This document shows, piece by piece, positions 1 to 64,000 of a DNA stretch of 64,000 nucleotides; positions within the stretch are counted from its first letter, which is position 1; every line of letters begins with the position of its first letter. The notes below the pieces were generated by a model. It did not search any database, had not been told where the DNA came from, and saw only the letters and a list, made by a program, of their open reading frames with translations. Position numbers and translations under genes: made by a program. The DNA is taken from positions 62,001-126,000 of the forward strand of contig NZ_BONX01000049.1 of the NCBI RefSeq assembly GCF_016862935.1, given 5' to 3'. This DNA comes from Plantactinospora mayteni (lineage in GTDB: Bacteria > Actinomycetota > Actinomycetes > Mycobacteriales > Micromonosporaceae).

Positions 1-1425
1 GTAGTCGGCGTGCCGAGCCGGATCGGGGCTGAACTCGGCGGTGACCTCGGAGAGTTTCCGGGCGGCGCCGAAGTCGTCGACCAGCCCGAGCCCGACCGCC
101 GCCGTCACCGCCGCACCCAGGCTGTTCGCCTCCTCCACTATGGAACGTCGCCGGACCGTGGCGCCCCAGACGTCGGCGAGGATCCGCAGCCAGGCGTCAC
201 TGGCCGCACCGCCGCCGATCGCGTCCACCCGGTCCACCGGCAACCCGTGCTCGCGGAACGCGTCGACGCAGGTGAGCAGGTTGAACGCCACCCCTTCCAG
301 TACCGCCCGGACCAGGTGCGCCCGGTCGTGGTGCCGGCGGAGCCCGACGAACGCCCCGGCCGCCTCCGGATCCCAGTACGGCGAGCGTTCGCCGAGCAGG
401 TGTGGCAGGAAGTAGAGCCCGTCTCCGGCCGCCGTAGCCGTCTCGGCCGCCTCGACCAGCCGGTCGAACCGATCCCGGTCACCGGCCGGCTCCAGCACGT
501 CGGCGATCCACTCCAACGATGCCCCGCCGGCCTGCATGGTGGCGGTCGGCACGTAGTGCCCGGGTACCACGTGGTCGAAGGTCATCGTCCGCATCGCCGG
601 GTCGTGCAGCGGGCGCGGCGCGGCCAGCGACACCCAGGACGACGAGCCGAGATAGCAGTACGCGCCGTCGGCCGGCGAGACGACTCCGGCACCGACCGCC
701 GCCAGTGGCCCATCCCCGCCGCCCATCAGCACCGGAGTGCCGACCCGCAGCCCGGTCGCCTCGGCCGCTTCCGAGGTCACCGTGCCGACCACGGCGGTGG
801 CGGGGACGATCTCCGGCAGCAGCGCCGGATCGAGCCCGGCCGCGCCGAGCACCACGTCCGACCAGGTCCCCCGCTCCTGGTCGTACGCGTTCGTGGACGA
901 CGCGTCGGACGGGTCGGTGGCGAGCCGCCCGGTCAGCCGGTATACGGCGTAGTCCTTGGCGAGGCAGACGTGCCGCACCCGCCCGAACACCTCCGGCTCG
1001 TGGTCACGTACCCACATCACCTTGGTTATCGAATACGTCGGGTTCAGCCGGTGCCCCAGCAGCTTGTACGCCCGCTCCGCCCCGATCCGCTCCACCAGTT
1101 CGGCACACTGCGCCCCGCTGCGGGTGTCCGCCCAGATGATCGACGGCCGGACCGGCTCGTACGCCGCGTCCAGCAGCACCGCGCCCATCATCTGCCCGGA
1201 GATCGCCAGCCCCCGGACCTCGGCGGGGTGCACGTCGTGCCGGGCCATCAGTTGCCGGGTGGCGTCGGCGAGCGCCGTCCACCAGTGCGCCGGGTCCTGT
1301 TCGGCGATCCCGCCGGGGGCGTACCGGGTCGGATAGGTCACGGTGACCGCGCCGACCAGGGCGCCGGTGTCGGTGTGCAGCGATGCCTTGTCGCCGGTCG
1401 TGCCGAGATCGTGTGCGATCAGCAT
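1..1425 (-). CDS. FGGY-family carbohydrate kinase (xylulokinase-like), 3' end cut by window edge
   Basis: ATP-dependent sugar kinase of the FGGY family, acting in the cytoplasm on a pentose, ketose or polyol delivered by the adjacent transporter. The reading frame is open for 475 codons to the window edge. Family members run to about 480-510 residues, so only a few C-terminal residues are missing. The N-terminal phosphate motif DLGTTGDK is at residues 6-13. The probable catalytic Asp is D238 in GGGDGP, and a C-terminal GGGAASDAW motif lies near residue 395. The ATG lies 7 bases after the permease stop, so it is the last visible gene of the sugar operon. Substrate cannot be fixed from sequence; xylulose, ribulose or a polyol are possible. 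Confidence 0.85.
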   Translation of the reverse strand, partial: MLIAHDLGTTGDKASLHTDTGALVGAVTVTYPTRYAPGGIAEQDPAHWWTALADATRQLMARHDVHPAEVRGLAISGQMMGAVLLDAAYEPVRPSIIWADTRSGAQCAELVERIGAERAYKLLGHRLNPTYSITKVMWVRDHEPEVFGRVRHVCLAKDYAVYRLTGRLATDPSDASSTNAYDQERGTWSDVVLGAAGLDPALLPEIVPATAVVGTVTSEAAEATGLRVGTPVLMGGGDGPLAAVGAGVVSPADGAYCYLGSSSWVSLAAPRPLHDPAMRTMTFDHVVPGHYVPTATMQAGGASLEWIADVLEPAGDRDRFDRLVEAAETATAAGDGLYFLPHLLGERSPYWDPEAAGAFVGLRRHHDRAHLVRAVLEGVAFNLLTCVDAFREHGLPVDRVDAIGGGAASDAWLRILADVWGATVRRRSIVEEANSLGAAVTAAVGLGLVDDFGAARKLSEVTAEFSPDPARHADY

Positions 1426-1432
1426 CGCTCGC

Positions 1433-2479
1433 TCACGCCCCCCGCCGGACGCGCCGACGCCCCTGCAACTGGTCGACCCCCACCGCTACCAGGATCAACG
1501 CTCCGATCGCCACCTGCAACCAGAACGGGTCGATCCCGAGCAGCGTGCCACCGTTGTTGAGCAGCCCGACGATCAGCGCCCCGACCAGGGCACCGAGCGC
1601 GGAACCCCGGGCACCGAACAGGCTCGCCCCGCCGATCACGCATGCGGCGATGGCCTGGAGTTCATAGCCGGTGCCGGCGGTCGGCACCCCGTTGCCGAGC
1701 CGGGAGGCGAGCAGGATGCCGCCGAGCGCGGCCAGCGTACCGGCCAGTGCATAGACGCTGAGCAGCACCGACCGGACCGGTACCCCGGTCAGCCGGGCCG
1801 ACTCCGGGTTGGAGCCGACCGCGTAGACGTAGCGGCCCCAGACGGTACGCCGCAGCCCGAAGCCGACCAGCAGCGCGATGAGTACGGTCAGCCAGATCAG
1901 GTTGGCGATGCCGAGGAACTCGCCCCCGGCGATCGAGGTGAACGACCTCGGCAGCGGCTGGATGGTCCGGCCGTCGGTGTAGAGCAGGGTGAGCCCCCGG
2001 GCCATGCCCAGGGTGCCGAGCGTGACGATGAACGGCGGCATCTTCAGGATCGCCACCAGTACGCCGTTGACCAGCCCGATCGCCGCCCCGGCGAGCAGCG
2101 CCAGCAGCACGGCGAGCAGCACCGATCCGCTGCCGGCGGTGTCGAAGACCGCCTTCGCGGCGATCACTCCGGAGAGCCCCACCACCGAGCCGACCGAGAG
2201 GTCGATCCCGGCGGTGAGGATCACCAGGAGCTGCCCGATCGCGATGATCGCGTAGATCGAGACCTGGCGTCCGAGGTTGTCCAGGTTGGTGCCGGTCAGG
2301 AAGGTGTCGGTGGCCAGGCTCAACCCCAGCACCAGGAGTACGAGTACCGGCAGCCCGCCGAAGCCCCGGCCGAGCAGGCTACCCAGCCCGAGTACCTCCG
2401 GCTCGGCCGTCTTGCCCTGCCCGGTCGGGGACTCCGGTCCGACGGCAGCCTCGGTCACTTCTCTGTCGCGGGTCGTCAT
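1433..2479 (-). CDS. Sugar ABC transporter permease (RbsC/XylH type)
   Basis: Membrane permease of a carbohydrate-uptake ABC transporter (BPD_transp_2 family), 348 residues with 8-10 predicted hydrophobic segments. The family motif GIDLSVGSVVG lies near residues 91-101. The N-terminal 45 residues are hydrophilic and cytoplasmic. Its ATG overlaps the TGA of the ATPase gene by one base (TGATG), which indicates translational coupling and fixes the start. It would form the channel with the ATPase at 2479-4050 and receive sugar from the binding protein at 4070-5107. Confidence 0.92.
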   Translation of the reverse strand: MTTRDREVTEAAVGPESPTGQGKTAEPEVLGLGSLLGRGFGGLPVLVLLVLGLSLATDTFLTGTNLDNLGRQVSIYAIIAIGQLLVILTAGIDLSVGSVVGLSGVIAAKAVFDTAGSGSVLLAVLLALLAGAAIGLVNGVLVAILKMPPFIVTLGTLGMARGLTLLYTDGRTIQPLPRSFTSIAGGEFLGIANLIWLTVLIALLVGFGLRRTVWGRYVYAVGSNPESARLTGVPVRSVLLSVYALAGTLAALGGILLASRLGNGVPTAGTGYELQAIAACVIGGASLFGARGSALGALVGALIVGLLNNGGTLLGIDPFWLQVAIGALILVAVGVDQLQGRRRVRRGA

Positions 2480-4050
2480 CAGGACTCCAGAGGGGCTTGC
2501 GGGGTCATCGGGGCCGTCGAAGCCTTCGGGGCCGACAGGTCGGCTGCGGAGGTGGCCGGGCTGGTGAGCCGGAGGATGCCCTCCTCGGTCGCCTCGGCCG
2601 CCGGCAGCTCGCCGACGATCCGGCGCTCGCGTACCACGACGATGCGGTCGCAGAGCCCGAGCAGCTCCGGAAGGTACGACGAGACCACCAGTACGGCGAT
2701 GCCGTCCCGGGCCATCTCAGCGATCGCCTGGTAGATGTCGGCCTTGGCGCCGACGTCGACGCCCTTGGTCGGCTCGTCCAGCAGCAGCACCTTGGCACCG
2801 GTGGCGAGCCAGCGGGCCAGCAGTACCTTCTGCTGGTTGCCGCCGGAGAGCGAGGTGACCGGGTCGTCGAAGGAGCCGTACTTGACCCGCAGCCCCTCGA
2901 CGGCCTGCCGGACGTGCCGGCGCTCCCGGCCACCACGCAGTACCGGCCCGCTGGCGACCCGGCCGAGGCTGGCGATCGACACGTTCGCCTCGATGGAGAG
3001 TTCCAGCAGCAGCCCGGACTCCTTGCGGTCCTCGGTGAGCAGTGCGACGCCGTGCCGGGCCGCCGCCCGGGGCGAGCCGGCCGGGATCGGTGTCCCGTCG
3101 ACCCGGACCTGCCCGCCGTGCACGGGATCGGCGCCGAAGACCGCCCGGACGATCTCGGATCGGCCGGCGCCGAGCAGCCCGGCCAGCCCGACGATCTCGC
3201 CCCGGTGCACGGTCAGCTCGACGGGTGCGGCGAAGCCGGGGATCCGCAGCCCGCGTACCTCCAGTCGGGGCGGCCCGATCCCGTGCCGCTCACCGGGATA
3301 GAGGTTCTGCACCGGGCGGCCGACCATCGCCTGGATCAGCGAGTCGTGGTCGTACTCCCCGATCGGCCGGGTCGCCACCAGCCGGCCGTCGCGCAGCACG
3401 GTGACCCTGTCCCCGACCTCGAACATCTCTTCCAGGCGGTGGGTCACGTAGAGCACGGTCTGCCCGGCGTCGCGCAGCGCGGCGACCCGCTCCAGCAGCG
3501 CCGCCGCCTCCCGTTCCGAGAGTGCGGTGGTCGGCTCGTCGAAGATCACCAGCTTGGCCCGGGTACCGAGCACCCGGGCGATCTCGACGAGCTGACGGGT
3601 GGCGGTCGGCAGGGCGCGTACCGGCTGGTCGAGATCGAGATCGGCCAGGCCGACCCGGTCCAGGTGGGCCAGCGCGGTACGCCGCTGCGCGGCCCGGTCC
3701 ACGATGCCGAAGAACCGGCGCGGAAAGCGGCCCATGGTCAGGTTGTCCAGCACGCTGAGGTCGGGCAGCAGGCTCAGCTCCTGGTAGACCACCCCGATCC
3801 CGGCGTCCCGGGTCTCCACCGGGGACGGGCGCGGCCCGAGCGGCACCCCGGCGACCGAATAGTCGCCCCGATCTCGGGCAACCGCGCCGGTCAGCACCTT
3901 GATCAGGGTGGACTTGCCGGCCCCGTTCTCCCCGGCGAGGCAGTGCACCTCGCCGGGGAGCAGGTCCAGGTCGACGTCGCCGAGCGCCGTCACCGGCCCG
4001 TACGTCTTGGTGACCCCGCGCAGCCGTACCACCGGCTCGTCGCTCATCAC
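2479..4050 (-). CDS. Sugar ABC transporter ATP-binding protein, two ABC domains (RbsA/XylG type)
   Basis: Tandem-domain ATPase of a monosaccharide importer, 523 residues, the usual size for RbsA/MglA/XylG. Domain 1 has Walker A GENGAGKST near residue 40 and Walker B LVIFDEPTTAL near 165. Domain 2 has a degenerate P-loop (GLLGAGRSE near 292) and signature LSGGNQQKVLLARWL near 405, as is normal for this family. The C-terminus carries an Ala/Pro/Ser-rich tail of about 20 residues after the conserved fold. It sits 19 bases after the binding-protein gene and is coupled to the permease by a TGATG overlap. Confidence 0.93.
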   Translation of the reverse strand: MMSDEPVVRLRGVTKTYGPVTALGDVDLDLLPGEVHCLAGENGAGKSTLIKVLTGAVARDRGDYSVAGVPLGPRPSPVETRDAGIGVVYQELSLLPDLSVLDNLTMGRFPRRFFGIVDRAAQRRTALAHLDRVGLADLDLDQPVRALPTATRQLVEIARVLGTRAKLVIFDEPTTALSEREAAALLERVAALRDAGQTVLYVTHRLEEMFEVGDRVTVLRDGRLVATRPIGEYDHDSLIQAMVGRPVQNLYPGERHGIGPPRLEVRGLRIPGFAAPVELTVHRGEIVGLAGLLGAGRSEIVRAVFGADPVHGGQVRVDGTPIPAGSPRAAARHGVALLTEDRKESGLLLELSIEANVSIASLGRVASGPVLRGGRERRHVRQAVEGLRVKYGSFDDPVTSLSGGNQQKVLLARWLATGAKVLLLDEPTKGVDVGAKADIYQAIAEMARDGIAVLVVSSYLPELLGLCDRIVVVRERRIVGELPAAEATEEGILRLTSPATSAADLSAPKASTAPMTPQAPLES

Positions 4051-4069
4051 ACCCCCTCCGGGTCAGCCC

Positions 4070-5107
4070 TCAGCCCTTGGTCTTGGGCGGGTTCAGCAGG
4101 GACCGGAGTTCCTCGGCGTCCACGTTGGACTTGTCCACGAGTACGGCGCCCGGGTCCAGCCGCTGCGGCGCGTTGCTCCCGGCGACCGCCATCGCCGCCT
4201 CCACCACACCCTGATACCCGAAGAAGAACGGATTCTGTACGACGATCGCGTCGATCCCGCCGGACCGTACCGCCTCCACCTCGGCCGGGTCGGAGTCGAA
4301 CGCCACCACCGCGACCCGGTCGGCGGCACCCTTCTCCTGCACCGCCTTGGCCGTACCGACCCCCGAGGTGTTGTTGTCGGCGAAGATCCCGGCCAGGTCC
4401 GGTACCCGGGTCAACGCGTCGTTGACCTGCCCGACCGCCTTGTTCAGGTCGTTGTCGTTGACCAGGGTCTGCACGATCGTCGCCTGCGGGCACTTCTCCG
4501 CCAGCCCCTGCTTGAAGCCCTCGAACCGGTCGATCAGCACCTGGATGCCGGAGACCGCGGACTCGTGCAACACCTTGCCGTTCGGCTTGCCGGCCTGGGT
4601 GATCAGCTCACAGAGCCGCTGCCCAGCCTGGGCGCCCGCCTTCACGTTGTCGGTACCGATGAAGCCGTCGCTCTTGGTCCGCACGGCGTTGTCGACGACG
4701 ATCACCTTGATCCCGCCGGACCGGGCCCGGTCGATCACCCCGTTCAGCGCGGTGGAGGAGTTCGGCGCCAGCACGATCGCCTTGGCGCCGCGCGAGATGG
4801 CATCCTCGACCAGGCGTACCTGCGGTTCGATGTCCGCCTCCGAGGTGGGGCCGAACAGGTCGAGTTCGACCCCGAGGTCGGTACCGGCCTTCTTGGCGCC
4901 GGCCAGCATCGACTGCCAGAACTCGGACTCGGTGGCCTTGACGATGACGTCGATCTTCGTACCGGCGATCGCCGCCGTACCGGCGTTCCCGCCGCCGCCG
5001 TCGTCGTCCGAGCCGCCGCCGAAGGCCCGGCCGGCGACGACGCCGACGGCCAGGGTGACGACCGCGGCGAGCCCGGCCGCGCCGAGTGAGACGCTCTTCG
5101 TTGCCAT
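4070..5107 (-). CDS. Sugar ABC transporter substrate-binding protein (RbsB type)
   Basis: Extracellular solute receptor of the periplasmic-binding-protein 1 class, 345 residues. The hydrophobic leader at residues 7-27 is followed by a Gly/Asp-rich linker. No Cys occurs in or after the leader, so there is no lipobox, although most actinobacterial RbsB proteins are lipoproteins. It may be an uncleaved membrane anchor or a released protein. Fold motifs include FWQSMLAGAKKAG near residue 65 and FADNNTSGVGTAKAV near 242. It is the second gene of the operon, after the cupin isomerase, and precedes the ATPase by 19 bases. Confidence 0.9.
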   Translation of the reverse strand: MATKSVSLGAAGLAAVVTLAVGVVAGRAFGGGSDDDGGGGNAGTAAIAGTKIDVIVKATESEFWQSMLAGAKKAGTDLGVELDLFGPTSEADIEPQVRLVEDAISRGAKAIVLAPNSSTALNGVIDRARSGGIKVIVVDNAVRTKSDGFIGTDNVKAGAQAGQRLCELITQAGKPNGKVLHESAVSGIQVLIDRFEGFKQGLAEKCPQATIVQTLVNDNDLNKAVGQVNDALTRVPDLAGIFADNNTSGVGTAKAVQEKGAADRVAVVAFDSDPAEVEAVRSGGIDAIVVQNPFFFGYQGVVEAAMAVAGSNAPQRLDPGAVLVDKSNVDAEELRSLLNPPKTKG

Positions 5108-5144
5108 GGGGTCTCCTATCCGTGTGAGCTGGCGGTGGTTCAGG

Positions 5145-5220
5145 ACTTGCCGGTCCAGGGCTTTGCCTGTTCAGGGCTTGCCGGTTCGGGGCTTGCCGGT
5201 TCGGGGCTCGCCGGTCGGGG
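5145..5220. repeat. 15-16-base tandem repeat spanning the end of the cupin isomerase gene
   Basis: About five units of the form CTTGCCGGTTCGGGG. Two are perfect copies (5177-5191, 5192-5206) and the flanking ones are degenerate. The array straddles the stop codon at 5171-5173, so it supplies the C-terminal Gly-Lys-Pro-Arg-Thr repeats of the isomerase and runs on into the gap before the binding-protein gene. Confidence 0.8.
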
Positions 5221-5818
5221 CGCCGAACGGGACGAGGTCGACGTGGGTGGTGTCCCCGTTTCCGGTTCGCGGCGCCGAGGCCCGGCGGGCGCGCAGGCCC
5301 ATGCCGTGCGCGACCACCCAGCCGTAGTCGTGGCCGGCGCTGCCCGGATAGACGGCGAGGAACCGGTACGGCTCGTCGCCGACGTTGATGCTGCGGTGCG
5401 CCCAGCTCGGCGGGATGTAGCCGATGGTCCCCGGCCGCATCTCCAGCCACTCGGCCCGCTCGCCGTCGAAGAGCAGCAGGCCACCGTGACCGTCCAGGCC
5501 GAGGTAGATCTCGCCCTGTGGGTCGGGGTGCTGGTGTCCCTTGGTCATCCAGAACTCGCCACCGGTCTCGCCGGGATAGATCGTCGTGATCGACTGCGGC
5601 AGTTCCCGGGGCACCTCGGGCACGGGTGAGGAGACGACCGTGTAGACCACCGGATCGCCGTCGGCGACCGCCCGCGCCCAGGCATCGCCGTCGGCGAAGA
5701 GCCCTTCGAGGTCGGACATCCGCCGGGTCAGGACCTGGCCCTGCGGTTCCAACGTGGCGTTGTCGGCACCGAAGCTGATCGAGAAGGGCTGGATCGGCGG
5801 GGTGGCGCTGGTATTCAC
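5171..5818 (-). CDS. Cupin-type glucose-6-phosphate isomerase family protein
   Basis: Metal-dependent sugar-phosphate isomerase of the archaeal-type cupin PGI family, 215 residues. The metal-binding cupin motif is visible as KGHQHPDPQGEIY near residues 97-109 with the second His in SWAHRSIN near 142, followed by the family signature AGHDYG. GTG at 5818 is chosen because GGGAGA lies 6 bases upstream and the family homology begins there. Upstream in-frame codons lie in the promoter region. It is the first gene of the sugar operon, so it probably isomerises the imported sugar or its phosphate. The C-terminus ends in RTGKP-type repeats. Confidence 0.82.
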   Translation of the reverse strand: MNTSATPPIQPFSISFGADNATLEPQGQVLTRRMSDLEGLFADGDAWARAVADGDPVVYTVVSSPVPEVPRELPQSITTIYPGETGGEFWMTKGHQHPDPQGEIYLGLDGHGGLLLFDGERAEWLEMRPGTIGYIPPSWAHRSINVGDEPYRFLAVYPGSAGHDYGWVVAHGMGLRARRASAPRTGNGDTTHVDLVPFGAPTGEPRTGKPRTGKP

Positions 5819-5849
5819 GTCGTCTCCCGTTTCGGTCGCGTTTCGGGAT

Positions 5850-5878
5850 ACTGTCGTCCTGTCATTACAGGATGTCAA
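5850..5878 (-). promoter_or_regulatory. Promoter of the sugar operon with an operator-like palindrome in the spacer
   Basis: Reading the minus strand, a perfect -35 box TTGACA (5873-5878) is followed after 17 bases by GACAGT (5850-5855) as a weak -10. The spacer contains CCTGTCATTACAGG (5858-5871), in which 12 of 14 bases are symmetric. Its core GTCATTAC resembles the GT-N-TA-N-AC pattern of HutC-type GntR operators. It lies 32 bases upstream of the cupin isomerase start and the regulator gene is next door, so repression by that protein is the simple reading. Confidence 0.6.
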
Positions 5879-6063
5879 GGGCTCCGACAAAACCGCTCCC
5901 GCCTTCACCCACCCCCACCGCCCGCCACCACCCGCCACCACCACCGCCGCCGGTGGCGTCGGTGGGGTCCAAGATTCTTGGCGAATAAGGGCGTCGGGCG
6001 AACCAAAATTCGCCAAGGATCTTGCAATTCCGAAACGCGCCGACTCTGCGGAGCGGGGATGCG

Positions 6064-6855
6064 TCAGGGCTTGACGAGTACCAGTGGGGTGCCGGCCCGG
6101 CCACTGGCCGCGCCCCGGGTCAGCTCGACCTGGAATCGGCTGCGATCTCCCCGGTGCAGTGCGAGGAAGCTCTCCACCGGGCGGCCGGACTCGCCGAGGC
6201 TGATGCTGCGCAGTGCGAGCACGGGATCACCGCGCCGGATGCCGAGCAGTCTCGCCTGGGCAGCGCTGGCCACCGCCGCCTCGACCGAGCGCACCCCTCG
6301 GACCAGCCGCACCCCGTACGACGCTTCGAGCACCTGATAGAGGGAGCGGTCGGTGAGGTCCTCGTCGACGAGTCCCGGGGCGAGACCGGCCGGCAGGTGG
6401 GTGACGGTCCAGACCCACGGCTCGTCGTCGACGAAGCGCAGCCGTTCCAGGTGGATCACGGGCTCGCCCGGGTCGATCTCCAGGTCGGCGGCGACGGCGG
6501 CGTCCGCCGGCAGCACCTCGGCCCGGCGTACCTCGCTGCGCAGGTGGCCGCCCCGGGCGGCGACGTCCTCGAAGAGCCCGGTGAGCGACTGCACCAGACC
6601 CTCGGCGGTCTTGGCGTGCGCGACGAAGGTGCCCCGGCCCTTCACCCGCTCGATGACGCCCTCGTTCTCCAGGTCGGTCAGCGCCTGCCGTACGACCGTA
6701 CGGGAGACGTCGTATTTGTTGCACAGCTCGTGGTCGCCGAGCAGGCGGTCGCCCGGTTGGCGACGACTGCGCTCGATGTCCTGGACGATCAGCTGCTTGA
6801 GCTGGTAATACATCGGCAGCGGCGAGCCGCGGTCGATCCGGTCCCCTGCCTGCAT
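6064..6855 (-). CDS. GntR-family transcriptional regulator, HutC/UTRA type
   Basis: DNA-binding repressor of 263 residues. A GntR winged helix occupies residues 7-75 (PMYYQLKQLI, then SRTVVRQALTDLENEGVIERVKGRG) and a UTRA effector domain residues 95-255. ATG 6855 is preferred because the family normally begins about ten residues before the PMYYQL segment. No clear ribosome site precedes it, and TATCCT lies 8 bases upstream, so the transcript may be leaderless. It is co-oriented with and upstream of the sugar operon, so a sugar or sugar phosphate is the likely effector. Confidence 0.88.
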   Translation of the reverse strand: MQAGDRIDRGSPLPMYYQLKQLIVQDIERSRRQPGDRLLGDHELCNKYDVSRTVVRQALTDLENEGVIERVKGRGTFVAHAKTAEGLVQSLTGLFEDVAARGGHLRSEVRRAEVLPADAAVAADLEIDPGEPVIHLERLRFVDDEPWVWTVTHLPAGLAPGLVDEDLTDRSLYQVLEASYGVRLVRGVRSVEAAVASAAQARLLGIRRGDPVLALRSISLGESGRPVESFLALHRGDRSRFQVELTRGAASGRAGTPLVLVKP

Positions 6856-6955
6856 GTCATGAGAGGATAACAGGCAACGGCAGACGGCAATGCCGCCCGG
6901 AGGCGCAACCGCGAACGGCACGGGAGATGTCGGACCCGCGCTCTACGCTGGCACG

Positions 6956-7327
6956 ATGGATTGGAAGATCGAACTTATCCCCGTCCCGGTGACCCACGTC
7001 GACCGGGCGAAGACCTTCTACGAGAAGGTGGGGTTCAACGCCGACCACGACCACAGAGTGCACGAGGGCCTGCGGTTCGTACAGTTGACCCCGCCCGGCT
7101 CGGCCTGCTCGATCGTGATCGGCGACGGCATCACCGACAAGACTCCCGGCACCCAGGAGATCCAGGTCGTGGTGGCCGACGCCGAGGCGGCGCGCCGGCA
7201 GTTGCGCGAGGCGGGCGTCGAGGCGAGCGAGGTCGACGCCCAACCGTGGGGCAACTTCGTCTACTTCCGCGATCCCGACGGCAACCGCTGGTCGTTGCAG
7301 GCGATCGAGTCGCGCCCGAACGGCTAG
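6956..7327 (+). CDS. VOC (glyoxalase/bleomycin resistance) family protein
   Basis: Single-domain VOC fold protein of 123 residues, usual length, with the typical closing segment YFRDPDGNRWSLQ near residues 103-115. The family includes lyases, dioxygenases and antibiotic-binding proteins, and the reaction cannot be assigned. ATG 6956 follows TACGCT by 6 bases, which fits a -10 box and leaderless translation; there is no GGAGG. It is a single gene that converges on the GH127 gene with a shared hairpin between them. Confidence 0.85.
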   Translation: MDWKIELIPVPVTHVDRAKTFYEKVGFNADHDHRVHEGLRFVQLTPPGSACSIVIGDGITDKTPGTQEIQVVVADAEAARRQLREAGVEASEVDAQPWGNFVYFRDPDGNRWSLQAIESRPNG

Positions 7328-7360
7328 ACCTGGCGCCACGCCTCCGGCATGGCGCCAGGT
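7328..7360. terminator. Bidirectional hairpin terminator between converging genes
   Basis: A perfect 11-bp inverted repeat (ACCTGGCGCCA / TGGCGCCAGGT) with an 11-base loop begins one base after the VOC stop codon and ends 13 bases before the GH127 stop codon. It can serve both genes. No T-tract follows, as is common in actinobacteria. Confidence 0.75.
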
Positions 7361-7373
7361 CGTCGGAAACCGG

Positions 7374-9623
7374 TCAGGACTCCAGTTCCTCCTCCGCGTT
7401 GCCGGCGGCGGTGATGATGTCCCAGCGCTCGTCCCGGGTGAGCAGGCCGGCCTGCACCCACTCGTTCGAGGTCCGGGAGACCTTCGTCATGAACTGGCTG
7501 TGGTTCTTGAACGGTGCCGCCGCCCAGACCTCATCGAGGAACGAGGTGCCGTCCGGCCGCTCCCGGTTCGGCACCCCGGAGTCGTGCGAGCCGAACACGA
7601 TCGCCGGTTCGCTGCGCCGGAAGTAGACGTGGTGCGCCTGGGTGTCGCCGACGTAGAGCGGCCGTAGCGTGTGCTCGTTGGTGGTGAAGGTGCCGTTGTC
7701 GGCCGGTACGACCGCTCGGGACAGGTCACCGGCGAGGGTGTAGTGCCGGTAGAACGAGAACTGCCGGAAGGCGTTTCCGGTGCCGAGCGCGGGCAGCAGC
7801 ACCGGGCCGTTGAAGATCGCCTGTACGTCCGGGTCGTCGAGCGCCTTCTCCAGCCGGAGTACGAACGGGATCGTCACCTCGATGGTGTCGCCGGGCTTCC
7901 AGTTCCGCTGGATGCTCAGGTAGCTGCCCGGGGTGACCTTGCCCTTCCGGGCCACTCCATTGATCTTGACCGAGAAGTCCTTCGCCCAGCCCGGCACCCG
8001 GAGCCGGATGTCGAGCCGGCCCCGGCCCTGCACCATCAGCTTGCTCTGCTCGCTACGCGGGTAGTCGGTCTCCTGCCGGATGATGAACCCGTTCGCCTCC
8101 CAGGTCAGCACGGACGCGACGTAGAGGTTGACATACAGCGTGGAGTTGTCGGCCGACCGGAAGTAGACGGACTCCTGGTATTTGGTGTGGTTCTCCAGGC
8201 CGGAGCCGCCGCAGCAGGTGCCGGTGTTGCCGTAGCCCCGGGTGCTGCCCGGGGTCAGCGGCAGGAAGTAGGTGACGTTCGGGGTGCTGGTGGACTCGTT
8301 GTCCCGCTTGGAGCCGAGGATGTGGTTGAGCAGGGTCCGCTCGTAGTACTCCATGTAGACCGGGTCCGGGTCGTGGAAGAACAGGTTCCGGGCCACCTTG
8401 AGCAGGTTGTACGACGTACACGTCTCGGCGCCGTTCCCGGCGATCGAGTTGGCGATGTTCCCGCGCGGCTGGAACAGTTCGGCGTTGGTGTTCGCCGGCA
8501 GGTCCGGGGTCGCCGGCCAGGTGCCGCTGGTGCCACCGTGCGCGTACATCCGGTGCGGCACCACCATGTGCCAGAAGTTCTCCGTCGCCGCGTGGTACGT
8601 CTCCTCCGCCCCCTGGTCGAAGACCCGCAGGTAGCCGACGAACTGCGGTACGTGGGTGTTGGCGTGCAGCCGGGTGATGATGTCCCGGTCCTCGACGGTC
8701 GCGTCGAAGAGCGACTGCCGGTTGTCGAAGCACTTCGCCGTGGCGAGATACTTCGGATCGCCGGTGAGAGCGTGCAGGTCGGCCATCACCTCGTTCATCC
8801 CGCCGTACTCGCCGGCGATGTAGATCGCCCACATCCGGTTCAGGGTCTCCCGGGGCAGTACCGAGAGCCGACTGTGCACCCAGTCGCCCATCGCGGTGAC
8901 CACGGTCAGCGCCTGCGCGTTGCCGGCCAGCAGGTACGCGTCGAGCAACCCCCGCATGATCTTGTGACAGGTGTAGTACGGCGCCCAGATCGTCGGGTAC
9001 GTGGCGAAGGACTCCAGCCGGACGAACTGGTCCTCCGGATAGGCGGCCAGGAAGCCGGGGTGGCTGAACCGGCCGCTCGCCGCCATCGCCGCCTGGCAGG
9101 CTGCCAACTCGGCGACGATGTAGTCCACCTTGTCCCCGTACACCGAGTCGTCGGTGGAGGCGTACGCCTGGGCGAAGGCGGTGATCAGGTGTCCGCTGTA
9201 GTGGCCGCGCAGGTTGCCGGTGGCGTCGTCCCAGCCACCGGGCGGGCTGGAGCCCTCCGGCAGCGGCAGCCCGGCGGTGACCCGGAAGTTGTGCAGCACC
9301 CGATCGGCCGGGTACGCGGCGAGCAGGTTCAGCACCCGGTCCCGCTTCTCGGCGAAGAGCGTACCGTCGAGCAACTCGACCTGGTCCAGCCCGAACGGCT
9401 TCACCACCCAGCGCGGGTTGCGGTCGTAGAAGTTTCCCTGGGAGAGCGTCGCGGCGGTCACCGCGGCCCCGTCCGGTACGGCGGCGCGGGCCGGCGCCGC
9501 TTCGACGGGCGCGGCCGACGCCGCTCCGACGGGCAGTTGGGTAGCGGCGACGGTGCCGGCGGTCACCGCGCCGACGGTCCGCAGGAAACGGCGACGGTCA
9601 AGTGCGTGCTGGTCTGCGACCAC
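7374..9623 (-). CDS. Secreted GH127-family glycoside hydrolase (DUF1680, beta-L-arabinofuranosidase type)
   Basis: Exported enzyme of 749 residues. A Tat signal is present near residues 9-40 (RRRFLRTVGA followed by a hydrophobic stretch and Ala-rich cleavage region). The catalytic domain follows; GAETCTSYN and GTCCGGSG match the Glu/Cys and Cys-Cys zinc ligands and nucleophile of GH127 beta-L-arabinofuranosidase HypBA1. GTG 9623 is chosen because GAGGAGG lies 6 bases upstream; the longer frame adds 23 residues without support. It probably removes arabinofuranose from plant polymers outside the cell. It stands alone, with about 420 bases of non-coding DNA upstream. Confidence 0.88.
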   Translation of the reverse strand: MVADQHALDRRRFLRTVGAVTAGTVAATQLPVGAASAAPVEAAPARAAVPDGAAVTAATLSQGNFYDRNPRWVVKPFGLDQVELLDGTLFAEKRDRVLNLLAAYPADRVLHNFRVTAGLPLPEGSSPPGGWDDATGNLRGHYSGHLITAFAQAYASTDDSVYGDKVDYIVAELAACQAAMAASGRFSHPGFLAAYPEDQFVRLESFATYPTIWAPYYTCHKIMRGLLDAYLLAGNAQALTVVTAMGDWVHSRLSVLPRETLNRMWAIYIAGEYGGMNEVMADLHALTGDPKYLATAKCFDNRQSLFDATVEDRDIITRLHANTHVPQFVGYLRVFDQGAEETYHAATENFWHMVVPHRMYAHGGTSGTWPATPDLPANTNAELFQPRGNIANSIAGNGAETCTSYNLLKVARNLFFHDPDPVYMEYYERTLLNHILGSKRDNESTSTPNVTYFLPLTPGSTRGYGNTGTCCGGSGLENHTKYQESVYFRSADNSTLYVNLYVASVLTWEANGFIIRQETDYPRSEQSKLMVQGRGRLDIRLRVPGWAKDFSVKINGVARKGKVTPGSYLSIQRNWKPGDTIEVTIPFVLRLEKALDDPDVQAIFNGPVLLPALGTGNAFRQFSFYRHYTLAGDLSRAVVPADNGTFTTNEHTLRPLYVGDTQAHHVYFRRSEPAIVFGSHDSGVPNRERPDGTSFLDEVWAAAPFKNHSQFMTKVSRTSNEWVQAGLLTRDERWDIITAAGNAEEELES

Positions 9624-9944
9624 TGTCAACCTCCTCGGTGGTGGCTCTGGTGTCTCGGGCACCCGCTGACGCCGATCGCGCGCGGCAGGCACCGACGTGC
9701 TGGCTGACTTTCGATCCGTTGCGGCAGCTGACTTCCCGGGGCGCTCGGCGACGCCTCGTCACCCCTCGGCAGGTCGGTGCCGATGTGATCGCTAACATTC
9801 AACCAGAGACATGGCCAACCATGATTGCGACAGTTGTCGAAATTCCCAGCCCGATCAACCGCCGACAGTTCGGCGATGATCAGGACCGGCAGAGCGCCCG
9901 CTCCGCCGCCAGGCCGGCCTGACCCCTGGCCCCGGCATCGACCT
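9624..9944. other. Intergenic region upstream of the GH127 gene
   Basis: No gene could be supported here on either strand. The part from 9770 to 9860 is AT-richer than its surroundings and is the likely promoter region of the minus-strand GH127 gene. A weak pair reading TTGGCC, 17 bases, TTAGCG on the minus strand is possible. No strong operator was found. Confidence 0.5.
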
Positions 9945-10042
9945 GGGCCAGCACGATGCCAAGCCGAGGGGCCAGCACAATGCCAGGTCGGGGGGCCAAC
10001 ACGATGCAAGCCGAGGGGCCAGCACACCGTGCCGAGCCGAGG
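9945..10042. repeat. Four-copy tandem repeat, period 23-24 bases
   Basis: Four diverged copies of a unit beginning GGGCCAGCACGATGCC start at 9945, 9969, 9993 and 10016. Copies differ by substitutions and one-base gaps. The array is non-coding and sits between the GH127 promoter region and a methyltransferase-like gene remnant. Confidence 0.75.
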
Positions 10043-10046
10043 TCGG

Positions 10047-10133
10047 TCAGGGCTTGCGGGCCATCAGGAATGCCTGCGGGGTGCCCTCCCGCGCGTCGGC
10101 CGCCCGGACCAGCCGGGCCACCTCCACCAAGCC
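10047..10133 (-). pseudogene. Possible C-terminal remnant of a SAM-dependent methyltransferase
   Basis: The minus strand reads 28 codons ending QAFLMARKP and a stop, preceded by VEVARLVRAADARE. This resembles the last strand and C-terminus of class I methyltransferases. There is no start codon, motif I or body of the gene, and the frame merges into unrelated sequence toward the DsbA-like gene. It is best read as a decayed fragment; a chance frame is possible. Confidence 0.35.
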
Positions 10134-10176
10134 GGCCCGGCCGCGACCCCGGAGGCCGAGCGGGCCGGGCGGGTGG

Positions 10177-10920
10177 TCAGAGCGGCGTCGCGGAGCCCGA
10201 CGGAGCCGGGGCCGGCGCCGGCTCGGCCGACGGTGCCGGCCGATCGGGTACGGGTGGCAGCCACGGCCGCGACCCGAAGGTGAGTTTGGACGGCTGTACC
10301 CGCCAGCCCGGCAGGTTCGGCTGTTCGGTGCGGTGCCGCTTCAACTCGAAGAAGTTGTCGTACCGGGCGAGCCACGACAGGTGTCGCCAGATCTTGACCG
10401 CGTCCTCGTCGTTCGGGAGTTGACTGAGTACCGGTCCGAAGATGGCCGGTCCGGCGCCGCCGTCCAGTACCAGGGTGGGCAGGCCGATCCCGCCCTTCTC
10501 GGTGACCAGGTGCCGGTGCTGGTCGAGTACGTCCCGCCAGGTCTCCGGGTCGGCGAGCGCCTCGGCGAAGAGCGACCGGTCGAAGCCGGCCTCCTCGACC
10601 GACTCGGCCACCGCGAGGTCCCGGTCCTTCGCCGGCTCGCCTGTCTCCCAGACCCGGTTGCCGAGCGCCTGGTAGAACCGCCCGATCGCCCTGGAGTTCT
10701 CCTTCCGGCCGATCGCGGCGGCGGCCCGCAGCGCGGTCGCGGACCGAGCGGTCTCGCCCAGCGGCACCGGGTCGGCGCCCTCGGCGAGGTTCGCCACCTC
10801 CAGGCAGTACAGCGCCCAGTCGAGTTCGATCTCGCCGAGCGCTTCCAGCCGGCGGGCCCACCGGCTGGCCTGGTAGCACCAGGGGCAGCGCGGGTCGAAG
10901 TAGAACGTGACCTTCTCCAT
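10177..10920 (-). CDS. DsbA-like thiol oxidoreductase, Rv2466c family, CPWC active site
   Basis: Thioredoxin-fold protein of the DsbA / FrnE group, 247 residues. The active site FDPRCPWC puts Cys at residues 12 and 15. A helical insert follows, then the cis-Pro loop GLPTLVLDGG, FGPV, and near the C-terminus NFFELKRHRTE, which matches the end of mycobacterial Rv2466c, a mycothiol-dependent reductase. A Pro/Ala-rich tail is added. No signal peptide, so cytoplasmic. It is the last gene of the SDR / crotonase / binding-protein operon, separated from the binding protein by a strong hairpin. Two closer paralogues (33889-34662, 41024-41857) also sit in peptide-transporter operons. Substrate unknown. 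Confidence 0.85.
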   Translation of the reverse strand: MEKVTFYFDPRCPWCYQASRWARRLEALGEIELDWALYCLEVANLAEGADPVPLGETARSATALRAAAAIGRKENSRAIGRFYQALGNRVWETGEPAKDRDLAVAESVEEAGFDRSLFAEALADPETWRDVLDQHRHLVTEKGGIGLPTLVLDGGAGPAIFGPVLSQLPNDEDAVKIWRHLSWLARYDNFFELKRHRTEQPNLPGWRVQPSKLTFGSRPWLPPVPDRPAPSAEPAPAPAPSGSATPL

Positions 10921-10943
10921 CTGGCTTCTTCTCCTCCGTCGAC

Positions 10944-10976
10944 GGTCGCGCCGGACCTGGTCGGTCCGGCGCGACC
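10944..10976 (-). terminator. Strong hairpin between binding-protein and DsbA-like genes
   Basis: A perfect 14-bp inverted repeat (GGTCGCGCCGGACC / GGTCCGGCGCGACC) with a 5-base loop. It starts 8 bases after the binding-protein stop and ends 23 bases before the DsbA-like start. It may act as a partial terminator or as a 3' stabiliser, lowering DsbA-like relative to binding-protein expression. Confidence 0.7.
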
Positions 10977-10984
10977 GCGCGCCG

Positions 10985-12538
10985 CTAGCTGCTGCGGGAG
11001 ACCTTCTCCCAGGCCACCCAGGGCACGCCCTGGTCGAGCCCCTGGACCGTCTTCGCCGCCACGTTGAACGTCTGCCGGGTGAAGAGGATCTTGTTGTACG
11101 CCTTGTCGTTAATGATCTTGAATGCTTCCTGGTACGCCGTGGCGCGCGCCGCCTCGTCCTTCCCCTGCCGGCCCCGCTCCAGTACGGCGTCCAGCGCCGG
11201 GTCCTTCACCCCGGTGTTCAGCCCGTCCGACCCGAAGTACCGGTCGATGCTCAGCCCCAGCGCCGGGTCGTAGTTGCCGACGAAGGCGAAGTCCAGTACC
11301 CAGTTGTTCGAGGCGAAGTTGTCGTTGCGGGTCTGCAACGGCTCCTGGTTGATCGCCTTCACGGTGATCCCCGCCTCGCCCCACATCGTCTTGATCGCCT
11401 CGGCGACCTGCATCTCCTCCTGGGCACCGCCGAGCATGATCTCGACTTCCAGGCCGCCGAGCTGCTGCACCAGCTCCTTCGCCTTGGCCTGGTCGTAGCC
11501 CCGGTAGCCGTCGATGCTGGCCTGGTAGAAGAGCCCACCCGGTGCAGTCGGCGTCTCCGCCTTCTCGTTCAACCCGCCGAACAGCACCTTGTTGATGGTG
11601 TCGGCGTCGGTCGCGTACGACAGCGCCTCCCGGGCCCGCTGGTCGTTCAGCGGCGCCTTCAGGGTGTTGTACTGCAACTGCCACACCGAGACCGCCGCCA
11701 CCGGGGCCAGGGTGAACTGCTGCTTCGCCTGGGTCAGCAGCGGGACGGTGGTGATCCCCTCCAGCACGTCCGCCGAGCCGGACTGCAACGCCGCGTACGC
11801 CGTCTGGTCCGAGCCGATGGTCTTGAAGGTCAGCTTGTCGAGGTACGGCGCTGAGGTGTCGTAGTAGTTCTCGTTGCGCTTGAGCACGAGTTCCTGGTTG
11901 GCCACGTTGCTGACCACCGCGAACGGCCCGGCACCGACCGGCTTCTGCCCGAACGCGTCCGCGCCCATCGACTGCAACGCGGCCGGCGAGGGTACCCAGT
12001 TCGGGGCCTCGTTCACGAACGAGGCGATCACCAGCGGGAACGGCCGGGAGAACGTGAGGACGACCTTGGTGTCGCCATCGGTCTCCACCGAGGTGACCGG
12101 CTTGAACAGCGGTACGCAGCGGCAGGCGTTCTTCGGGTCGAGCGAGCGGTCCAGGTTGGCCTTCACGGCGGCGGCGTTGAACGGCGTACCGTCGGAGAAC
12201 TTGACGCCCTCGCGGAGGGTGATGGTCACCGAGAGCTGGTCGGAGGCGAAGGTGTAACCGGTGGCCAGGGACGGTTCGATCTTGTTGTCCGGCCCCTGCG
12301 TGAAGAGCTGGCCGAAGATCGCGTTCCGGTATTCGTGGTTGGCGACACCGGAGGCGACCGGGTCGAGCGTCGGCCAGCGGGCGAGCCCGCCCTCCGACAC
12401 CAGGACGGTCAGCTCGCCGCCCCGCTTCGGTGCGCCGGTCGCGGCGGCGCCGGGCGCGTCGCCCGAGCCACAGGCGGCCGACGCCAGCGCCAACGTGGCG
12501 ACGAGCGCGGCGACGACGCCTTTCCTACGCCTATTCAT
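10985..12538 (-). CDS. Peptide-type ABC transporter substrate-binding lipoprotein (SBP_bac_5)
   Basis: Extracellular receptor of the DppA/OppA class, 517 residues, usual length. The signal peptide (RRRKGVVAALVATLALASAACG) ends in the lipobox ASAAC, giving a lipid-anchored mature protein at Cys 23. Family motifs include LREGVKFSDGTPFNAAAV near residue 102 and ALSYATDADTINKVLFGG near 305. It lies 9 bases after the crotonase gene and has no permease in its own operon; the DppBCDF set at 34680-38728 lacks a binding protein and is a plausible partner. Class members bind peptides, nickel chelates, opines or aromatic conjugates, so the ligand is open. Confidence 0.9.
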   Translation of the reverse strand: MNRRRKGVVAALVATLALASAACGSGDAPGAAATGAPKRGGELTVLVSEGGLARWPTLDPVASGVANHEYRNAIFGQLFTQGPDNKIEPSLATGYTFASDQLSVTITLREGVKFSDGTPFNAAAVKANLDRSLDPKNACRCVPLFKPVTSVETDGDTKVVLTFSRPFPLVIASFVNEAPNWVPSPAALQSMGADAFGQKPVGAGPFAVVSNVANQELVLKRNENYYDTSAPYLDKLTFKTIGSDQTAYAALQSGSADVLEGITTVPLLTQAKQQFTLAPVAAVSVWQLQYNTLKAPLNDQRAREALSYATDADTINKVLFGGLNEKAETPTAPGGLFYQASIDGYRGYDQAKAKELVQQLGGLEVEIMLGGAQEEMQVAEAIKTMWGEAGITVKAINQEPLQTRNDNFASNNWVLDFAFVGNYDPALGLSIDRYFGSDGLNTGVKDPALDAVLERGRQGKDEAARATAYQEAFKIINDKAYNKILFTRQTFNVAAKTVQGLDQGVPWVAWEKVSRSS

Positions 12539-12547
12539 GGTGGTTCC

Positions 12548-13414
12548 TCATTCTCTGGGTGGTACTGGCGGTGGATCTGTCGAGCCCGTCCGGGCCCCGC
12601 CGGCAGCCGCTCCGCCCCGCTGGTCGAGGAAGGAGCGCACAGAGTTCCGATGTTCATCCGTGGTGTAACAGATGGCCTGGGCCTGGCTGCCGAGGCTGGC
12701 GATCTGGTCGAGCGAGGACTCGAAGCTGCGGTTGATGATCGACTTGGCCAGCATCAGGGCCGGTCGGGAGCGGCCGGTGAACCGGGCCGCGTACGCGACG
12801 GCGTGCCCGAGCACGGCACCCGGCGCGGCGAGCAGGTCCACCAGGCCGATCTCCAGCGCCTCGGCGGCCTGCACCCGGCGGCCGGAGAGCAGCAGTTCCT
12901 TTGCCCGCTGCGGGCCGACCCGGCGGGGCAGGTGGTACATGCTGCCGCCGTCCGGGATCAGGCCGCGCAGCACGAAGCTGGCCACGAAGGACGCCGCCGG
13001 GTCGGCGACGATGAAGTCGCAGGCCAGCGCGAGGTCCATGCCGAGCCCGGCGGCCGGCCCGTTCACCGCCGCGATGGTCACCTGGTCCAGCCGGTGCAGC
13101 CCGGCGGTCAGCGCGTACGTGCCGTGCTGGCGCTGCCAGCCCCGGATCGCCACCTCGCCGGGCGGGGCGGCCAGCCGCTGTTCCATCGCCCGGATGTCGC
13201 CACCGGCGCAGAACGCCGTACCGGCACCGGTCAGGATCACCACCCGGACCTCGGTGTCCCGGCCGACCTCGGCCAGCGCCTCGATCAGGGCGGCCCGGGT
13301 GGCGTCGTCGATCGCGTTGCGTACCGCCGGGCGGTTGAGCGTGACCGTGGCGATCGGCCCGTCGATCGCCACCAGTACCGGAGCGGCCGGGGCAGGGGTT
13401 TGCGGGTCAGCCAT
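12548..13414 (-). CDS. Enoyl-CoA hydratase/isomerase (crotonase) family protein, PaaG-like
   Basis: Crotonase-fold enzyme of 288 residues. The oxyanion-hole motif is AFCAGGDIRAME near residue 68. The second segment is NGPAAGLGMDLALACDF. The active-site loop reads GLIPDGGS, giving one acidic residue in the PaaG/isomerase position, while the Glu expected at the first hydratase position is not seen. This favours isomerase or lyase chemistry over simple hydration. The start overlaps the end of the SDR gene by 8 bases. The C-terminus has a Gly/Pro-rich tail. It probably acts on an aromatic- or ring-derived acyl-CoA. Confidence 0.85.
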   Translation of the reverse strand: MADPQTPAPAAPVLVAIDGPIATVTLNRPAVRNAIDDATRAALIEALAEVGRDTEVRVVILTGAGTAFCAGGDIRAMEQRLAAPPGEVAIRGWQRQHGTYALTAGLHRLDQVTIAAVNGPAAGLGMDLALACDFIVADPAASFVASFVLRGLIPDGGSMYHLPRRVGPQRAKELLLSGRRVQAAEALEIGLVDLLAAPGAVLGHAVAYAARFTGRSRPALMLAKSIINRSFESSLDQIASLGSQAQAICYTTDEHRNSVRSFLDQRGGAAAGGARTGSTDPPPVPPRE

Positions 13415-14198
13415 GGACGGCTCGATCCACGCCGCCGGTCAGCGCGACCACCTCGCCGGTCATCGCCACCGAGAGCGGCGAGGCGAGGAAGGCGACGAAC
13501 GCGGCGATCTCCTCGGCGGTGACCAGCCGGCCCAGCGAGGTACGCCCGGCGACGTGCGCCAGGTGCTCGTCCAGGGTCACCCCGCGCCGCTTCGCCACCT
13601 CCGCCATCCGGGACTCCAGCGTCTCGGTGACCGTGGTGAACGGGTGTACGGCGTTGACCGTGATGCCGTCCCGGCCCAACTCCAGGGCGAGCGAGCGGGT
13701 CAGGTGCACGATCGCGGCGTTGCGGGCGCCGGCCGAGATGGCGCCGCCCTCCCGCGCCTTGTGCCCGGCGATGTTGATGATCCGGCCGAAGCCCCGGGCC
13801 CGCATCCCCGGCACCACCGCCCGGCAGCAGCGCATCGTGCCGAGGAACTTCTCCTCGAACGAGGTCAGGATCAGTTCGTCGCTGACGTGGTCGAAGTCCT
13901 CGGCCTGGTTGCCGCTGACCACCGCGCCGTTGTTGACCAGGATGTCGACCCCGCCGAACTCCTCGGTGACCTGCTCGACCATGGCCTCGACCGAGTCGGC
14001 GTCCCGGAGTTCGGCCCGTACCGGCAGGGCCCGGCCGGGGCCGGACAGTTCGGCCGTGGCGGCGCGGGCCCGGTCGAGGCTGCGGCTGGAGACGGCGCAG
14101 TGCACGCCCTCGGCCACCAGTGCCCGGGCGATCGCCTTGCCGATGCCCGCACTGCCGCCGGTGACGATGGCTCTCTTGTCCGCCAGGCCCAGATCCAT
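13407..14198 (-). CDS. SDR-family protein lacking the canonical Tyr-x3-Lys pair
   Basis: Short-chain dehydrogenase/reductase fold, 263 residues. The NAD(P) motif TGGSAGIGKAIARAL is at residues 14-28 and NNGAVVSG near 89. Where the catalytic YxxxK is expected the sequence reads SAGARNAAIVHLTR, so neither the Tyr nor the Lys is present. Some SDR subfamilies with an SAGxRNxA segment exist, so the protein may be intact but with altered chemistry. It is the first gene of the operon that continues with crotonase, binding protein and DsbA-like protein. The start follows GAAAGAAG. Confidence 0.85.
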   Translation of the reverse strand: MDLGLADKRAIVTGGSAGIGKAIARALVAEGVHCAVSSRSLDRARAATAELSGPGRALPVRAELRDADSVEAMVEQVTEEFGGVDILVNNGAVVSGNQAEDFDHVSDELILTSFEEKFLGTMRCCRAVVPGMRARGFGRIINIAGHKAREGGAISAGARNAAIVHLTRSLALELGRDGITVNAVHPFTTVTETLESRMAEVAKRRGVTLDEHLAHVAGRTSLGRLVTAEEIAAFVAFLASPLSVAMTGEVVALTGGVDRAVHG

Positions 14199-14396
14199 GA
14201 GTTCGGTCTTCTTTCCTGTTCCATCGGTGGTCCACCGCCGCCGTCGCAGCGGGCGGCCGGGTTGGCCAAGCCATCTAGCTGCGGAAACGTTGCGTCCGGT
14301 GCCGGGTCATAGGATGGGTTCCGGGAGAGGATCTTTCCCTCTCAGTTGCTCGTACATTACGAACGGATTTCTCGTGGCGCTAGATCTGCTCGTCTA

Positions 14397-14413
14397 GTTC
14401 TGTATTGCAGAAC
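14397..14413. promoter_or_regulatory. Inverted-repeat operator, site A
   Basis: GTTCTG-TATTG-CAGAAC, a perfect 6-bp inverted repeat with a 5-base spacer, 199 bases upstream of the SDR gene at 13407-14198. It has the same arms and spacing as site D at 46267-46283. Two further small palindromes lie close by (TCGTACATTACGA at 14350-14362 and CTAGA/TCTAG at 14380-14397), and an extra half-site GTTCTG is at 14422-14427. The IclR protein at 26435-27208 is the proposed binder, by inference. Confidence 0.65.
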
Positions 14414-14481
14414 GATTGCGGGTTCTGCTGGTGCCCGGATCGGCCCGGACCCTGGGATTCGATGCGGCCCGGACCCCGGGT

Positions 14482-15282
14482 TCAGTGGAAGAAAGCGCCG
14501 CCGTCGACCACGACGGTCTGGCCGGTGACGAAGCTCGACATCGGGCCGGCCAGGAACCGCACCGCCCCGACCACGTCCCGGGGGCGCTGCTCGCGGGCCA
14601 GTACCCGCTTGCCCGGCGCGGCCCGGCGCAACCCGGCCAGCTCGGCGCCGCCGTCCAGGATGCCGTCGCTGACCGTGAAACCGGGCGCCACGGCGTTGAC
14701 CAGGATGTTGTCCGCACCCAGTTCCCGGGCGGTGGCCCGGGTCATCGCGATCACCGCACCCTTGCTGGCGACGTAGTGCAGCAGGTGCGAGACGCCCTTG
14801 AACGCGGTGGTGGAGGCGATGTTGACGATCCGGCCGCCGCCGCGGTCCCGCATCGGCCCGACCACAGCCCGGATGCAGAGGTACGACCCCAGCACGTTGA
14901 CGTCCATCACCCGCTGCCACTCGGCGACGTCGATCTCCTCCAGTGGCCCCGGCCGGAGCGTGGTGAAGATGCCGGCGTTGTTGACCAGTATGTCGATCCC
15001 GCCGTACGCGCTGACCACCTTGGCGGCCAGTTCCCGGGTCGCCGACTCCGACGAGACGTCCACCGGCACCCCGAGCGCGTCGAGTCCGGCGTCCCGCAGT
15101 TCGGCGGCGGTCTCCGCCGCGCCGGCCCGGTCGGCGACCACCACTCGGGCACCGGCACAGCCGAGGTCCTCGGCGATGGCCCGGCCGATCCCGATCGCCC
15201 CGCCGGTGACGATCGCGACCTGACCGGTCAGCTCGGTCGCCCCGGCCAGCAGGTTCACCGGCCGGTCCCGGGCGGTACTCAT
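14482..15282 (-). CDS. SDR-family oxidoreductase
   Basis: NAD(P)-dependent dehydrogenase of 266 residues with TGGAIGIGRAIAEDL near residue 25, NNAGIF near 103 and an intact catalytic YVASK near 167. The N-terminal 15 residues precede the Rossmann fold. The start overlaps the end of the aldehyde dehydrogenase gene (ATGA), so it is the last gene of the long catabolic run. It may oxidise or reduce an alcohol or ketone intermediate of the aromatic pathway; the substrate is unknown. Confidence 0.88.
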   Translation of the reverse strand: MSTARDRPVNLLAGATELTGQVAIVTGGAIGIGRAIAEDLGCAGARVVVADRAGAAETAAELRDAGLDALGVPVDVSSESATRELAAKVVSAYGGIDILVNNAGIFTTLRPGPLEEIDVAEWQRVMDVNVLGSYLCIRAVVGPMRDRGGGRIVNIASTTAFKGVSHLLHYVASKGAVIAMTRATARELGADNILVNAVAPGFTVSDGILDGGAELAGLRRAAPGKRVLAREQRPRDVVGAVRFLAGPMSSFVTGQTVVVDGGAFFH

Positions 15283-16775
15283 CGGTCCAGCCCGGCCAGG
15301 TTGACGTACTTGAGTTCCAGCCACTCGTCGAGGCCGTACTTCGAGCCCTCCCGGCCGATGCCGGACTGCTTGATCCCGCCGAACGGCGCCTGCTCGCCGG
15401 AGACCCGTCCGGTGTTGACCGCCACCATGCCGGTCTCGATCGCCTCCGCCGTCCGCCAGATCTGCCCGAGGTTGTGCCCGTAGAGATAGGCGACCAACCC
15501 GTACTCGGAGTCGTTGGCCAGCGCGACCGCCTCCTCCTCGGTGCCGAAGCTCCGGATCGCCGCCACCGGGCCGAAGGTCTCCTCCCGCCAGGCCAGCGAC
15601 TCCGCGGAGAGCCCGTTGACCACGGTCGGCTGGAAGAAGGTGCCACCCAGCTCGTGCGGAGCACCGCCGGTCAGTACCCGGCCGCCCCGGTCGACCAGGT
15701 CTGCGACGTGCCGGCGTACCTTCGCCAGGCCCTGCGCGTCGATCAGCGGGCCCATCTCGACGCCCTCGGTGAAGCCGGTGCCGACCCGCACCGCCTCGGT
15801 ACGCCGCAGCAGCGCCTCGGTGAACCGCTCCCGGATCCCCTCCTGCACCAGGATCCGGTTGGCCGCCGTGCAGATCTGCCCGGCGTTGCGATATTTGGCG
15901 GAGAAGATCCCCTCGACCGCCAGCTCCGGGTCGGCGTCGTCGAAGACCACGAACGCGGCGTTGCCGCCGAGTTCCAGGGAGACCTTCTTGATCCCGTCCG
16001 CGCACTGCCGCATCAGCAGCCGGCCCACCTCGGTCGAGCCGGTGAAGCTGAGCTTGCGGACCACCGGGTTGCCGGTCAGCTCGCGGCCGATCTCCGGCGC
16101 ATCCTGCGCCGACCCGGTGACGATGTTCAGTACCCCCGGCGGCACCCCGGCCCGCCGGCCCAGCTCGGCCAGGGCGAGTGCGGTCAGCGGGGTCTGCTCG
16201 GCCGGTTTCAGCACCAGCGCGCAGCCGGCGGCCAGCGCGGGCGCCGCCTTCCGGGTGATCATCGCGGCCGGCAGGTTCCACGGGGTGATCCCGGCGACCA
16301 CCCCGACCGACTGCTTCCACACCAGGATCCGTTCGGTCGGCGAGTGCGACGGGATCACGTCGCCGTAGACCCGCCGCCCCTCCTCGGCGAACCAGTCCAG
16401 GAACGCGGCACTGTAGAGCACCTCGCCGCGCGCCTCCGGGAACGGTTTGCCCTGCTCGGCGGTGAGCACCGTGGCGACATCGTCCACATGGGAGCGGATC
16501 AGCTCGGCCCAGCGGCGCAGGATCCCCGACCGGTCGATCGCGGTACGCCGCCGCCAGTCCGGCAGCGCCCGCCGAGCCGCCTCGATCGCCCGGGCCGTCT
16601 CCGCCCGGCCGAACCGGGGTACCTCGGCGAGCAGTTCGCCGGTCCCCGGATCATGCACCGGGAACCGGGCACCGTTCTCCGCGCCGACCCACTCGCCGTC
16701 GACGTACGCGTCGGTGCGCAGCAGGGTGCGGTCGGCGATCCTGGAGGTGATCACATCACCGATTGCCGTGGTCAA
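15279..16775 (-). CDS. NAD(P)-dependent aldehyde dehydrogenase (succinate-semialdehyde dehydrogenase-like)
   Basis: Aldehyde dehydrogenase superfamily enzyme of 498 residues. The catalytic Glu is in LELGGNAAFVVFDDAD near residue 268, the nucleophile Cys in GQICTAANR near 300, and the C-terminal FGGIKQSGIGREG closes the fold. It most resembles GabD-type enzymes but could act on aromatic aldehydes such as vanillin or on ring-cleavage semialdehydes. TTG 16775 is chosen because GGGAGG precedes it by 4 bases; GTG 16754 is an alternative. It lies 28 bases after the CoA-ligase-like gene. Confidence 0.88.
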   Translation of the reverse strand: MTTAIGDVITSRIADRTLLRTDAYVDGEWVGAENGARFPVHDPGTGELLAEVPRFGRAETARAIEAARRALPDWRRRTAIDRSGILRRWAELIRSHVDDVATVLTAEQGKPFPEARGEVLYSAAFLDWFAEEGRRVYGDVIPSHSPTERILVWKQSVGVVAGITPWNLPAAMITRKAAPALAAGCALVLKPAEQTPLTALALAELGRRAGVPPGVLNIVTGSAQDAPEIGRELTGNPVVRKLSFTGSTEVGRLLMRQCADGIKKVSLELGGNAAFVVFDDADPELAVEGIFSAKYRNAGQICTAANRILVQEGIRERFTEALLRRTEAVRVGTGFTEGVEMGPLIDAQGLAKVRRHVADLVDRGGRVLTGGAPHELGGTFFQPTVVNGLSAESLAWREETFGPVAAIRSFGTEEEAVALANDSEYGLVAYLYGHNLGQIWRTAEAIETGMVAVNTGRVSGEQAPFGGIKQSGIGREGSKYGLDEWLELKYVNLAGLDR

Positions 16776-16803
16776 CGTTCCTCCCGCCGGATGTGCATCG
16801 GCG

Positions 16804-18300
16804 TCACTCCGGACGTCGAGTCCGTGTCCCGACCGGGGTGGCCGGGGTTGGGGCGACGGCGGCGAGGCCCCGGGCCACCCCCGTCGAGCTGGTGTACCAG
16901 GCCAGGCCGAGCCCTTCGAGGATGCGTACACAGGACTCGGCCGGGTGGGTGTAGGTGTAGACGACCAGCGGTGGCAGGTCGCGGCGGAGCAGTTCGGCCA
17001 GCGCCTCCCGGTCCTGCTCCAGCCGGCCCGCCGAGGCGAGCGAGGTGGCCAGTACCACCGCGTCGACCTCGCCGGAACCGGCCAGCGCCTCGATCGCCGG
17101 CGCGAACGAGCCGGCGGCGATGAACTGCGCGGTCAGGTCGACCGGGTTGACCGGTGAGCCGTACTCCGGCATGAAGCCGGCGAGCCGTTGTCGCAGCTCC
17201 GGCGAGAGTTCCGGTACCTCAAGTCCGGCGTCCCGGCAGGCGTCGGCCAGCCACACCCCGGCCCCGCCGGAGGTGGCCAGAATGCCGACCCGGCGCCCGC
17301 CCAATGTCGGCACCTTGTCCAACGCCTGGAGTACGTCGATCAGCTCCCGCTCGCCGCCGGCCTGGGTGATCCCCTCGGTGGCGCAGAGCGCGGTCAGCCC
17401 GTCCAGGCTGGTCGCGTCGTGCCGGGTGTGTGCCAGGCTGCCCCGGGCACCCGCATCGGAGCGCCCGAGCCGGGCCACCAGCAGCCGCTTGCCGAGCTGC
17501 CGGGCCTGCCGGGCCAGCGCGGCTAGCCGCTCCGGCTCGGCCACCCCCTCCAGCACCAGTACCGCCAGGGTGGTGTCGGTCTCGACCAGCAGCCGGTCGG
17601 CCAGCTCCAGTACGTCGAGGTCGCCCTCGTTGCCGGTGCTGATCAGGTAGTTGAAGCCGATCCCGGCCCGGGAGCCCCACTGCGCCACCGCGAAGCCGAG
17701 CCCGCCACTGTGCGACAGCACCGCCACCCGGCCGGGCAACACCACCTGGCCGGTACGGGCCGCGTCGAGCACCGGGCTGAAGGTGAGCGGTGCCGAGGCC
17801 GGCAGGCTGGCCAGGCCCTCGCAGTTCGGGCCGAGGATCCGCATCGAGGTGGTCGGCACGATCGCGGCGATCTCGTCGCGCAGTTCGGCACCGTGCCCCA
17901 TGCCCTCGCCGAAACCGGAGCTGAGCACGATGGCGACCCGTACCCCGGCCGCCGCGCAGTCCCGCAGCACCGCCGGGACCAGCTTGGCCTTGACCATCAC
18001 CATCGCCACCTCGACCGGCTCGGGCAGCTCCCGCACCGACGGGTACGCCGGGTGGCCCTGCACGGTGGCCCGGGTCGGGTTGACCGGATAGACCCGGCCG
18101 GCGTAGCCGGCGGCGGCGAGCAGGCCGAGCGGCCGGCCGCCCAGGCTCACCGGATTGTCCGAGGCCCCGATGATCGCCAGGCTCTCCGGATGCAGCAGTA
18201 CGTCCAGCAGCGAACGCTCCCCGACCGGTGAACGCTCCCCGACCGGCGCTGTCCCCAGCCCGTCCACCCCCGGCCCGACCACGCGATCGACGCTGGTCAT
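16804..18300 (-). CDS. NDP-forming acyl-CoA synthetase alpha-subunit-like protein, no ATP-grasp domain
   Basis: 498-residue protein with an N-terminal CoA-binding Rossmann domain (residues 30-125) and two succinyl-CoA-ligase-like flavodoxin domains. VLSHSGGLGFAVAQWG lies near residue 185, and an AHTRHDA segment near 290 is in the position of the phosphohistidine loop of acetate-CoA ligases. The ATP-grasp beta domain usually fused to, or adjacent to, this module is absent here and in the neighbouring genes. It overlaps the FAH gene by 4 bases (ATGA). It could activate an aromatic or pathway acid if the beta subunit is elsewhere, or be a CoA transferase-like protein. Confidence 0.8.
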   Translation of the reverse strand: MTSVDRVVGPGVDGLGTAPVGERSPVGERSLLDVLLHPESLAIIGASDNPVSLGGRPLGLLAAAGYAGRVYPVNPTRATVQGHPAYPSVRELPEPVEVAMVMVKAKLVPAVLRDCAAAGVRVAIVLSSGFGEGMGHGAELRDEIAAIVPTTSMRILGPNCEGLASLPASAPLTFSPVLDAARTGQVVLPGRVAVLSHSGGLGFAVAQWGSRAGIGFNYLISTGNEGDLDVLELADRLLVETDTTLAVLVLEGVAEPERLAALARQARQLGKRLLVARLGRSDAGARGSLAHTRHDATSLDGLTALCATEGITQAGGERELIDVLQALDKVPTLGGRRVGILATSGGAGVWLADACRDAGLEVPELSPELRQRLAGFMPEYGSPVNPVDLTAQFIAAGSFAPAIEALAGSGEVDAVVLATSLASAGRLEQDREALAELLRRDLPPLVVYTYTHPAESCVRILEGLGLAWYTSSTGVARGLAAVAPTPATPVGTRTRRPE

Positions 18301-19181
18301 CGGGGCTCGCTTCCGGCGGTCACGCTGGTCCGCAGGTCGCCGAGACCGCTGATCGTGGCCACCAGTTCGTCGCCGGGCTCGATCGGCCCAACTCCCGGCG
18401 GTGCACCGGTGAAGATCAGGTCACCGGGCCGGAGCGTCATCACCCGGGAGGCGTACGCGACGATCTCCGGCACCGCCACCAGCATGTCGGCGGTGTTCAC
18501 CCGCTGCCGCCGCTCGCCACCGACCAGCAGCTCGATCTCGAACTCGCCGGGCGGGCCAGCCTCGTCGGCGGTGGTCAGCCACGGGCCGAGCGGGCTGAAC
18601 GTGTCGTAGCTCTTGCGCCGCGACCGGTCACCCGGGCTGCGTACCGTGATGTCCAGCCCGATGCTGTAGCCGACGACGTGCTCCAGTGCCCGGTCGGCCG
18701 GGATGTCCCGACCGCCCCGGCCGAGCACCACCACCAGCTCCGACTCGTGGTGCACCTCGTGTCCGGCGGCGAGGATCTCGGCCGGCAGCACGATCGGCTC
18801 CCCGGGACCGGCCAGCGAGGAGGGTGCCTTGAGGAAGACATCGAACGACATCATCCACTCCTCGACCTTGCCGAGGGTGCGCTCCTGCACCGCGTGCATC
18901 TCGTGCACGTGCTCGGCATAGTTGCTGGCCGCAGCGATGATCTTCGAGGGGTTCAGCGCGGGCGCACGCAGCCGTACCTGGTCCAGCGGGACGACCGGGC
19001 CGGTGGCGGCGGCCTTGGTCAGCCGGTCCGCCAGCTCGGCGTAGTCCCGGCAGAGCCGGCGCCAGCCGCCCGCCGTCTCCGGGTCGGGATCGTGTGGCCA
19101 GGGCAGCGCGCCGGTCAGGTCGACCACGCCACCGTCGAGGACCGCACCGATCCGGTAGTCGTCGAAGATGCAGAGTTTCAC
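18297..19181 (-). CDS. Fumarylacetoacetate hydrolase family protein (fumarylpyruvate hydrolase-like)
   Basis: C-C bond hydrolase or isomerase of the FAH family, 294 residues. The metal-binding acids are in HHESELVVVLG near residue 145 and SIGLDITVRS near 175. NYAEHVHEM near 92 and GDLIFTGAPPGVGP near 260 are family signatures. GTG 19181 overlaps the TGA of the gentisate-dioxygenase-like gene by 4 bases, so the two are translationally coupled. Directly after a gentisate dioxygenase, the expected reaction is hydrolysis of maleylpyruvate or fumarylpyruvate. Confidence 0.88.
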   Translation of the reverse strand: MKLCIFDDYRIGAVLDGGVVDLTGALPWPHDPDPETAGGWRRLCRDYAELADRLTKAAATGPVVPLDQVRLRAPALNPSKIIAAASNYAEHVHEMHAVQERTLGKVEEWMMSFDVFLKAPSSLAGPGEPIVLPAEILAAGHEVHHESELVVVLGRGGRDIPADRALEHVVGYSIGLDITVRSPGDRSRRKSYDTFSPLGPWLTTADEAGPPGEFEIELLVGGERRQRVNTADMLVAVPEIVAYASRVMTLRPGDLIFTGAPPGVGPIEPGDELVATISGLGDLRTSVTAGSEPR

Positions 19182-20389
19182 AGCGACTCCCCCGAGGCGG
19201 AGGCGGAGGCGGAGGCGGTGGCGGAGGCGGTGGCGGAGGCGGTGGCGGAGGCGGAGGCGGTCGCGGGGATCGGGGCGGACTCGACGGTTCGGGCGGTGAA
19301 GGTGGTGGTGACCGGCTGCGGGTCGTCGAGCGCGCGTTCCCGGTAGATGCCGAGCGCCCGCAACACCGGGGCGTCGGTCAGCCGGAACAGGTCGGCCGGG
19401 GTGGCCGCGTGGTGCTCGACCGGTATCCAGGACGGCACCACGAACATGTCGCCGGGCGCCCAGTCGAAACGCTGGCCGCCGATCACGCTGTGCCCCTCGC
19501 CCCGGAAGACCACCCAGATCGCGTTGCCGGTCTGCTGCCGGGCCTCGGTCGGCCGGCCCGCCGGCAGCCGGTGCATGCTGCAACTCAGCGTCGGCAGCAC
19601 GCTCGCCCCCGACTCCGGGTTGGTGAATTCGAGGCTCACCGGCGCCTGGTCGGCCTCGGCGGCCAGCCGGGTCAACTCGGCGTCGGTCTCCGTCCAGCGG
19701 TAGACCAGCAGCCGGGACGACCGGGGGTCCAGCTCGTCGGTGACCGCGCCGGCCCGGAACCGGCCCGGATGCCCGGCGTGGTCGACCTCGGAGACGTTGC
19801 GGGTCGCCGGCTGCGGCTGGGCGAACTCCGGGTACTCCTCGAAGAACACCCCGTCCAGCGCCTCGATCATCGGCAGGTCGAGTCCGTCGAACCAGACCAT
19901 CGACTCGGTACCGCCGTTGGTGTGGTCGTGCCAGTGCATGCTCGGGGTCAGGATCAGGTCGCCGGGGTGCATGTCGCAGGCGTCGCCGTCCACTGTGGTC
20001 CACACTCCGCTGCCGGCGAGTACGAACCGGATCGCGCCGGGCGAGTGCCGGTGCGCGGGTGCGGTCTCGTGCGGGCCGAGGCACTGGATCGCCCCCCAGA
20101 GGGTGCCGACCGCGTACGGCCGGCCGGCCAGGCCCGGGTTGCCGAGGCTGAGTACCCGGCGCTCGCCGCCGCGCTCGACCGGTACGAGGTCGATCGCCCG
20201 CTCGCCGAGCGCCCGGAGCTGGGCGCCGTTCCAGAGCCACGGTACCGCCTTCGGGCGCGGCGTCTCGGTCAGCAGCTCGCCGGTGATGTTCCAGAGTGGA
20301 TGCAGGTCGAGCGCGTCGAGGTCGCGGTAGAGCCGCTCCAGCTCCTCGCCGGTGGCGTCCTGCACGCCAGCGGAGTTGTCAGAGATCAT
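19178..20389 (-). CDS. Gentisate 1,2-dioxygenase-like bicupin
   Basis: Ring-cleavage dioxygenase of the bicupin class, 403 residues. The N-terminal cupin has the iron-binding pair in PAHRHSPGAIRF near residue 108 and MHWHDHTNGG near 148; a second cupin follows (GDMFVVPSWIPVEHH near 330). It should cleave gentisate, or a salicylate or 1-hydroxy-2-naphthoate relative, to a maleylpyruvate-type product. ATG 20389 has GAGGGGG 6 bases upstream. The last 28 residues are an Ala/Ser/Thr tail coded by a hexanucleotide array, outside the conserved fold. It is coupled to the FAH gene downstream. Confidence 0.85.
   Translation of the reverse strand: MISDNSAGVQDATGEELERLYRDLDALDLHPLWNITGELLTETPRPKAVPWLWNGAQLRALGERAIDLVPVERGGERRVLSLGNPGLAGRPYAVGTLWGAIQCLGPHETAPAHRHSPGAIRFVLAGSGVWTTVDGDACDMHPGDLILTPSMHWHDHTNGGTESMVWFDGLDLPMIEALDGVFFEEYPEFAQPQPATRNVSEVDHAGHPGRFRAGAVTDELDPRSSRLLVYRWTETDAELTRLAAEADQAPVSLEFTNPESGASVLPTLSCSMHRLPAGRPTEARQQTGNAIWVVFRGEGHSVIGGQRFDWAPGDMFVVPSWIPVEHHAATPADLFRLTDAPVLRALGIYRERALDDPQPVTTTFTARTVESAPIPATASASATASATASATASASASASGESL
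19196..19261. repeat. Eleven-copy hexanucleotide array (GGCGGA/GGCGGT)
   Basis: Eleven uninterrupted 6-base units alternate irregularly between GGCGGA and GGCGGT. On the minus strand they code for the Ala-Ser / Ala-Thr tail of the gentisate-dioxygenase-like protein, ending 15 bases before its stop codon. Unit gain or loss would alter tail length but not the frame. Confidence 0.9.
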
Positions 20390-20456
20390 GATGGCCCCCT
20401 CGTCCCCTTCCCCGGGGACTTCCGAACGGCACCGGGGTCGGTGTGGTCGATGTGCG

Positions 20457-21812
20457 TCATGCGGCGCCGGCCGGCGCGGGACGGTCGGACGCGGCGCCGC
20501 CCGTGGAGCCGGTCGCATCCGGAGAACCGGTCGCCTCGGGGGAACCGGTCGCATCCGGGGAACCGGCGGTCGCGGTCGGCTCCGGGAGGCGGGCGATGCC
20601 GAACCGCCGTACGCTCTCCAGCAGCGACGCCCGGCGTACCCAGTTCCGGTGCCGGTCCGGGTCGGCGGTGATGGCCCGCAACTCGTCCTGGTTGGCCCGG
20701 CGACGGGCCGGATCGGTCTCCTTGAGCCGCTCGGTGTTGCGGTGCGTGTCCGCCTGGACGTAGTCGAGCGCGACCCTGCGGCGTAGCGTCGCGAACGCGG
20801 TCAGTTCGGCCTCGGCGTCCGCGCCGGCCCGGATCCGGACCAGCCGGCGCACCACGTCCATCGCGTCGTGGATGCCGCTGTTCAGGCCGACCCCGCCGAC
20901 CGGGCTGTTGATGTGCGCGGCGTCCCCGACGATCACCACGTTGCCCAGCCGGAACGTGCTGGCCACCCGCTGGTGCACGTTGTAGATCTGCCGGTCGACG
21001 ATCGGATAGTCCTCGGACCGGGGCGCGATCTTCTGGAGCTGCGTCTGGAGGGTGGCCGGGTCGAGCGCCACCTCGCGCGGCTGGTCGACCGGTACCGGAT
21101 AGACGGCTCGCCAGGATTCCCTGGTGTGCAACAGGAACAGCCACTCCCGGGGATCGGCCACGTAGTTCACGTCGGCCAGCCCGGGGATCAGCTCCCGCAG
21201 GTCGACCGAGGTGCTGACGATCAGGAACCGCTCCGGATAGGTGTGCCCCGCGAAGCCGATGCCGAGGGTCTGCCGGACGGTGCTGTTCGCGCCGTCCGCG
21301 CCGATCAGGTGTGATCCGTGGATCTCGGTCTCGCCGTCGCCGGTCCGGACCGTGACCGCCACCCCGCCGTCGACCTCGCGTACCCCGAGCACCCGGGCGC
21401 CGAAGACGAGCCGGGCCGATTCCGCCGCGCGCAGCCGCTCAACCAGCATCCGGACCAGGTGCTGCTGGTTGAGCTGCAACCGGTACGGATAGGCGGTCTC
21501 GTCGCGGAGCAGCCCGAAGTCGAACTCGGCGACCAGCCCGGCGTCCCGGTCCCGGTGCTGGAACCGGGGCACCACCAGGCCCTCGGCGATCATCTGGTCG
21601 GCGATGCCGAGTTCGCCGAGGAGTTCGAGGGTCGGCGGGTGGAAGGTCGAGGCCCGCCAGTCGGTCTTCGGCTCGGGTTCGGCCTCGATCAGCACGACCG
21701 GCACACCGTGGCGGACCAACTCCGCGGCGGCGGTCACGCCGACCGGACCGGCCCCGACGACGAGCACCGGCGCCGTGACGTCGGTCGGAATCGTCATGGA
21801 CATGCTTTTCAT
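20457..21812 (-). CDS. FAD-dependent aromatic monooxygenase (group A flavoprotein hydroxylase)
   Basis: Single-component flavin hydroxylase of 451 residues. The FAD dinucleotide motif is VVGAGPVGVTAAAEL near residue 18, the NADPH/FAD motif DGANSTVRQTLG near 175, and GDAAHINSPVGGVGLNSGIHD near 297. It resembles MhpA / 3-hydroxybenzoate hydroxylases but lacks the C-terminal thioredoxin-like domain of MhpA. Placed before a gentisate dioxygenase gene, 3-hydroxybenzoate 6-hydroxylation is a reasonable guess. ATG 21812 is tentative (also 21803, 21797); no clear ribosome site. The C-terminus carries repeats of Ala-Thr-Gly-Ser-Pro-Asp/Glu. Operator site B is 41 bases upstream. Confidence 0.85.
   Translation of the reverse strand: MKSMSMTIPTDVTAPVLVVGAGPVGVTAAAELVRHGVPVVLIEAEPEPKTDWRASTFHPPTLELLGELGIADQMIAEGLVVPRFQHRDRDAGLVAEFDFGLLRDETAYPYRLQLNQQHLVRMLVERLRAAESARLVFGARVLGVREVDGGVAVTVRTGDGETEIHGSHLIGADGANSTVRQTLGIGFAGHTYPERFLIVSTSVDLRELIPGLADVNYVADPREWLFLLHTRESWRAVYPVPVDQPREVALDPATLQTQLQKIAPRSEDYPIVDRQIYNVHQRVASTFRLGNVVIVGDAAHINSPVGGVGLNSGIHDAMDVVRRLVRIRAGADAEAELTAFATLRRRVALDYVQADTHRNTERLKETDPARRRANQDELRAITADPDRHRNWVRRASLLESVRRFGIARLPEPTATAGSPDATGSPEATGSPDATGSTGGAASDRPAPAGAA
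20506..20566. repeat. 18-base tandem repeat coding for the monooxygenase tail
   Basis: Three full units (20506-20523, 20524-20541, 20542-20559) of the type GAACCGGTCGCATCCGGG and a partial fourth. On the minus strand they encode six-residue repeats in the C-terminal tail of the flavin monooxygenase. Confidence 0.85.
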
Positions 21813-21852
21813 CGTAGCCACGATTCCAATTACCGGAAGAGATGGATCAGAG

Positions 21853-21869
21853 ATTCTGCAACCCGGAAC
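21853..21869. promoter_or_regulatory. Inverted-repeat operator, site B
   Basis: ATTCTG-CAACC-CGGAAC in the 164-base gap upstream of the flavin monooxygenase, 41 bases from its start. The hexamers are identical to those of site C at 26364-26380 and match sites A and D in 10 of 12 positions. This gap also implies a promoter inside the long catabolic run. Confidence 0.6.
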
Positions 21870-21976
21870 ACTTGCCCTACCAGGGGTCGGCGACCACTGG
21901 CCACTGTGCTCGGTCCGGCTGAACCGGCACCGCCCGGACGACCGATGGTCGACCGGGTGGGGCGCGCGGGTACGGG

Positions 21977-22735
21977 TCAGCCGGCGGCGTACCGGTCGCG
22001 CAGCCGGTAGATGTCGAGGGTCAGTTCGCCGTGACGGATCCGGTCGAGATAGCGCCGCTCGTCGGCCTGGCGCTGCCGGGCGGCGGCGAGTACCGCGTCG
22101 ACCCGGTCGGCCGGCAGCACGAGTACGCCGTCCTCGTCGGCGAGTACCAGGTCGCCGTCGTGCACGGTGACCCCGCCGAGCACGATCGGGGCGCCGACCG
22201 TACCCGGATCGCTCTTGATGGTGCCGCGGACCGCGACCGAACTGCTGAAGGTCGGGAAGTCGCGGGCGGCGAGCGCGGCGGTGTCCCGGACCCCGCCGTC
22301 GATCACGAGCCCTCCGATGCCGCGCTGCTGGGCGGCGACGGTGAGCACCTCGCCCCAGTAGCCGCACGGTTCGCCCTGCGCGGCCACCACCAGCACCTGG
22401 CCGGACCGGGCCGCCTCGACGGCGATGTGCAGCGGCAGGTTGTCGGCCGGCGCGGTCCGCACCGGCAGGGCCGGACCGGCCAGCCGGGCTCCGGGCCAGG
22501 CCGGCCGCAGGGTGTACGGCAGGAAGCACTCCTGCCGGGACGCCTCGTAGACGGTGGCGGTGCCGAGCCCGAGCAGTTCCGCCGCCACCTCGTCGAAGGC
22601 GGCATACCCGGTGCCTGTCATCGGCTCGACCGGCCTCGGCTGCTCGGCTGGCGCCAGCGGCGTGCCCAGCGTCGGCGGCGTGCCGGGGTCGGGAGCGGGC
22701 CGCCCGGCGGCACCCACCGGCTCGACCGGCGGCAT
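21977..22735 (-). CDS. RraA-family aldolase-like protein, copy 1
   Basis: Member of the RraA / HMG-CHA aldolase family, 252 residues. These metal-dependent class II aldolases cleave 4-carboxy-4-hydroxy-2-oxoadipate to pyruvate and oxaloacetate. The active-site block reads YWGEVLTVAAQQRG followed by VIDGGVRDTAAL. A Pro-rich N-terminal extension of 38 residues precedes the conserved fold; ATG 22621 would remove it. ATG 22735 is kept because it overlaps the stop of copy 2 (TGATG). It is the last of three adjacent family members. Confidence 0.85.
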   Translation of the reverse strand: MPPVEPVGAAGRPAPDPGTPPTLGTPLAPAEQPRPVEPMTGTGYAAFDEVAAELLGLGTATVYEASRQECFLPYTLRPAWPGARLAGPALPVRTAPADNLPLHIAVEAARSGQVLVVAAQGEPCGYWGEVLTVAAQQRGIGGLVIDGGVRDTAALAARDFPTFSSSVAVRGTIKSDPGTVGAPIVLGGVTVHDGDLVLADEDGVLVLPADRVDAVLAAARQRQADERRYLDRIRHGELTLDIYRLRDRYAAG

Positions 22736-23427
22736 CAGGCTTCCGCTCGGCGTTGTAGCTGGTGGTAGCCGTGCCGGCGGCGGGCCTCGGCGAGGCTGCT
22801 CCCGGCCAGGATCTCGGCCACGATCGCCTCCTCGCTGGCGTGGATCCGGCCGGCCAGCGCCAGCACCTCGTCCTCGACGTCCGGCGGCACCGCCAGTACG
22901 CCGTCGGCGTCGCCGAGCAGCAGTTGCCCGGCGGCCACCTGGACCCCGCCGACCGTCACCGGCCGGCCGACGTCGGAGACCTCGACCCGGTCCTTGCCGG
23001 TACGCATGAACCGGCCCCGGGAGTAGAGCGGATAGCCCAGGTCCAGCGCCCGGGCGACATCCCGGCAGACCCCGTCGATGACCGTGCCGGCCACGCCCCG
23101 GTGGTGCGCCATGGCGGTGAGGATGTCGCCCCAGACGGTGCAGTCGGTACGCCCGGCGTTGTCCAGTACCACCACCTGGCCGGGCGGCACGTCGTCGAGA
23201 TAGTCGCCGACGCTGCCGGCCGGATGACCGGCGGTGACGTAGCGGACCGTGAAGGCGCGCCCGCAGAGCCGGGCACCGTCGGCGAGCGGTGCGATCCCGA
23301 GCAGGCTGCCGGGGCGGCCCAGCCGGTCGAGTGCGTCGGAGACGGTCGCGGTCGAGTACGCCGCCAGCGGGTGGCTCATGCCGGAGTCGGCTACCGCCCG
23401 CCCGAGCCGATCTGTGCTGCCCACCAT
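22735..23427 (-). CDS. RraA-family aldolase-like protein, copy 2
   Basis: RraA / CHA-aldolase family protein of 230 residues. The active-site block VWGDILTAMAHHRG and VIDGVCRDVARA retains the Asp of WGD and the Arg-Asp pair, so it is the best candidate among the three for an active aldolase. Its start overlaps the stop of copy 3 by one base (TGATG), with GGAGGAG just upstream. The C-terminal helix (EEAIVAEILAGSSLAEARRRHG) resembles known HMG/CHA aldolases. Confidence 0.88.
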   Translation of the reverse strand: MVGSTDRLGRAVADSGMSHPLAAYSTATVSDALDRLGRPGSLLGIAPLADGARLCGRAFTVRYVTAGHPAGSVGDYLDDVPPGQVVVLDNAGRTDCTVWGDILTAMAHHRGVAGTVIDGVCRDVARALDLGYPLYSRGRFMRTGKDRVEVSDVGRPVTVGGVQVAAGQLLLGDADGVLAVPPDVEDEVLALAGRIHASEEAIVAEILAGSSLAEARRRHGYHQLQRRAEA

Positions 23428-24131
23428 CACTCCTCCACCGAGGGGAACTTGCTGTCGTGCATCACCTGGTCGACCGGCTGACCGGAGCGGACCGCCTCGG
23501 CCATGCCCTCCTCGCGCCGGACGATGCGCTCGGCGAGCCCGACGACCCGCTCCGCCTCGGCGGCGGGGACGAAGACCACCCCGTTGCGGTCCGCGACGAC
23601 CCAGTCCCCGGTCTGCACCGGTACGCCCGCCACCTCGATCCGCTCGTCCATCCCGAGCTGCACGATCCGGCCCCGGGCGCTGACCGGCACCACCGCCCGG
23701 CCGAAGACCGGGAAGTCGAGTTCCTCGCTCTCGGCGATGTCCCGGCAGGCCCCGTCGATCACCACGCCGCCGATGCCGCGCCGGGTGGCGGCCAGTGCCA
23801 GGATGCCGCCCCAGCAGGAGACGTCGAGCCGGCCGTCGTTGGCGATCACGAGTACCTGGCCGGGGCCGGCGGAGTCGACCGCCGCCGCCGCGATGTGCGC
23901 CGCCGGCTGCCCGTGCTGGCGGGGTCCGGCCCGTACGGTGCGGACCGTACCCACCACCGCCTCCCCGACCGGCCAGAGTGGACGGATCCCGGTGGTCGCC
24001 CCGGCCAGCCCGAGGGTGTCCAGCGCGTCGGAGAGCGCGCAGGTGTCCAACCGCGCGATCCGGTCCCGCAGCGGCACCCCGTCCGGTCCGGTCCTGCCCG
24101 CGCCGGTCGTACCCACGGTGGCGCCGGTCAT
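23427..24131 (-). CDS. RraA-family aldolase-like protein, copy 3
   Basis: Third RraA-family member, 234 residues, directly after the extradiol dioxygenase gene (ATGA overlap). The block reads CWGGILALAATRRG and VIDGACRDIAES, so Gly replaces the Asp of copy 2 in WGD. The copies are clearly different from each other, so this is an old duplication or recruitment, not a recent one. Different 2-oxo-acid aldol substrates or oxaloacetate decarboxylase activity are possible. Confidence 0.87.
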   Translation of the reverse strand: MTGATVGTTGAGRTGPDGVPLRDRIARLDTCALSDALDTLGLAGATTGIRPLWPVGEAVVGTVRTVRAGPRQHGQPAAHIAAAAVDSAGPGQVLVIANDGRLDVSCWGGILALAATRRGIGGVVIDGACRDIAESEELDFPVFGRAVVPVSARGRIVQLGMDERIEVAGVPVQTGDWVVADRNGVVFVPAAEAERVVGLAERIVRREEGMAEAVRSGQPVDQVMHDSKFPSVEE

Positions 24132-25159
24132 GCCGCACCGGCCGGGGCGGCGGACTCCCAGGCCACGAAGCCCATCGCGTTGCCGGTACCGGCCGACGAG
24201 CGGTAACAGGGCTGGTAGTCGACCACCCGAGGGGTCAGCCCGCTGCCCCGCAGCGCTCCGGCGACCACGATCCAGTTGCGCAGCTCGGAGGTGCCGGACC
24301 GGAGCAGCGACGCCGGCAGCGCGCCGAGATATTCGCCGTCGTCCCGGAGCAGCGCGTCCAGGAAGGCCCGGTCCAGCTCCTCGTCCACCACGAAGTGGCT
24401 CAGCCCGCCGGAGGCGGCCAGCCCGACCCGGAGGTCGCCGGGGAAGGACGCGATGGCCCGGCCCAGCGCCAGGCCGAACTGCCAGCACCGGGCCGCGCTC
24501 GGCGGGTTCGGCTCCCAGAACGTGTTGACGAAGAGCGGTACGAACGGGATGTCGCCGGAGCCGCCGAGGATGTTCTGGTAGACGAAACCCCAGCCGTGCG
24601 GGATGCCATGGTCGCCGTACTTGCCGGCCGGCAGTTCCTTGGAGGCGCTCGGGTCGAAGCCCTGCTCGCTGGTGGACCGGATCAGGTGCAGGGCCAGCTC
24701 GGGGTGGCAGCGCCGGATGGTGCTCTCGGCCGGTACGTTCGCCACCTCGGCGATGGCCAGGCCGGGCGGCATCGCGGCCAGGTGCTCCGGGGTGAACGGC
24801 TCGTGCCGCATCGTGGCGCCGTGGTAGAAGGCGAACTGCGGCAACAGCTCGTCGGTGAAGGTCTCCTTGTGGTCGCTGCTGACCACCACCAGTACGTCCG
24901 GCTCGGCGGCCCGGACCACGTCGCCGAGCGCGTCGATCGCCTCCCGGCAGCGCTTGTGCCGCTGCCGGCGTTCCTTCGGGGTGTTCTCGGCGGTGAAGTC
25001 CTCGCGCAGCTCGGCGAGCTGCTCGAAGGTGTGGTCCGAACCCCGGAAGGCCAGCGCCGGGTTGCGCCGGTCGGCGGCGGCCCGCTGCCCCCACTGGTCC
25101 GGCGGGGTGTTCAGCAGTGGCCCGTGCGAGGTGCCGATCCCCACCACGATCTCTGCCAT
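24128..25159 (-). CDS. Class III extradiol ring-cleavage dioxygenase, LigB/gallate dioxygenase type
   Basis: Fe(II) dioxygenase of the LigB superfamily, 343 residues. The metal His are in GIGTSHGPLL near residue 12 and VVSSDHKETF near 95, and the catalytic His in AASGGLSHFVVDEE near 250. It would open a catechol-type ring next to a hydroxyl, as gallate or protocatechuate 4,5-dioxygenases do. No LigA-type alpha subunit is encoded nearby and none is fused, unlike DesB or LigAB. It lies 30 bases after the LigJ-like gene and overlaps RraA copy 3, which supports a 4-oxalomesaconate route. Confidence 0.87.
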   Translation of the reverse strand: MAEIVVGIGTSHGPLLNTPPDQWGQRAAADRRNPALAFRGSDHTFEQLAELREDFTAENTPKERRQRHKRCREAIDALGDVVRAAEPDVLVVVSSDHKETFTDELLPQFAFYHGATMRHEPFTPEHLAAMPPGLAIAEVANVPAESTIRRCHPELALHLIRSTSEQGFDPSASKELPAGKYGDHGIPHGWGFVYQNILGGSGDIPFVPLFVNTFWEPNPPSAARCWQFGLALGRAIASFPGDLRVGLAASGGLSHFVVDEELDRAFLDALLRDDGEYLGALPASLLRSGTSELRNWIVVAGALRGSGLTPRVVDYQPCYRSSAGTGNAMGFVAWESAAPAGAA

Positions 25160-25189
25160 GGCTGCTCCTCTCCGTGCGCCCGTCCGGAC

Positions 25190-26191
25190 CTAGAGCCGGA
25201 ACAGTTCGCGGGCGTTGGTCTCGAAGAGCTGGGTCCGCTGCTTGTCGTCCAGCCACTCGATGTCGTTGATCAGCAGGTGGATGTCGTCGATCCAGCGTCC
25301 GGTCTCCGGGTCGCGCATCGAACCGGTGCCCGGCTTCTCGGTACCGAACAGGCACCTGTCCACCCCGACCGCCTTGAGCAGCAGCTCGATCGAGTCGCGG
25401 GTGTAGAGGCAGGTGTCGTACCAGAGCTTGCGCAGGTTGTCCTCGAAGCGCTGGCCCTTGCGCAGCGCGCCCGGGGCGAACCGGCCCCGCTGGTAGGGGA
25501 TGGCCCCGCCGCCGTGCGAGACGATGATCTTCAGGTCGGGGAAGTCGGTGAGCACGTTGGACTGCAGCAGGCCGATGACGGCGAGCGTCTCCTCCTGGAT
25601 GAAGTGCAGCGAGTAGCTCTCCCGGGCCGGGGCGCGGCAGCCGGCCGAGTGGATCAGCGCCGGCACGTCGAGTTCGCAGAGCGCCTCCCAGACCGGGTAC
25701 CAGAACCGGTCGCCGAGCCCGGGCGGCTGGCGGGTCCCCTCGTACGGGTCGGGGTTGAGCATCGCGCCGACGAAGCCGAGTTCCTGGACGCAGCGGCGCA
25801 GCTCGCGGGTCCAGGCGGCGGGGTCGGTCTCCATGCTCTGCGGCAGCCCGGCGACGCCCCGGAACAGCCCGGGTTCCAGTTCGCAGACCCGGTGGATGAC
25901 GTCGTTGGTCTCGGCGGTGAACCAGTCGACCAGGAAGGCCGGCGACTCGCTGTGCATCGACTGGTACGGCCGGGGCGAGATGAGCTGGAGGTCGATCCCG
26001 GCCGCGGCCAGGTGGGCGAGGTGCGACTCGCCGCCGAAGCTCGGGTTCGGCTCGTGCAGCGCGGCGCGGAGCCGGTTGTCGCTGATCCCCGCACCGCCCC
26101 GGCCGTGCGCGCCGCGGTGCGACAGCAGGCCGGCCTTGTACGCGTACAGCTCGCTCGGCGCGCTGACGTGGCCGTGGACGTCGATGAACAT
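25190..26191 (-). CDS. Amidohydrolase-superfamily 4-oxalomesaconate hydratase (LigJ-like)
   Basis: Cytoplasmic TIM-barrel metal enzyme of 333 residues. It begins MFIDVHGHVS (metal His pair), with SAGCRAPARESYSLHF near residue 190, KIIVSHGGGAIPYQ near 230 and DRCLFGTEKPG near 285. LigJ hydrates 4-oxalomesaconate to 4-carboxy-4-hydroxy-2-oxoadipate, the substrate of the RraA-type aldolases encoded downstream. ATG 26191 has GGGGAGAGG upstream. It is the first gene of the long catabolic run, with operator site C 173 bases upstream. An aromatic decarboxylase of the same superfamily is a less likely alternative. Confidence 0.85.
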   Translation of the reverse strand: MFIDVHGHVSAPSELYAYKAGLLSHRGAHGRGGAGISDNRLRAALHEPNPSFGGESHLAHLAAAGIDLQLISPRPYQSMHSESPAFLVDWFTAETNDVIHRVCELEPGLFRGVAGLPQSMETDPAAWTRELRRCVQELGFVGAMLNPDPYEGTRQPPGLGDRFWYPVWEALCELDVPALIHSAGCRAPARESYSLHFIQEETLAVIGLLQSNVLTDFPDLKIIVSHGGGAIPYQRGRFAPGALRKGQRFEDNLRKLWYDTCLYTRDSIELLLKAVGVDRCLFGTEKPGTGSMRDPETGRWIDDIHLLINDIEWLDDKQRTQLFETNARELFRL

Positions 26192-26363
26192 GTGCCTCTC
26201 CCCGGGGTGGTGGGAACCACGGTGGCCTGCCGGTACGCCTCCGGTGTCGTCGGCAGCGCGCCCGGGTGCCGGCCCGGGCACGGCGGCGACGACGCCGGGT
26301 GCGACCACGCAGTGCCCACACGCTAGCCCCGATGCATCGCCCTAGGGAATAGCAGGCAAAGTT

Positions 26364-26380
26364 ATTCTGATCAGCGGAAC
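26364..26380. promoter_or_regulatory. Inverted-repeat operator, site C
   Basis: ATTCTG-ATCAG-CGGAAC, in the gap between the amidohydrolase and IclR genes and upstream of the amidohydrolase. Hexamers are identical to site B. Further half-sites reading CAGAAC (26398-26403) and a degenerate CGCAAC follow at 23-base steps in the adjoining direct repeats, so several dimers could bind side by side. Confidence 0.6.
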
Positions 26381-26430
26381 AGCCTTGGCTCGGTTGGCAG
26401 AACAGCCTTGGCTCGGTCGACGCAACAGCC
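26375..26430. repeat. Three direct repeats, period 23 bases
   Basis: The unit AACAGCCTTGGCTCGGT starts at 26378 and 26401 as exact copies and at 26424 as a shortened degenerate one. Each is preceded by an operator-like half-site (CGG, CAG, CGC before AAC). The array ends at the IclR stop codon region and overlaps operator site C. Confidence 0.85.
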
Positions 26431-26434
26431 CTGG

Positions 26435-27208
26435 TCAGCGGTAGAGGCTCTCGCTCAGCTCCTTCGCCGCCTCCCGGAGCGCCTCGACGGCCCGGTTCAC
26501 CCCTTCCGGCCCCATCCGGGCGGTCGGACCGGCGATGGTCAGCGAGGCGACCGGGATGCCGGTGCGATCCGGCAACGGTACGCCCACCGCCACCAGCCCC
26601 GGCTCGCTCTCGCCGTGGTTGACCGAGTAGCCCAGTGCCCTGGCCTCAGCCAACTCCTCGAACAGCGTGGACCGGTCGGTGTTGGTCGCCTCGGTCACCT
26701 GCTCCAGCTTCTCGTGCGGATAGAGCCGCTGCACCGCCTCCAGCGACATCCCGGCGAGCAGCACCTTGCCGCCGGACGAGGCGTGCGCCGGCAGGCTGAC
26801 CCCGGCCCGGGAGGCGACCCGGACGGCGTTCGCCGACTCGACCGAGTCCACGAAACGTACGTGGTTGCCCTCCAGGATCTGGAGGCTGGCGGTCTCGCCG
26901 GTCGTCGCCACCAGGCGCTCCAGGTACGGCCGGGCCTTCCGCCGGACGTCGAGCTTGGACAGCGCGCCCATCCCGACCTCGATCAGTACCGGCCCCGGGT
27001 GGTATGCCCGGGTGGTCGGATTCTGCGCCGCGAAACCGCGGTAGACGAGCATGGCCAGCAGCCGGTGCGCGGTCGAGCGCGCGACGTCCAGCTCGTCGGC
27101 CGCCTCGGCGACCCGGATGCTCGGCTTGGTCTTCAGCAGCAGCAGGAGCCGCAGCGCGTGGTCGACCGAAGCGATGTGATACGGCGGAACGGCCGGCTCA
27201 TTCTTCAT
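26435..27208 (-). CDS. IclR-family transcriptional regulator
   Basis: Regulator of 257 residues. Winged-helix DNA-binding domain at residues 10-75 (VAEAADELDVARSTAHRLLAML), IclR effector domain at 85-250 with PAHASSGGKVLLAGM near residue 142 and GLVAVGVPLPD near 210. IclR proteins commonly control aromatic catabolism, as repressors or activators responding to the aromatic substrate. It lies between the catabolic run (minus) and the P450 operon (plus), which it faces divergently across 190 bases. The operators A-E in this window are its proposed targets; none is seen in its own promoter gap. Confidence 0.92.
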   Translation of the reverse strand: MKNEPAVPPYHIASVDHALRLLLLLKTKPSIRVAEAADELDVARSTAHRLLAMLVYRGFAAQNPTTRAYHPGPVLIEVGMGALSKLDVRRKARPYLERLVATTGETASLQILEGNHVRFVDSVESANAVRVASRAGVSLPAHASSGGKVLLAGMSLEAVQRLYPHEKLEQVTEATNTDRSTLFEELAEARALGYSVNHGESEPGLVAVGVPLPDRTGIPVASLTIAGPTARMGPEGVNRAVEALREAAKELSESLYR

Positions 27209-27399
27209 GGCGGAATCATAGCCAGGGTCTTGCTACTGTGCAGACTCGCGACGTAGGTTTCTGCCGGAGAGCACCGGCCACCCGCGCTACCCCACGACCG
27301 GGCGTCGCGACGCGTTCGAGCGCCAGCACCGGGGGTGCTCCGCAACTCCGGCGCGGATTCCGTGAAGCATCGCGCCGTTGGTCGATGGGAGATTGTTCC

Positions 27400-28611
27400 A
27401 TGTCACTGGCCGACCTGGTAGGACTCGCCCCGGACGCACTCCGCGACCCGGGTTCCGTCTACGACGAGCTACGGGCGAAAGGCGTGCACTTCGCCCCCGA
27501 GGTGAACGCGTACGTGGTCGCCGGCCACGACGACGTCAGCCGGGTACTCCGGGACGCGAAGCGGTTCTCCTCGACCATCACTGTCGGGAATCCGCCACCG
27601 TCGGCGACCGACGACCCCAACCGGCTCCGCCCGCTGCTGCTGCTCTCCGACGACCCGGTACACGCCACCCGGCGCTCCATCGTCAACCGCGCCTTCACCC
27701 CGTCCCAGGTACGGAGCTGGGAGCCGGTGGTCCGGCGGATCGCCGAACAGCACGTCGACGCGCTACGCGACGCCGACACCGTCGACCTGGTCGAACGGAT
27801 CGCCGCCCCGCTGCCGGTACGGGTGATCAGCGCCCTGCTCGGGGTACCCGCCGACGACGTGGACAAGTTCCGGGCCTGGTCCGAGGAGATCACCGGGTCG
27901 CTCGGCGGGCACGCCGCCGACCCGGAGAAGCGGGACCGGGTGCAGCGGGAGTTCACCGGGTACATGGACGAGCTGATGAACCGGCACGACGGCCGGGCCG
28001 GCGACGACGTCCTCTCCACCATCGTCGCGGCGGACCGGGCCGGCGAACTGACCCGGCGCGAGGCGGTCAGCTTCACCATCGAGCTGCTGATCGCCGGCAA
28101 CATCACCACCACCCACCACCTGGCCAGCAGCATGAAGCTGCTCGCCGAGACCGACGGGCTCGCCGACCGGCTCCGGGCCGAACCGGCGCTGATCCCCCGG
28201 TTCGTCGAGGAGTCGCTGCGACTCGAATCGCCGATCCAGGGCTTCTACCGGCTCGCGCTGGAAGATTCGGTGGTCGGCGGCACCGAGATCCCGGCCGGCT
28301 CCCGGCTGCTGGTGCTCTACCAGGCCGCCAACCGCGACCCCGCTGCCTGGGAACAGTGCCCGCACCTCAAGCTCGACCGCCCCAACGCCTCGGCGCACCT
28401 GGCCTTCGGCAAGGGTCCGCACGCCTGCATCGGCTCCTCGTTGGCCCGGCTGGAGGGCGTCGTGGTGGTCGAGACGCTGCTCGACCGGGTCGCCGAGATC
28501 ACCCTGCTCACCCCGCCGGACGAGGTGCCGTACCTGGCCAGCTTCATCAACCACGGCCCGACCTCGCTGCCGGCCCGGCTGGCGTTCCGGCCCACCGGGG
28601 AGGCGTCGTGA
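27400..28611 (+). CDS. Cytochrome P450 with atypical I-helix
   Basis: Bacterial class I P450 of 403 residues. ExxR is EESLR near residue 268, and the heme loop FGKGPHACIG contains the Cys thiolate ligand near residue 345. The I-helix reads AGNITTT where most P450s have AG-x-(D/E)-TT, so the acidic proton-relay residue is replaced by Ile while the Thr remain. ATG 27400 has GGGAGA 7 bases upstream. Ferredoxin and reductase genes follow with overlapping stops, giving a complete electron chain. Position next to the IclR gene suggests hydroxylation or O-demethylation of the aromatic substrate. Confidence 0.93.
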   Translation: MSLADLVGLAPDALRDPGSVYDELRAKGVHFAPEVNAYVVAGHDDVSRVLRDAKRFSSTITVGNPPPSATDDPNRLRPLLLLSDDPVHATRRSIVNRAFTPSQVRSWEPVVRRIAEQHVDALRDADTVDLVERIAAPLPVRVISALLGVPADDVDKFRAWSEEITGSLGGHAADPEKRDRVQREFTGYMDELMNRHDGRAGDDVLSTIVAADRAGELTRREAVSFTIELLIAGNITTTHHLASSMKLLAETDGLADRLRAEPALIPRFVEESLRLESPIQGFYRLALEDSVVGGTEIPAGSRLLVLYQAANRDPAAWEQCPHLKLDRPNASAHLAFGKGPHACIGSSLARLEGVVVVETLLDRVAEITLLTPPDEVPYLASFINHGPTSLPARLAFRPTGEAS

Positions 28612-28805
28612 GCCTGCGGGTGCACGTCGACCGGACGCACTGCGAGCTGCACGGCCAGTGCGTCGAACGGGTCCCCTCGGTGTTCCGGTTCACCGACGGC
28701 GGCGACCTCGACCACCTGGCCGAGGCCGGCGACGACCTCGCCGACGACCTGGCGGACGCCCAGTTCCTCTGCCCGGCCCAGGCCATCGAGGTCGGCCCGG
28801 CGTGA
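28608..28805 (+). CDS. 3Fe-4S ferredoxin, P450-associated
   Basis: Small acidic ferredoxin of 65 residues. The cluster motif is C-x2-H-x2-C followed near the C-terminus by CP, with His in the place of the second Cys. That pattern is typical of P450-partner ferredoxins. GTG 28608 overlaps the P450 stop by 4 bases (GTGA), which fixes the start and shows translational coupling. It passes electrons from the reductase at 28802-30082 to the P450. Confidence 0.92.
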   Translation: MSLRVHVDRTHCELHGQCVERVPSVFRFTDGGDLDHLAEAGDDLADDLADAQFLCPAQAIEVGPA

Positions 28806-30082
28806 CCGCCGGACCGGCCGACAGCCAGGCACACCGGCCGCCGGACCGGGTCGTCGTGGTCGGTGCCTCGCTGGCCGGGGTACGGACCGCGCTGGGACTG
28901 CGCCGGGCCGGGTTCACCGGCGGCGTCACCCTGGTCGGTGCCGAGCCCTGGCTGCCGTACGACCGGCCGCCGCTCTCCAAGCAGGTGCTGCTCGGCGAGT
29001 GGACCCCGGACCGGACCCGGCTGGCCAGTGCCGAACAGCTCGCCGAGCAGGGCATCGAGGTACTGCTCGGCGACCCGGCCGTGGCCCTCGACGAGGACGG
29101 CCGGAGGGTGCTGCTCGACTCCGGCGCCCGGATCGGCTTCGACGCCCTGGTGGTGGCGACCGGAGCGGCACCCCGGCCGTGGCCGTTCCCGACCCCGGCC
29201 AGCGGCGTGCACGACCTGCGCCGGCTCGACGACGCGGTGGCGATCCGGGACGCCTTCGACACCGCACCCCGGGTCGTGGTGGTCGGGGCGGGTTTCGTCG
29301 GCACCGAACTCGCCTCGGCCGCCGCCCGGCGCGGGCTGCCGGTCACCGTCGTCGAACCGCGCCCCGACCCGCTCGCCGCCCAACTCGGTACGCTCGCCGG
29401 CACCGCCCTGCTCGACCTGCACCGCCGGCACGGCGTCCGGTTCCACACCGGACACGCCGTCCGCGCCGTGCACGGGGGCGACCGGGTCAGCTCCGTCGAA
29501 CTCGACGACGGCACGCTGCTCGACGCCGATCTGGTGGTGGTCGGGATCGGCGTACTGCCGAACACCGGCTGGCTGCGCGGCAGTTCGCTGGAGCTGACCG
29601 ACGGGATCCGCTGCGACGGTACCGGCGTCGCCACCACCAACCCGGCGATCTGGGCGGTCGGCGACGTGGCCCGGTGGCCGGTCGCCGGGCACACCGAGCC
29701 GCGCCGGGTCGAGCACTGGACCAGCGCGGTCGAGCAGGCCGGGATCGTGGCGTACAACCTGGTCCGGCCGGCCGCCGAGCGCCGGGTCACCGCCGCGACC
29801 CCGTACGTCTGGACCGACCACTACGGGCTGAAGGTGCAGCTCGTCGGGCTGGCCGGCGCCGACGACGAGAGTACGGTGCTGCACCGGTCCCCGGACGGTG
29901 AACGGTTCGTCGCCGTACGCCATGCCGGCGGTCGGCTCAGCGCCGCGCTCGCCTTCGGGATGCCGGAGACCCTGCCGAAACTACGTACGGCCGTCCGCTC
30001 CGGCGCCTCCCTCACCGAGGCGACGACCCTGTTCGGCCCAGCGACCACCGACACCGACCGGTACGTCGTCCCGCGCCGCTGA
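28802..30082 (+). CDS. NAD(P)H-dependent ferredoxin reductase (FAD)
   Basis: Rubredoxin/putidaredoxin-reductase-type flavoprotein of 426 residues. FAD motif VVVGASLAGVRTALGLR near residue 18, NAD(P) motif VVVGAGFVGTELASAAARRG near 160, and FAD-binding IWAVGDVARWP near 285. A C-terminal reductase domain completes the fold. GTG 28802 overlaps the ferredoxin stop by 4 bases. It is the third gene of the P450 operon and should supply electrons to the ferredoxin. Confidence 0.93.
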   Translation: MTAGPADSQAHRPPDRVVVVGASLAGVRTALGLRRAGFTGGVTLVGAEPWLPYDRPPLSKQVLLGEWTPDRTRLASAEQLAEQGIEVLLGDPAVALDEDGRRVLLDSGARIGFDALVVATGAAPRPWPFPTPASGVHDLRRLDDAVAIRDAFDTAPRVVVVGAGFVGTELASAAARRGLPVTVVEPRPDPLAAQLGTLAGTALLDLHRRHGVRFHTGHAVRAVHGGDRVSSVELDDGTLLDADLVVVGIGVLPNTGWLRGSSLELTDGIRCDGTGVATTNPAIWAVGDVARWPVAGHTEPRRVEHWTSAVEQAGIVAYNLVRPAAERRVTAATPYVWTDHYGLKVQLVGLAGADDESTVLHRSPDGERFVAVRHAGGRLSAALAFGMPETLPKLRTAVRSGASLTEATTLFGPATTDTDRYVVPRR

Positions 30083-30175
30083 CCTGCGCTGCCACGGCGG
30101 CATCGATCGGCGGGTTGCGGAGGGCAGCCATGATCGCAGGGGACGGTACCGGCGACGTTGCCCACGGAGGCATGG

Positions 30176-31186
30176 ATGGTCCTCACCGCCCAGCCACGAC
30201 TGCGTCCCCTGCCGCCCGCGACGGCCGAGCGGTTGGCCAAGGTACGGGCCGGCGTCGACGAGGGGCGGCTGCGCCAGCACGTGGAGCGGCTGGACGTGCC
30301 ACGTGGTCGCTACCACGCGGCACCGGCGATGACCAGGGCCGAGTCGTACGTGGCCGGCGAGCTGGAGCGGGTCGGCTGGCGGGTCAACCGGCGGGAGTTC
30401 ACCGTGCCGGGCGACTCGGTCTCCGGGGTCAACCTGCTCGCCGACCCACCGGTCGAGGAGGGCACCGACCCGCGCCGGTCCGGGCCGACGGTGCTGATCG
30501 GCGCGCACCTGGACACCGTGCCGGGCAGTCCCGGTGCCGACGACAACGCCTCCGGGGTGGCCTGCCTGCTGGAACTCGCCCGGGTCCTGCCGGAGTTCGG
30601 GCTGGCCCGACACGTCCGGCTGGCCGTCTTCGACGAGGAGGAGACCGGGCTGCACGGCTCGCGGGCACTGGCCGGCGAGCTGAGCACCGCCGACCGGCCC
30701 GCCGCGGTCGTGGTCTTCGAGTGCATCGGGTTCTACTCGGCTCTGCCCGGCACCCAGGTACTACCGCCGGGTGCCGGGCTGGTCTACCCGGCACAGCGCC
30801 GCCGGATCCGGCAGCGCGGCTGGCGCGGCGACTGGACGCTGGTGGCGTACCGGCAGTCGGCGGGTCGGCTGGCCCGGCTGTTCGGCGAGTGCCTGACCCA
30901 CCTGGCCGGGCCCGGTACCGCGCTGCTGGCCCGGGACGCGCTCGACCTCCGGCTCGCCGGCCCGCTGCTCCGCCGGTACGTGCCGACCACCGAGCACTTC
31001 GCCCGCAGCGACCACCAGCCGTTCTGGGACATCGGCGTGCCGGCGATCCAGATCACCGACACCGCCGACTTCCGCAACCCGTACTACCACCAGCCCAGCG
31101 ACACCCCGGAGACCCTCGACTACCACCGGATCGCCGACATCGCCGCCGCCACCGCCGTGAGCCTGGTCGGTTTCGGCATCAGGTGA
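30176..31186 (+). CDS. M28-family zinc aminopeptidase/peptidase
   Basis: Co-catalytic zinc exopeptidase of 336 residues. Metal ligands and acids are visible in GAHLDTVPGSPGADDNASG near residue 105, FDEEETGLHGS near 150, and SDHQPFWD near 280. No signal peptide is apparent, so it may be cytoplasmic. ATG 30176 has GGAGG 5 bases upstream; an in-frame TTG 18 bases earlier is less likely. It follows the P450 operon by 93 bases and may be a separate unit. Its last 8 bases overlap the end of the opposing membrane-protein gene. Confidence 0.87.
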   Translation: MVLTAQPRLRPLPPATAERLAKVRAGVDEGRLRQHVERLDVPRGRYHAAPAMTRAESYVAGELERVGWRVNRREFTVPGDSVSGVNLLADPPVEEGTDPRRSGPTVLIGAHLDTVPGSPGADDNASGVACLLELARVLPEFGLARHVRLAVFDEEETGLHGSRALAGELSTADRPAAVVVFECIGFYSALPGTQVLPPGAGLVYPAQRRRIRQRGWRGDWTLVAYRQSAGRLARLFGECLTHLAGPGTALLARDALDLRLAGPLLRRYVPTTEHFARSDHQPFWDIGVPAIQITDTADFRNPYYHQPSDTPETLDYHRIADIAAATAVSLVGFGIR

Positions 31187-31994
31187 GCCCGCCGGGCGAC
31201 GTGCCACTCACCCTGAACTGGCCGTCGGGTCGGGTCGGGAGATCGGCGTGCAGCCGGGTCAACTCGGTCGCGGTACCGATCCCGGCGCGGAGCGACGGGT
31301 GTGCGACGTACTCCCGGATCGCCGCCGCGAGGAAGTCGGGCTGCACGTTCAACAGCCCGACCGGCAGTTCTTCGGTACGCGCTGGGTGGTGGCCCGACCA
31401 CGGATGCCAGCCCCGGCGGTAGAGGGTGATGCGGGGGCTGACCGGCGCCGGTGGCGGTGGCCCGCCGGGCGCCAGATCGTCCCAGTCGATGGTGATCTTG
31501 CCCCGGGGCCCGTGCACGGAGACCCCAGCCGGTTCCAGCACGAAGCTCGCCTGCTGGAGGAACGGCGCGGTCAGCGCGAATCCGACGACGACGGCGAACA
31601 GCGCACCGTGGTACGTCTCGGACGGCCAGTCGTTGAAGCCGAGCACATCCCGCTCCGGTCCACGCTCGACCACGACGAGCCCGGCGGCAGCCCAGAGAAA
31701 CACGATCGTCAGGCCCCCCTGGAAGCGGGGGAACGCCCCGACGACGAACCGGCGGGCTGCGGCGTCGACCCGGAACGTGGCGGGACGCCGCCGCGGCGGC
31801 ACGACGACCCGGGTGAAGACCACCAGCGGCGCCACGACGGTGACGACCAGCGCCAGCAGGTGGAGCGGCAGACCCAGGCCAGCGGGCTCGATCCGGTCGG
31901 TCACCGGTGCCAACCACCAGGTCACCGCGAACCGGCTCAGGAAGGCAACGATGCCGAGCGCCAGGGCGGCGGCCCGGAGCACGCCGAGTGACAT
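31179..31994 (-). CDS. Integral membrane protein of unknown function
   Basis: 271-residue protein with about four hydrophobic segments in the first 150 residues (for example near 8-28, 43-62, 93-110 and 128-146), followed by a soluble C-terminal half containing GPRGKITIDWDDLAPGG near 163. No family is recognised with certainty. It overlaps the M28 gene tail to tail by 8 bases and has no obvious functional partner. Its start lies about 110 bases from the divergent zincin-like gene. Confidence 0.75.
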   Translation of the reverse strand: MSLGVLRAAALALGIVAFLSRFAVTWWLAPVTDRIEPAGLGLPLHLLALVVTVVAPLVVFTRVVVPPRRRPATFRVDAAARRFVVGAFPRFQGGLTIVFLWAAAGLVVVERGPERDVLGFNDWPSETYHGALFAVVVGFALTAPFLQQASFVLEPAGVSVHGPRGKITIDWDDLAPGGPPPPAPVSPRITLYRRGWHPWSGHHPARTEELPVGLLNVQPDFLAAAIREYVAHPSLRAGIGTATELTRLHADLPTRPDGQFRVSGTSPGGLT

Positions 31995-32108
31995 GACCGA
32001 AGGGTAGCGAGGCTGGTCAATGTCGCCGGAGCCTCGGGAAAACCGGTGGAGCCGCCCGCCCGGAGCCTGCTACCAAGAGCCGATGCCAACACCGAGATCC
32101 CGTACCGC

Positions 32109-32840
32109 GTGAGTCGTAGCCTGCACACCGACCCGTACCCGATCCGCGCCGCCCGGCGACTCGGCGCGCCCCGGGGCCGGCGCGCGGCCGAGCCGACGGT
32201 GCTGCGCCGCCGCGCCCGCCAGCCAGAACCCGAATTGGGTACCCGCCCCGCGCCCGCCCCGGTCGACGACCCGCAGCCTCGGGTTCCGATCCGGGAGTCC
32301 CCGTTCCCGGTCCGGGAGTCTCCGGCCCGGCCGGGGTTCCTGCATCCGGCGAGCGTCGGCGACATCGCCCGCCTGCTGGACTTCTTCGGCCCAGAGCTGC
32401 GGTACGGGCTACGCGCCGTCGAGCTGCGGCAGGCCGTCGGTGCCGACCGGCCCGGACCGCTGCTCGCGAGGCTGCTGGTGCCGGGCGTGGTGATCCTGCA
32501 CGAGCAGCCGCGACCGCCCTGGATCGTCCCCGGCCGACTGTTGCCGGGTTCGCGGTCCCGGCTGCTCCGGGCCGGTGCCCGGGTCGAGTCCACCGCTATG
32601 TCGACCCGGATCGACTGGCCCGGTACGACGCTGCGGGACTTCATGCTCTTCGACGGCCTGCTGCACGAGATCGGCCACCACCTGGTGCAGCACGGCACCG
32701 GCAAGCGGACCGCCCGGGTACGCCGGACCGCCGACCACGAGCGGTACGCGGACGAGTTCGCCGCCCGCTGCCGGCAACGGTGGGCAGCCGCCGCCACGAC
32801 CGGAGCGGCTCGGAACCCGACCGGAGTCGCTCGTGGATAG
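32109..32840 (+). CDS. HExxH zincin-like protein of unknown role
   Basis: 243-residue protein whose C-terminal third contains LLHEIGHHLVQH near residue 190 and YADEFAAR near 215. This is the HExxH-plus-downstream-Glu arrangement of small zinc metalloproteases such as ImmA/IrrE or SprT-like proteins. The N-terminal 100 residues are Arg/Pro-rich. The start is uncertain: GTG 32109 gives a plausible N-terminus (VSRSLHTDPYP), GTG 32046 adds 21 residues, and neither has a strong ribosome site. It overlaps the next gene by 8 bases, so the two are probably co-expressed. Confidence 0.7.
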   Translation: MSRSLHTDPYPIRAARRLGAPRGRRAAEPTVLRRRARQPEPELGTRPAPAPVDDPQPRVPIRESPFPVRESPARPGFLHPASVGDIARLLDFFGPELRYGLRAVELRQAVGADRPGPLLARLLVPGVVILHEQPRPPWIVPGRLLPGSRSRLLRAGARVESTAMSTRIDWPGTTLRDFMLFDGLLHEIGHHLVQHGTGKRTARVRRTADHERYADEFAARCRQRWAAAATTGAARNPTGVARG

Positions 32841-33885
32841 CCGGGCCCGGCTGGTCGGTGACGGGCTGGAGAACCCGGCGAACGCGTACGCGCTGCGGGA
32901 CGCCGCCGCCATGTTCGGGGTGCCGTGCCTGTTCCGGGACGGCCGAGGGCTGGCCGGACGATGGTCCGCCGAACGGGCCGGCGGGCCGCTGGACATGATC
33001 GACAACACCGAACTGCTGGACCCGTCGACCCCGCTCGTCGCGGTCGAGAACGCACCCGGCGCCACCTCCGTGTTCGGCACCGCCCTCCCGGCGGGACGGC
33101 CGTCCGTCGTGGTCGGCAACGAACGTCTCGGCGTACGGCCGGATGTGTTGCGCTCGGCAGCCCGGTGCGTACAGATCCCGATGGCGGGGCGCGGGGTGAA
33201 CACCCTGAACGTCGCGTCGGCCGCCGCGGTGGCGCTGCACTACCTGGTGGCGGCGTCCGGTCGGCGTACCGTCCGGGGTGCCCGTCCCGAGTCACGGCGG
33301 CCGGCGGTACTGCTGCTCGGGCCCGGTGACCACGTCGAGGCGGGCAGCACGCTGCGCTCGGCCGCCGCCTTCGGCTGGCAGACGGTGGGGCTGGACGACC
33401 GGGCGAAGGTGTGGTGGGGCACGCCCCGGCCGGTACGCACCGAGGCCCGGGCCGCCGCGCGCAGCTCCCGCAATCCGCTCCGGGTGGTGCCGATGCCGGC
33501 GGAGCGGCCGGTCCCAGCCCGGCGGGTGGTGGTCGCCGGGCTGCGCGTCGCCGGTCCGCCGCTGCACCGGGTGGACCTGACCGGCGGCCCGGAGACCCTG
33601 CTGGTGATCCCGGACGAGGAGGCGACCGGGCCGGCCGAGGAGTGGCGCCGGCTCGGTTCACCTGTGGAGTTCGCCCGGCTGGAGTTGCCGGCGGCGGACG
33701 TGCCGTACCGCTACCGGCTGGTCGCGGCGATCGTGCTGGCCGAGGTCGCCCGGCAGCTCGGTAGCCGCAGCCCCGGCCGCCCCGCCCCGGCACCCCGGCA
33801 CCGTCCCCGGTACGACAGTGCGCTCGCCCTGGTCGACTCCCCGGACGCGGAACTGGTCAGCGTGGCGGAACTGGAGTCGTACTGA
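32833..33885 (+). CDS. SpoU/TrmH-type RNA methyltransferase with an internal duplication
   Basis: 350-residue SPOUT-superfamily protein. The first half shows all three SpoU motifs: ENPANAYALRDAA near residue 15, VVVGNERLGV near 95, and IPMAGRGVNTLNVASAAAVAL near 116. The second half repeats the plan in worn form: AGSTLRSAAAFGW near 172, TLLVIPDEEATG near 255, and a closing PYRYRLVAAIVLAEVARQLG near 295. GTG 32833 overlaps the upstream gene by 8 bases. Members of the family 2'-O-methylate rRNA or tRNA as homodimers; this looks like a fused pseudo-dimer with one degenerate half. Confidence 0.82.
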   Translation: MDSRARLVGDGLENPANAYALRDAAAMFGVPCLFRDGRGLAGRWSAERAGGPLDMIDNTELLDPSTPLVAVENAPGATSVFGTALPAGRPSVVVGNERLGVRPDVLRSAARCVQIPMAGRGVNTLNVASAAAVALHYLVAASGRRTVRGARPESRRPAVLLLGPGDHVEAGSTLRSAAAFGWQTVGLDDRAKVWWGTPRPVRTEARAAARSSRNPLRVVPMPAERPVPARRVVVAGLRVAGPPLHRVDLTGGPETLLVIPDEEATGPAEEWRRLGSPVEFARLELPAADVPYRYRLVAAIVLAEVARQLGSRSPGRPAPAPRHRPRYDSALALVDSPDAELVSVAELESY

Positions 33886-33888
33886 GGG

Positions 33889-34662
33889 TCAGGGAGTGTC
33901 GGACTGGCGGAGGCCGGCCATCGCCCACTCCAGGCTCGCCCCCTCGTACGGGCCACCCGGCCGTTGCGCCTCCCGGGCGGCGCGCATCGCCTGGACCCGC
34001 AGGTCGGCCCGCCACACCGCAGCCGGCAACTCGGCCCGCAGGGTCAGCTCCTTGCGGCGCTTCACCTCGAAGAGGTAGTCGTAGCGGGCCAGTCCGGAGA
34101 AGTGCCGCCACAGCGCGACACAGGTCTCGTCGTCCGGCAGTTCCCGGATGACCGGCCCGAAGACCGCCGGACCGGCACCGCCGTCGAAGACCAGCGTCGG
34201 CACGCCGAACGCGCGTACCCGGTCGATCCAGTCCCGGTGCTCGGCGAGTACCGCGGTCCAGGTCGCCGGGTCGGCGGTGGCCGCGTCCACCAGGCTCGGG
34301 TCGTGGCCGAGCGCGGTCAGTGCCGCCCGGGAAGTCTCCGCGCTGGACGGTGCCGGGGCCGGTCCGTCCGGGCCGGCGGCCGGCGGCTGCTGCTCCCACA
34401 TCAGCGCGCCGAGCGCGGCGTAGAACCGCCCCAGCTCCGCCCGGCCGTGCCGGTCCCGGACCAGGATCGCGGTACGCAGCGCGGCCCCGTACTCGGCGTC
34501 GAGCACGGCCGGGTCCTCGTCGGCGGCCAGGTTGACGACCTCCAGGGAAAACAGCCCCCAGTCGAGTTCGATCTCCCCGAGCGCCTCCAGCCGCCGCGCC
34601 CAGCGGGAGGTCTGGTAGCACCACGGGCTGCGCGGGTCGAACAGAAAGGTGATCTTTTCCAT
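33889..34662 (-). CDS. DsbA-like protein, Rv2466c family, SPWC active site
   Basis: 257-residue thioredoxin-fold paralogue of the proteins at 10177 and 41024. The active site reads FDPRSPWC: Ser replaces the first Cys (residue 12) and Cys 15 is kept. The cis-Pro loop GVPTLVFDGG, then FGPV and FEVKRRKE near the C-terminus are conserved. A Pro-rich insert lies near residues 95-108. Loss of the N-terminal Cys should abolish classical disulfide exchange, though isomerase or glutathione/mycothiol-transferase chemistry with Ser is known in related kappa-class folds. It is the last gene of the first DppBCDF operon, 17 bases after the ATPase. Confidence 0.85.
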   Translation of the reverse strand: MEKITFLFDPRSPWCYQTSRWARRLEALGEIELDWGLFSLEVVNLAADEDPAVLDAEYGAALRTAILVRDRHGRAELGRFYAALGALMWEQQPPAAGPDGPAPAPSSAETSRAALTALGHDPSLVDAATADPATWTAVLAEHRDWIDRVRAFGVPTLVFDGGAGPAVFGPVIRELPDDETCVALWRHFSGLARYDYLFEVKRRKELTLRAELPAAVWRADLRVQAMRAAREAQRPGGPYEGASLEWAMAGLRQSDTP

Positions 34663-34679
34663 CTACGGTTACCTCGTTC

Positions 34680-35729
34680 CTATTCGGCCGCGCTGTCGCC
34701 GCTTTGCTCCACAGGGGAGACCGGCGCGGCCGGGGAGAGCGGGAAGTGGCAGGCCACGGTGTGGTCCGGTCGGGCCGCCCGGACCGGTGGCGCCTCGACG
34801 GCGCAGATCTCGGCCGCCCGGGGGCAGCGGGTCCGGAACCGGCAGCCGCTCGGCGGGTCGAGCGGGGACGGCGGTTCACCGGCGAGTTCGTCCGGCACCC
34901 TCGGCCGGGGCCGCTCCGGGTCCGGGCTGGGAATCGAGTCGAGCAACGCCTTCGTGTACGGGTGCAGCGGGTTGCGGTACAACTCCTCGGCGGGGCCGAC
35001 CTCGCAGAGCGTGCCGAGATACATCACCGCGACCCGGTCGCTGACCTGCTTGACCAGGGCCAGGTCGTGCGCGATGAAGAGGTAGGAGAGCCCGAGTTCG
35101 GCGCGCAGTCGCTCGAAGAGGTTGAGCACCTGGGCCTGGCTCAGCACGTCCAGCGAGGAGACCGCCTCGTCGCAGACGATCAGCGCCGGGGCGAGGGTCA
35201 GCGCCCGGGCGATCGCCACCCGCTGGCACTGGCCGCCGGAGAGCTGCCCCGGCTTGCGGTCGCCGAAGACCGACGGGTCCAGCCCGACCAGGTCGAGCAC
35301 CTCCTCGACCCGGGCCCGCCGCTGCCGCCGGTCCCCTGTCCGGTACGCGGCCAGCGGCTCCTCCACGATCGAGAAGACCGTCCACTTCGGATCGAGGGAG
35401 CCGTACGGGTCCTGGAAGACCGCCTGCATCTGCCGGCGGGCCGCCACCAGGTCCCGCCGCTTGCGCGCGCCGGCCAGGTCGACACCCTGGAACCACACCT
35501 CGCCGGACTTCGGCGGCGGTGCCTGGAGTACCGAGCGGACCATCGTCGACTTGCCGGAGCCGGTCTCGCCGACGACACCCAGGGTCTCCCCGGCGCGTAC
35601 CTCGAAGGAGACGTCCGAGACGGCGTGCACCACGCCGCCGCGTACTCCACCGTGGGCGCGTACCACGAACTCCTGGACCAGGTTGCGGACCTCCAGCAGT
35701 GGCCGTCCGGTCCCGTTTCCCGCCGTCAT
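34680..35729 (-). CDS. Peptide-type ABC transporter ATPase (DppF/OppF)
   Basis: 349-residue ATPase with Walker A GETGSGKST near residue 56, signature LSGGQCQRVAIARAL near 163, Walker B LIVCDEAVSSLDV, and the oligopeptide-transporter C-terminal region with CRFRTRCPRAAEIC near 300. Unlike the usual DEP, Walker B continues DEAVS. It overlaps the DppD gene by 4 bases (ATGA) and forms the nucleotide-binding pair with it. Fourth gene of the operon DppB-C-D-F-DsbA-like. The binding protein must be supplied from elsewhere. Confidence 0.93.
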   Translation of the reverse strand: MTAGNGTGRPLLEVRNLVQEFVVRAHGGVRGGVVHAVSDVSFEVRAGETLGVVGETGSGKSTMVRSVLQAPPPKSGEVWFQGVDLAGARKRRDLVAARRQMQAVFQDPYGSLDPKWTVFSIVEEPLAAYRTGDRRQRRARVEEVLDLVGLDPSVFGDRKPGQLSGGQCQRVAIARALTLAPALIVCDEAVSSLDVLSQAQVLNLFERLRAELGLSYLFIAHDLALVKQVSDRVAVMYLGTLCEVGPAEELYRNPLHPYTKALLDSIPSPDPERPRPRVPDELAGEPPSPLDPPSGCRFRTRCPRAAEICAVEAPPVRAARPDHTVACHFPLSPAAPVSPVEQSGDSAAE

Positions 35730-36769
35730 CTCTCGTCCTCACCGGGTAGGGAGTCGTCCGCGCAGGGGAAGAAACAGGCCCACTCGTGCCGGGGTTCCCG
35801 CTCGGTCAGCTCCGGCCGCTCGTGCTGGCAGCGATCCTGCGAACGCGAGCAGCGCGGGGCGAACGCGCAGCCGGGGTCGAGGACCCGCAGGTCCGGCGGG
35901 CGGCCGGAGATCACCGGCAGCGGGGCGTGCGGCGGACGTTCCAGCCTCGGGGTCGCGTCCAGCAGGGCCCGGGTGTACGGCATCCGGACGTGCGCGATCA
36001 TCCGGCGGGTCGGGGCGCGTTCGACGACCCGGCCGGCGTACATCACCGCGACCTGGTCGGCGTAGGAGGCGGCCAGCCCCATGTCGTGGCTGATCAGTAC
36101 GAGCCCCATCGCGAACCGCTGTTGCAGGTCGAGCAGCAGGTCCATGATCTGCGCCTGGGTGGTGACGTCCAGCGCGGTGGTCGCCTCGTCGGCGATCAGC
36201 AGCCCCGGCTGGCAGGCCAGCGCGATGGCGATCATCACCCGCTGGCGCATCCCGCCGGAGAGCTGGTGCGGGTACTCGTGGAAGCGCCGGGCCGGCGCGG
36301 GCAGCCGTACCATCGCCAGCAGCTCGACCGCGCGCTCCCGGGCCTGGCGGCGGCTCATCGGCAGGTGCACCCGGATCGCCTCGGTGAGCTGGTTGCCGAT
36401 CCGCATCGTCGGGTTCAGCGAGCGGGCCGGGTCCTGGAAGATCATCCCGACCTCCCGGCCCAGGCAGCGCCGCAGCTCCTTCTCGCCGAGCCCGACCATC
36501 TGGCGCTCGCCGAGCCGGATCGAGCCACGCACCGTGGCGGTCCGGGGCAGCAGCCCCATCACGGCCCGGGAGGTGACGGTCTTGCCGGAGCCGGACTCGC
36601 CGATCACCGCCAGGGTCTGGCCGGCGTGCACGGTGAGGTCGACCCCGCGTACGGCGTGCACCAGGGCGTCCCGGGTCCGGAAGGTGACCTCCAGGTTCTC
36701 GATGGTCAGCAGCGGCGCGTCCGGGTCGGCGGTCCGGGTCGCGGTGTCCGGCTGGATCTGGGTCGTCAT
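35726..36769 (-). CDS. Peptide-type ABC transporter ATPase (DppD/OppD)
   Basis: 347-residue ATPase with Walker A GESGSGKT near residue 57, signature LSGGMRQRVMIAIAL near 170, Walker B LLIADEATTALDV, and the DppD-type C-terminal block CAFAPRCSRSQDRC near 310. Partner of DppF downstream. Both flanking junctions are 4-base ATGA overlaps, so the four transporter genes are tightly coupled. Family members energise uptake of peptides, nickel or other small solutes. Confidence 0.93.
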   Translation of the reverse strand: MTTQIQPDTATRTADPDAPLLTIENLEVTFRTRDALVHAVRGVDLTVHAGQTLAVIGESGSGKTVTSRAVMGLLPRTATVRGSIRLGERQMVGLGEKELRRCLGREVGMIFQDPARSLNPTMRIGNQLTEAIRVHLPMSRRQARERAVELLAMVRLPAPARRFHEYPHQLSGGMRQRVMIAIALACQPGLLIADEATTALDVTTQAQIMDLLLDLQQRFAMGLVLISHDMGLAASYADQVAVMYAGRVVERAPTRRMIAHVRMPYTRALLDATPRLERPPHAPLPVISGRPPDLRVLDPGCAFAPRCSRSQDRCQHERPELTEREPRHEWACFFPCADDSLPGEDER

Positions 36770-37677
36770 GGCGCACCGGTCCGGGCTCGCAGGGCGTCGC
36801 CGAGGGTGTTGAGGCAGACGATGGTGAGGAAGAGGCAGGCGCTCGGGATCAGCACCAGTTCCGGATTGCTGGAGATGTACGCCTGACCGCGCGAGATCAT
36901 CATCCCCCAGCTCGGCTCCGACGCCGGTACCCCGAAGCCGAGGAAGCTCAGTGACGCCTCGATGGCGATCGCGGCGGCGACCCAGAGCAGGCTGTAGGTG
37001 AGCAGTTGCGGCAGCACGTTCGGGGCGATGTGCCGGAGCAGGATGGCACCGTCCCGCTGGCCGGCGAGCCGGGCGGCGACGACGTACACCTGTTCGCGGA
37101 GCCGGAGGGTGGCGGCCCGGGCCAGCCGGGCGAAGGTCGGGATGGAGAAGAACGAGATCGCCCAGATCACGTTCAACTTGCTCGGCGTGAGGTAGGTCGA
37201 GACGACCAGCACCAGCACCAGGGACGGGAACGCGATCAGCATGTCCAGCAGCCGCATGGTGACCGTCTCCAGCCAGCCGCCCCGGAACGCGGCGAACATC
37301 CCGAGCGAGCCGCCGAGCAGCAGCCCGATCGCGTTGGAGGTGAGCCCCACCTCCAACGACACCCGCCCACCGTGCAGCAGCCGGGAGACGATGTCGTTGC
37401 CGAGCGGATCGGTGCCGAGCAGGTGTCCGGGCGAGAACGGCGGCAGGTTGGCCGCGAGCAGCGAGCCGGCCGTCGGGGACGGCAGGTCCCGGTAGACCAG
37501 CGGCCAGGCGAAGCAGGCCAGCACGATCAGCCCGAGGATGGTGCCGGGAATCCAGAGGCCCTTGCCGGTACCCCGGCGCCGGCTCGCCCGGGCCGGGCCG
37601 GTCGCGGTGGCGTCGAGCGGGTCGGCGGCCGGGTCGGCACCCCGGGCGGTGGCGAGGTCAGGCGGCTGGACGGCCAT
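36766..37677 (-). CDS. Peptide-type ABC transporter permease (DppC/OppC)
   Basis: 303-residue permease with an extended N-terminal tail, a first membrane segment near residues 45-63 and five more after residue 100. LLGTDPLGNDIVSRLLHGGRVSLEVG near 90-115 is the typical DppC signature, and the EAA loop lies near 195-215. Its start lies 20 bases inside the DppB gene. It forms the membrane channel with DppB. Confidence 0.92.
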   Translation of the reverse strand: MAVQPPDLATARGADPAADPLDATATGPARASRRRGTGKGLWIPGTILGLIVLACFAWPLVYRDLPSPTAGSLLAANLPPFSPGHLLGTDPLGNDIVSRLLHGGRVSLEVGLTSNAIGLLLGGSLGMFAAFRGGWLETVTMRLLDMLIAFPSLVLVLVVSTYLTPSKLNVIWAISFFSIPTFARLARAATLRLREQVYVVAARLAGQRDGAILLRHIAPNVLPQLLTYSLLWVAAAIAIEASLSFLGFGVPASEPSWGMMISRGQAYISSNPELVLIPSACLFLTIVCLNTLGDALRARTGAP

Positions 37678-38728
37678 GGCGGATCCTTGGGTCGAGGACG
37701 GCGTAGAGCAGGTCGGTGACGAGGTTGGCGCCGACCACGAAGCAGGCCATCACCACCACGTACGCCTGGACGACCGGAATGTCCCGGCTGTTGATCGCCT
37801 GGAGCAGCCCCTGCCCCATGCCGGGCAGCCCGAACATCTGCTCGATGATCACGGTGCTGCCGATCAGCGCCCCGAACTGGAGCCCGACGATGGTCAGCAG
37901 GCTGAACACCGAGTTGCGCAGCGCGTGCCGGATCAGCACCTGCCAACTGCCGACCCCCTTGGCCCGGGCGGTGGTGATGTAGTCCTCCCGGAGCATCTGG
38001 TCGACGATGTCGGCCCGGAGTACCCGGGTGTACTCGCAGAAGAGCGCGAACGCGATCGCGGTGGCCGGCAGTACCATCGCCCGCAGGTTCGGGCCGATGC
38101 CCTGGGCGATCGGGACGTACCCGACGGCGGGCAGCACCCGCAGGCCGACCGCGAAGATCAGCACCAGTACCAGGGCGAAGACGAAGTTCGGCACCGAGAG
38201 CCCGAACATGCTGACCTGCATCCCGATCCGGTCGGCGAACCCGCCCGGCCGCTTCGCCGCGACCACCGCGGTCGGCACCGCGACCAGCAGGGCCAGCGCG
38301 AAGGCCAGTACCACCAGTTCGAGCGAGACCGGCAGGGCCCGGCCCAGGATCGCGGTGACCGGCTCGTTGTTCTGCAACGAGTTGCCGAGGTCGCCGGTGA
38401 GCGCGTTGCCGAGCCACTGGAGATAGCGGATCAGGAACGGCTCGTCCAGGTTGAGCCGGGCCGAGAGCGCGGCCACCTGCTCCGGGGTGGCGTCGTCGCC
38501 GAGCAGCGCGACGGCGGCGTTGCCGGGCAGCAGGTTCATCAGGCAGAACGTGATGAAGGTGGCGCCCCAGACCACCGGGACGGCCTGGAGCACCCGCGTG
38601 ATCGCGACGCGTACCGCGGGCGAGCGGCCGAGCAGCCGGGCCGGCCGGTCGAGCAGGCCGGCCAGCCGGTTCGGACGCGACTGCGACCGGGGCGGCCGGC
38701 CGGGTGACCGGGTGAGGGTGTCAGACAT
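37658..38728 (-). CDS. Peptide-type ABC transporter permease (DppB/OppB)
   Basis: 356-residue permease; family length is about 310-340, and the excess is an Arg-rich N-terminal 40 residues before the first membrane helix. VVWGATFITFCLMNLLPG near 53, the EAA loop LREDYITTARAKG near 235, and a C-terminal DLLYAVLDPRIR are standard DppB features. First gene of the operon DppB-C-D-F-DsbA-like. The variant operator site E lies 58 bases upstream. Confidence 0.92.
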   Translation of the reverse strand: MSDTLTRSPGRPPRSQSRPNRLAGLLDRPARLLGRSPAVRVAITRVLQAVPVVWGATFITFCLMNLLPGNAAVALLGDDATPEQVAALSARLNLDEPFLIRYLQWLGNALTGDLGNSLQNNEPVTAILGRALPVSLELVVLAFALALLVAVPTAVVAAKRPGGFADRIGMQVSMFGLSVPNFVFALVLVLIFAVGLRVLPAVGYVPIAQGIGPNLRAMVLPATAIAFALFCEYTRVLRADIVDQMLREDYITTARAKGVGSWQVLIRHALRNSVFSLLTIVGLQFGALIGSTVIIEQMFGLPGMGQGLLQAINSRDIPVVQAYVVVMACFVVGANLVTDLLYAVLDPRIRHGRPAA

Positions 38729-38785
38729 CGATCACCGCACATTCCGGGCGCGATCGGGGCATCGGCACCGATCGCTCCGGCCCGA

Positions 38786-38802
38786 GTTTTGGAGAGCAGA
38801 AA
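38786..38802. promoter_or_regulatory. Degenerate inverted-repeat operator, site E
   Basis: GTTTTG-GAGAG-CAGAAA, which matches the perfect sites A and D at 10 of 12 arm positions with the same 5-base spacer. It lies 58 bases upstream of the first DppB gene. The nearby sequence TTTCGTCCACGAGAA (38818-38832) is a second, unrelated partial palindrome. Confidence 0.45.
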
Positions 38803-38858
38803 CGAGACCTACCCACGTTTCGTCCACGAGAATTCCTAACACATCCGGGTTGGTGGTG

Positions 38859-39410
38859 TCACGGGTTGCGTCCGCAGGCCAGCAGCAGCCGGGTCAGCAG
38901 GTCAGCCTCGGGTTCGGCCGCCGGCAGCGGCGCCCCGAACCGGTCCGCCGGCAGGCTCCCCTCAGCCGCCGCCGGGGCGAAGAACCCGTACGCGAGCCGG
39001 ACCAGGCCCTCGTCCATCGCCTCGGCGGCCCCGATCGCCCGGGCCAGGTCCCAACTGTGTACGACCAGCCCGCTGACCCGCATGACCAGGAACTCCTCGC
39101 CGCTGACCGTGCGCTTCGGCAGCCGTACCTCGGCGGTCATCGCACCCGGCTCACGGAACGCGGACCGGATCACCTCGACGCTGGCCGACCACGCCTCGGC
39201 CAGGTCACCGGTGACCGGGCTCCGGTCCACCTCCTCACCGCGCAGCAGTTGCCCGCAGTGCGCGTTCCCCTCGACGACGTGCCGGACCAGCGCCGACACG
39301 TCCCACTCGGTGCACGGGGTACCGGCCGTCCACTGGTCCGGGCCGACCGCCGCCAGCCGCTTCCCGAACGTCTCCAGAGCCCTGTCCAGCTCGTCGAGCA
39401 GTGCCATCAC
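38859..39410 (-). CDS. TIGR03086 / DinB-like protein of the mycothiol-dependent isomerase superfamily
   Basis: 183-residue four-helix protein related to the N-terminal domain of mycothiol-dependent maleylpyruvate isomerase. Features are TPCTEWDVSALVRHVVEG near residues 31-48 and VVHSWDLARAIG near 117-128, with His residues in metal-ligand positions. It lacks the second domain of the Corynebacterium enzyme. It is on its own between the two transporter operons, 42 bases before the second binding-protein gene ends. With a gentisate dioxygenase and a FAH hydrolase in the window, isomerisation of maleylpyruvate is a possible role; other TIGR03086 proteins have unknown function. Confidence 0.75.
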   Translation of the reverse strand: MMALLDELDRALETFGKRLAAVGPDQWTAGTPCTEWDVSALVRHVVEGNAHCGQLLRGEEVDRSPVTGDLAEAWSASVEVIRSAFREPGAMTAEVRLPKRTVSGEEFLVMRVSGLVVHSWDLARAIGAAEAMDEGLVRLAYGFFAPAAAEGSLPADRFGAPLPAAEPEADLLTRLLLACGRNP

Positions 39411-39452
39411 GCAGTCTCCTCACAGGTCCGCAGTCTCACGGGTCCGCGTCTC

Positions 39453-41027
39453 CTAGCAGGTCAGCCGGGCGCTCTTGAACTGCGCGCCGACCGCCGCGAA
39501 ATCCACGTCGGCCAGGCACTTGTTCTGGAAGGTGTAGTTCGGCCCGCTGATGATCGGGATGTCCACCGCCAGGTCGTTCATCGAGGTCCAGACCTTGCGC
39601 CAGGTGGTCCTCCGGACCTCCGGGTCGACGGTCCGGTTCGCCGACTGGATCAGCTCGGGGACCTCGGGGTGCTCCCGGGCGAAGCCGTGCTTGCCCTGGG
39701 GGGTGTTCGGCGACTGGAACGAGGTGTAGAACTGCGGGTCGTCGATGCCGCCGCTGAAGGCGTACGCCATCTGGTAGGTGCCGTCCGAGTACGCCTCGCT
39801 GAGCTGCGGGCCCTGCACCGCCTTGACCTGCGCCTTGATCCCGCACTGCTGCCACTGCTGGGCCAGCGCGTTCGAGATCACCTGCGAGTGGCCGCCGATG
39901 TTGAGCAGGTCGAACTCCAGCCCGCCGAGCTGGTCGACCAGCGCCTTGCCCTTGACCGGGTCGAACGGGTACGGGAACTGCGCCTTCGCGCCGTCCACCC
40001 CGCCATCCGGGTAGTAGAGGCTGTCCGCGCCGGCCAGCACGTACGCCGGAGTGACCCAGCCGCGCTGCACGTTTGTGGCGATCGAGTCCCGGTCGGTGCA
40101 GTAGTTGATCGCCTGCCGCGCCTCAGGCCGGTTGAACGGCGGCTTGAAGGTGTTGATCGGCAGGAAGGCGTAGAGGGTGTTCTCGCCCGCGATGGTGGCG
40201 ATCTTCTGGTTCGCCTTGGCGTCGTCCAGCACGTTCGGCGGGGTGGAGACCCCGCTGACCTGCACGCTGTCGATCGAGCCGGAGGCGACGTGCTGGTAGG
40301 AGACCTGCGCCTCCGGGCTGGTGTTGATGAACTTGACCTCGGCCAGGTGCACGTTGGCCCGGTCCCAGTACTTCTCGAACGGCTTGAGTACCAGCTCCTC
40401 GCCGGGCTTGTGGCTGACGATCTCGAACGGCCCGGCCCCGACCGGCTTCAGCCCGAACTGCTGCTGCCCCGCCTTCTTGTGCGCGGTCGGCGAGCCGATC
40501 AGCGTCGCCGGGGTGTACGTCAGGAAGGCGACCATCGTGGCGGTCGGCTCGGTGAAGGTCATCGTGACCTGGTGCTCGCCGCTCGCGGTGACCGAGGACA
40601 TTTGCCTGAAGTACTGCGCGTTCGGCGACTCCGCCTGCTTGTACCGCTCGAAGTTGTAGACCACCGCCTCGGCGTCGAACGGCGTACCGTCGGAGAACGT
40701 CACCCCCTGGCGCAACTCGATGGTGAGCGTCTTCAGGTCGTCGCTGTACTTGTAGCCGGTGGCCAGGTCGGGCACGAAGTCGCCGCCCTTGGCCGTCGGC
40801 GGGTCGAAGAGCGAGCCGTAGACGTCCAGCGAGATCGGCACCGACTTGCTGATGTAACCGGTGCCGCCCGGGTCCAGGGTCTTGTAGTTGTAGCCGCCGA
40901 CCGTGATCCGGCCGTTCGCCCCGGCACCACCGGCGCCATCGCCGCCACCGGAGTCGCCGCAGGCCGACGCAGCCAGGCCGACGCTCGCGACCAGGGCCAG
41001 TCGGAGGAGTACGTTCCGCCGTCTCAT
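39453..41027 (-). CDS. Peptide-type ABC transporter substrate-binding lipoprotein (SBP_bac_5)
   Basis: 524-residue receptor of the DppA/OppA class. Signal peptide MRRRNVLLRLALVASVG ends with the lipobox ASAC (Cys 23), followed by a Gly/Asp linker. ELRQGVTFSDGTPFDAEAV near residue 105 and ARQAINYCTDRDSIATN near 300 are family features. ATG 41027 overlaps the stop of the DsbA-like gene by 4 bases (ATGA). It is the last gene of the second DppBCDF-DsbA-like operon and the natural receptor for that transporter. Confidence 0.92.
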   Translation of the reverse strand: MRRRNVLLRLALVASVGLAASACGDSGGGDGAGGAGANGRITVGGYNYKTLDPGGTGYISKSVPISLDVYGSLFDPPTAKGGDFVPDLATGYKYSDDLKTLTIELRQGVTFSDGTPFDAEAVVYNFERYKQAESPNAQYFRQMSSVTASGEHQVTMTFTEPTATMVAFLTYTPATLIGSPTAHKKAGQQQFGLKPVGAGPFEIVSHKPGEELVLKPFEKYWDRANVHLAEVKFINTSPEAQVSYQHVASGSIDSVQVSGVSTPPNVLDDAKANQKIATIAGENTLYAFLPINTFKPPFNRPEARQAINYCTDRDSIATNVQRGWVTPAYVLAGADSLYYPDGGVDGAKAQFPYPFDPVKGKALVDQLGGLEFDLLNIGGHSQVISNALAQQWQQCGIKAQVKAVQGPQLSEAYSDGTYQMAYAFSGGIDDPQFYTSFQSPNTPQGKHGFAREHPEVPELIQSANRTVDPEVRRTTWRKVWTSMNDLAVDIPIISGPNYTFQNKCLADVDFAAVGAQFKSARLTC

Positions 41028-41857
41028 CTTCCCGCTCCGTTCTGTTCGGTCCCCGTCGCTGTTGCCGTCGTCCCCGTTGTGGTTGCCGTCGTCCCCGTTG
41101 TGGTTGCCGTCGTCTCCGTTGTGGTTGCCGTCGTGGTTTCCGGCTGCTGCTTTCCCGGCTCCGGGGCGGGTTCGGGGGCGGCCCAGGGGCGCTGGCCCCA
41201 CGGCCACCACGGGGTCCGGGCGCCGTCGTCGAAGAAGACCGCCGGCAGCGTGGGCGGGCCGAGCCGGCCGCGCTTGAGTTCGGAGAAGTTGTCGTACCGC
41301 ACCAGCCAGGAGACGTGCCGCCAGAGTTCGACCGCCTCCTCGTCGCTCGGCATCCGGTTGAGTACCGGGCCGAAGATCATCGGTCCGTCGCCGCCGTCCA
41401 GCGCGATGGTGGGTACCCCGATGCTGCGGGCCCGGTCGATCAGCGCCTGGTGTTCCGCGACCACCGCCGCCCAGGTCTGCGGGTCGGCCAGCGCGGCGTC
41501 GAAGAGTTCGGCGTCGAAGCCGGCCTCGACCACCGACTCCCGGACCGCCACCACCAGGTCCGGCGCGGGCGGCCGGGATTCCCAGGTACGCCGGGCCAGC
41601 GCGCGGTAGAACGGACCGATCGCCTTCGAGCCGGCCTTCTCCCGGATCGCCACCGCACAGCGCAGCGCCGGACCGGAGATCGCCTCCAGTTCGAGCGGGT
41701 CGGCGCCCTCGGGGAGATTCAGGATCTCCAGGCAGAACAGGCCCCAGTCCAGCTCGACCTCACCCAGCTCGGCCAGTCGCCAGGCCCACTTGCTGGTGAG
41801 ATAGCACCACGGACACCGGGGGTCGAAATATATCTTCACGGATTCCACAGAGATCAC
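41024..41857 (-). CDS. DsbA-like thiol oxidoreductase, Rv2466c family, CPWC site, Thr-rich tail
   Basis: 277-residue paralogue of the proteins at 10177 and 33889. Active site YFDPRCPWC has Cys 15 and Cys 18; the cis-Pro loop GVPTIALDGG, FGPV and FSELKRGR follow. The last 45 residues are a Thr/Ala/Gly low-complexity tail coded by 21-base tandem repeats. No signal peptide. It is inserted between DppF and the binding protein with ATGA overlaps on both sides, so it is translated in step with the transporter. This is the strongest evidence that the DsbA-like protein and the transporter work together. Confidence 0.87.
   Translation of the reverse strand: MISVESVKIYFDPRCPWCYLTSKWAWRLAELGEVELDWGLFCLEILNLPEGADPLELEAISGPALRCAVAIREKAGSKAIGPFYRALARRTWESRPPAPDLVVAVRESVVEAGFDAELFDAALADPQTWAAVVAEHQALIDRARSIGVPTIALDGGDGPMIFGPVLNRMPSDEEAVELWRHVSWLVRYDNFSELKRGRLGPPTLPAVFFDDGARTPWWPWGQRPWAAPEPAPEPGKQQPETTTATTTETTATTTGTTATTTGTTATATGTEQNGAGR
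41061..41136. repeat. 21-base tandem repeat coding for a Thr-rich tail
   Basis: Three units (41061-41081, 41082-41102, 41103-41123; first two identical) of the type starting GTTGCCGTCGTC, and a partial fourth. On the minus strand they encode seven-residue Thr/Ala/Gly units in the C-terminal tail of the DsbA-like protein. Confidence 0.9.
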
Positions 41858-42993
41858 CCTTGTTCTCCGGCAGCGGTTCGATGAGTGGGTACGGCGCCCT
41901 GACCAGCGGCGACCGCCGCTGCGGAACCGGCCGCCGACGCGGAACCGGCCGACGGGTCGGAGCCGGCCGACGGGTCAGAGCCGGCTGAGACGGCGGCGGC
42001 CGGTGGGGCGCCGGTGAGGGGGAAGTGACAGGCGACCCGGTGTCCCGGGGCGATCTCGCGCAGCTCCGGCACCGACTCGGCGCAGGTCGGCCGGGCGTAG
42101 ACGCAGCGGGTGCGGAACCGGCAGCCGGAGGGTGGCCGCAGCGGCGAGGGCTGCTCGCCGACCACCGGGATCCGCTCCCGGACCGTCTCGGCGTCCAGCG
42201 CCGGCGGGATCGCCGACAGCAGCGCGGCAGTGTACGGGTGGGCCGGGTGGGCGAACAGCTCGTCCGTCGGCGCCGTCTCGCAGAGCCGGCCGAGATACAT
42301 GATCCCGGTCCGGTCCGCGAGGGTACGCACCACGGCGAGGTCGTGCGCGATCAGCAGGCAGGTCAGCGACAGCCGGCGCTTCAGCTCGAAGAGCAGGTTG
42401 AGCACCTGGGCCTGCACCGACACGTCGAGCGCGGTCACCGGCTCGTCCAGGATCACCAGGTCCGGCCGGGAGACCAGGGCCCGGGCGATGGCCACTCGCT
42501 GGGCCTGGCCGCCGGAGAGTTCCCGGGGTCGCCGGCCGGCGAACCGGCTGGCGCTCAGGCCGACCAGGTGCAGGATCTCGGCAACCCGGCGACGCCGCTC
42601 CGACACCGAGCGGACCCCGGCGGTGACCAGCGGCTCGGTCACGCTCCGCTCCACCGTCCAGCGTGGATCGAGCGCCGAGAACGGGTCCTGGAAGACCATC
42701 TGCACGCCGCCGGTACGCCGCCCGCCCCGCTCCGGCCGACGCCGCCGGCCCACCGTACGGCCGCTGACGGTGACCCGGCCGCTGACCGGGCCGGGTGCGC
42801 CGATCACCGTACGAGCCAGTGTGGACTTGCCGGAGCCGGTCTCGCCGACCAGGGCGAAGGTCTCGCCCCGGGCGATCGTGAAGCTCACCCCGGCGACCGC
42901 CGACACGGTGGCCCGACGGAACGGCCGCCGCCCCTTCACCCTGAACTCCTGCACCACGTCGACGCAGTCCAGCACGGTCGGCTCGATGGTCAT
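41854..42993 (-). CDS. Peptide-type ABC transporter ATPase (DppF/OppF)
   Basis: 379-residue ATPase with Walker A GETGSGKST near residue 50, signature LSGGQAQRVAIARAL near 160, Walker B LVILDEPVTALDV, and C-terminal CRFRTRCVYARPTC near 300. About 45 residues beyond the normal end form an Ala/Gly/Ser/Asp tail with repeated AGSDPS units from an 18-base repeat. ATG 42993 overlaps the DppD stop (ATGA); the DsbA-like start overlaps its own stop. Confidence 0.92.
   Translation of the reverse strand: MTIEPTVLDCVDVVQEFRVKGRRPFRRATVSAVAGVSFTIARGETFALVGETGSGKSTLARTVIGAPGPVSGRVTVSGRTVGRRRRPERGGRRTGGVQMVFQDPFSALDPRWTVERSVTEPLVTAGVRSVSERRRRVAEILHLVGLSASRFAGRRPRELSGGQAQRVAIARALVSRPDLVILDEPVTALDVSVQAQVLNLLFELKRRLSLTCLLIAHDLAVVRTLADRTGIMYLGRLCETAPTDELFAHPAHPYTAALLSAIPPALDAETVRERIPVVGEQPSPLRPPSGCRFRTRCVYARPTCAESVPELREIAPGHRVACHFPLTGAPPAAAVSAGSDPSAGSDPSAGSASAAGSAAAVAAGQGAVPTHRTAAGEQG
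41923..41994. repeat. 18-base tandem repeat coding for the DppF tail
   Basis: Four diverged 18-base units (41923-41940, 41941-41958, 41959-41976, 41977-41994) of the type GGAGCCGGCCGACGGGTC. On the minus strand they code for AGSDPS-like hexapeptides after the conserved end of DppF. Confidence 0.85.
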
Positions 42994-44081
42994 CTGGTCA
43001 CCTCCGGTTGCCGGGTCGACGCCGGGTCCGCCGCCGCAGGCTCCTGCCCGGTCACCGCCACCGGGTGCCAGCAGCGGACGGAGTGACCGGTCGACAGTTC
43101 GACCAGGGGCGGGCGCCGCTCGGCACAGTCGTCCCGTACGTGCCCGCACCGGGGCGCGAAGGCGCAGCCCGGCGGTGGCGTACGCGGATCCGGCGGCAGT
43201 CCCTCGATCGGCCGGGGCGGGCGGCCCGGGGTACCGACGTCCGGCACCGCCCGGACCAGCGCCTGGGTGTACGGCATCAGGGACGCCCGCGCGATGCCCT
43301 TGGCCGGCAGGGTCTCGACGGCCTGCCCGCCGTACATCACCAGTACCTGTTCGGCCCGGGAGGCGGCGAGCGCGAGATCGTGGGTGACCACGACCGTGCC
43401 GATCGACCGGGATTCGCGCAGCCCGTCCAGCAGGTCCATGATGGCCGCCTGGGTGGTCACGTCCAGCGAGGACGTGGGCTCGTCACAGAAGATCACCTTC
43501 GGTCGGCAGGCCAGCGCGATGGCGATGACGATCCGCTGCCGCATCCCGCCGGAGAGTTCGTGCGGATAGCCGAAGTAGCGCTCCTCCGGTGCGGCGATCC
43601 CGACGTCCCGCATCAGCTCCACGCTGCGGCGGCGTGCCTCCGCCCGGCCCAGCGGCGGCTCACCGGCCGCCTCGTCCGGCCGGCCCGACCCGGCGAGCAT
43701 CGCCTCGGCGATCTGCGGCCCGACCCGCATCGTCGGGTTCAGCGACCGGGTCGGGTCCTGGAACACCAGCGACGCGACGCCGGTCACGAAGCCGCGCCGC
43801 CGCGCCTTCGGCAGGGTGGCCAGGTCGACGCCGTCCAGGCGTACGGTGCCGGTGACCTCGAAGCGGCGCGGGTCGAGCAGCCCGAGTACCGCCCGGATGC
43901 CGATCGACTTGCCCGCGCCGGACTCGCCGACGATCGCCAGTGACCGGGCCGGAGCCACCCGATAGGAGAGCCCGTCGACCAGGGTCAGCAGGGTCGAGCC
44001 GCGCCGCACCCGTACGGTCAGGTCGTCGACCTCGACCACCGGGGTGGCCGCCGGGGCCCGGACGGTGCCGTTCTCCGTCAT
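42990..44081 (-). CDS. Peptide-type ABC transporter ATPase (DppD/OppD)
   Basis: 363-residue ATPase. Walker A GESGAGKS near residue 54, signature LSGGMRQRIVIAIAL near 185, Walker B VIFCDEPTSSLDV, C-terminal CAFAPRCGHVRDDC near 310. Its ATG shares one base with the DppC stop (TGATG), and its stop overlaps the DppF start. It pairs with the ATPase at 41854-42993. Confidence 0.93.
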   Translation of the reverse strand: MTENGTVRAPAATPVVEVDDLTVRVRRGSTLLTLVDGLSYRVAPARSLAIVGESGAGKSIGIRAVLGLLDPRRFEVTGTVRLDGVDLATLPKARRRGFVTGVASLVFQDPTRSLNPTMRVGPQIAEAMLAGSGRPDEAAGEPPLGRAEARRRSVELMRDVGIAAPEERYFGYPHELSGGMRQRIVIAIALACRPKVIFCDEPTSSLDVTTQAAIMDLLDGLRESRSIGTVVVTHDLALAASRAEQVLVMYGGQAVETLPAKGIARASLMPYTQALVRAVPDVGTPGRPPRPIEGLPPDPRTPPPGCAFAPRCGHVRDDCAERRPPLVELSTGHSVRCWHPVAVTGQEPAAADPASTRQPEVTR

Positions 44082-45028
44082 CAGCGCTCCTCGGTCAGCC
44101 GACCGCGGAGCCCGTCCGCGACCAGGTTCAGGGACAGGACGGTGACGAAGAGCGCCATGCTGGGCAGCACGACCAGCCGGGGATCACTGCTCAGGTACGC
44201 GTCGCCGGAGGCGATCAGGTTGCCCCAGGTGGGTTCCGGCTCCGGTACGCCGAGCCCGAGATAGCTCAGCCCGGCCTCGATCATCATCGCGGTGCCGATG
44301 GTGAAGAGGGCGAAGCCCAGCAGCGGGGGCAGCACGTTCGGCAGGATGTGTCCGAAGATCACCCGGTGGGCGGCGGCACCGTCGCTGCGCGGGGCGGTGA
44401 CGAAGTCCCGGTGCCGCACGGTCAGGGTCTGCGACCAGGCCAGCCGGCCGAACCGGGAGACCCCGAAGAGGCTGATCGCCAGCGTGGTGTTGGTCAGGCT
44501 CGGGCCGAGGTAGTCGGCGATCACCAGCGCCAGGATCAGCCCGGGGAAGGCGAGCAGGGTGTCGAAGAGCCGCATCACGAACGTCTCGTAGAAGCCGCCG
44601 AAGAAGCCGGCCGTCACCCCGAGCAGCGCGCCCGCGACCAGGCTGATCGCGGTGGCGCCGAGACCGACGACGATCGACACCCGGCCGCCGTGCAGCAGTC
44701 GGGAGAGCACGTCGTTGCCGAGTTCGTTGGTGCCGAGCAGGTGCCCGGACGAGCCCATCGGGGCCATCGCGTCGGCCAGGTCGCCGGTGACCGGCGACGG
44801 CAGGCCCAGCAGCGCCGGGCCGGCGAAGCAGGCCAGCACCACCAGCAGGAATACCGCCGCCGGGATGCCTACCGCCGGGGCCCGGAGCGCCCGGCCGAGC
44901 CGCGCCAGCCGGGCGAGGTGCCGGTCCCGGCGGGGAGCCGCGATCCACGCCTCGTCGACGGCGGGGACCGCGACCGCCGCGTCCGGCGCCGGCCCGGGTG
45001 CGGGCCGCTGGGGTACGTCAACAGTCAT
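44081..45028 (-). CDS. Peptide-type ABC transporter permease (DppC/OppC)
   Basis: 315-residue permease with a hydrophilic N-terminus, first membrane helix near residues 54-72 and the signature LLGTNELGNDVLSRLLHGGR near 100. The EAA-like loop is near 190-215. ATG 45028 is chosen because GGGAGAGG lies 6-8 bases upstream; a longer frame adds 20 residues without support. It lies 89 bases after DppB, the only sizeable gap within this operon. Confidence 0.92.
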   Translation of the reverse strand: MTVDVPQRPAPGPAPDAAVAVPAVDEAWIAAPRRDRHLARLARLGRALRAPAVGIPAAVFLLVVLACFAGPALLGLPSPVTGDLADAMAPMGSSGHLLGTNELGNDVLSRLLHGGRVSIVVGLGATAISLVAGALLGVTAGFFGGFYETFVMRLFDTLLAFPGLILALVIADYLGPSLTNTTLAISLFGVSRFGRLAWSQTLTVRHRDFVTAPRSDGAAAHRVIFGHILPNVLPPLLGFALFTIGTAMMIEAGLSYLGLGVPEPEPTWGNLIASGDAYLSSDPRLVVLPSMALFVTVLSLNLVADGLRGRLTEER

Positions 45029-45117
45029 CGGTTCGCCTCTCCCTCGCCCTCGTCTCCACCTGTTCCACGCGGCCGTGCTGAATGACACCGCCGTGCACCG
45101 CTGCTCCGGTCATCGGC

Positions 45118-46086
45118 TCAGCCGGTCCGGGCACGGCGGCGGGCGCCGGGGCGTACCCGGGGGTCGAGTCGCATCTGGACCAGCTCGCCGACCAGGTTCG
45201 CCACCACCACACCGACCGCGATCAGCACGATCGCGCCCTGGAGCAGGGTGGCGTCGCGGTTGTTGATGGCACCGAGCACCAGCCGGCCGATGCCGGGGAT
45301 CGAGAAGACCTCCTCGACGATGACCACGCCGGAGAGCAGGAACCCGGTGGTGAGCGCGATCAGCGTGATCAGCCCGCCGACCGAGTTGCGGGCCACGTGC
45401 AGTACCAGGACCCGGGTCTTCGACAGGCCCTTCATCCGGGCGAGGGTGACGTACTCCTCGTTCTCCAACTGTTCGTAGATCTCGCCGCGCAGCACCCGCA
45501 TGTACTCGGGGAAGACCGACACCCCCAGCGCGACCGACGGGATGATCATCGCCTTGAGGTTGGCGCCCCAGCCTCCGGTGGCCGGGTCGACCCAGCCGAT
45601 CGAGCTGACCATCCGCAGACTGGTCGCGAAGACCACGATCAGCATCAGGGCCACCACGAACGCCGGCACCGAATTCCCGATCAGCCCGAGTACGGTGACG
45701 AACCGGTCGGCCCAGCGGAACCGCAGCGAGAGCAGGGTGGTGAGCAGGGCCAGCGTGATGCCGACGAGCTGCGCGCCGATCAGCAGCTCGACGGTCGGCG
45801 GCAGAGCCAGCCAGATCGCCTCGCTGACCCGCTGGTGGGTGATGACCGAGGTACCGAAGTCGCCCTGCACCGCCGCGGCGAGCCAGTCCAGGTAGCGGAC
45901 GTAGAGCGGGTCGTCCAGCCGCAACTGCGCGGTGAGTTCGGCGGCGGCCTCCGGGGTGTAGAAGTCGCCGAGGATCGCGTAGACGACGTTGCCCTGGAGG
46001 ATGTTGACCAGGCCGAAGCCGAGCGCGGTCACGCAGAGGACGACGACCAGCATCTGGAGCAGCCGGGCGCCGATCACCCGGAGCAT
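45118..46086 (-). CDS. Peptide-type ABC transporter permease (DppB/OppB)
   Basis: 322-residue permease of normal length with six membrane segments. The first is near residues 8-30, the EAA loop LENEEYVTLARMKG is near 210-223, and the C-terminus ends in MRLDPRVRPG. First gene of the operon DppB-C-D-F-DsbA-like-binding protein. A promoter at 46223-46251 and the perfect operator D at 46267-46283 lie upstream. Confidence 0.92.
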   Translation of the reverse strand: MLRVIGARLLQMLVVVLCVTALGFGLVNILQGNVVYAILGDFYTPEAAAELTAQLRLDDPLYVRYLDWLAAAVQGDFGTSVITHQRVSEAIWLALPPTVELLIGAQLVGITLALLTTLLSLRFRWADRFVTVLGLIGNSVPAFVVALMLIVVFATSLRMVSSIGWVDPATGGWGANLKAMIIPSVALGVSVFPEYMRVLRGEIYEQLENEEYVTLARMKGLSKTRVLVLHVARNSVGGLITLIALTTGFLLSGVVIVEEVFSIPGIGRLVLGAINNRDATLLQGAIVLIAVGVVVANLVGELVQMRLDPRVRPGARRRARTG

Positions 46087-46222
46087 CGCGGTGTTCCTTC
46101 GGACGATCGACGAGGCCGGCTGAGCATCCTGGACTCCCTTGCCCTATGGGGTCGTCACGTGCTCGTCCGACCCGTCCGGGATCCGCCCGTCGGCCGGGAA
46201 CCCCGGCCCGAGGCTTAGCCGG

Positions 46223-46251
46223 ACGCTACAATTCGATTCCGCTCGTAGCAA
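46223..46251 (-). promoter_or_regulatory. Candidate promoter of the second DppBCDF operon
   Basis: Minus-strand -35 TTGCTA (46246-46251), a 17-base spacer and -10 TAGCGT (46223-46228). The start of transcription would fall about 130 bases before the DppB start codon. Operator D ends 15 bases upstream of the -35 box, a position more usual for an activator than a repressor. Confidence 0.55.
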
Positions 46252-46266
46252 CGCCCCCCTCTCTTG

Positions 46267-46283
46267 GTTCTGCATGTCAGAAC
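46267..46283. promoter_or_regulatory. Inverted-repeat operator, site D
   Basis: GTTCTG-CATGT-CAGAAC, a perfect 6-bp inverted repeat with a 5-base spacer. The arms are identical to site A at 14397-14413, 32 kb away. It is 181 bases upstream of the DppB gene and adjoins its candidate promoter. Confidence 0.7.
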
Positions 46284-46395
46284 GTTTCGTGGCCGTTTCG
46301 TAACAACATCACAAACGGACCGGGGGTCGCCGGTCCGCCATCTGGTGGTAACGCACTCGTACCCACAGCCACTCAGCCCCGCGGCCGCGCACACA

Positions 46396-46445
46396 AACGC
46401 GACCGCCCCGTCACCCGGGCAGGCGGGTGGCGGGGCGGTCGCGTT
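46396..46445 (-). terminator. Very strong intrinsic terminator hairpin
   Basis: A 22-bp stem with one T-G wobble: a perfect 15-bp outer arm (AACGCGACCGCCCCG and its complement), then CACCCG/CGGGTG, around a 6-base loop. It begins 9 bases after the stop of the secreted cell-wall protein gene and insulates it from the DppB operon promoter region downstream. Confidence 0.88.
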
Positions 46446-46454
46446 CGGCGCGGG

Positions 46455-47477
46455 CTACAGCATCGAGACGTGCACGTGGTCGGTGTGGTCGCTCGGACCG
46501 CTGTAGGAACTCCAGCCCTCGTCCGGGAACCAGATCTCCTTGTACCAGATCACGTAGAGGATGCCGAGCTTGTCCGCGTTGCGGATCAGGAACGCGGCCA
46601 GGTCGTTGCCGTACTTCATCTGGTCGTCGTTGGCGGCCCGGCTGAACCCGGAACTGCGCAGCGACCAGTCACAGGCGCGGCCCTTCGGGTGCTCGAACGG
46701 CCCACCGGACCGGAAGCAGCCGACGAACCTCTTGAAGCCCGCCCGGCGCACCTCGTTGTACATGTGCAGCGTCCGGGCGGTGATGCAGCCGCCGGTGGTC
46801 GGGTCGTTCTTGTTGCACGGCAGCCCGGGGAAGCCGTCCGCCATCCCCGGCCCGGGCCGGGCGACCGGCGAGGTGGCCGCCACCAGGCCCTTGTCCGGAC
46901 GCGAGTTGCCGCCCACCAGGGCCAGCGCCTTTGCCGCGTCCGACTGCTGCTTCTTGATGATCTTCTCTTGCGCGGCCTGCTTGGCGACCTCCTCGTCGAT
47001 CGCCTTCTTGGCCGCGCCGACCTCGTCCCGCGCCGCGTTGAGGGCCCGGATCTTGCTGTTGTTGAAGAGGTTCAGCTCGTTGAGCGCCGAGGCCCGATCC
47101 ATGAACGAACTGGCCGCGGAGTCGGACGAGTTGTTGCTCAGCAGCATCGAGATGGCGCTGAGCTTGCCGCTGCGGTAGGACTCGGCCGCGATCTCGCTCG
47201 CCTCCGGGGTGAGCGCCGCCAGCTTGGCCTCCGCCTGCTTCAACTGGTTGCCGAGCTGCTGCTGCCGCCGCTGGGACTTGGTGCGTTCGGCCTTCGCCTC
47301 GGCGAGCCGCTTGCCGGCGCTGGCAAGCACGTCCCCGAGTACCGGTGAGTCGGCCTCCTCCTGAGGCGCCGGTTTCGGCGCTGGCGCCGCCGACGCCTCC
47401 GACGGGGCCGCGACCACTGCTGCGGCGGTGAGCAGTGCCAGGGCAGTCGCCAGTCTTCGGCGTAGGGGTGCCCTCAC
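46455..47477 (-). CDS. Secreted coiled-coil protein with ARB_07466/VldE-like C-terminal domain
   Basis: 340-residue exported protein. Signal peptide at residues 1-30 ending ASEASAA. Residues 50-190 are Ala/Lys/Glu-rich and predicted coiled coil, as in cell-wall hydrolases of the NlpC/P60 group. The C-terminal domain (about 215-340) has HPKGRACDWS and SDHTDHVHVS, His/Asp motifs of the M15/VldE-like fold. A role in peptidoglycan remodelling is likely. GTG 47477 has GGAAGGG upstream. A c-di-AMP riboswitch lies in the leader and a strong terminator follows, so it is monocistronic. Confidence 0.82.
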   Translation of the reverse strand: MRAPLRRRLATALALLTAAAVVAAPSEASAAPAPKPAPQEEADSPVLGDVLASAGKRLAEAKAERTKSQRRQQQLGNQLKQAEAKLAALTPEASEIAAESYRSGKLSAISMLLSNNSSDSAASSFMDRASALNELNLFNNSKIRALNAARDEVGAAKKAIDEEVAKQAAQEKIIKKQQSDAAKALALVGGNSRPDKGLVAATSPVARPGPGMADGFPGLPCNKNDPTTGGCITARTLHMYNEVRRAGFKRFVGCFRSGGPFEHPKGRACDWSLRSSGFSRAANDDQMKYGNDLAAFLIRNADKLGILYVIWYKEIWFPDEGWSSYSGPSDHTDHVHVSML

Positions 47478-47490
47478 ATGTATCCCTTCC

Positions 47491-47640
47491 GTCGGCCGCC
47501 GACCGGGTTAGCTGACGGGTTCGGGATGGAAGTGGTCCCTACCGCTCTCGCGGATTCACCCCAGGGGTGCGTGGGTCCCCGGCTCGCCATGCGGCGATTA
47601 GGCGGCGATCAGCGCCGGTACCACGCGGTATCCGGCGGCT
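47491..47640 (-). promoter_or_regulatory. ydaO/yuaA-type cyclic di-AMP riboswitch
   Basis: The leader contains the conserved ydaO segments in the right order on the minus strand: GCCGCCTAATCGCCG, GGGGTGAATCCGCG, the GGTAGGGACCACTTCC element, and the hallmark CCGAACCCGTCAGCTAACCC followed by GGTCGGCGGC. In actinobacteria this class normally precedes genes for cell-wall hydrolases and resuscitation factors, switching them off when c-di-AMP is high. It ends about 14 bases before the GTG, so control of termination or ribosome access is possible. Confidence 0.88.
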
Positions 47641-47653
47641 ATGAACGGCAGAC

Positions 47654-47684
47654 AGCATACCCGGTTTCACTTCCGGAATGGCAA
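47654..47684 (-). promoter_or_regulatory. Candidate promoter upstream of the c-di-AMP riboswitch
   Basis: Minus-strand TTGCCA (47679-47684) and TATGCT (47654-47659) separated by 19 bases, a little long. Transcription would start at the 5' edge of the riboswitch. The 47690-47868 stretch upstream is AT-richer and holds no supported gene. Confidence 0.45.
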
Positions 47685-47868
47685 GGCCCGCGCATAGGTA
47701 AAGGCGTTGCCAGACAACAACAATCAGTAATCACAGCTTGTCGGACGCATCGAAGGGCATGCCTGCCCGCCCATTATCCACTAGCTGCTGTCGGCTATTT
47801 ACCAAGCGCGTTCCCACCCGCTCGACGTGCGGAAACGTGTCCAGGTTGATCGGTCGGTGATTCTCCGG

Positions 47869-48897
47869 CTACCGACGGCGCCACGGCTCTGTGCCGAAGA
47901 GCACACCGGCGACCGTACCGGCCGAGAGCAGACCGACCGTCACCGCGCCCCGGTACCGGGACAGCCAGAGTTGCGGACTCCTGGTCCGGTACGGCGTGTC
48001 GAACGGCCCGCGTACGCCCGGGTCGGCGCCGGTGCCGTCGTCGACCGGGTGCCAGAGGTTGGCCGGTCGACTCCGCTGTGCCGGCCGCTCCGTCTGCTGG
48101 CTGGAGTACCCGGTCCGGGCCAGATAGCGGTCGAGCAGCCCGGGCAGGCAGCGGTTGCCGAGGATGGTGCCGACCGTCGAGACACCGACCCAGTACTCCC
48201 GCCGACCCGGCCGGTCGGCCGCGTACGCGACGGCCCGGGCCGCCACCTCCGGCTGGTAGATCGGTGGTACCGGTCGGGCGCGGTTGCGCAGCCGGGACAG
48301 CACCCAGCCGAACTGCGGGGTGTTCAGCGCCGGCAGGTGCACCATGGTCACCCGGACCGGGCTCCGGTCGTGCAGCAGTTCACAGCGGAGCGCCTCGGTG
48401 AAGCCGACGATCGCGTGCTTCGCGCCGCAGTACGCGGACTGGAGCGGGATCGACCGGTACGCCAGCGCCGACCCGACCTGCACGATCGTGCCGGTACCAC
48501 GCGGGCGCATCCGGTCGAGCGCGGCGCGGGTGCCGTAGACGTACCCGAGATAGCAGACCTCGGTGACCCGCCGGAACTCCTCCGGTCCGATCTCCTCGAA
48601 GGGCGCGAACACCGAGGTCATGGCGTTGTTGACCCACAGGTCGATCGGTCCGAGCTCGCTGGTCGCCCGGTCCGCCGCCGCCTCCACCTGGCGGTGGTCC
48701 GCCACGTCGGTCTCGATCGGCAGCGCCACGCCCCCGGCGGCGCGGACGTCCTCGGCAGCGCCCCGCAGGCCGGTCCCGCCCCGGGCCAGCAGGGCGAGCC
48801 GCATCCCCCGGCGGGCCAGCAGCCGGGCCGTCGCCCGACCCACCCCGGCACTCGCCCCGGTGATCACCGCCACCCGCGCCGCAGGTCGCCCGCGCAT
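47869..48897 (-). CDS. SDR-family oxidoreductase with C-terminal membrane segment
   Basis: 342-residue short-chain dehydrogenase. NAD(P) motif TGASAGVGRATARLL near residue 13, NNAMTS near 91, catalytic YCGAK near 158. Residues after 255 extend beyond the SDR fold and include a hydrophobic stretch (AVTVGLLSAGTVAGVLFG) near 318-335, so it is probably tail-anchored. ATG 48897 has GGGAGG 6 bases upstream. It diverges from the polysaccharide deacetylase across a gap that contains a 9-base tandem repeat. Substrate unknown. Confidence 0.87.
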   Translation of the reverse strand: MRGRPAARVAVITGASAGVGRATARLLARRGMRLALLARGGTGLRGAAEDVRAAGGVALPIETDVADHRQVEAAADRATSELGPIDLWVNNAMTSVFAPFEEIGPEEFRRVTEVCYLGYVYGTRAALDRMRPRGTGTIVQVGSALAYRSIPLQSAYCGAKHAIVGFTEALRCELLHDRSPVRVTMVHLPALNTPQFGWVLSRLRNRARPVPPIYQPEVAARAVAYAADRPGRREYWVGVSTVGTILGNRCLPGLLDRYLARTGYSSQQTERPAQRSRPANLWHPVDDGTGADPGVRGPFDTPYRTRSPQLWLSRYRGAVTVGLLSAGTVAGVLFGTEPWRRR

Positions 48898-49051
48898 CCC
48901 GCTCCCTCCCGAACCTCCCCCGGTCGCCGCGCGCCGGCTACCCGGCCGCCGGCACGACAAACTCGGGGACGATCCGGTGCCGGACAGCCGGGCGACGGTC
49001 TTCTCACCGACGCGGCACGGAGCGCGGAAGACCCGGAAGACGTCGGAAGAA

Positions 49052-49105
49052 GACCCGGAAGACCCGGAAGACCCGGAAGACCCGGAAGACCCGGAAGACC
49101 CGGAA
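49052..49105. repeat. Six perfect copies of a 9-base tandem repeat
   Basis: GACCCGGAA is repeated six times without change, with imperfect copies from 49027 to 49050 and a decayed one after 49105. It is non-coding and lies in the gap between the divergent SDR and deacetylase genes, about 100 bases before the deacetylase start. Confidence 0.92.
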
Positions 49106-49202
49106 GACCGGAGCAACCGGCCCGGGCCACCCGTCCGGGTGAGGATGAACGACGGCCGCGCGGGTATCCGCGTCCGCGATGGTGCGGCGGGTGGAGGAAC
49201 GA

Positions 49203-49913
49203 ATGCGCGGACGCGCGGTACCGGCGACGACCGTCGGTGCCGCGCTGGCCGCCCAGGTGGTGCCGGCCCTGACGGTGCTGCCGGGGGTACGGCTGCGGTT
49301 CTTCCCCCGGCTGAGCGGACGCGGCTCCCCGGGACACGTCGCGCTCACCTTCGACGACGGTCCCGACCCGGCCTCCACCCCGCTCTTCGTCGAGACCCTG
49401 GCCGCGCACCGGACCCGCGCGACGTTCTTCCTGCTCGGCTCGATGCTGGCCCGCGCACCGGAACTCGGCCTGGACCTCGCCGCCGCCGGGCACGAGGTGG
49501 CGGTGCACGGCTGGGCGCACCAGAACCTGCTGCTCCGCGGCCCGCACGCGACCTACCGCGACCTGGCCCGGACCCGCGAGCTGATCGGCGCGGTGACCGG
49601 GCGGGTACCCCGGTTCTTCCGGCCGCCGTACGGGGTGTTCAGCGCCGCCGCCCTGATGGCCGCGCGCCGACTGGACCTGACCCCGGTGCTCTGGACCTGC
49701 TGGGGGCGGGACTGGACCCGGTCGGCAACCCGCTCCTCGGTACTCGACACGCTGCGCGGCGGGCTGGCCGGCGGCGGCACGGTGCTGCTGCACGACTCCG
49801 ACTGCACCTCCGCGCCGGGTGCCTGGCGGGCCAGCCTCGCCGCACTGCCGTACCTGCTGGAGGAGTGCCTCCGCCAGGGCTGGCAGGTCGGCCCACTCGG
49901 CGAGCACGGCTGA
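49203..49913 (+). CDS. Polysaccharide deacetylase (NodB-type, CE4)
   Basis: 236-residue carbohydrate esterase 4 family protein. Motif 1 is TFDDGPDP near residue 50, motif 2 HGWAHQNL (metal His pair) near 100, motif 3 RFFRPPYGV near 135 and motif 5 LLHDSD near 195. The N-terminus (residues 5-30) is hydrophobic and may act as signal or anchor. The second ATG is chosen because GGAGG lies 5 bases upstream; an ATG 24 bases earlier is possible, and the start may be off by a base. It would de-N-acetylate cell-wall or extracellular glycans. It converges on the GT2 gene. Confidence 0.87.
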   Translation: MRGRAVPATTVGAALAAQVVPALTVLPGVRLRFFPRLSGRGSPGHVALTFDDGPDPASTPLFVETLAAHRTRATFFLLGSMLARAPELGLDLAAAGHEVAVHGWAHQNLLLRGPHATYRDLARTRELIGAVTGRVPRFFRPPYGVFSAAALMAARRLDLTPVLWTCWGRDWTRSATRSSVLDTLRGGLAGGGTVLLHDSDCTSAPGAWRASLAALPYLLEECLRQGWQVGPLGEHG

Positions 49914-49958
49914 TCCGGCGGCGCGCAGGCCGCGATCCCACCCTCCCGGTCGGCGGGC

Positions 49959-51077
49959 TCAGCCCAAGCGGTCGGTCAACTCGCCGGGTACCGCCTCGGT
50001 GCGGCTGCCGGGTACGACCGGCGCTGTCGAGGCGGTACCGGCCGCCGGCCACGCGCCGGAGCGCGGGTGCCGGACCCGGGTCACCACGCCGACGTGCGCC
50101 CGCCGAGCGGCCTGGAGCGCGGTGAACAGCCCGTACGCTCCGCGACCGACCAGCCGGTGCTTGAGCCCGGCCGCGCCGCCCGGTGGCTGGTAGCCGGCCG
50201 GCGGCAGGTGTGCCCGATACCTGGTGACGATCTCGGCGAAGAATTCGCGGCGGCGGCCCGGCGGCACCCGTCGGGGATGGCCGAGCACCTGCAACAGGTG
50301 CCAGATCATCCGCTGGAAGATCCGGTGACGCAGCTCGGCCGGCACCGCCGGGTCGGCGTCCAGCCCAGCCAGGACCAGGTCCCAGTGCGCGAAGACCTCG
50401 AAGTGCCGCTCGCTCGTCGTGGCGGTGATCGCCCCCTCCGGGCGCTGCCGGTACGCGTAACAGCACCGGTCCAGCAGGGTGATCCGCTCGGCGGCGAGCA
50501 TCAGCGGGAAGCTGAACGAGACGTCCTCGTACCAGCCGGGGCCGAAGGTGAGGCCGAGGTCGAGCAGGAACCGGCGCCGGATCACCTTGTTGCAGGTGAT
50601 GTGCAGCACCGACAGCAGGGCCGGCCGCTCCTTCAGGGTGAACGTCTCCGGCACCGGGCTCCCGGCACCGACCTGGGAGAGCGCCAGGTGCCGGGTCCCA
50701 CCGTTGGGGTAGTACCGGGTGTACGCGGTGACCAGCAGGTCCGGCCGGGTCCGGGTCAGCCGCTCGGCGACGGCGGTGAGGGTCCCCTCGGGCAGCCAGT
50801 CGTCGCCGTCGACGAACCAGACGTACTCGCCGGTGGCCCGGGACAGGCCGGTGTTGCGGGCCGCCCCGAGCCCCTGGTTGTGGTCGAGGGTGACCACCAC
50901 CAGCCGGGAGTCGCGTTCGGCGTACTCGGCCAGGATCGCCGCGCTGCCGTCGCTGGAACCGTCGTCCACCGCCAGCAGTTCGAGGTCGCGGAAGGACGTG
51001 TCGAGAATGGAGTCCAGGCAGTCCGCCAGGTACGCCCGCACCTGGTAGACCGGGACTATCACGCTGAGCAGGGTCAC
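49959..51077 (-). CDS. Family 2 glycosyltransferase
   Basis: 372-residue GT-A fold enzyme. Nucleotide-sugar motifs VIVPVYQVRAYLADCLDSIL near residue 7, LLAVDDGSSDGSA near 33 and WFVDGDDWLPEG (DxD-like) near 88. The C-terminal 120 residues are basic, as in membrane-associated GT2 proteins, but without membrane helices. GTG 51077 has GGAGG 8 bases upstream; an in-frame TTG at 51086 is too close to that site. Acceptor unknown; teichoic acid or exopolysaccharide synthesis fits its neighbourhood with the deacetylase. Confidence 0.87.
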   Translation of the reverse strand: MTLLSVIVPVYQVRAYLADCLDSILDTSFRDLELLAVDDGSSDGSAAILAEYAERDSRLVVVTLDHNQGLGAARNTGLSRATGEYVWFVDGDDWLPEGTLTAVAERLTRTRPDLLVTAYTRYYPNGGTRHLALSQVGAGSPVPETFTLKERPALLSVLHITCNKVIRRRFLLDLGLTFGPGWYEDVSFSFPLMLAAERITLLDRCCYAYRQRPEGAITATTSERHFEVFAHWDLVLAGLDADPAVPAELRHRIFQRMIWHLLQVLGHPRRVPPGRRREFFAEIVTRYRAHLPPAGYQPPGGAAGLKHRLVGRGAYGLFTALQAARRAHVGVVTRVRHPRSGAWPAAGTASTAPVVPGSRTEAVPGELTDRLG

Positions 51078-51270
51078 CGTGGACAACCTCCGGTGGAGGA
51101 CGGAGACCGAATAGTAGCGCCGAGTAATCGGGCGCCACGCGCTCAGTAACTATCGAGTGACCAAATTGTGATTTGTCGGTTCGATCAACACCTGTCCGGA
51201 TCGACCGCCCGTCCCGACCGCCCGTCCCGACCGGCCGACCCCGGCCCGTCCGACCGGGTACGCGGCCCGC

Positions 51271-51816
51271 TCAGAGCCCTGCCACCCAGGTCCACAGGTC
51301 GACCACCCACTCGGTCTGGCGCAGGTACGCCACCCCGACCCCGGCCAGGAAGATCCCGGTGACCAGGTGCGCGCCCCGGGCACTGCGGCGGATCCGGCCG
51401 AGCTGACGCTCCCAGACCACCCGGCCGACCAGCCGGGCCAGCGCGAAGAGGCCGACCGCGACCAAGAGGGTCAGCACGAAGGTGACCACCGGACTGGTCA
51501 GGTCGCCCCGGGCCGAAATCGCCCAGATCCCCCAGCAGACGAAGGCGAAGAGGCCGCCCAGCATGCTCCAGTGCCGTCCGATGCGCAGTTGCCGCCAGTG
51601 GTAGCCCGGCGGAAGCTGCTGCCGCTCCTGCTCCGGCACCGGCCACCCGGTACCGGTCGGCTCGTGCGGCGCCTCCGGCTCGGTACGCTGCCGTGGCACC
51701 CCGACCTGGGCCACGCCCCGCCGGAAGCCCTCGGGGCCCGGCGGCATCCCCGGCCCCTCCGCACCGGGCGGCATCTCGACGGTCCGCTCGGCCCACGGCT
51801 GCGTCTGGTCTGCCAT
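51271..51816 (-). CDS. Small membrane protein of unknown function
   Basis: 181-residue protein. The first 80 residues are Pro/Glu/Gly-rich and cytoplasmic-looking; three hydrophobic segments follow near 90-108, 115-135 and 150-168. No family is recognised. ATG 51816 has GGGGAGGA 3-4 bases upstream, supporting the start. It diverges from the Eis-like gene. The 193 bases between it and the GT2 start hold no supported feature. Confidence 0.75.
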   Translation of the reverse strand: MADQTQPWAERTVEMPPGAEGPGMPPGPEGFRRGVAQVGVPRQRTEPEAPHEPTGTGWPVPEQERQQLPPGYHWRQLRIGRHWSMLGGLFAFVCWGIWAISARGDLTSPVVTFVLTLLVAVGLFALARLVGRVVWERQLGRIRRSARGAHLVTGIFLAGVGVAYLRQTEWVVDLWTWVAGL

Positions 51817-51923
51817 CTGTCCTGTCCTCCCCATCGGCTCGGGCCCGGAGCCCGTCCCAGTTCCGAGGGTAGCCAGCCGGCAAACACCTCGCCGAGCCAG
51901 CGTCGATCGACTAGACAGAGTCG

Positions 51924-53174
51924 ATGACCGCCACGACGCTCGGATCAGAGTCACCGATCGAGGTCGGCACCCCGACCGACCGGGCCGGCATCGCCGCGCT
52001 GCTGAACACCGTCTTCCACGCCCCGCCGGACGAGGCCGAGGCGGAGGCGGGCCGGGCCATCACCGAACCCGAGCGATCGTTGCTGCTCCGCTCCGGGGAC
52101 GCCGTGGTGGCGCACGCGGCGGCCTTCACCCGGGAACTGACCGTGCCGGGTGCGGTCGTACCGGCCGCGCACGTGACCGGGGTCGCGGTGGCGGCCACCC
52201 ATCGGCGGCAGGGGCTGCTCAGCCGGCTGATGCGGCGGCAGTTGCAGGACGTCCTGGCCGCCGGTCGGGAGCCGATCGCAGTGCTCTGGGCCAGCGAGGG
52301 GCAGATCTATCCCCGGTTCGGCTACGGCCTGGCGGCGCCACGGTGGCGCCTGGACGTGCAGACCGCCGGGCTGCGCCTGGCCGAGCCGGACGGTACCGGG
52401 CCGGCGATCACGCTCCGCACCGGCGACCCGGTCGCGCTGCAACCCACGCTCGCCGCTCTCTGGGACCGGCTCCGCCCCGACCGGCCGGGCTGGTCCAGCC
52501 GTACCGACCCGTGGTGGCGGTATGTCCTGCTCGACGGTCCCGTCCAGCGATCGGACGCGACGGCCCGGCAGGCCGTACTCGCCGAGACCGCGGACGGGCC
52601 GGTCGGCTACGCGCTGTGGCGGACCCGGCCCGACTGGGACGACCGGGGGCCCCGGGGCACGGTACTCCTCGACGAGCTGGTGGCCACCGGTCCGGCGGCG
52701 TACGCCGCGCTGTGGCGGTTCCTGCTCGGCATCGACCTGACCCGGAACGTCCGGTACGGCCACGCCGCTCCCGACGAGCCGGTGCAACACCTGCTCGACG
52801 AGGTACGCCAGCTCGGTGCCCAGCTCGACCACGGGCTCTGGGTCCGGATCGTGGACCTGCCGGCGGCGTTGGCGGCCCGCAGATACCCGATCGGCGTCGA
52901 CGTCGTACTGGAGGTCACCGACCCGCTCCTGCCGGAGAACGCGGGACGGTGGCGGCTGACCGCCGACGCCGGCACGGCGCACTGTACCCGGACCGACGCC
53001 CCGGCCGACCTGGCCTGCGACGTACGCGATCTCGCCGCCGCCTATCTCGGCGGCCCGTCCCTCGCCGCGCTGGCCGGGGCCGGGCGGGTCCGGGAGGTCC
53101 GCCCCGACGTGCTGACCCGGACCTCCGCCGCGTTCGGCTGGCACCGGGCACCCGCCGGCCTGGCGAGCTTCTGA
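51924..53174 (+). CDS. Eis-like GNAT N-acetyltransferase
   Basis: 416-residue acetyl-CoA-dependent acetyltransferase of the Eis group: an N-terminal GNAT domain (VTGVAVAATHRRQGLLSRLM near residue 84 is the CoA-binding motif A), a second GNAT-like domain, and a sterol-carrier-like C-terminal domain. FGYGLAAPRW near 128 is typical of the group, and the C-terminal Phe, whose carboxylate acts in catalysis in Eis, is present (final residues ASF). Such proteins acetylate aminoglycosides, peptides or proteins. The start ATG lies close to a small CGACT/AGTCG palindrome; no ribosome site is evident. Confidence 0.88.
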   Translation: MTATTLGSESPIEVGTPTDRAGIAALLNTVFHAPPDEAEAEAGRAITEPERSLLLRSGDAVVAHAAAFTRELTVPGAVVPAAHVTGVAVAATHRRQGLLSRLMRRQLQDVLAAGREPIAVLWASEGQIYPRFGYGLAAPRWRLDVQTAGLRLAEPDGTGPAITLRTGDPVALQPTLAALWDRLRPDRPGWSSRTDPWWRYVLLDGPVQRSDATARQAVLAETADGPVGYALWRTRPDWDDRGPRGTVLLDELVATGPAAYAALWRFLLGIDLTRNVRYGHAAPDEPVQHLLDEVRQLGAQLDHGLWVRIVDLPAALAARRYPIGVDVVLEVTDPLLPENAGRWRLTADAGTAHCTRTDAPADLACDVRDLAAAYLGGPSLAALAGAGRVREVRPDVLTRTSAAFGWHRAPAGLASF

Positions 53175-53214
53175 GCCCCGCACCGACACGCCACCGGCCG
53201 GTAGGGTCGGGCAC

Positions 53215-53295
53215 ATGACCGAGCGGAGCGACGGACTCGGCCGGCCCAGGCCCGCAGGTCATGACATCGACCGGCGGAGCGAGGAGACGGCATGA
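53215..53295 (+). CDS. Possible leaderless short ORF overlapping the next gene
   Basis: A 26-codon frame (begins MTERSDGLGRP) whose TGA overlaps the ATG of the next gene as ATGA. TAGGGT ends 8 bases before its ATG, which suits a -10 box and leaderless translation. The arrangement would couple translation of the downstream hypothetical gene. The peptide has no recognisable family, and chance cannot be excluded. Confidence 0.35.
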   Translation: MTERSDGLGRPRPAGHDIDRRSEETA

Positions 53296-53603
53296 CCGAT
53301 CCGGAGCGTCGACGGCGGAGGCTGCGGCACGACCCGTCGGGCGGCAGTGGCGGCCAGTCCGGGGAGGGTCGTCGCGGCGGCGACTCCGGTACCGGGCCGG
53401 GGGCCGGGGACGACCGGGACGCGGAACGTGGCCTGCGCGGACTGATCGGCTCGGGCGCCTCCCAGGTGAGTGTCGGGGCGGCGATGCGGGCCCGGGACGC
53501 GGCCCGGCCGACCGAGGCCGACCTCGCCGAGGCGGCCGAACGGCTGGTGCTGGTCCGGCGCAACTGGGTACCCCGGGACGAGCTGCCGCGCGGCGCCCGC
53601 TGA
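53292..53603 (+). CDS. Small hypothetical protein
   Basis: 103 residues. The N-terminal half is Gly/Arg/Asp-rich and probably disordered; the C-terminal half (LIGSGASQVSVGAAMRARDAA onward) is predicted helical and ends NWVPRDELPRGAR. GAGGAGA is 5 bases upstream of the ATG. No function is recognised. It converges on rpiB. Confidence 0.7.
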   Translation: MTDPERRRRRLRHDPSGGSGGQSGEGRRGGDSGTGPGAGDDRDAERGLRGLIGSGASQVSVGAAMRARDAARPTEADLAEAAERLVLVRRNWVPRDELPRGAR

Positions 53604-53626
53604 GCGCCCGCCGCCGACCGCTGAGC

Positions 53627-53654
53627 GCCCGCCGCCGACCAGCGCGGGGCGGGC
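53627..53654. terminator. Possible bidirectional hairpin between converging genes
   Basis: GCCCGCC (53627-53633) and GGCGGGC (53648-53654) form a 7-bp stem with a 14-base loop between the small hypothetical gene and rpiB. The left arm is part of a 20-base direct repeat (CTGAGCGCCCGCCGCCGACC, also at 53600). A weak call. Confidence 0.4.
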
Positions 53655-53666
53655 GGCTCGTCCCCG

Positions 53667-54140
53667 CTACGGCGTCGGCAGCGCCGGCAGCGCGCCGGAG
53701 CGCTCGTACTCGGCGACCTGTCCGATCCGCCGCGCGTGCCGCTCGTTGCCGGAGAACGGCGTACTGAGGAACGCCTCCACGATCGCCGTCGCCTCGTCCA
53801 GGGTGTGCTGGCGGGCACCGATCGCGACCACGTTCGCATTGTTGTGCTCCCGGGCGAGCTGGGCGGTCTCGACGTTCCAGGCGAGAGCCGCGCGTACCCC
53901 GGTCACCTTGTTGGCGGCGATCTGCTCGCCGTTGCCCGAGCCGCCGATCACCACGCCCAGGCCGCCCGGGTCGGCCACCGCTCGGGCTCCGGTGTGCAGG
54001 CAGTACACCGGATAGTCGTCGTCCGGGTCGAAGAGGAACGGGCCGACGTCCACCAGTTCGTAGCCCTGCTTGGCCAAGTGGTTGGCCAGGTGCACCTTCA
54101 GTTCGTAGCCGGCATGGTCGGATCCCAGATAGACGCGCAT
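53667..54140 (-). CDS. rpiB: Ribose-5-phosphate isomerase B
   Basis: 157-residue RpiB/LacAB enzyme interconverting ribose-5-phosphate and ribulose-5-phosphate in the pentose phosphate pathway. VYLGSDHAGYELK at residues 3-15, GVVIGGSGNGEQIAANK near 61-77 and NNANVVAIGARQ near 100 are diagnostic. As in most actinobacterial RpiB proteins, the active-site region reads GSGNGE, without the Cys of the E. coli enzyme. ATG 54140 gives the standard N-terminus MRVYLGSDHAG. Confidence 0.95.
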   Translation of the reverse strand: MRVYLGSDHAGYELKVHLANHLAKQGYELVDVGPFLFDPDDDYPVYCLHTGARAVADPGGLGVVIGGSGNGEQIAANKVTGVRAALAWNVETAQLAREHNNANVVAIGARQHTLDEATAIVEAFLSTPFSGNERHARRIGQVAEYERSGALPALPTP

Positions 54141-54276
54141 ACCGCGCAGTCTGTCAGCCCGGCGCGGCCACCTGTTGGCAGGCACGGCGACAGCCGAACA
54201 GATCACAACGTGATCCGGTCCGGGATGGCCATCCGGGCGCCCGGAACGTCCTCCGAGCGCCCGACCACCCGCGCCG

Positions 54277-55551
54277 TCAGCCGCGCGGCGTCTCCGTCGT
54301 GTCCCGGCCGAGTTCGGCCAGGACCAGGCCGGCCCGGGCCTTCGGGGTGAACCAGGTGCTCTTCCGGGGCATCTTCTGCCGGGCCAGGTTGACCGCGACG
54401 AAGTCCCGTACGGTCACCGGGGCGATCAGGATCGCCAGCTCCGCCCGGCCCGCGTCGACCTCGCCGACCAGCCATCGGGCCGGGTAGTCGCCACCGACGT
54501 ACGTGATCCGCTTGTCGCCGGGGTCGAGCCCGAGCGCGTCCCGCAGCAGCACCCGCTCGACGAGCGCGTGGTCCAGGTTCTCCACACCGTCGGAACCGGC
54601 GGGGAGCGTGAGCGTGACCGCGTAGGTCGTGCCGGCCGTGTAGAGCTGGATCGTGCCGCCGGAGTCCGGCACCGTCGCCGGACCGGCCACCGGCTCGACC
54701 TGGGCGCCGGCCGCGCGCAGCCGGTCGAGCAGCTCGGCCGGGGTGCTGGTCAGTTCGCTGACCAGCCGGTTGTAGGGCTGGATCGCCACCGAGCCGGGGG
54801 TGGTGATCACCGCGAGGAACCGGGGCAGCTCACCGATCTGCGCGGCCAGGCTCCGGTGGTTGCCGTCCGCGACGACCAGTTCCCCGGCGCCGGCCAGCGC
54901 CAGCAGGTCGTCCTGGCGCGGCCCCGGCCCGAGCAGCCAGATCGCGTGGGTACGCCCCGCCTGGTCGGTGTCGGTGGCGGCGGGCGCACCGGCCGTGTCG
55001 GTAGCCTCGGCCAGTGCCCGGTGCAGCGCCTCGCCGGCGTTCCGCCCCGGGTCACCCTCGGCGCCGCCCTCGGCCCCGGCCCGGTTGCCGGTCTGGAGCA
55101 GCAGCACCGGCGAGAGGAGATGGCCGGTCGCCTCGGCCAGTGCCACCCGCTCCCGTACCTTGGCGATGAAGACGTCCTCGTTCCGGATCACCAGCCCGGG
55201 CTCGTCGGCGCTGGTGGAGATCTGGTCGGTGTCGACCATGGCGAACATCCCGTACCCGGGTTCGTCGCCCGGCGCGGTGATCCGGTAGAGCACCACGACC
55301 TGCTCGGCCGGGGTGTAGCTGCCGTCGGCCCGGGCCTGGGCCAACCGGGTGACCGCGTCGGGCAGCGCGTCGGTGAAGGACCGCCCGAGGCTCTCCGGCG
55401 CCCGGTGCGGCATCTCGATCGCGAGTGCGCTGGATGGGTTGTCCCGGATGATCGCCGTGATCTCGGCGTCGTCGGCGAACTCGTCGTAGTTCTGGGCGCC
55501 GGTGCCGCCAGTGGTGACCCAGGCGCGGGTGATCGGATGCACGACCGTCAT
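54277..55551 (-). CDS. DUF1015-family protein
   Basis: 424-residue member of DUF1015, a widespread family of unknown biochemical function sometimes linked to serine or sulfur metabolism. Family features include PYNRLV near residue 250, and VVADGNHRS near 230. The ATG begins the conserved fold. The first upstream neighbour is the Rv2466c-like gene and the downstream one rpiB, an order seen in other actinobacteria. Function not assigned. Confidence 0.85.
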   Translation of the reverse strand: MTVVHPITRAWVTTGGTGAQNYDEFADDAEITAIIRDNPSSALAIEMPHRAPESLGRSFTDALPDAVTRLAQARADGSYTPAEQVVVLYRITAPGDEPGYGMFAMVDTDQISTSADEPGLVIRNEDVFIAKVRERVALAEATGHLLSPVLLLQTGNRAGAEGGAEGDPGRNAGEALHRALAEATDTAGAPAATDTDQAGRTHAIWLLGPGPRQDDLLALAGAGELVVADGNHRSLAAQIGELPRFLAVITTPGSVAIQPYNRLVSELTSTPAELLDRLRAAGAQVEPVAGPATVPDSGGTIQLYTAGTTYAVTLTLPAGSDGVENLDHALVERVLLRDALGLDPGDKRITYVGGDYPARWLVGEVDAGRAELAILIAPVTVRDFVAVNLARQKMPRKSTWFTPKARAGLVLAELGRDTTETPRG

Positions 55552-55661
55552 GTGCCGAAACGCTACCGGCGGCGCCGGACCCGGCGTACGGATACCCCGA
55601 CCGTTTCCACCCCGTGGGCGGCCCGGGCCGGTGGGTCCCGGCCGGGGCCGCCAGGGTGGCT

Positions 55662-56291
55662 TCAGTCGAAGCTCGGCGACTCGGTACGGGTCCGCTTCAG
55701 CTCGTAGAAGCCGGGGATGCCGGCGACCAGGAGTACGCCGTCCCAGAGCCGGCCGGCCGCCTCGCCCTTGGGGGCCGGCGTGATCACCGGGCCGAAGAAC
55801 GCGATGGTCTCCCCCGGCACCGGGCCGGGAGCGTGGATCACCGGTGTGCCGACCTCCTGGCCGACCGGCTTCATCCCGGCGTCGTGGCTGGCCCGCAGCG
55901 CCTCGTCGTACTCGGTCGAGTCGGCGGCCTCGGCCAGCGCCGGGTCCAGCCCGACGTCGGCCAGCGCCGCCCGGTACAGCTCGGGGCCCCGGTCCTCCTT
56001 GCCGAGGTGGATCCGGTTGCCGAGTGCGGTGTAGAGCTTGGCGACCGCCTCGGAGCCGTGCTGCTGCTCGACCGCGATGCAGATCCGCACCGGGCCCCAG
56101 CCGGTCTTCAGCCCCTCCCGGTACCGCTCGGGCAGGTTCTCCCGGCCCTCGTTGAGTACCGAGAGGCTCATCACCCGGAACCGGATGTCGACGGCGCGGA
56201 CCTTCTCCACCTCCAGCAGCCAGCGGGAGGTGATCCAGGCCCAGGGGCAGATCGGGTCGAAGAACATGTCCACGGATGCGCGCTCGGACAC
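55662..56291 (-). CDS. Rv2466c-orthologous DsbA-family protein with CPWA site
   Basis: 209-residue protein collinear over its whole length with mycobacterial Rv2466c, a mycothiol-dependent nitroreductase. FFDPICPWAWITSRW at residues 10-24 keeps Cys 15 but has Ala 18 in place of the second Cys. VMSLSVLNEGRENLPERYREG, LYTALGNRIH and the C-terminal FYELKRTRTESPSFD are near-identical to the family. It is divergent from pepN, a typical conserved location, so it is probably the housekeeping member, and the three paralogues in the transporter operons are specialised relatives. Confidence 0.88.
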   Translation of the reverse strand: MSERASVDMFFDPICPWAWITSRWLLEVEKVRAVDIRFRVMSLSVLNEGRENLPERYREGLKTGWGPVRICIAVEQQHGSEAVAKLYTALGNRIHLGKEDRGPELYRAALADVGLDPALAEAADSTEYDEALRASHDAGMKPVGQEVGTPVIHAPGPVPGETIAFFGPVITPAPKGEAAGRLWDGVLLVAGIPGFYELKRTRTESPSFD

Positions 56292-56504
56292 GGCGCGACT
56301 CCCTTCGTCGTCACGGGTAGGCCGGAATCGGCGACACCGTTACAGATCTTCACCCGTGTGGGCCGACATCGACAGCGGGATGAGACCGTGACCTGGAGCA
56401 CCAGTGCCATTCCCACCGGCATGAAACACTCGATGTCGAGCCGTGGGGATGGCTCGACGCTGTCGACGGGGACAGCCAGCGGGAAAGACCGGATGGAGAT
56501 TCAC

Positions 56505-59066
56505 GTGCCAGGAGTGCGTAACCTGACCCAGGTCGAGGCGACGGAGCGGGGGCGCCTGCTTGACGTCACCGGCTATGACATCCGCCTGGACCTGTCGTCC
56601 GCCGGGCTGGGCGCGGAGGTCCGCACCTTCCGTTCGACGACCGAGGTCCGGTTCCGGTGCGCCGAGCCGGGTGCCGCCACCTTCATCGAACTGGCCGCCG
56701 ATTCGGTACGCGCCGCGACGCTGAACGGCACCCCGGTCGACCTCTCCGGCTGGTCCGCCGAGGACGGGCTGACCCTGACCGGTCTGGCCGCCGAGAACAC
56801 CCTGGTCGTGGATGCCGACTTCCTCTACTCCTCCAGCGGCCAGGGGCTGCACCGCAGCGTCGACCCGGTGGACGGCGAGACCTATCTCTACAGCCAGTTC
56901 GAGACCGCCGACGCGCAGCGGGTCTTCGCCTGCTTCGACCAGCCGGACCTGAAGAGTGTCTTCACCTGGCACGCGACCGTGCCGGCGCACTGGCGGGTCA
57001 TCTCCAACATGCCGGTCGACGGCGAGGAGCCGGCCGGCGCCGAGGCCAAGACGATCCACTTCGTCGAGTCGGCCCGGATGAGCACCTACATCACCGCGCT
57101 CTGCGCCGGCCCTTACCACGAGGTGCGATACACCCACGACGGTGTCGACCTCGGCTACTTCTGCCGGACCAGCATGGCGCCGCACCTCGACTCGGACGAG
57201 CTGAACCTGATCACCACCCAGGGCTTCGACTTCTTCCACCAGCAGTTCGGCGTCCGCTATCCGCTGCCCAAATACGACCAGGTGTGGGTGCCGGACTTCA
57301 ACGCCGGCGCGATGGAGAACTTCGGCTGCGTCACTCACGCCGAGGCGCACTACCTGTTCCGGTCCCAGGAGACCGACTTCGAGTACGAGCAGCGGGCCAA
57401 CACGATCCTGCACGAGCTGGCCCACATGTGGTTCGGCGACCTGGTCACGATGCGCTGGTGGAACGACCTGTGGCTGAACGAGTCGTTCGCCGAGTGGGCC
57501 AGCCACTGGGCCAACACCAACGCCACCCGGTTCGTCGACGCCTGGACGACCTTCCTCTCCATCCGCAAGAACTGGGGCTACCGGCAGGACCAGCTCTCCT
57601 CCACCCACCCGGTCTACTGCGAGATGCCGGACCTGGAGGCCGTCGAGGTCAACTTCGACGGCATCACGTACGCCAAGGGCGCCAGTGTGCTCAAGCAGCT
57701 CGTCGCGTACGTCGGGGAGGCGCCGTTCCGCGAGGGCCTGCGCAGCTACTTCGGCAAGTACGCCTGGAGCAACGCCACCTTCGACGACCTGCTCACCGAG
57801 CTGGAGGCGGCCTCCGGCCGGGAACTGCGCAAGTTCGCCGCCGAGTGGCTGGAGACCTCGCAGGTCAACACGCTCCGCCCGGAGGTGTCGATCGGCCCGG
57901 ACGGGACGTACGAGTCGGTGGTGGTCCGGCAGGAGGCGCCGAGCGAACACCCGACACTGCGTACGCACCGGATCGGGGTGGGCCTCTACGACCTGCGCGG
58001 CGACCGGCTGGTCCGGCGGGACCGGATCGAGGTCGACGTGGCCGGCGAGCGTACCGAGCTGCCCCAGCTCGCCGGGGTGGCGGCGCCGGACGTGCTGCTG
58101 CTCAACGACGACGACCTGACCTACGCCAAGCTCCGGTTGGACGAGCGGTCGATGGCGACGGTCGTGGGGCACATCGCCGCCTTCGAGTCGTCCCTGGCCC
58201 GGGCGCTGTGCTGGGCCGCCGCCTGGGACATGGTCCGGGACGCCGAGCTGGCCGCCCGGGACTACGTGGCGCTGGCGCTGGCCGGGCTGCCCGCCGAGAC
58301 CGACATCAACCTGGTCACCGCTACGCTGCGGCAGGTCTCCGCCACCCTCACCTCGTACGCCGCGCCGGAGTGGGCGCCGACCGGTTGGGCGCAGTTCGCC
58401 CGTACCGCGGCGACCGCACTGCGCGCCGCCGAGCCGGGTAGCGGCCTGCAACTGGCCTGGGCCCGGACCTACGCCTCGGCGGCCCGCAGCGAGGACGAGC
58501 TGGCCGTGCTCCGCGGCTGGCTGGACGGCGTGGAGGTACCGGACGGGCTGACCGTCGACACCGAGCTGCGCTGGACGATCCTGCGGGCCCTGGTCGCGGG
58601 TGGCGCGGCGGAGCGCGCCGAGATCGACTCCGAGCTGGCCGCGGACCGGACGTCGAACGGCGAGCGGGAGGCCGCGCTCGCGCACGCGCTGGTCCCCACC
58701 GCCGAGAACAAGGCGACGGTGTGGCGCACCCTGACCGGGGACGAGGCGCTGCCGAACTGGCAGCACCGGGCACTGCTCCAGGGCTTCCAGCATCCGGCGC
58801 AGGTCGAGCTGACCGCCCCGTACGCCGAGCCGTTCTTCCAGGTCGTCGCCCAGATCTGGAAGAGGCGGGACAGCGAGCCGGCACAGGAGTTCGTCATGCT
58901 GGCCTACCCGGCCTACCAGATCACCGAGGAGACCATCCGGATGACCGACGCCTGGCTGGCCGAGCCGGGGCATCCGGCACCGCTGCGCCGGCTGGTCGCC
59001 GAGGGCCGGGACGGAGTGGTACGGGCGCTGAAGGCCCGGGCCAAGGACGCCGCGTCGCCGGCCTGA
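56505..59066 (+). CDS. pepN: Aminopeptidase N (M1 family)
   Basis: 853-residue zinc aminopeptidase. GAMENFGC near residue 268, HELAHMWFGDLVTMRWWNDLWLNE... zinc motif (HExxH, then Glu 18 residues on) near 303, and Tyr of the transition-state loop in GITYAKGAS near 386. The ERAP-like C-terminal helical domain is complete. GTG 56505 follows GGAG and gives the standard N-terminus VPGVRNLTQVEA; ATG 56493 adds four residues and is possible. It removes N-terminal residues from peptides in the cytoplasm. Confidence 0.94.
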   Translation: MPGVRNLTQVEATERGRLLDVTGYDIRLDLSSAGLGAEVRTFRSTTEVRFRCAEPGAATFIELAADSVRAATLNGTPVDLSGWSAEDGLTLTGLAAENTLVVDADFLYSSSGQGLHRSVDPVDGETYLYSQFETADAQRVFACFDQPDLKSVFTWHATVPAHWRVISNMPVDGEEPAGAEAKTIHFVESARMSTYITALCAGPYHEVRYTHDGVDLGYFCRTSMAPHLDSDELNLITTQGFDFFHQQFGVRYPLPKYDQVWVPDFNAGAMENFGCVTHAEAHYLFRSQETDFEYEQRANTILHELAHMWFGDLVTMRWWNDLWLNESFAEWASHWANTNATRFVDAWTTFLSIRKNWGYRQDQLSSTHPVYCEMPDLEAVEVNFDGITYAKGASVLKQLVAYVGEAPFREGLRSYFGKYAWSNATFDDLLTELEAASGRELRKFAAEWLETSQVNTLRPEVSIGPDGTYESVVVRQEAPSEHPTLRTHRIGVGLYDLRGDRLVRRDRIEVDVAGERTELPQLAGVAAPDVLLLNDDDLTYAKLRLDERSMATVVGHIAAFESSLARALCWAAAWDMVRDAELAARDYVALALAGLPAETDINLVTATLRQVSATLTSYAAPEWAPTGWAQFARTAATALRAAEPGSGLQLAWARTYASAARSEDELAVLRGWLDGVEVPDGLTVDTELRWTILRALVAGGAAERAEIDSELAADRTSNGEREAALAHALVPTAENKATVWRTLTGDEALPNWQHRALLQGFQHPAQVELTAPYAEPFFQVVAQIWKRRDSEPAQEFVMLAYPAYQITEETIRMTDAWLAEPGHPAPLRRLVAEGRDGVVRALKARAKDAASPA

Positions 59067-59092
59067 CCTCACCACCGAACTGACCGCCGCCG

Positions 59093-59122
59093 GGCGCCGG
59101 ATCCGATCCGACGTCCGGCGCC
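59093..59122 (+). terminator. Hairpin terminator after pepN
   Basis: A perfect 9-bp inverted repeat (GGCGCCGGA / TCCGGCGCC) with a 12-base loop, starting 26 bases after the pepN stop codon. GC-rich with no T-tract. Confidence 0.65.
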
Positions 59123-59201
59123 GTCGTCACGTCCGGAAACGATCCGGGTACCGGCCAGCGGGCAGCCCGGCGCTCCATTCGCCGAACTCGGGCCAGGCGG
59201 T

Positions 59202-59417
59202 GCCGAGCGCGAGTTCGGTCCCAGCGGTTCCGACCCACCGGCCGGCATCGAGTCGTACTGGCGGATCGAACGGGCCGAGCGGGGCCCGGTCGCGCACCTC
59301 TATCTGCGCGCCCCCGCCGGCCACTACGAGCTGCACCGCTCCGTGCCGCCGACCGGTACGGAGCTGGTCGAGCTGCCCTTCCCGGTCCAGGTCGCCCCCG
59401 GCACCTGGCTGTCCTGA
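59202..59417 (+). pseudogene. C-terminal remnant of a Uma2-family endonuclease-like gene
   Basis: The plus strand reads about 70 codons ending in a stop at 59415-59417. SYWRIERAERGPVAHLYL, YELHRSVPP and ELPFPVQVAPG match the C-terminal strand pattern of Uma2 (DUF820) proteins. There is no start codon and the N-terminal two thirds of the domain, including the catalytic acids, are gone. Upstream, the frame stays open but unrelated into the pepN terminator. Uma2 genes are highly duplicated in actinobacteria, so decayed copies are expected. Confidence 0.6.
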
Positions 59418-59487
59418 CCAGTCATGCTGCCCTGACCGGCACCGGAGGCCCGCTCGGGGCGGGGCGCCGGCCGGACGAGTGCGACGG

Positions 59488-59931
59488 TCAGGCGTTCCGA
59501 CCGGCCCGGGTGGCGAGCTGGTCGAGGCCGCTGACGACGCCGCCGGTCAGGTCGCCGCCACCGAAGGCGGCCACCATGGAGAGCGCGGCGAGCTTGGCGT
59601 CCCGGTCCGGGATCCGCTTACGCGCCTCGGCACCGGTGACGACCTCCAGCACCCGCTGGTTGGGCGACACTGCGACCAGTACGGCGCGGGCCGGGTCGGC
59701 CAGCTCCAGGTGCAGCCGCTGCGCGTGCTCGCGTACGGGTTCGGTCAGCGGACCGACGTAGACGGTGAAGACCAGACCGGTGGACTCGTCTGCGATCCGC
59801 AGCGCCTCGTCGATCCGGAGGAGCTGTCGGGTGGTGAACGGACCGTCGAGAACGTTCGGCCGGGCGGTGGCGCTCGGCCCGACCTCGGCCTCGGGCCGTT
59901 CGGCCGTCGCCACGCTCTTACCAGCGGTCAC
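59488..59931 (-). CDS. DUF5130-family protein
   Basis: 147-residue actinobacterial protein. The N-terminal 30 residues are disordered. The rest has FTTRQLLRIDEALRIADESTGL near residue 32 and VLEVVTGAEARKRI near 94, a pattern related to TPM-domain proteins. Function unknown. It overlaps the upstream small membrane-protein gene by 14 bases and follows pepN in convergent orientation. Confidence 0.85.
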   Translation of the reverse strand: MTAGKSVATAERPEAEVGPSATARPNVLDGPFTTRQLLRIDEALRIADESTGLVFTVYVGPLTEPVREHAQRLHLELADPARAVLVAVSPNQRVLEVVTGAEARKRIPDRDAKLAALSMVAAFGGGDLTGGVVSGLDQLATRAGRNA

Positions 59932-60229
59932 TTGCGCCCCCCGTCACGCCCGCGCGCTTCGGCGCGCTGATGGTCTCGATCTCGCCGCTGGTCAACGCCC
60001 GGGCCTCGGCGCCGGCCGGCAGCGCGGTCCGGGCGGACTCGCTCAGGTGCTCGGGCGAGGAGAGGAACCAGACCGGCGTGAACTCGAACGGCCGCCCCGG
60101 GCGGTACCGCCGGGCGTTACGGCCGCTCTTGCCGGCCCGGGCCAGCACGGTGATCACGAGCACCGCGGCGGCCGGGATGGCAACGAAGACCAGCAACGTG
60201 TCGGAAACAGACAACCTCAACGCCCCCAC
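59918..60229 (-). CDS. Small single-pass membrane protein, unknown function
   Basis: 103 residues with one membrane segment near residues 10-30, then a basic stretch and RPFEFTPVWFLSSPEHLSES near 46-65, typical of a conserved actinobacterial family without a known role. The GTG start at 60229 is tentative; a TTG 9 bases later is possible. It overlaps the DUF5130 gene by 14 bases, so the two are probably an operon. Confidence 0.75.
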   Translation of the reverse strand: MGALRLSVSDTLLVFVAIPAAAVLVITVLARAGKSGRNARRYRPGRPFEFTPVWFLSSPEHLSESARTALPAGAEARALTSGEIETISAPKRAGVTGGASDRW

Positions 60230-60411
60230 GCGAAAACGGGATCATCGTGCCCGGCCGGAGCAGGTGACGATCTTGTCCACCCGACCGACCCGGTCGCCGT
60301 TCACGGTATCGGAAACCGCTGACCACCAGATCTCGGGGTGCCGATCCGGCCCCGCGCCGGCCGGCTTCCGGTCGCCCGGGGTCCGGCCGGCGCCCCGGGG
60401 GACGGGCCAGG

Positions 60412-61692
60412 TCAGCTCTTGTCGACCAGTCGGGACAGCGCCTCGGCCGCCCGCCAGCAGTCGTGGTACGTCGAGTAGAGCGGCACCGGGGCCAGCCGGA
60501 TCACGTCCGGCTCCCGGTCGTCGACGAGTACCCCGTACTCCTGGGACAGCCGCTCGGTCAGCGCGGCGGCCCCGCCCCGGCCGATCCGGACGGAGAGCTG
60601 GCAGCCGCGCCGGGCCGGATCGCGCGGGGTGAGCACGGTGAGCGGCCGGCCCGGGATGACCTGGTCGAGCAGTTCTTCGAGGAAGCCGGTCAACCGCTCG
60701 CTGCGGTCCCGCAGTGCGGGCATCCCGACCTGCGCGAAGATGGCCAGGGCGCTGCGCATCGGGGCCATCGCCAGCACCGGCGGGTTGGAGATCAGCCAGC
60801 CCTCCACGGTGGCCGGTGGCCGGGAGACCGGGGCCATCTCGAACCGGGTCGCCTCGTCAGTACCCCACCAGCCCTCGAACCGGTCCACCGTCGGGTCGCC
60901 GAGGTGCCGTTCGTGCACGAAGGCCCCGGCCAGCGCCCCCGGACCCGAGTTCAGGTATTTGTAGGTGCACCAGGCGGCGAAGTCCACGTCCCAGTCGTGC
61001 AGTGCCAGCGGCACGTTGCCGACCGCGTGCGCCAGGTCCCAGCCGACCAGGGCGCCGGCCCGGTGCCCCGCCTCGGTGATCTCCGGGATCTCCATCAGCT
61101 CGCCGGTCAGGTAGTTGACCCCGCCGAGCAGGACCAGCGCCACCCGCTGCCCCTCCCGGTCGAGGTAGTCGAGCACGTCCTCGGTACGCAGGGTCTCCTC
61201 GCCGGGGCGGGGGCGCAGCCGGACCACGGCCTCGTCCGGGTCCAGCCCGTGGTGCCGGGCCTGGCTGCGCACCGCGTAGCTGTCGGACGGGAACGCGGTG
61301 TCCTCGATCACGATCCGGTCGCGGCCGGCCGTCGGCCGGTAGAACGAGACCATCAGCAGGTGCAGGTTGACCGTCAGCGAGTTCATCACCACGGTCTCGG
61401 CCGGCAGGGCGCCGACCAGCGACGCGCTCGGCCCGGTCAGTGATCGGTACGACGGCACCCAGGGCCGGTCGCCGGAGAAGTGGCCGGAGACGCCACGGGT
61501 GGCCCAGGTCTCCAGCTCGGCGTCGAGGTCGGCCCGGGCGGCCCGGGGTTGCAGCCCGAGCGAGTTGCCGACCAGGTAGGCGCTCTCGGCGTACCGGCCG
61601 CCCTCGGCCGGCGGCACGTGGAACAGGTGCCGGTGGCCGGGTTCGGCCTCGTCGCGGCGCCGGGCCGCCGCCTCCTGCTCCAGGCTGGTCAT
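60412..61692 (-). CDS. kynU: Kynureninase
   Basis: 426-residue PLP enzyme (fold type I) that splits kynurenine into anthranilate and alanine. YLVGNSLGLQPRA near residue 40, WDLAHAVGNVPL near 225 and the PLP-lysine in WCTYKYLNSGPGA near 247 are diagnostic. ATG 61692 begins the usual N-terminus. It follows kynA by 190 bases, and that spacer contains a four-copy repeat. Arylformamidase is not encoded in the window. Confidence 0.94.
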   Translation of the reverse strand: MTSLEQEAAARRRDEAEPGHRHLFHVPPAEGGRYAESAYLVGNSLGLQPRAARADLDAELETWATRGVSGHFSGDRPWVPSYRSLTGPSASLVGALPAETVVMNSLTVNLHLLMVSFYRPTAGRDRIVIEDTAFPSDSYAVRSQARHHGLDPDEAVVRLRPRPGEETLRTEDVLDYLDREGQRVALVLLGGVNYLTGELMEIPEITEAGHRAGALVGWDLAHAVGNVPLALHDWDVDFAAWCTYKYLNSGPGALAGAFVHERHLGDPTVDRFEGWWGTDEATRFEMAPVSRPPATVEGWLISNPPVLAMAPMRSALAIFAQVGMPALRDRSERLTGFLEELLDQVIPGRPLTVLTPRDPARRGCQLSVRIGRGGAAALTERLSQEYGVLVDDREPDVIRLAPVPLYSTYHDCWRAAEALSRLVDKS

Positions 61693-61699
61693 CCGCTCG

Positions 61700-61860
61700 T
61701 CACTCCTCTGTCGCTCGCCCCGGCACGCCCGGGGCGGTACTCCGCTGTCGCTCACCGTCGGCGCCCCGGGGCGGTCCCGCCGCTGTCGCTCGCACCTTGG
61801 CACACCCCGGGGCGGTCCCGCCGCTGTCGCTCGCAGTCCGGCACACGCCAGGGCGGTGAC
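61700..61860. repeat. Four-copy tandem repeat between kynA and kynU, period 37-41 bases
   Basis: Units beginning CTGTCGCTC start at 61708, 61745, 61783 and 61824, each containing a GGGGCGGT block. Copies two and three share CGGGGCGGTCCCGCCGCTGT. Hairpins can form within each unit, which may affect kynU expression relative to kynA. Confidence 0.85.
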
Positions 61861-61882
61861 GGCGCGCACTCCATCTCCGGCG

Positions 61883-62818
61883 TTACATGTCCGTGCGGGC
61901 GGCCCACAGCTCGGGGAAGACCTCCCGGGCCATGCTCCGGCGCAGCCAGGCCGCGCCGGCCGAGCCGCCGGTGCCGACCTTCGCGCCCATGGTCCGGCGT
62001 ACCGCCTTGAGGTGCTGGGCGCGCCAGTCGTCGAACTGCTCGACGATCTCCACCAGGGTCTCACCGAGTTGTCGCAGGTGGTTGTCGGGCCCGGTGTCGG
62101 CGTAGATCTCCACCCAGGCGGCGGTCAGCTCGGCGCTCGGCTCGGCCTCGGCGGAGAAGTCCCGGTGCAGCAGCGCGTCCGGCAGCGCGAAGCCCCGGCG
62201 GGCCAGCAGGGCGGTCACCTCGTCCCAGAGGCTCGGCGCCCGGAGCGTCTCGACCAGTTCGGCGTGCACCTTCGGCTGCCGGTGGAACGGCCGGACCAGG
62301 GTGGCGGACTTCAGCCCGAGCAGGAACTCCAACTGCCGGTACATCGCGGACTGGAACCCGGAGCCCTCGCCGAGCAGGTTACGGAACCGGTTGAAGTCCG
62401 CCGGAGTCATCCAGCGCAGTCCGCGCCAGGCCGCGTTCAGCCCCTCCAGGTGCAGGGCGGCCCGGTGCAGCGGGGCGAGTGCGCCCCAGAGGTCGTCGGC
62501 GCGCAGCCGCTGCCGCGCCCCGCGCAGCTCGAAGCAGGTCAGCCCGAAGTACAGCTCCATGATCTGGCTGACCATCAGGAACGACATCTCGCCGGGATCC
62601 CGGCTCAGCGGCTGCTGGAGGCGGTGCAGCGTACTCGCGTGCACGTACGCGTCGTACGGCGTCCGTTCGGCCGCTTCCAGGGTCGGCTCGCCACCGTTCG
62701 CCGCCGCCCGGGCGGCCCGCTGCGCGGCGTTGGCCGGGCGTACCCGGGGTCGGCCGGGTCGCCGCTGCCGCTGGGTACTCTCCACCGTCGCCTCCGTTCC
62801 GTTACGCGCTACCGTCAT
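61883..62818 (-). CDS. kynA: Tryptophan 2,3-dioxygenase
   Basis: 311-residue heme dioxygenase opening the indole ring of tryptophan to N-formylkynurenine. SGFQSAMYRQLEFLLG near residue 152 carries the substrate Arg and Phe; HLKAVRRTMGAKVGTGGSAG near 270 carries the heme-ligand His. The first 55 residues are a basic disordered extension not seen in short bacterial forms. ATG 62818 has GGAGAGA upstream. First gene of the kyn operon, divergent from the Lrp-type regulator. Confidence 0.93.
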   Translation of the reverse strand: MTVARNGTEATVESTQRQRRPGRPRVRPANAAQRAARAAANGGEPTLEAAERTPYDAYVHASTLHRLQQPLSRDPGEMSFLMVSQIMELYFGLTCFELRGARQRLRADDLWGALAPLHRAALHLEGLNAAWRGLRWMTPADFNRFRNLLGEGSGFQSAMYRQLEFLLGLKSATLVRPFHRQPKVHAELVETLRAPSLWDEVTALLARRGFALPDALLHRDFSAEAEPSAELTAAWVEIYADTGPDNHLRQLGETLVEIVEQFDDWRAQHLKAVRRTMGAKVGTGGSAGAAWLRRSMAREVFPELWAARTDM

Positions 62819-62966
62819 GATCTCTCCGCCCCACCGCCGGACGGAATGCCGGACCAACGGCGGTACGAGCCCAGATCCAGCGGTTGGGTGGTTCGGCACC
62901 GGAGTGGCTTAACGTTTGAAAGGTTGATCCGAGGATTCGCGGTTACGTCACGGGGAGTGAACGACG

Positions 62967-63419
62967 ATGGACGACATGGACTGGGCGCTGCTCCGGGAAC
63001 TCCAGGCCGACGCCCGGCTCTCGTTCAGCGAACTCTCCCGCCGGGTGCACCTCTCGCCGCCGGCCGTCGCCGAACGGGTCCGCCGGCTGGAGGAGGCCGG
63101 CGTGGTGACCGGGTACCACGCGCACGTCGACCTGGCCCGGGCCGGCCGGAACGTGGTGGCGATGATCCGAATGTCCTGTTACGGGGCGCGCTGCATCCTC
63201 CGCGACCCGGAGGTACCGGACTGGCCGGAGATCCTGGAGATACACCGGATCACCGGGGACGCGTGCAGCATGCTCAAGGTCGCGGCCGAGTCGATCGAGG
63301 CGTTCGAGCAGGTCATCGACCGTCTCGCCCCGTACGGGCAGCCGTCGAGCACGATGGTGCTCTCCAGCCCGCTGGACTGGCACCCGGTGCTCCCGATTCC
63401 CCCCGCGCAGGGCGGCTGA
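62967..63419 (+). CDS. Lrp/AsnC-family transcriptional regulator
   Basis: 150-residue regulator: helix-turn-helix at residues 4-60 (LLRELQADARLSFSELSRRV, then SPPAVAERVRRLEEAGVV) and an RAM ligand-binding domain. ATG 62967 has GGAGTG 9 bases upstream; a second ATG 9 bases later is possible. It is divergent from kynA across 148 bases, so control of tryptophan degradation by tryptophan or kynurenine is likely, by analogy with other divergent Lrp-kyn pairs. Confidence 0.9.
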   Translation: MDDMDWALLRELQADARLSFSELSRRVHLSPPAVAERVRRLEEAGVVTGYHAHVDLARAGRNVVAMIRMSCYGARCILRDPEVPDWPEILEIHRITGDACSMLKVAAESIEAFEQVIDRLAPYGQPSSTMVLSSPLDWHPVLPIPPAQGG

Positions 63420-63568
63420 CCGGGGCGACAGTCCGGTTGTCGGCCCGCCCGGAGGCGTGTGTGCTCCGGGTCGGTGGGAACACGTCACCCGACGACGGTC
63501 GCGCACCCGATCCGCGCCCGACGCGACGGGTGCCCGGCCGAGGGGATGCACCGCCGGGGAGGGAAGTC

Positions 63569-64000
63569 ATGCTCACTGCCAAGGTCGTCGGCCGTACGAT
63601 CGCCGCCGGCGTCACCGTAGCCGCCCTGGTCCCCGGGCCACTGTTCGGGAACGTGACCGAGGTACGGGCCGGACCGAACACCTTCGTGGAGGTCACCCCG
63701 AACACCGTCCAGGCGGGTAGCCGGGTCAACATCCGGGCGAGCTGCGACGGCGCGAACAACCAGCAGGCCACGGTGCACTCGGACGCCTTCGGCCGGGTGA
63801 TCCTGCGGCCCGACAACGGCTTCCTCACCGCATCGGTGACGGTCCCGGGCAGCAAGGCGCCGGGGGCGTACGCGGTCAACCTGAGCTGCCAGCAGAACGG
63901 CAACAACGCCACCACCACGCTGACCGTGGTGAACATGAGTCAGGGCAGCCAGGGGCCGGCCACCGGTGGCGGCGGTACGGCCACCGGCCCGGGCGGGGCG
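63569..64000 (+). CDS. Secreted protein of unknown function, cut by window edge
   Basis: The first 144 codons are present and open to the window edge. A signal peptide-like stretch covers residues 7-33 (TIAAGVTVAALVPGPLFGN). Residues 38-125 form beta-rich sequence with two Cys (ASCDGANNQQ, LSCQQNGN), probably one disulfide-bonded Ig-like domain. A Gly/Thr-rich linker begins near residue 128. GGGAGGGAAG precedes the ATG. Similar actinobacterial proteins end in a cell-wall or membrane anchor, which cannot be checked here. Confidence 0.75.
   Translation, partial: MLTAKVVGRTIAAGVTVAALVPGPLFGNVTEVRAGPNTFVEVTPNTVQAGSRVNIRASCDGANNQQATVHSDAFGRVILRPDNGFLTASVTVPGSKAPGAYAVNLSCQQNGNNATTTLTVVNMSQGSQGPATGGGGTATGPGGA

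Follow-up and report, generated by a model that had tools for sequence, protein, structure and literature searches.

Operator sites of a predicted IclR regulon joining ring-cleavage operons and Dpp-type importers in Plantactinospora mayteni

Among group 1 operators of the IclR family, a GTT-11-AAC subgroup has the printed consensus GTTYCRYW3RYGRAAC (Suvorova and Gelfand 2021, PMC8222616), and a table in the same paper gives ATTCC-N7(5)-GGAAT as the operator of GenR, the regulator of 3-hydroxybenzoate and gentisate genes in Corynebacterium glutamicum. On the enzymatic side, the closest described system is the LigZ-LigY pathway of Sphingobium SYK-6, which, as described in PMC12997858, handles 5,5'-dehydrodivanillate. 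For Plantactinospora, our literature search (most subscription journals lay outside its coverage) found no IclR regulon.

The window considered here is a stretch of 64,000 nt from the 9.84-Mb genome of Plantactinospora mayteni (GCF_016862935.1, contig NZ_BONX01000049.1, positions 62,001 to 126,000, forward strand). A sequence-only reading had placed one 17-bp motif before five operons of this window, and a motif search recovered all five sites with the coordinates and sequences claimed, each in the gap 5' of a separate operon and all operons on the minus strand (Table 1). One small correction concerns their symmetry: the palindrome with GTT...AAC ends is exact in A and E, whereas B, C and D are imperfect and differ at an outer base.

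Table 1. Operons, regulator and operator sites in the window
Feature	Position	Strand	Sequence	Description
Operon A	10177..14198	-		SDR, crotonase, solute-binding protein, Rv2466c-like DsbA protein
Operon B	14482..21812	-		flavin monooxygenase, gentisate-dioxygenase-like cupin, FAH hydrolase, others
Operon C	21977..26191	-		LigY-like amidohydrolase, class III extradiol dioxygenase, two RraA-type aldolases
IclR-family regulator	26435..27208	-		proposed binder; HTH_IclR and IclR_C domains
P450, ferredoxin, ferredoxin reductase	27400..30082	+		divergent from iclR
Operon D	33889..38728	-		DppBCDF-type ABC transporter and Rv2466c-like protein
Operon E	38859..46086	-		DppBCDF-type ABC transporter, Rv2466c-like protein, solute-binding protein
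Site A	14397..14413		GTTCTGTATTGCAGAAC	perfect operator palindrome; 199 bp 5' of SDR gene, operon A
Site B, second box	21823..21839		ATTCCAATTACCGGAAG	30 bp from main box; score 9.6
Site B, main box	21853..21869		ATTCTGCAACCCGGAAC	5' of flavin monooxygenase operon (14482 to about 21812)
Site C	26364..26380		ATTCTGATCAGCGGAAC	between iclR and LigY-like gene; 173 bp from probable true start of the latter (26191)
Additional site	27200..27216		ATTCTTCATGGCGGAAT	over iclR start codon (27206-27208); score 15.1
Site D	38786..38802		GTTTTGGAGAGCAGAAA	58 bp 5' of DppB, operon D
Site D, second box	38817..38833		GTTTCGTCCACGAGAAT	31 bp from main box; score 12.4
Site E, second box (partial)	46236..46252		ATTCCGCTCGTAGCAAC	31 bp from main box; score 7.8
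Site E	46267..46283		GTTCTGCATGTCAGAAC	perfect operator palindrome; 181 bp 5' of DppB, operon E

The sites resemble those described for the GTT-11-AAC subgroup (PMC8222616) in the 17-bp palindrome, its ends and the spacing of its centre, and in the occurrence of tandem sites, some separated by about three turns; regulons that combine aromatic genes with transporters, as proposed here, are typical of that subgroup. They differ in the fifth arm base, which is mostly T (GTTCTG) rather than the C of the consensus, although both occur here: on the opposite strand, the right arms of B and C have C at this base. With GenR, likened by description only, the locus shares the regulator family, the overall operator length and gentisate-type genes; LigY/LigB-type genes and Dpp importers are additional in Plantactinospora. 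As in SYK-6 (PMC12997858), a LigY-like hydrolase stands beside a class III extradiol dioxygenase, whereas the P450-ferredoxin-reductase genes, the RraA pair, the gentisate-type genes and the ABC importers set Plantactinospora apart. Besides the genes in Table 1, operon B encodes a CoA-ligase alpha part, an aldehyde dehydrogenase and an SDR, and operon E a mycothiol-dependent maleylpyruvate-isomerase-like protein. The cupin of operon B falls below the curated gentisate 1,2-dioxygenase cut-off (TIGR02272, 275.1 bits versus 442.1), and this is nonetheless its best NCBIfam model.

When up to three mismatches were allowed, the window held 26 matches where shuffles averaged 16.0, an excess that is weak because 2 of 100 shuffles reach 26; counts as loose as this were of little use. 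At up to two mismatches there are six, i.e., the five sites and one at 24572, within a coding gene. The whole-genome scan suggested by the earlier reading gave, at this tolerance, 149 places versus 60 for a reversed control, and perfect copies occur at two places, both in this window, where an independent-base estimate predicts 0.16 for the genome. RTTYTG-N5-CRGAAM matches seven places (five here, two elsewhere; control, 0), a count that is partly circular because the pattern was fitted to the five sites themselves. Many random copies across the genome, an outcome that would have spoken against the earlier reading, were not found. As to the two outside matches, C10:152682 appears by eye to sit inside an open frame and was set aside as a target, and C74:42879, on another contig, is probably a distal divergent promoter target of the regulon.

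Loss of the motif from relatives that keep the operons was also looked for and not found: both congeners (G006 and G004) have all five sites, with identical arms in G006 and, in G004, a single arm change at each of B, C, D and E. An island orthologous to this one is present in P. endophytica NBRC 110450. Perfect palindromes number two in G000, two in G006 and one in G004, and there are none in four genomes of the genus that lack the operons. Since the surrounding gaps are well conserved overall (71–92% identity), conservation of the arms is by itself no proof. The fitted pattern also matches outside the island (4 of 9 places in G006, 5 of 8 in G004), and among these the G004 counterpart of C74 was inspected. 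A further genome, G002, keeps the IclR gene, yet there is no site at its decarboxylase homologue.

Could the likeness of the sites be due to chance, or be a by-product of duplicated DNA? Different operons do carry paralogous DppBCDF and DsbA-like genes (42–54% protein identity), and the weak window excess at up to three mismatches would fit such an origin. However, the duplicates are old, and the genes that follow sites B and C are unrelated. The palindrome has also been kept between congeners while the spacers at E and A changed, and in other genera it is over-represented near iclR genes. Largely contradicted already by the congeners and by the 78 relatives considered below, this explanation strikes us as extremely improbable.

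The proposed binder has clear IclR domains by Pfam (HTH_IclR, 49.4 bits against a cut-off of 22; IclR_C, 149.1 against 24). It reached no named NCBIfam IclR equivalog among those checked (BhcR, PcaR/PcaU, KdgR, AllR and IclR), the best model being BhcR (171.8 bits versus a cut-off of 350), with PcaR/PcaU at 152.5 versus 284.75. We compared 78 loci of IclR relatives (42–56% identical), the related loci among which are not independent. Near the IclR start, TTTCTG palindromes with spacer 5 occur in 15 of the 78 loci versus 1 of 297 control windows, GTTCTG palindromes with the same spacer in 12 versus 2 of 297, and weight-matrix matches in 42 versus 193 of 2483 background windows; 36 of the 78 have no score-8 match near the start. 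Because the motif is enriched around the starts of these relatives, the IclR protein of the island is the likely binder of the five sites. In a Subtercola MAG (L063), moreover, an IclR gene, ring-cleavage genes and a Dpp-type transporter occur together, with a site before ligY and a 30-bp pair of sites before the SBP-Dpp genes.

That another regulator, such as a different IclR protein, binds the sites might be supposed from the 53 IclR-type candidates that a first look found in the genome, and from the similarity of IclR motifs across the family, as presented in PMC8222616. Yet no second gene matches the IclR protein at E <= 1e-40 among the 43 of 53 candidates scored; its gene lies within the island, adjoining site C; and the motif recurs in two matching places around the genes of its relatives, ahead of the gene and shortly past it. 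We regard a different binder as quite improbable.

The claim of a single regulon under this IclR protein is supported by motif rarity, congener conservation, enrichment in the 78 relatives and the Subtercola MAG. Starting from what is directly observed (the sites themselves, how rare and how well conserved they are, and the presence of the motif around related iclR genes), we consider it probable that A–E are operators bound by IclR dimers, through which the protein would run the ring-cleavage operons and both Dpp-type ABC importers as well as its own gene and, probably, a single distal promoter. The original list of five sites stands, with double boxes at several of them, and is probably to be enlarged by the site at the iclR start, which likely serves autoregulation, and by the distal divergent promoter. 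The P450-ferredoxin-reductase genes are possible further members.

We infer binding, repression, inducer and substrate as follows. Dimers would occupy palindromes of the RTTCTG-N5-CAGAAY type, and at B, D and E, which have a second box at 30–31 bp, they would probably be paired on one helix face. Partners at this distance accompany 3 of 6 window sites; when six window positions were drawn at random 20000 times, no draw reached this number. Second-box spacing in relatives peaks at 20, 30 and 31 bp. The partner of B is also present in G006, and the second box of D has an altered left arm in G004. Against the paired-box model, the partner-box search found no full second box at A or C, and at A none of any kind. 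Without inducer the protein would most likely repress, and an aromatic substrate or ring-cleavage intermediate would release it.

If the protein instead acted mainly as an activator, the distance of A, C and E from their start codons (173–199 bp) would leave room for a downstream promoter, and GenR both activates and represses, according to a title cited in PMC8222616. When scanned for sigma-70 promoters, the surroundings of A–E gave no promoter-like match, which would be compatible with activation. Position suits repression better at two places: the iclR-start site covers the start codon and borders a promoter-like -10, and 11 bp separate the second box of B from the first possible monooxygenase start. 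We therefore hold activation to be unlikely, if worth keeping in view, and retain repression as the preferred mode.

The first gene of operon C had been labelled LigJ, but LigY scores far better (358.8 bits versus 202.9 for 4-oxalomesaconate hydratase), and the gallate reading of this gene was dropped. Its product is identical to LigY, a ring-fission hydrolase, at 170 of 329 residues. H6, H8, H179 and E282, which we take to be the zinc ligands of LigY, are all identical in the alignment (4 of 4). This likeness suggests lignin-type biaryls as substrates. A general tie between ligY operons and the motif was abandoned, as a site scoring 11 or more lies 5' of ligY in 0 of the 5 genomes outside the genus that bear LigY.

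More speculatively, the regulon might constitute an actinobacterial route, not yet described, for the use of lignin-type biaryls, in which one IclR protein, acting at double operators in helical phase, would switch the importers along with both branches. The Dpp importers would take up the dimer and the P450 system demethylate it; the LigB-type dioxygenase and LigY-like hydrolase would remove one ring, and the RraA aldolases process the aliphatic half. The flavin monooxygenase would convert the remaining 5-carboxyvanillate-like half to a methoxygentisate, whose breakdown the cupin, isomerase and FAH enzyme would complete. The window ORFs covered by the Pfam scan include neither a LigX-type O-demethylase nor a LigW-type decarboxylase. 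We judge the route as a whole doubtful.

The IclR regulon itself is, as a prediction from sequence, well supported, and is a clear example of an already known type of bacterial control circuit. It supplies a candidate regulator-operator pair for an uncharacterised catabolic island of Plantactinospora, and offers a motif for a clade of IclR proteins present in many actinobacterial genera. It would also give Dpp-type importers, which annotation usually assigns to peptides or nickel, a place in aromatic catabolism, and the LigY-like gene, in pointing to lignin-type biaryls, provides concrete inducer candidates.

The sequence-only reading had described five copies of a 17-bp GTTCTG-N5-CAGAAC-type motif (sites A-E), each in the 5' gap of a separate operon, and both the copies and their placement were borne out as described; all five operons are on the minus strand. 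The expected scarcity of further copies elsewhere in the genome holds for the perfect palindrome, which occurs at two places in 9.84 Mb, both inside the island formed by operons A-E (0.16 expected on an independent-base estimate). Sequences with up to two mismatches lie at 149 places, compared with 60 for the reversed control; matching this loosely is therefore frequent, and many of these places must have no connection with the sites. The pattern RTTYTG-N5-CRGAAM, which was fitted to these same five sites, finds seven genome places, five of them in the island, and none in the control. Elsewhere in the genome (G000:C3:214998-215064; L004-L006), GTCCTGAGGAACAGAAC appears three times at intervals of exactly 25 bp, forming a tandem repeat that differs from the motif at one base. 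Two strong matches within genes of the window, each with an unchanged score in the related genome G006, could be intragenic boxes or merely conserved codons.

Across seven Plantactinospora genomes, our own included, the LigB-type gene is present in three (E <= 1e-60) and the IclR in four (E <= 1e-70). The expectation that relatives keeping the operons would also keep the motif was upheld, all five sites being present in both such genomes, G006 and G004. G006 shows no arm change at any site, and spacer differences at B and E; in G004, site A retains its arms with a changed spacer, arm changes affect B, C, D and E, the versions of B, C and D no longer match the fitted pattern, and an additional site lies near E. 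The site-bearing gaps are 71-92% identical as a whole, so this conservation extends beyond the sites themselves. Matches to the fitted pattern number nine in G006 (five in the island), eight in G004 (three in the island), three in G002 and two in G003, with G001 and G005 having none; perfect copies number two in G006, one in G004 and zero in the other four. In G002 an IclR of 89% identity shares one contig with both island flanks; G002 has neither the LigB-type gene nor any DNA match to most of the island (40 kb compared). On that contig (G002:C143:8001-48000; L037, L038), iclR and its start-codon site are retained at the island's position though the catabolic island is missing.

Evidence on the binding protein comes from IclR relatives, for which the best 80 of 541 were kept and two Plantactinospora loci dropped, leaving 78 loci, some from related species, whose counts are not independent events. 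When all 4096 palindromic six-base arms (spacer 5, at most one mismatch) were scored from -500 to +60 around the IclR match, TTTCTG arms occurred in 15/78 loci vs 1/297 control windows from the same loci, and GTTCTG arms in 12/78 vs 2/297; the equal-scoring arms CGGCGA (14) and CGGCGC (12) were frequent in the controls too (36 and 17). With 12 Plantactinospora sites as its training set, a weight matrix gave, at score 9, 345 matches in 1.18 Mb of these loci, compared with a mean of 139 (sd 48, maximum 266) for 60 column-shuffled matrices. Its arm part matched at -220..+30 in 42 of the 78 loci, with no match near the IclR start in 36, and just past the IclR stop, the position of site C, in 24 (a stretch slightly wider than 250 bp); the background was 193/2483 windows of 250 bp. 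The GTT-11-AAC class of IclR operators described in PMC8222616 matches the island sites in length, symmetry and ends; the paper also gives GenR, for 3-hydroxybenzoate and gentisate, with the operator ATTCC-N7(5)-GGAAT.

Tandem IclR sites are mostly 18-22 bp and also about three turns apart, according to PMC8222616. Flanking 87 non-redundant sites from the relatives, second boxes (score at least 6) lay at 20 bp in 11 cases, 30 bp in eight and 31 bp in four, and at every other distance from 10 to 70 bp no more than once, in a tally that can register one pair twice, once from each end. Within the window, site B is partnered at -30 (score 9.6), D at +31 (12.4, the partner's left arm changed in G004) and E at -31 (7.8); no partner was found at 30-31 bp for C (-0.4) or A (-2.3), and the one at the iclR-start site is just below the 5.9 threshold. 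No pair of adjacent distances from 17 to 119, other than those overlapping 30-31, takes in more than one of the six window sites, and when six window positions were drawn at random 20000 times, three partners at 30-31 bp never came up. The iclR-start site is kept in G006, G004 and G002, and three Streptomyces iclR genes have a similar site where they begin; the site probably mediates autorepression.

Linkage extends to other genera. A Subtercola MAG (L063) brings together two iclR genes, DppBCDF, a gene for a solute-binding protein (SBP) and genes of the LigB, LigY and RraA types; one site precedes ligY, and a 30-bp box pair precedes SBP-Dpp. In Modestobacter lapidis (L076) iclR is flanked by monooxygenase, cupin, FAH, RraA and LigB-type genes. 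The monooxygenase is divergent from iclR in 10/78 loci, seven of which carry two boxes 30-31 bp apart between these genes if the weaker box is allowed down to 6.5. Close ligY relatives occur in 6/394 genomes of the class, own included; upstream of ligY, the other five show no site reaching a score of 11 (one contig offers only ~830 bp there), which counts against a general ligY-motif rule. The genome with ~830 bp has an 11.5-score site between ligY and the LigB-type gene, and three of the five, all of one genus, have an IclR relative (44%) ~6 kb off, with cupin and FAH genes downstream.

A distal site (C74:42879) lies between genes for a TPP-dependent decarboxylase and an aldehyde dehydrogenase, a locus that is probably a distal member of the regulon. 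The decarboxylase (E <= 1e-80) occurs in the same four of seven genomes as the IclR and is preceded by double boxes, 24-26 bp apart, in G000 (our genome), G006 and G004; no double box precedes that of G002 (52% identical), and no IclR relative (E <= 1e-3) was found in ~36 kb searched near the decarboxylase in G000 and G004. The two G000 genes diverge around the double box (L051 9891-16461), and a PhnU2-like ABC permease and a solute-binding protein adjoin the decarboxylase.

Motif sites and genes of the island (window coordinates)
Feature	Position	Remarks
Site A	14397	
Site B	21853	
Site C	26364	
Site D	38786	
Site E	46267	
iclR	26435-27208 (-)	proposed binder of the sites
iclR-start site	27200-27216	overlaps iclR start codon, abuts promoter-like -10
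Intragenic match	24572-24588	in LigB-type gene; score 16.9
Intragenic match	27020-27036	in iclR; score 17.6
Imperfect direct repeats (by eye)	26375-26434	units of ~23 bp containing CAGAAC or CGGAAC half-boxes, located between iclR and site C
P450, ferredoxin, ferredoxin reductase	27400-30082	divergent from iclR
Operon A		SDR, crotonase, solute-binding protein, Rv2466c-like protein
Operon B: flavin monooxygenase		closest PDB matches PnpA and HspB
Operon B: cupin		best match gentisate 1,2-dioxygenase, below its cut-off (275 vs 442 bits)
Operon B: ADP-forming acyl-CoA ligase, alpha part	16804-18300	
Operon B: further genes		FAH hydrolase, aldehyde dehydrogenase, SDR
Operon C: LigY-like amidohydrolase		170/329 aligned residues identical to LigY
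Operon C: class III extradiol dioxygenase		does not reach any NCBIfam cut-off
Operon C: two RraA-type aldolases		one above 4-carboxy-4-hydroxy-2-oxoadipate aldolase cut-off (194.5 vs 179 bits)
Operons D and E		DppBCDF sets, Rv2466c-like proteins
Operon E, also		solute-binding protein; maleylpyruvate-isomerase-like protein above its cut-off
Three Rv2466c-like DsbA-fold proteins	10177-10920, 33889-34662, 41024-41857	one each in operons A, D, E

The direct repeats beside site C are absent from G006 and G004. The three Rv2466c-like proteins are mutually 50-54% identical, with CPWC in two and SPWC in one, and for the ADP-forming ligase no ATP-grasp domain was reported and no partner gene appeared among the scanned ORFs. 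From this gene content we hypothesize that the island encodes a biaryl pathway, the chemistry of whose second branch we infer ourselves, and to which the P450-ferredoxin-reductase set may possibly contribute a demethylase or hydroxylase system.
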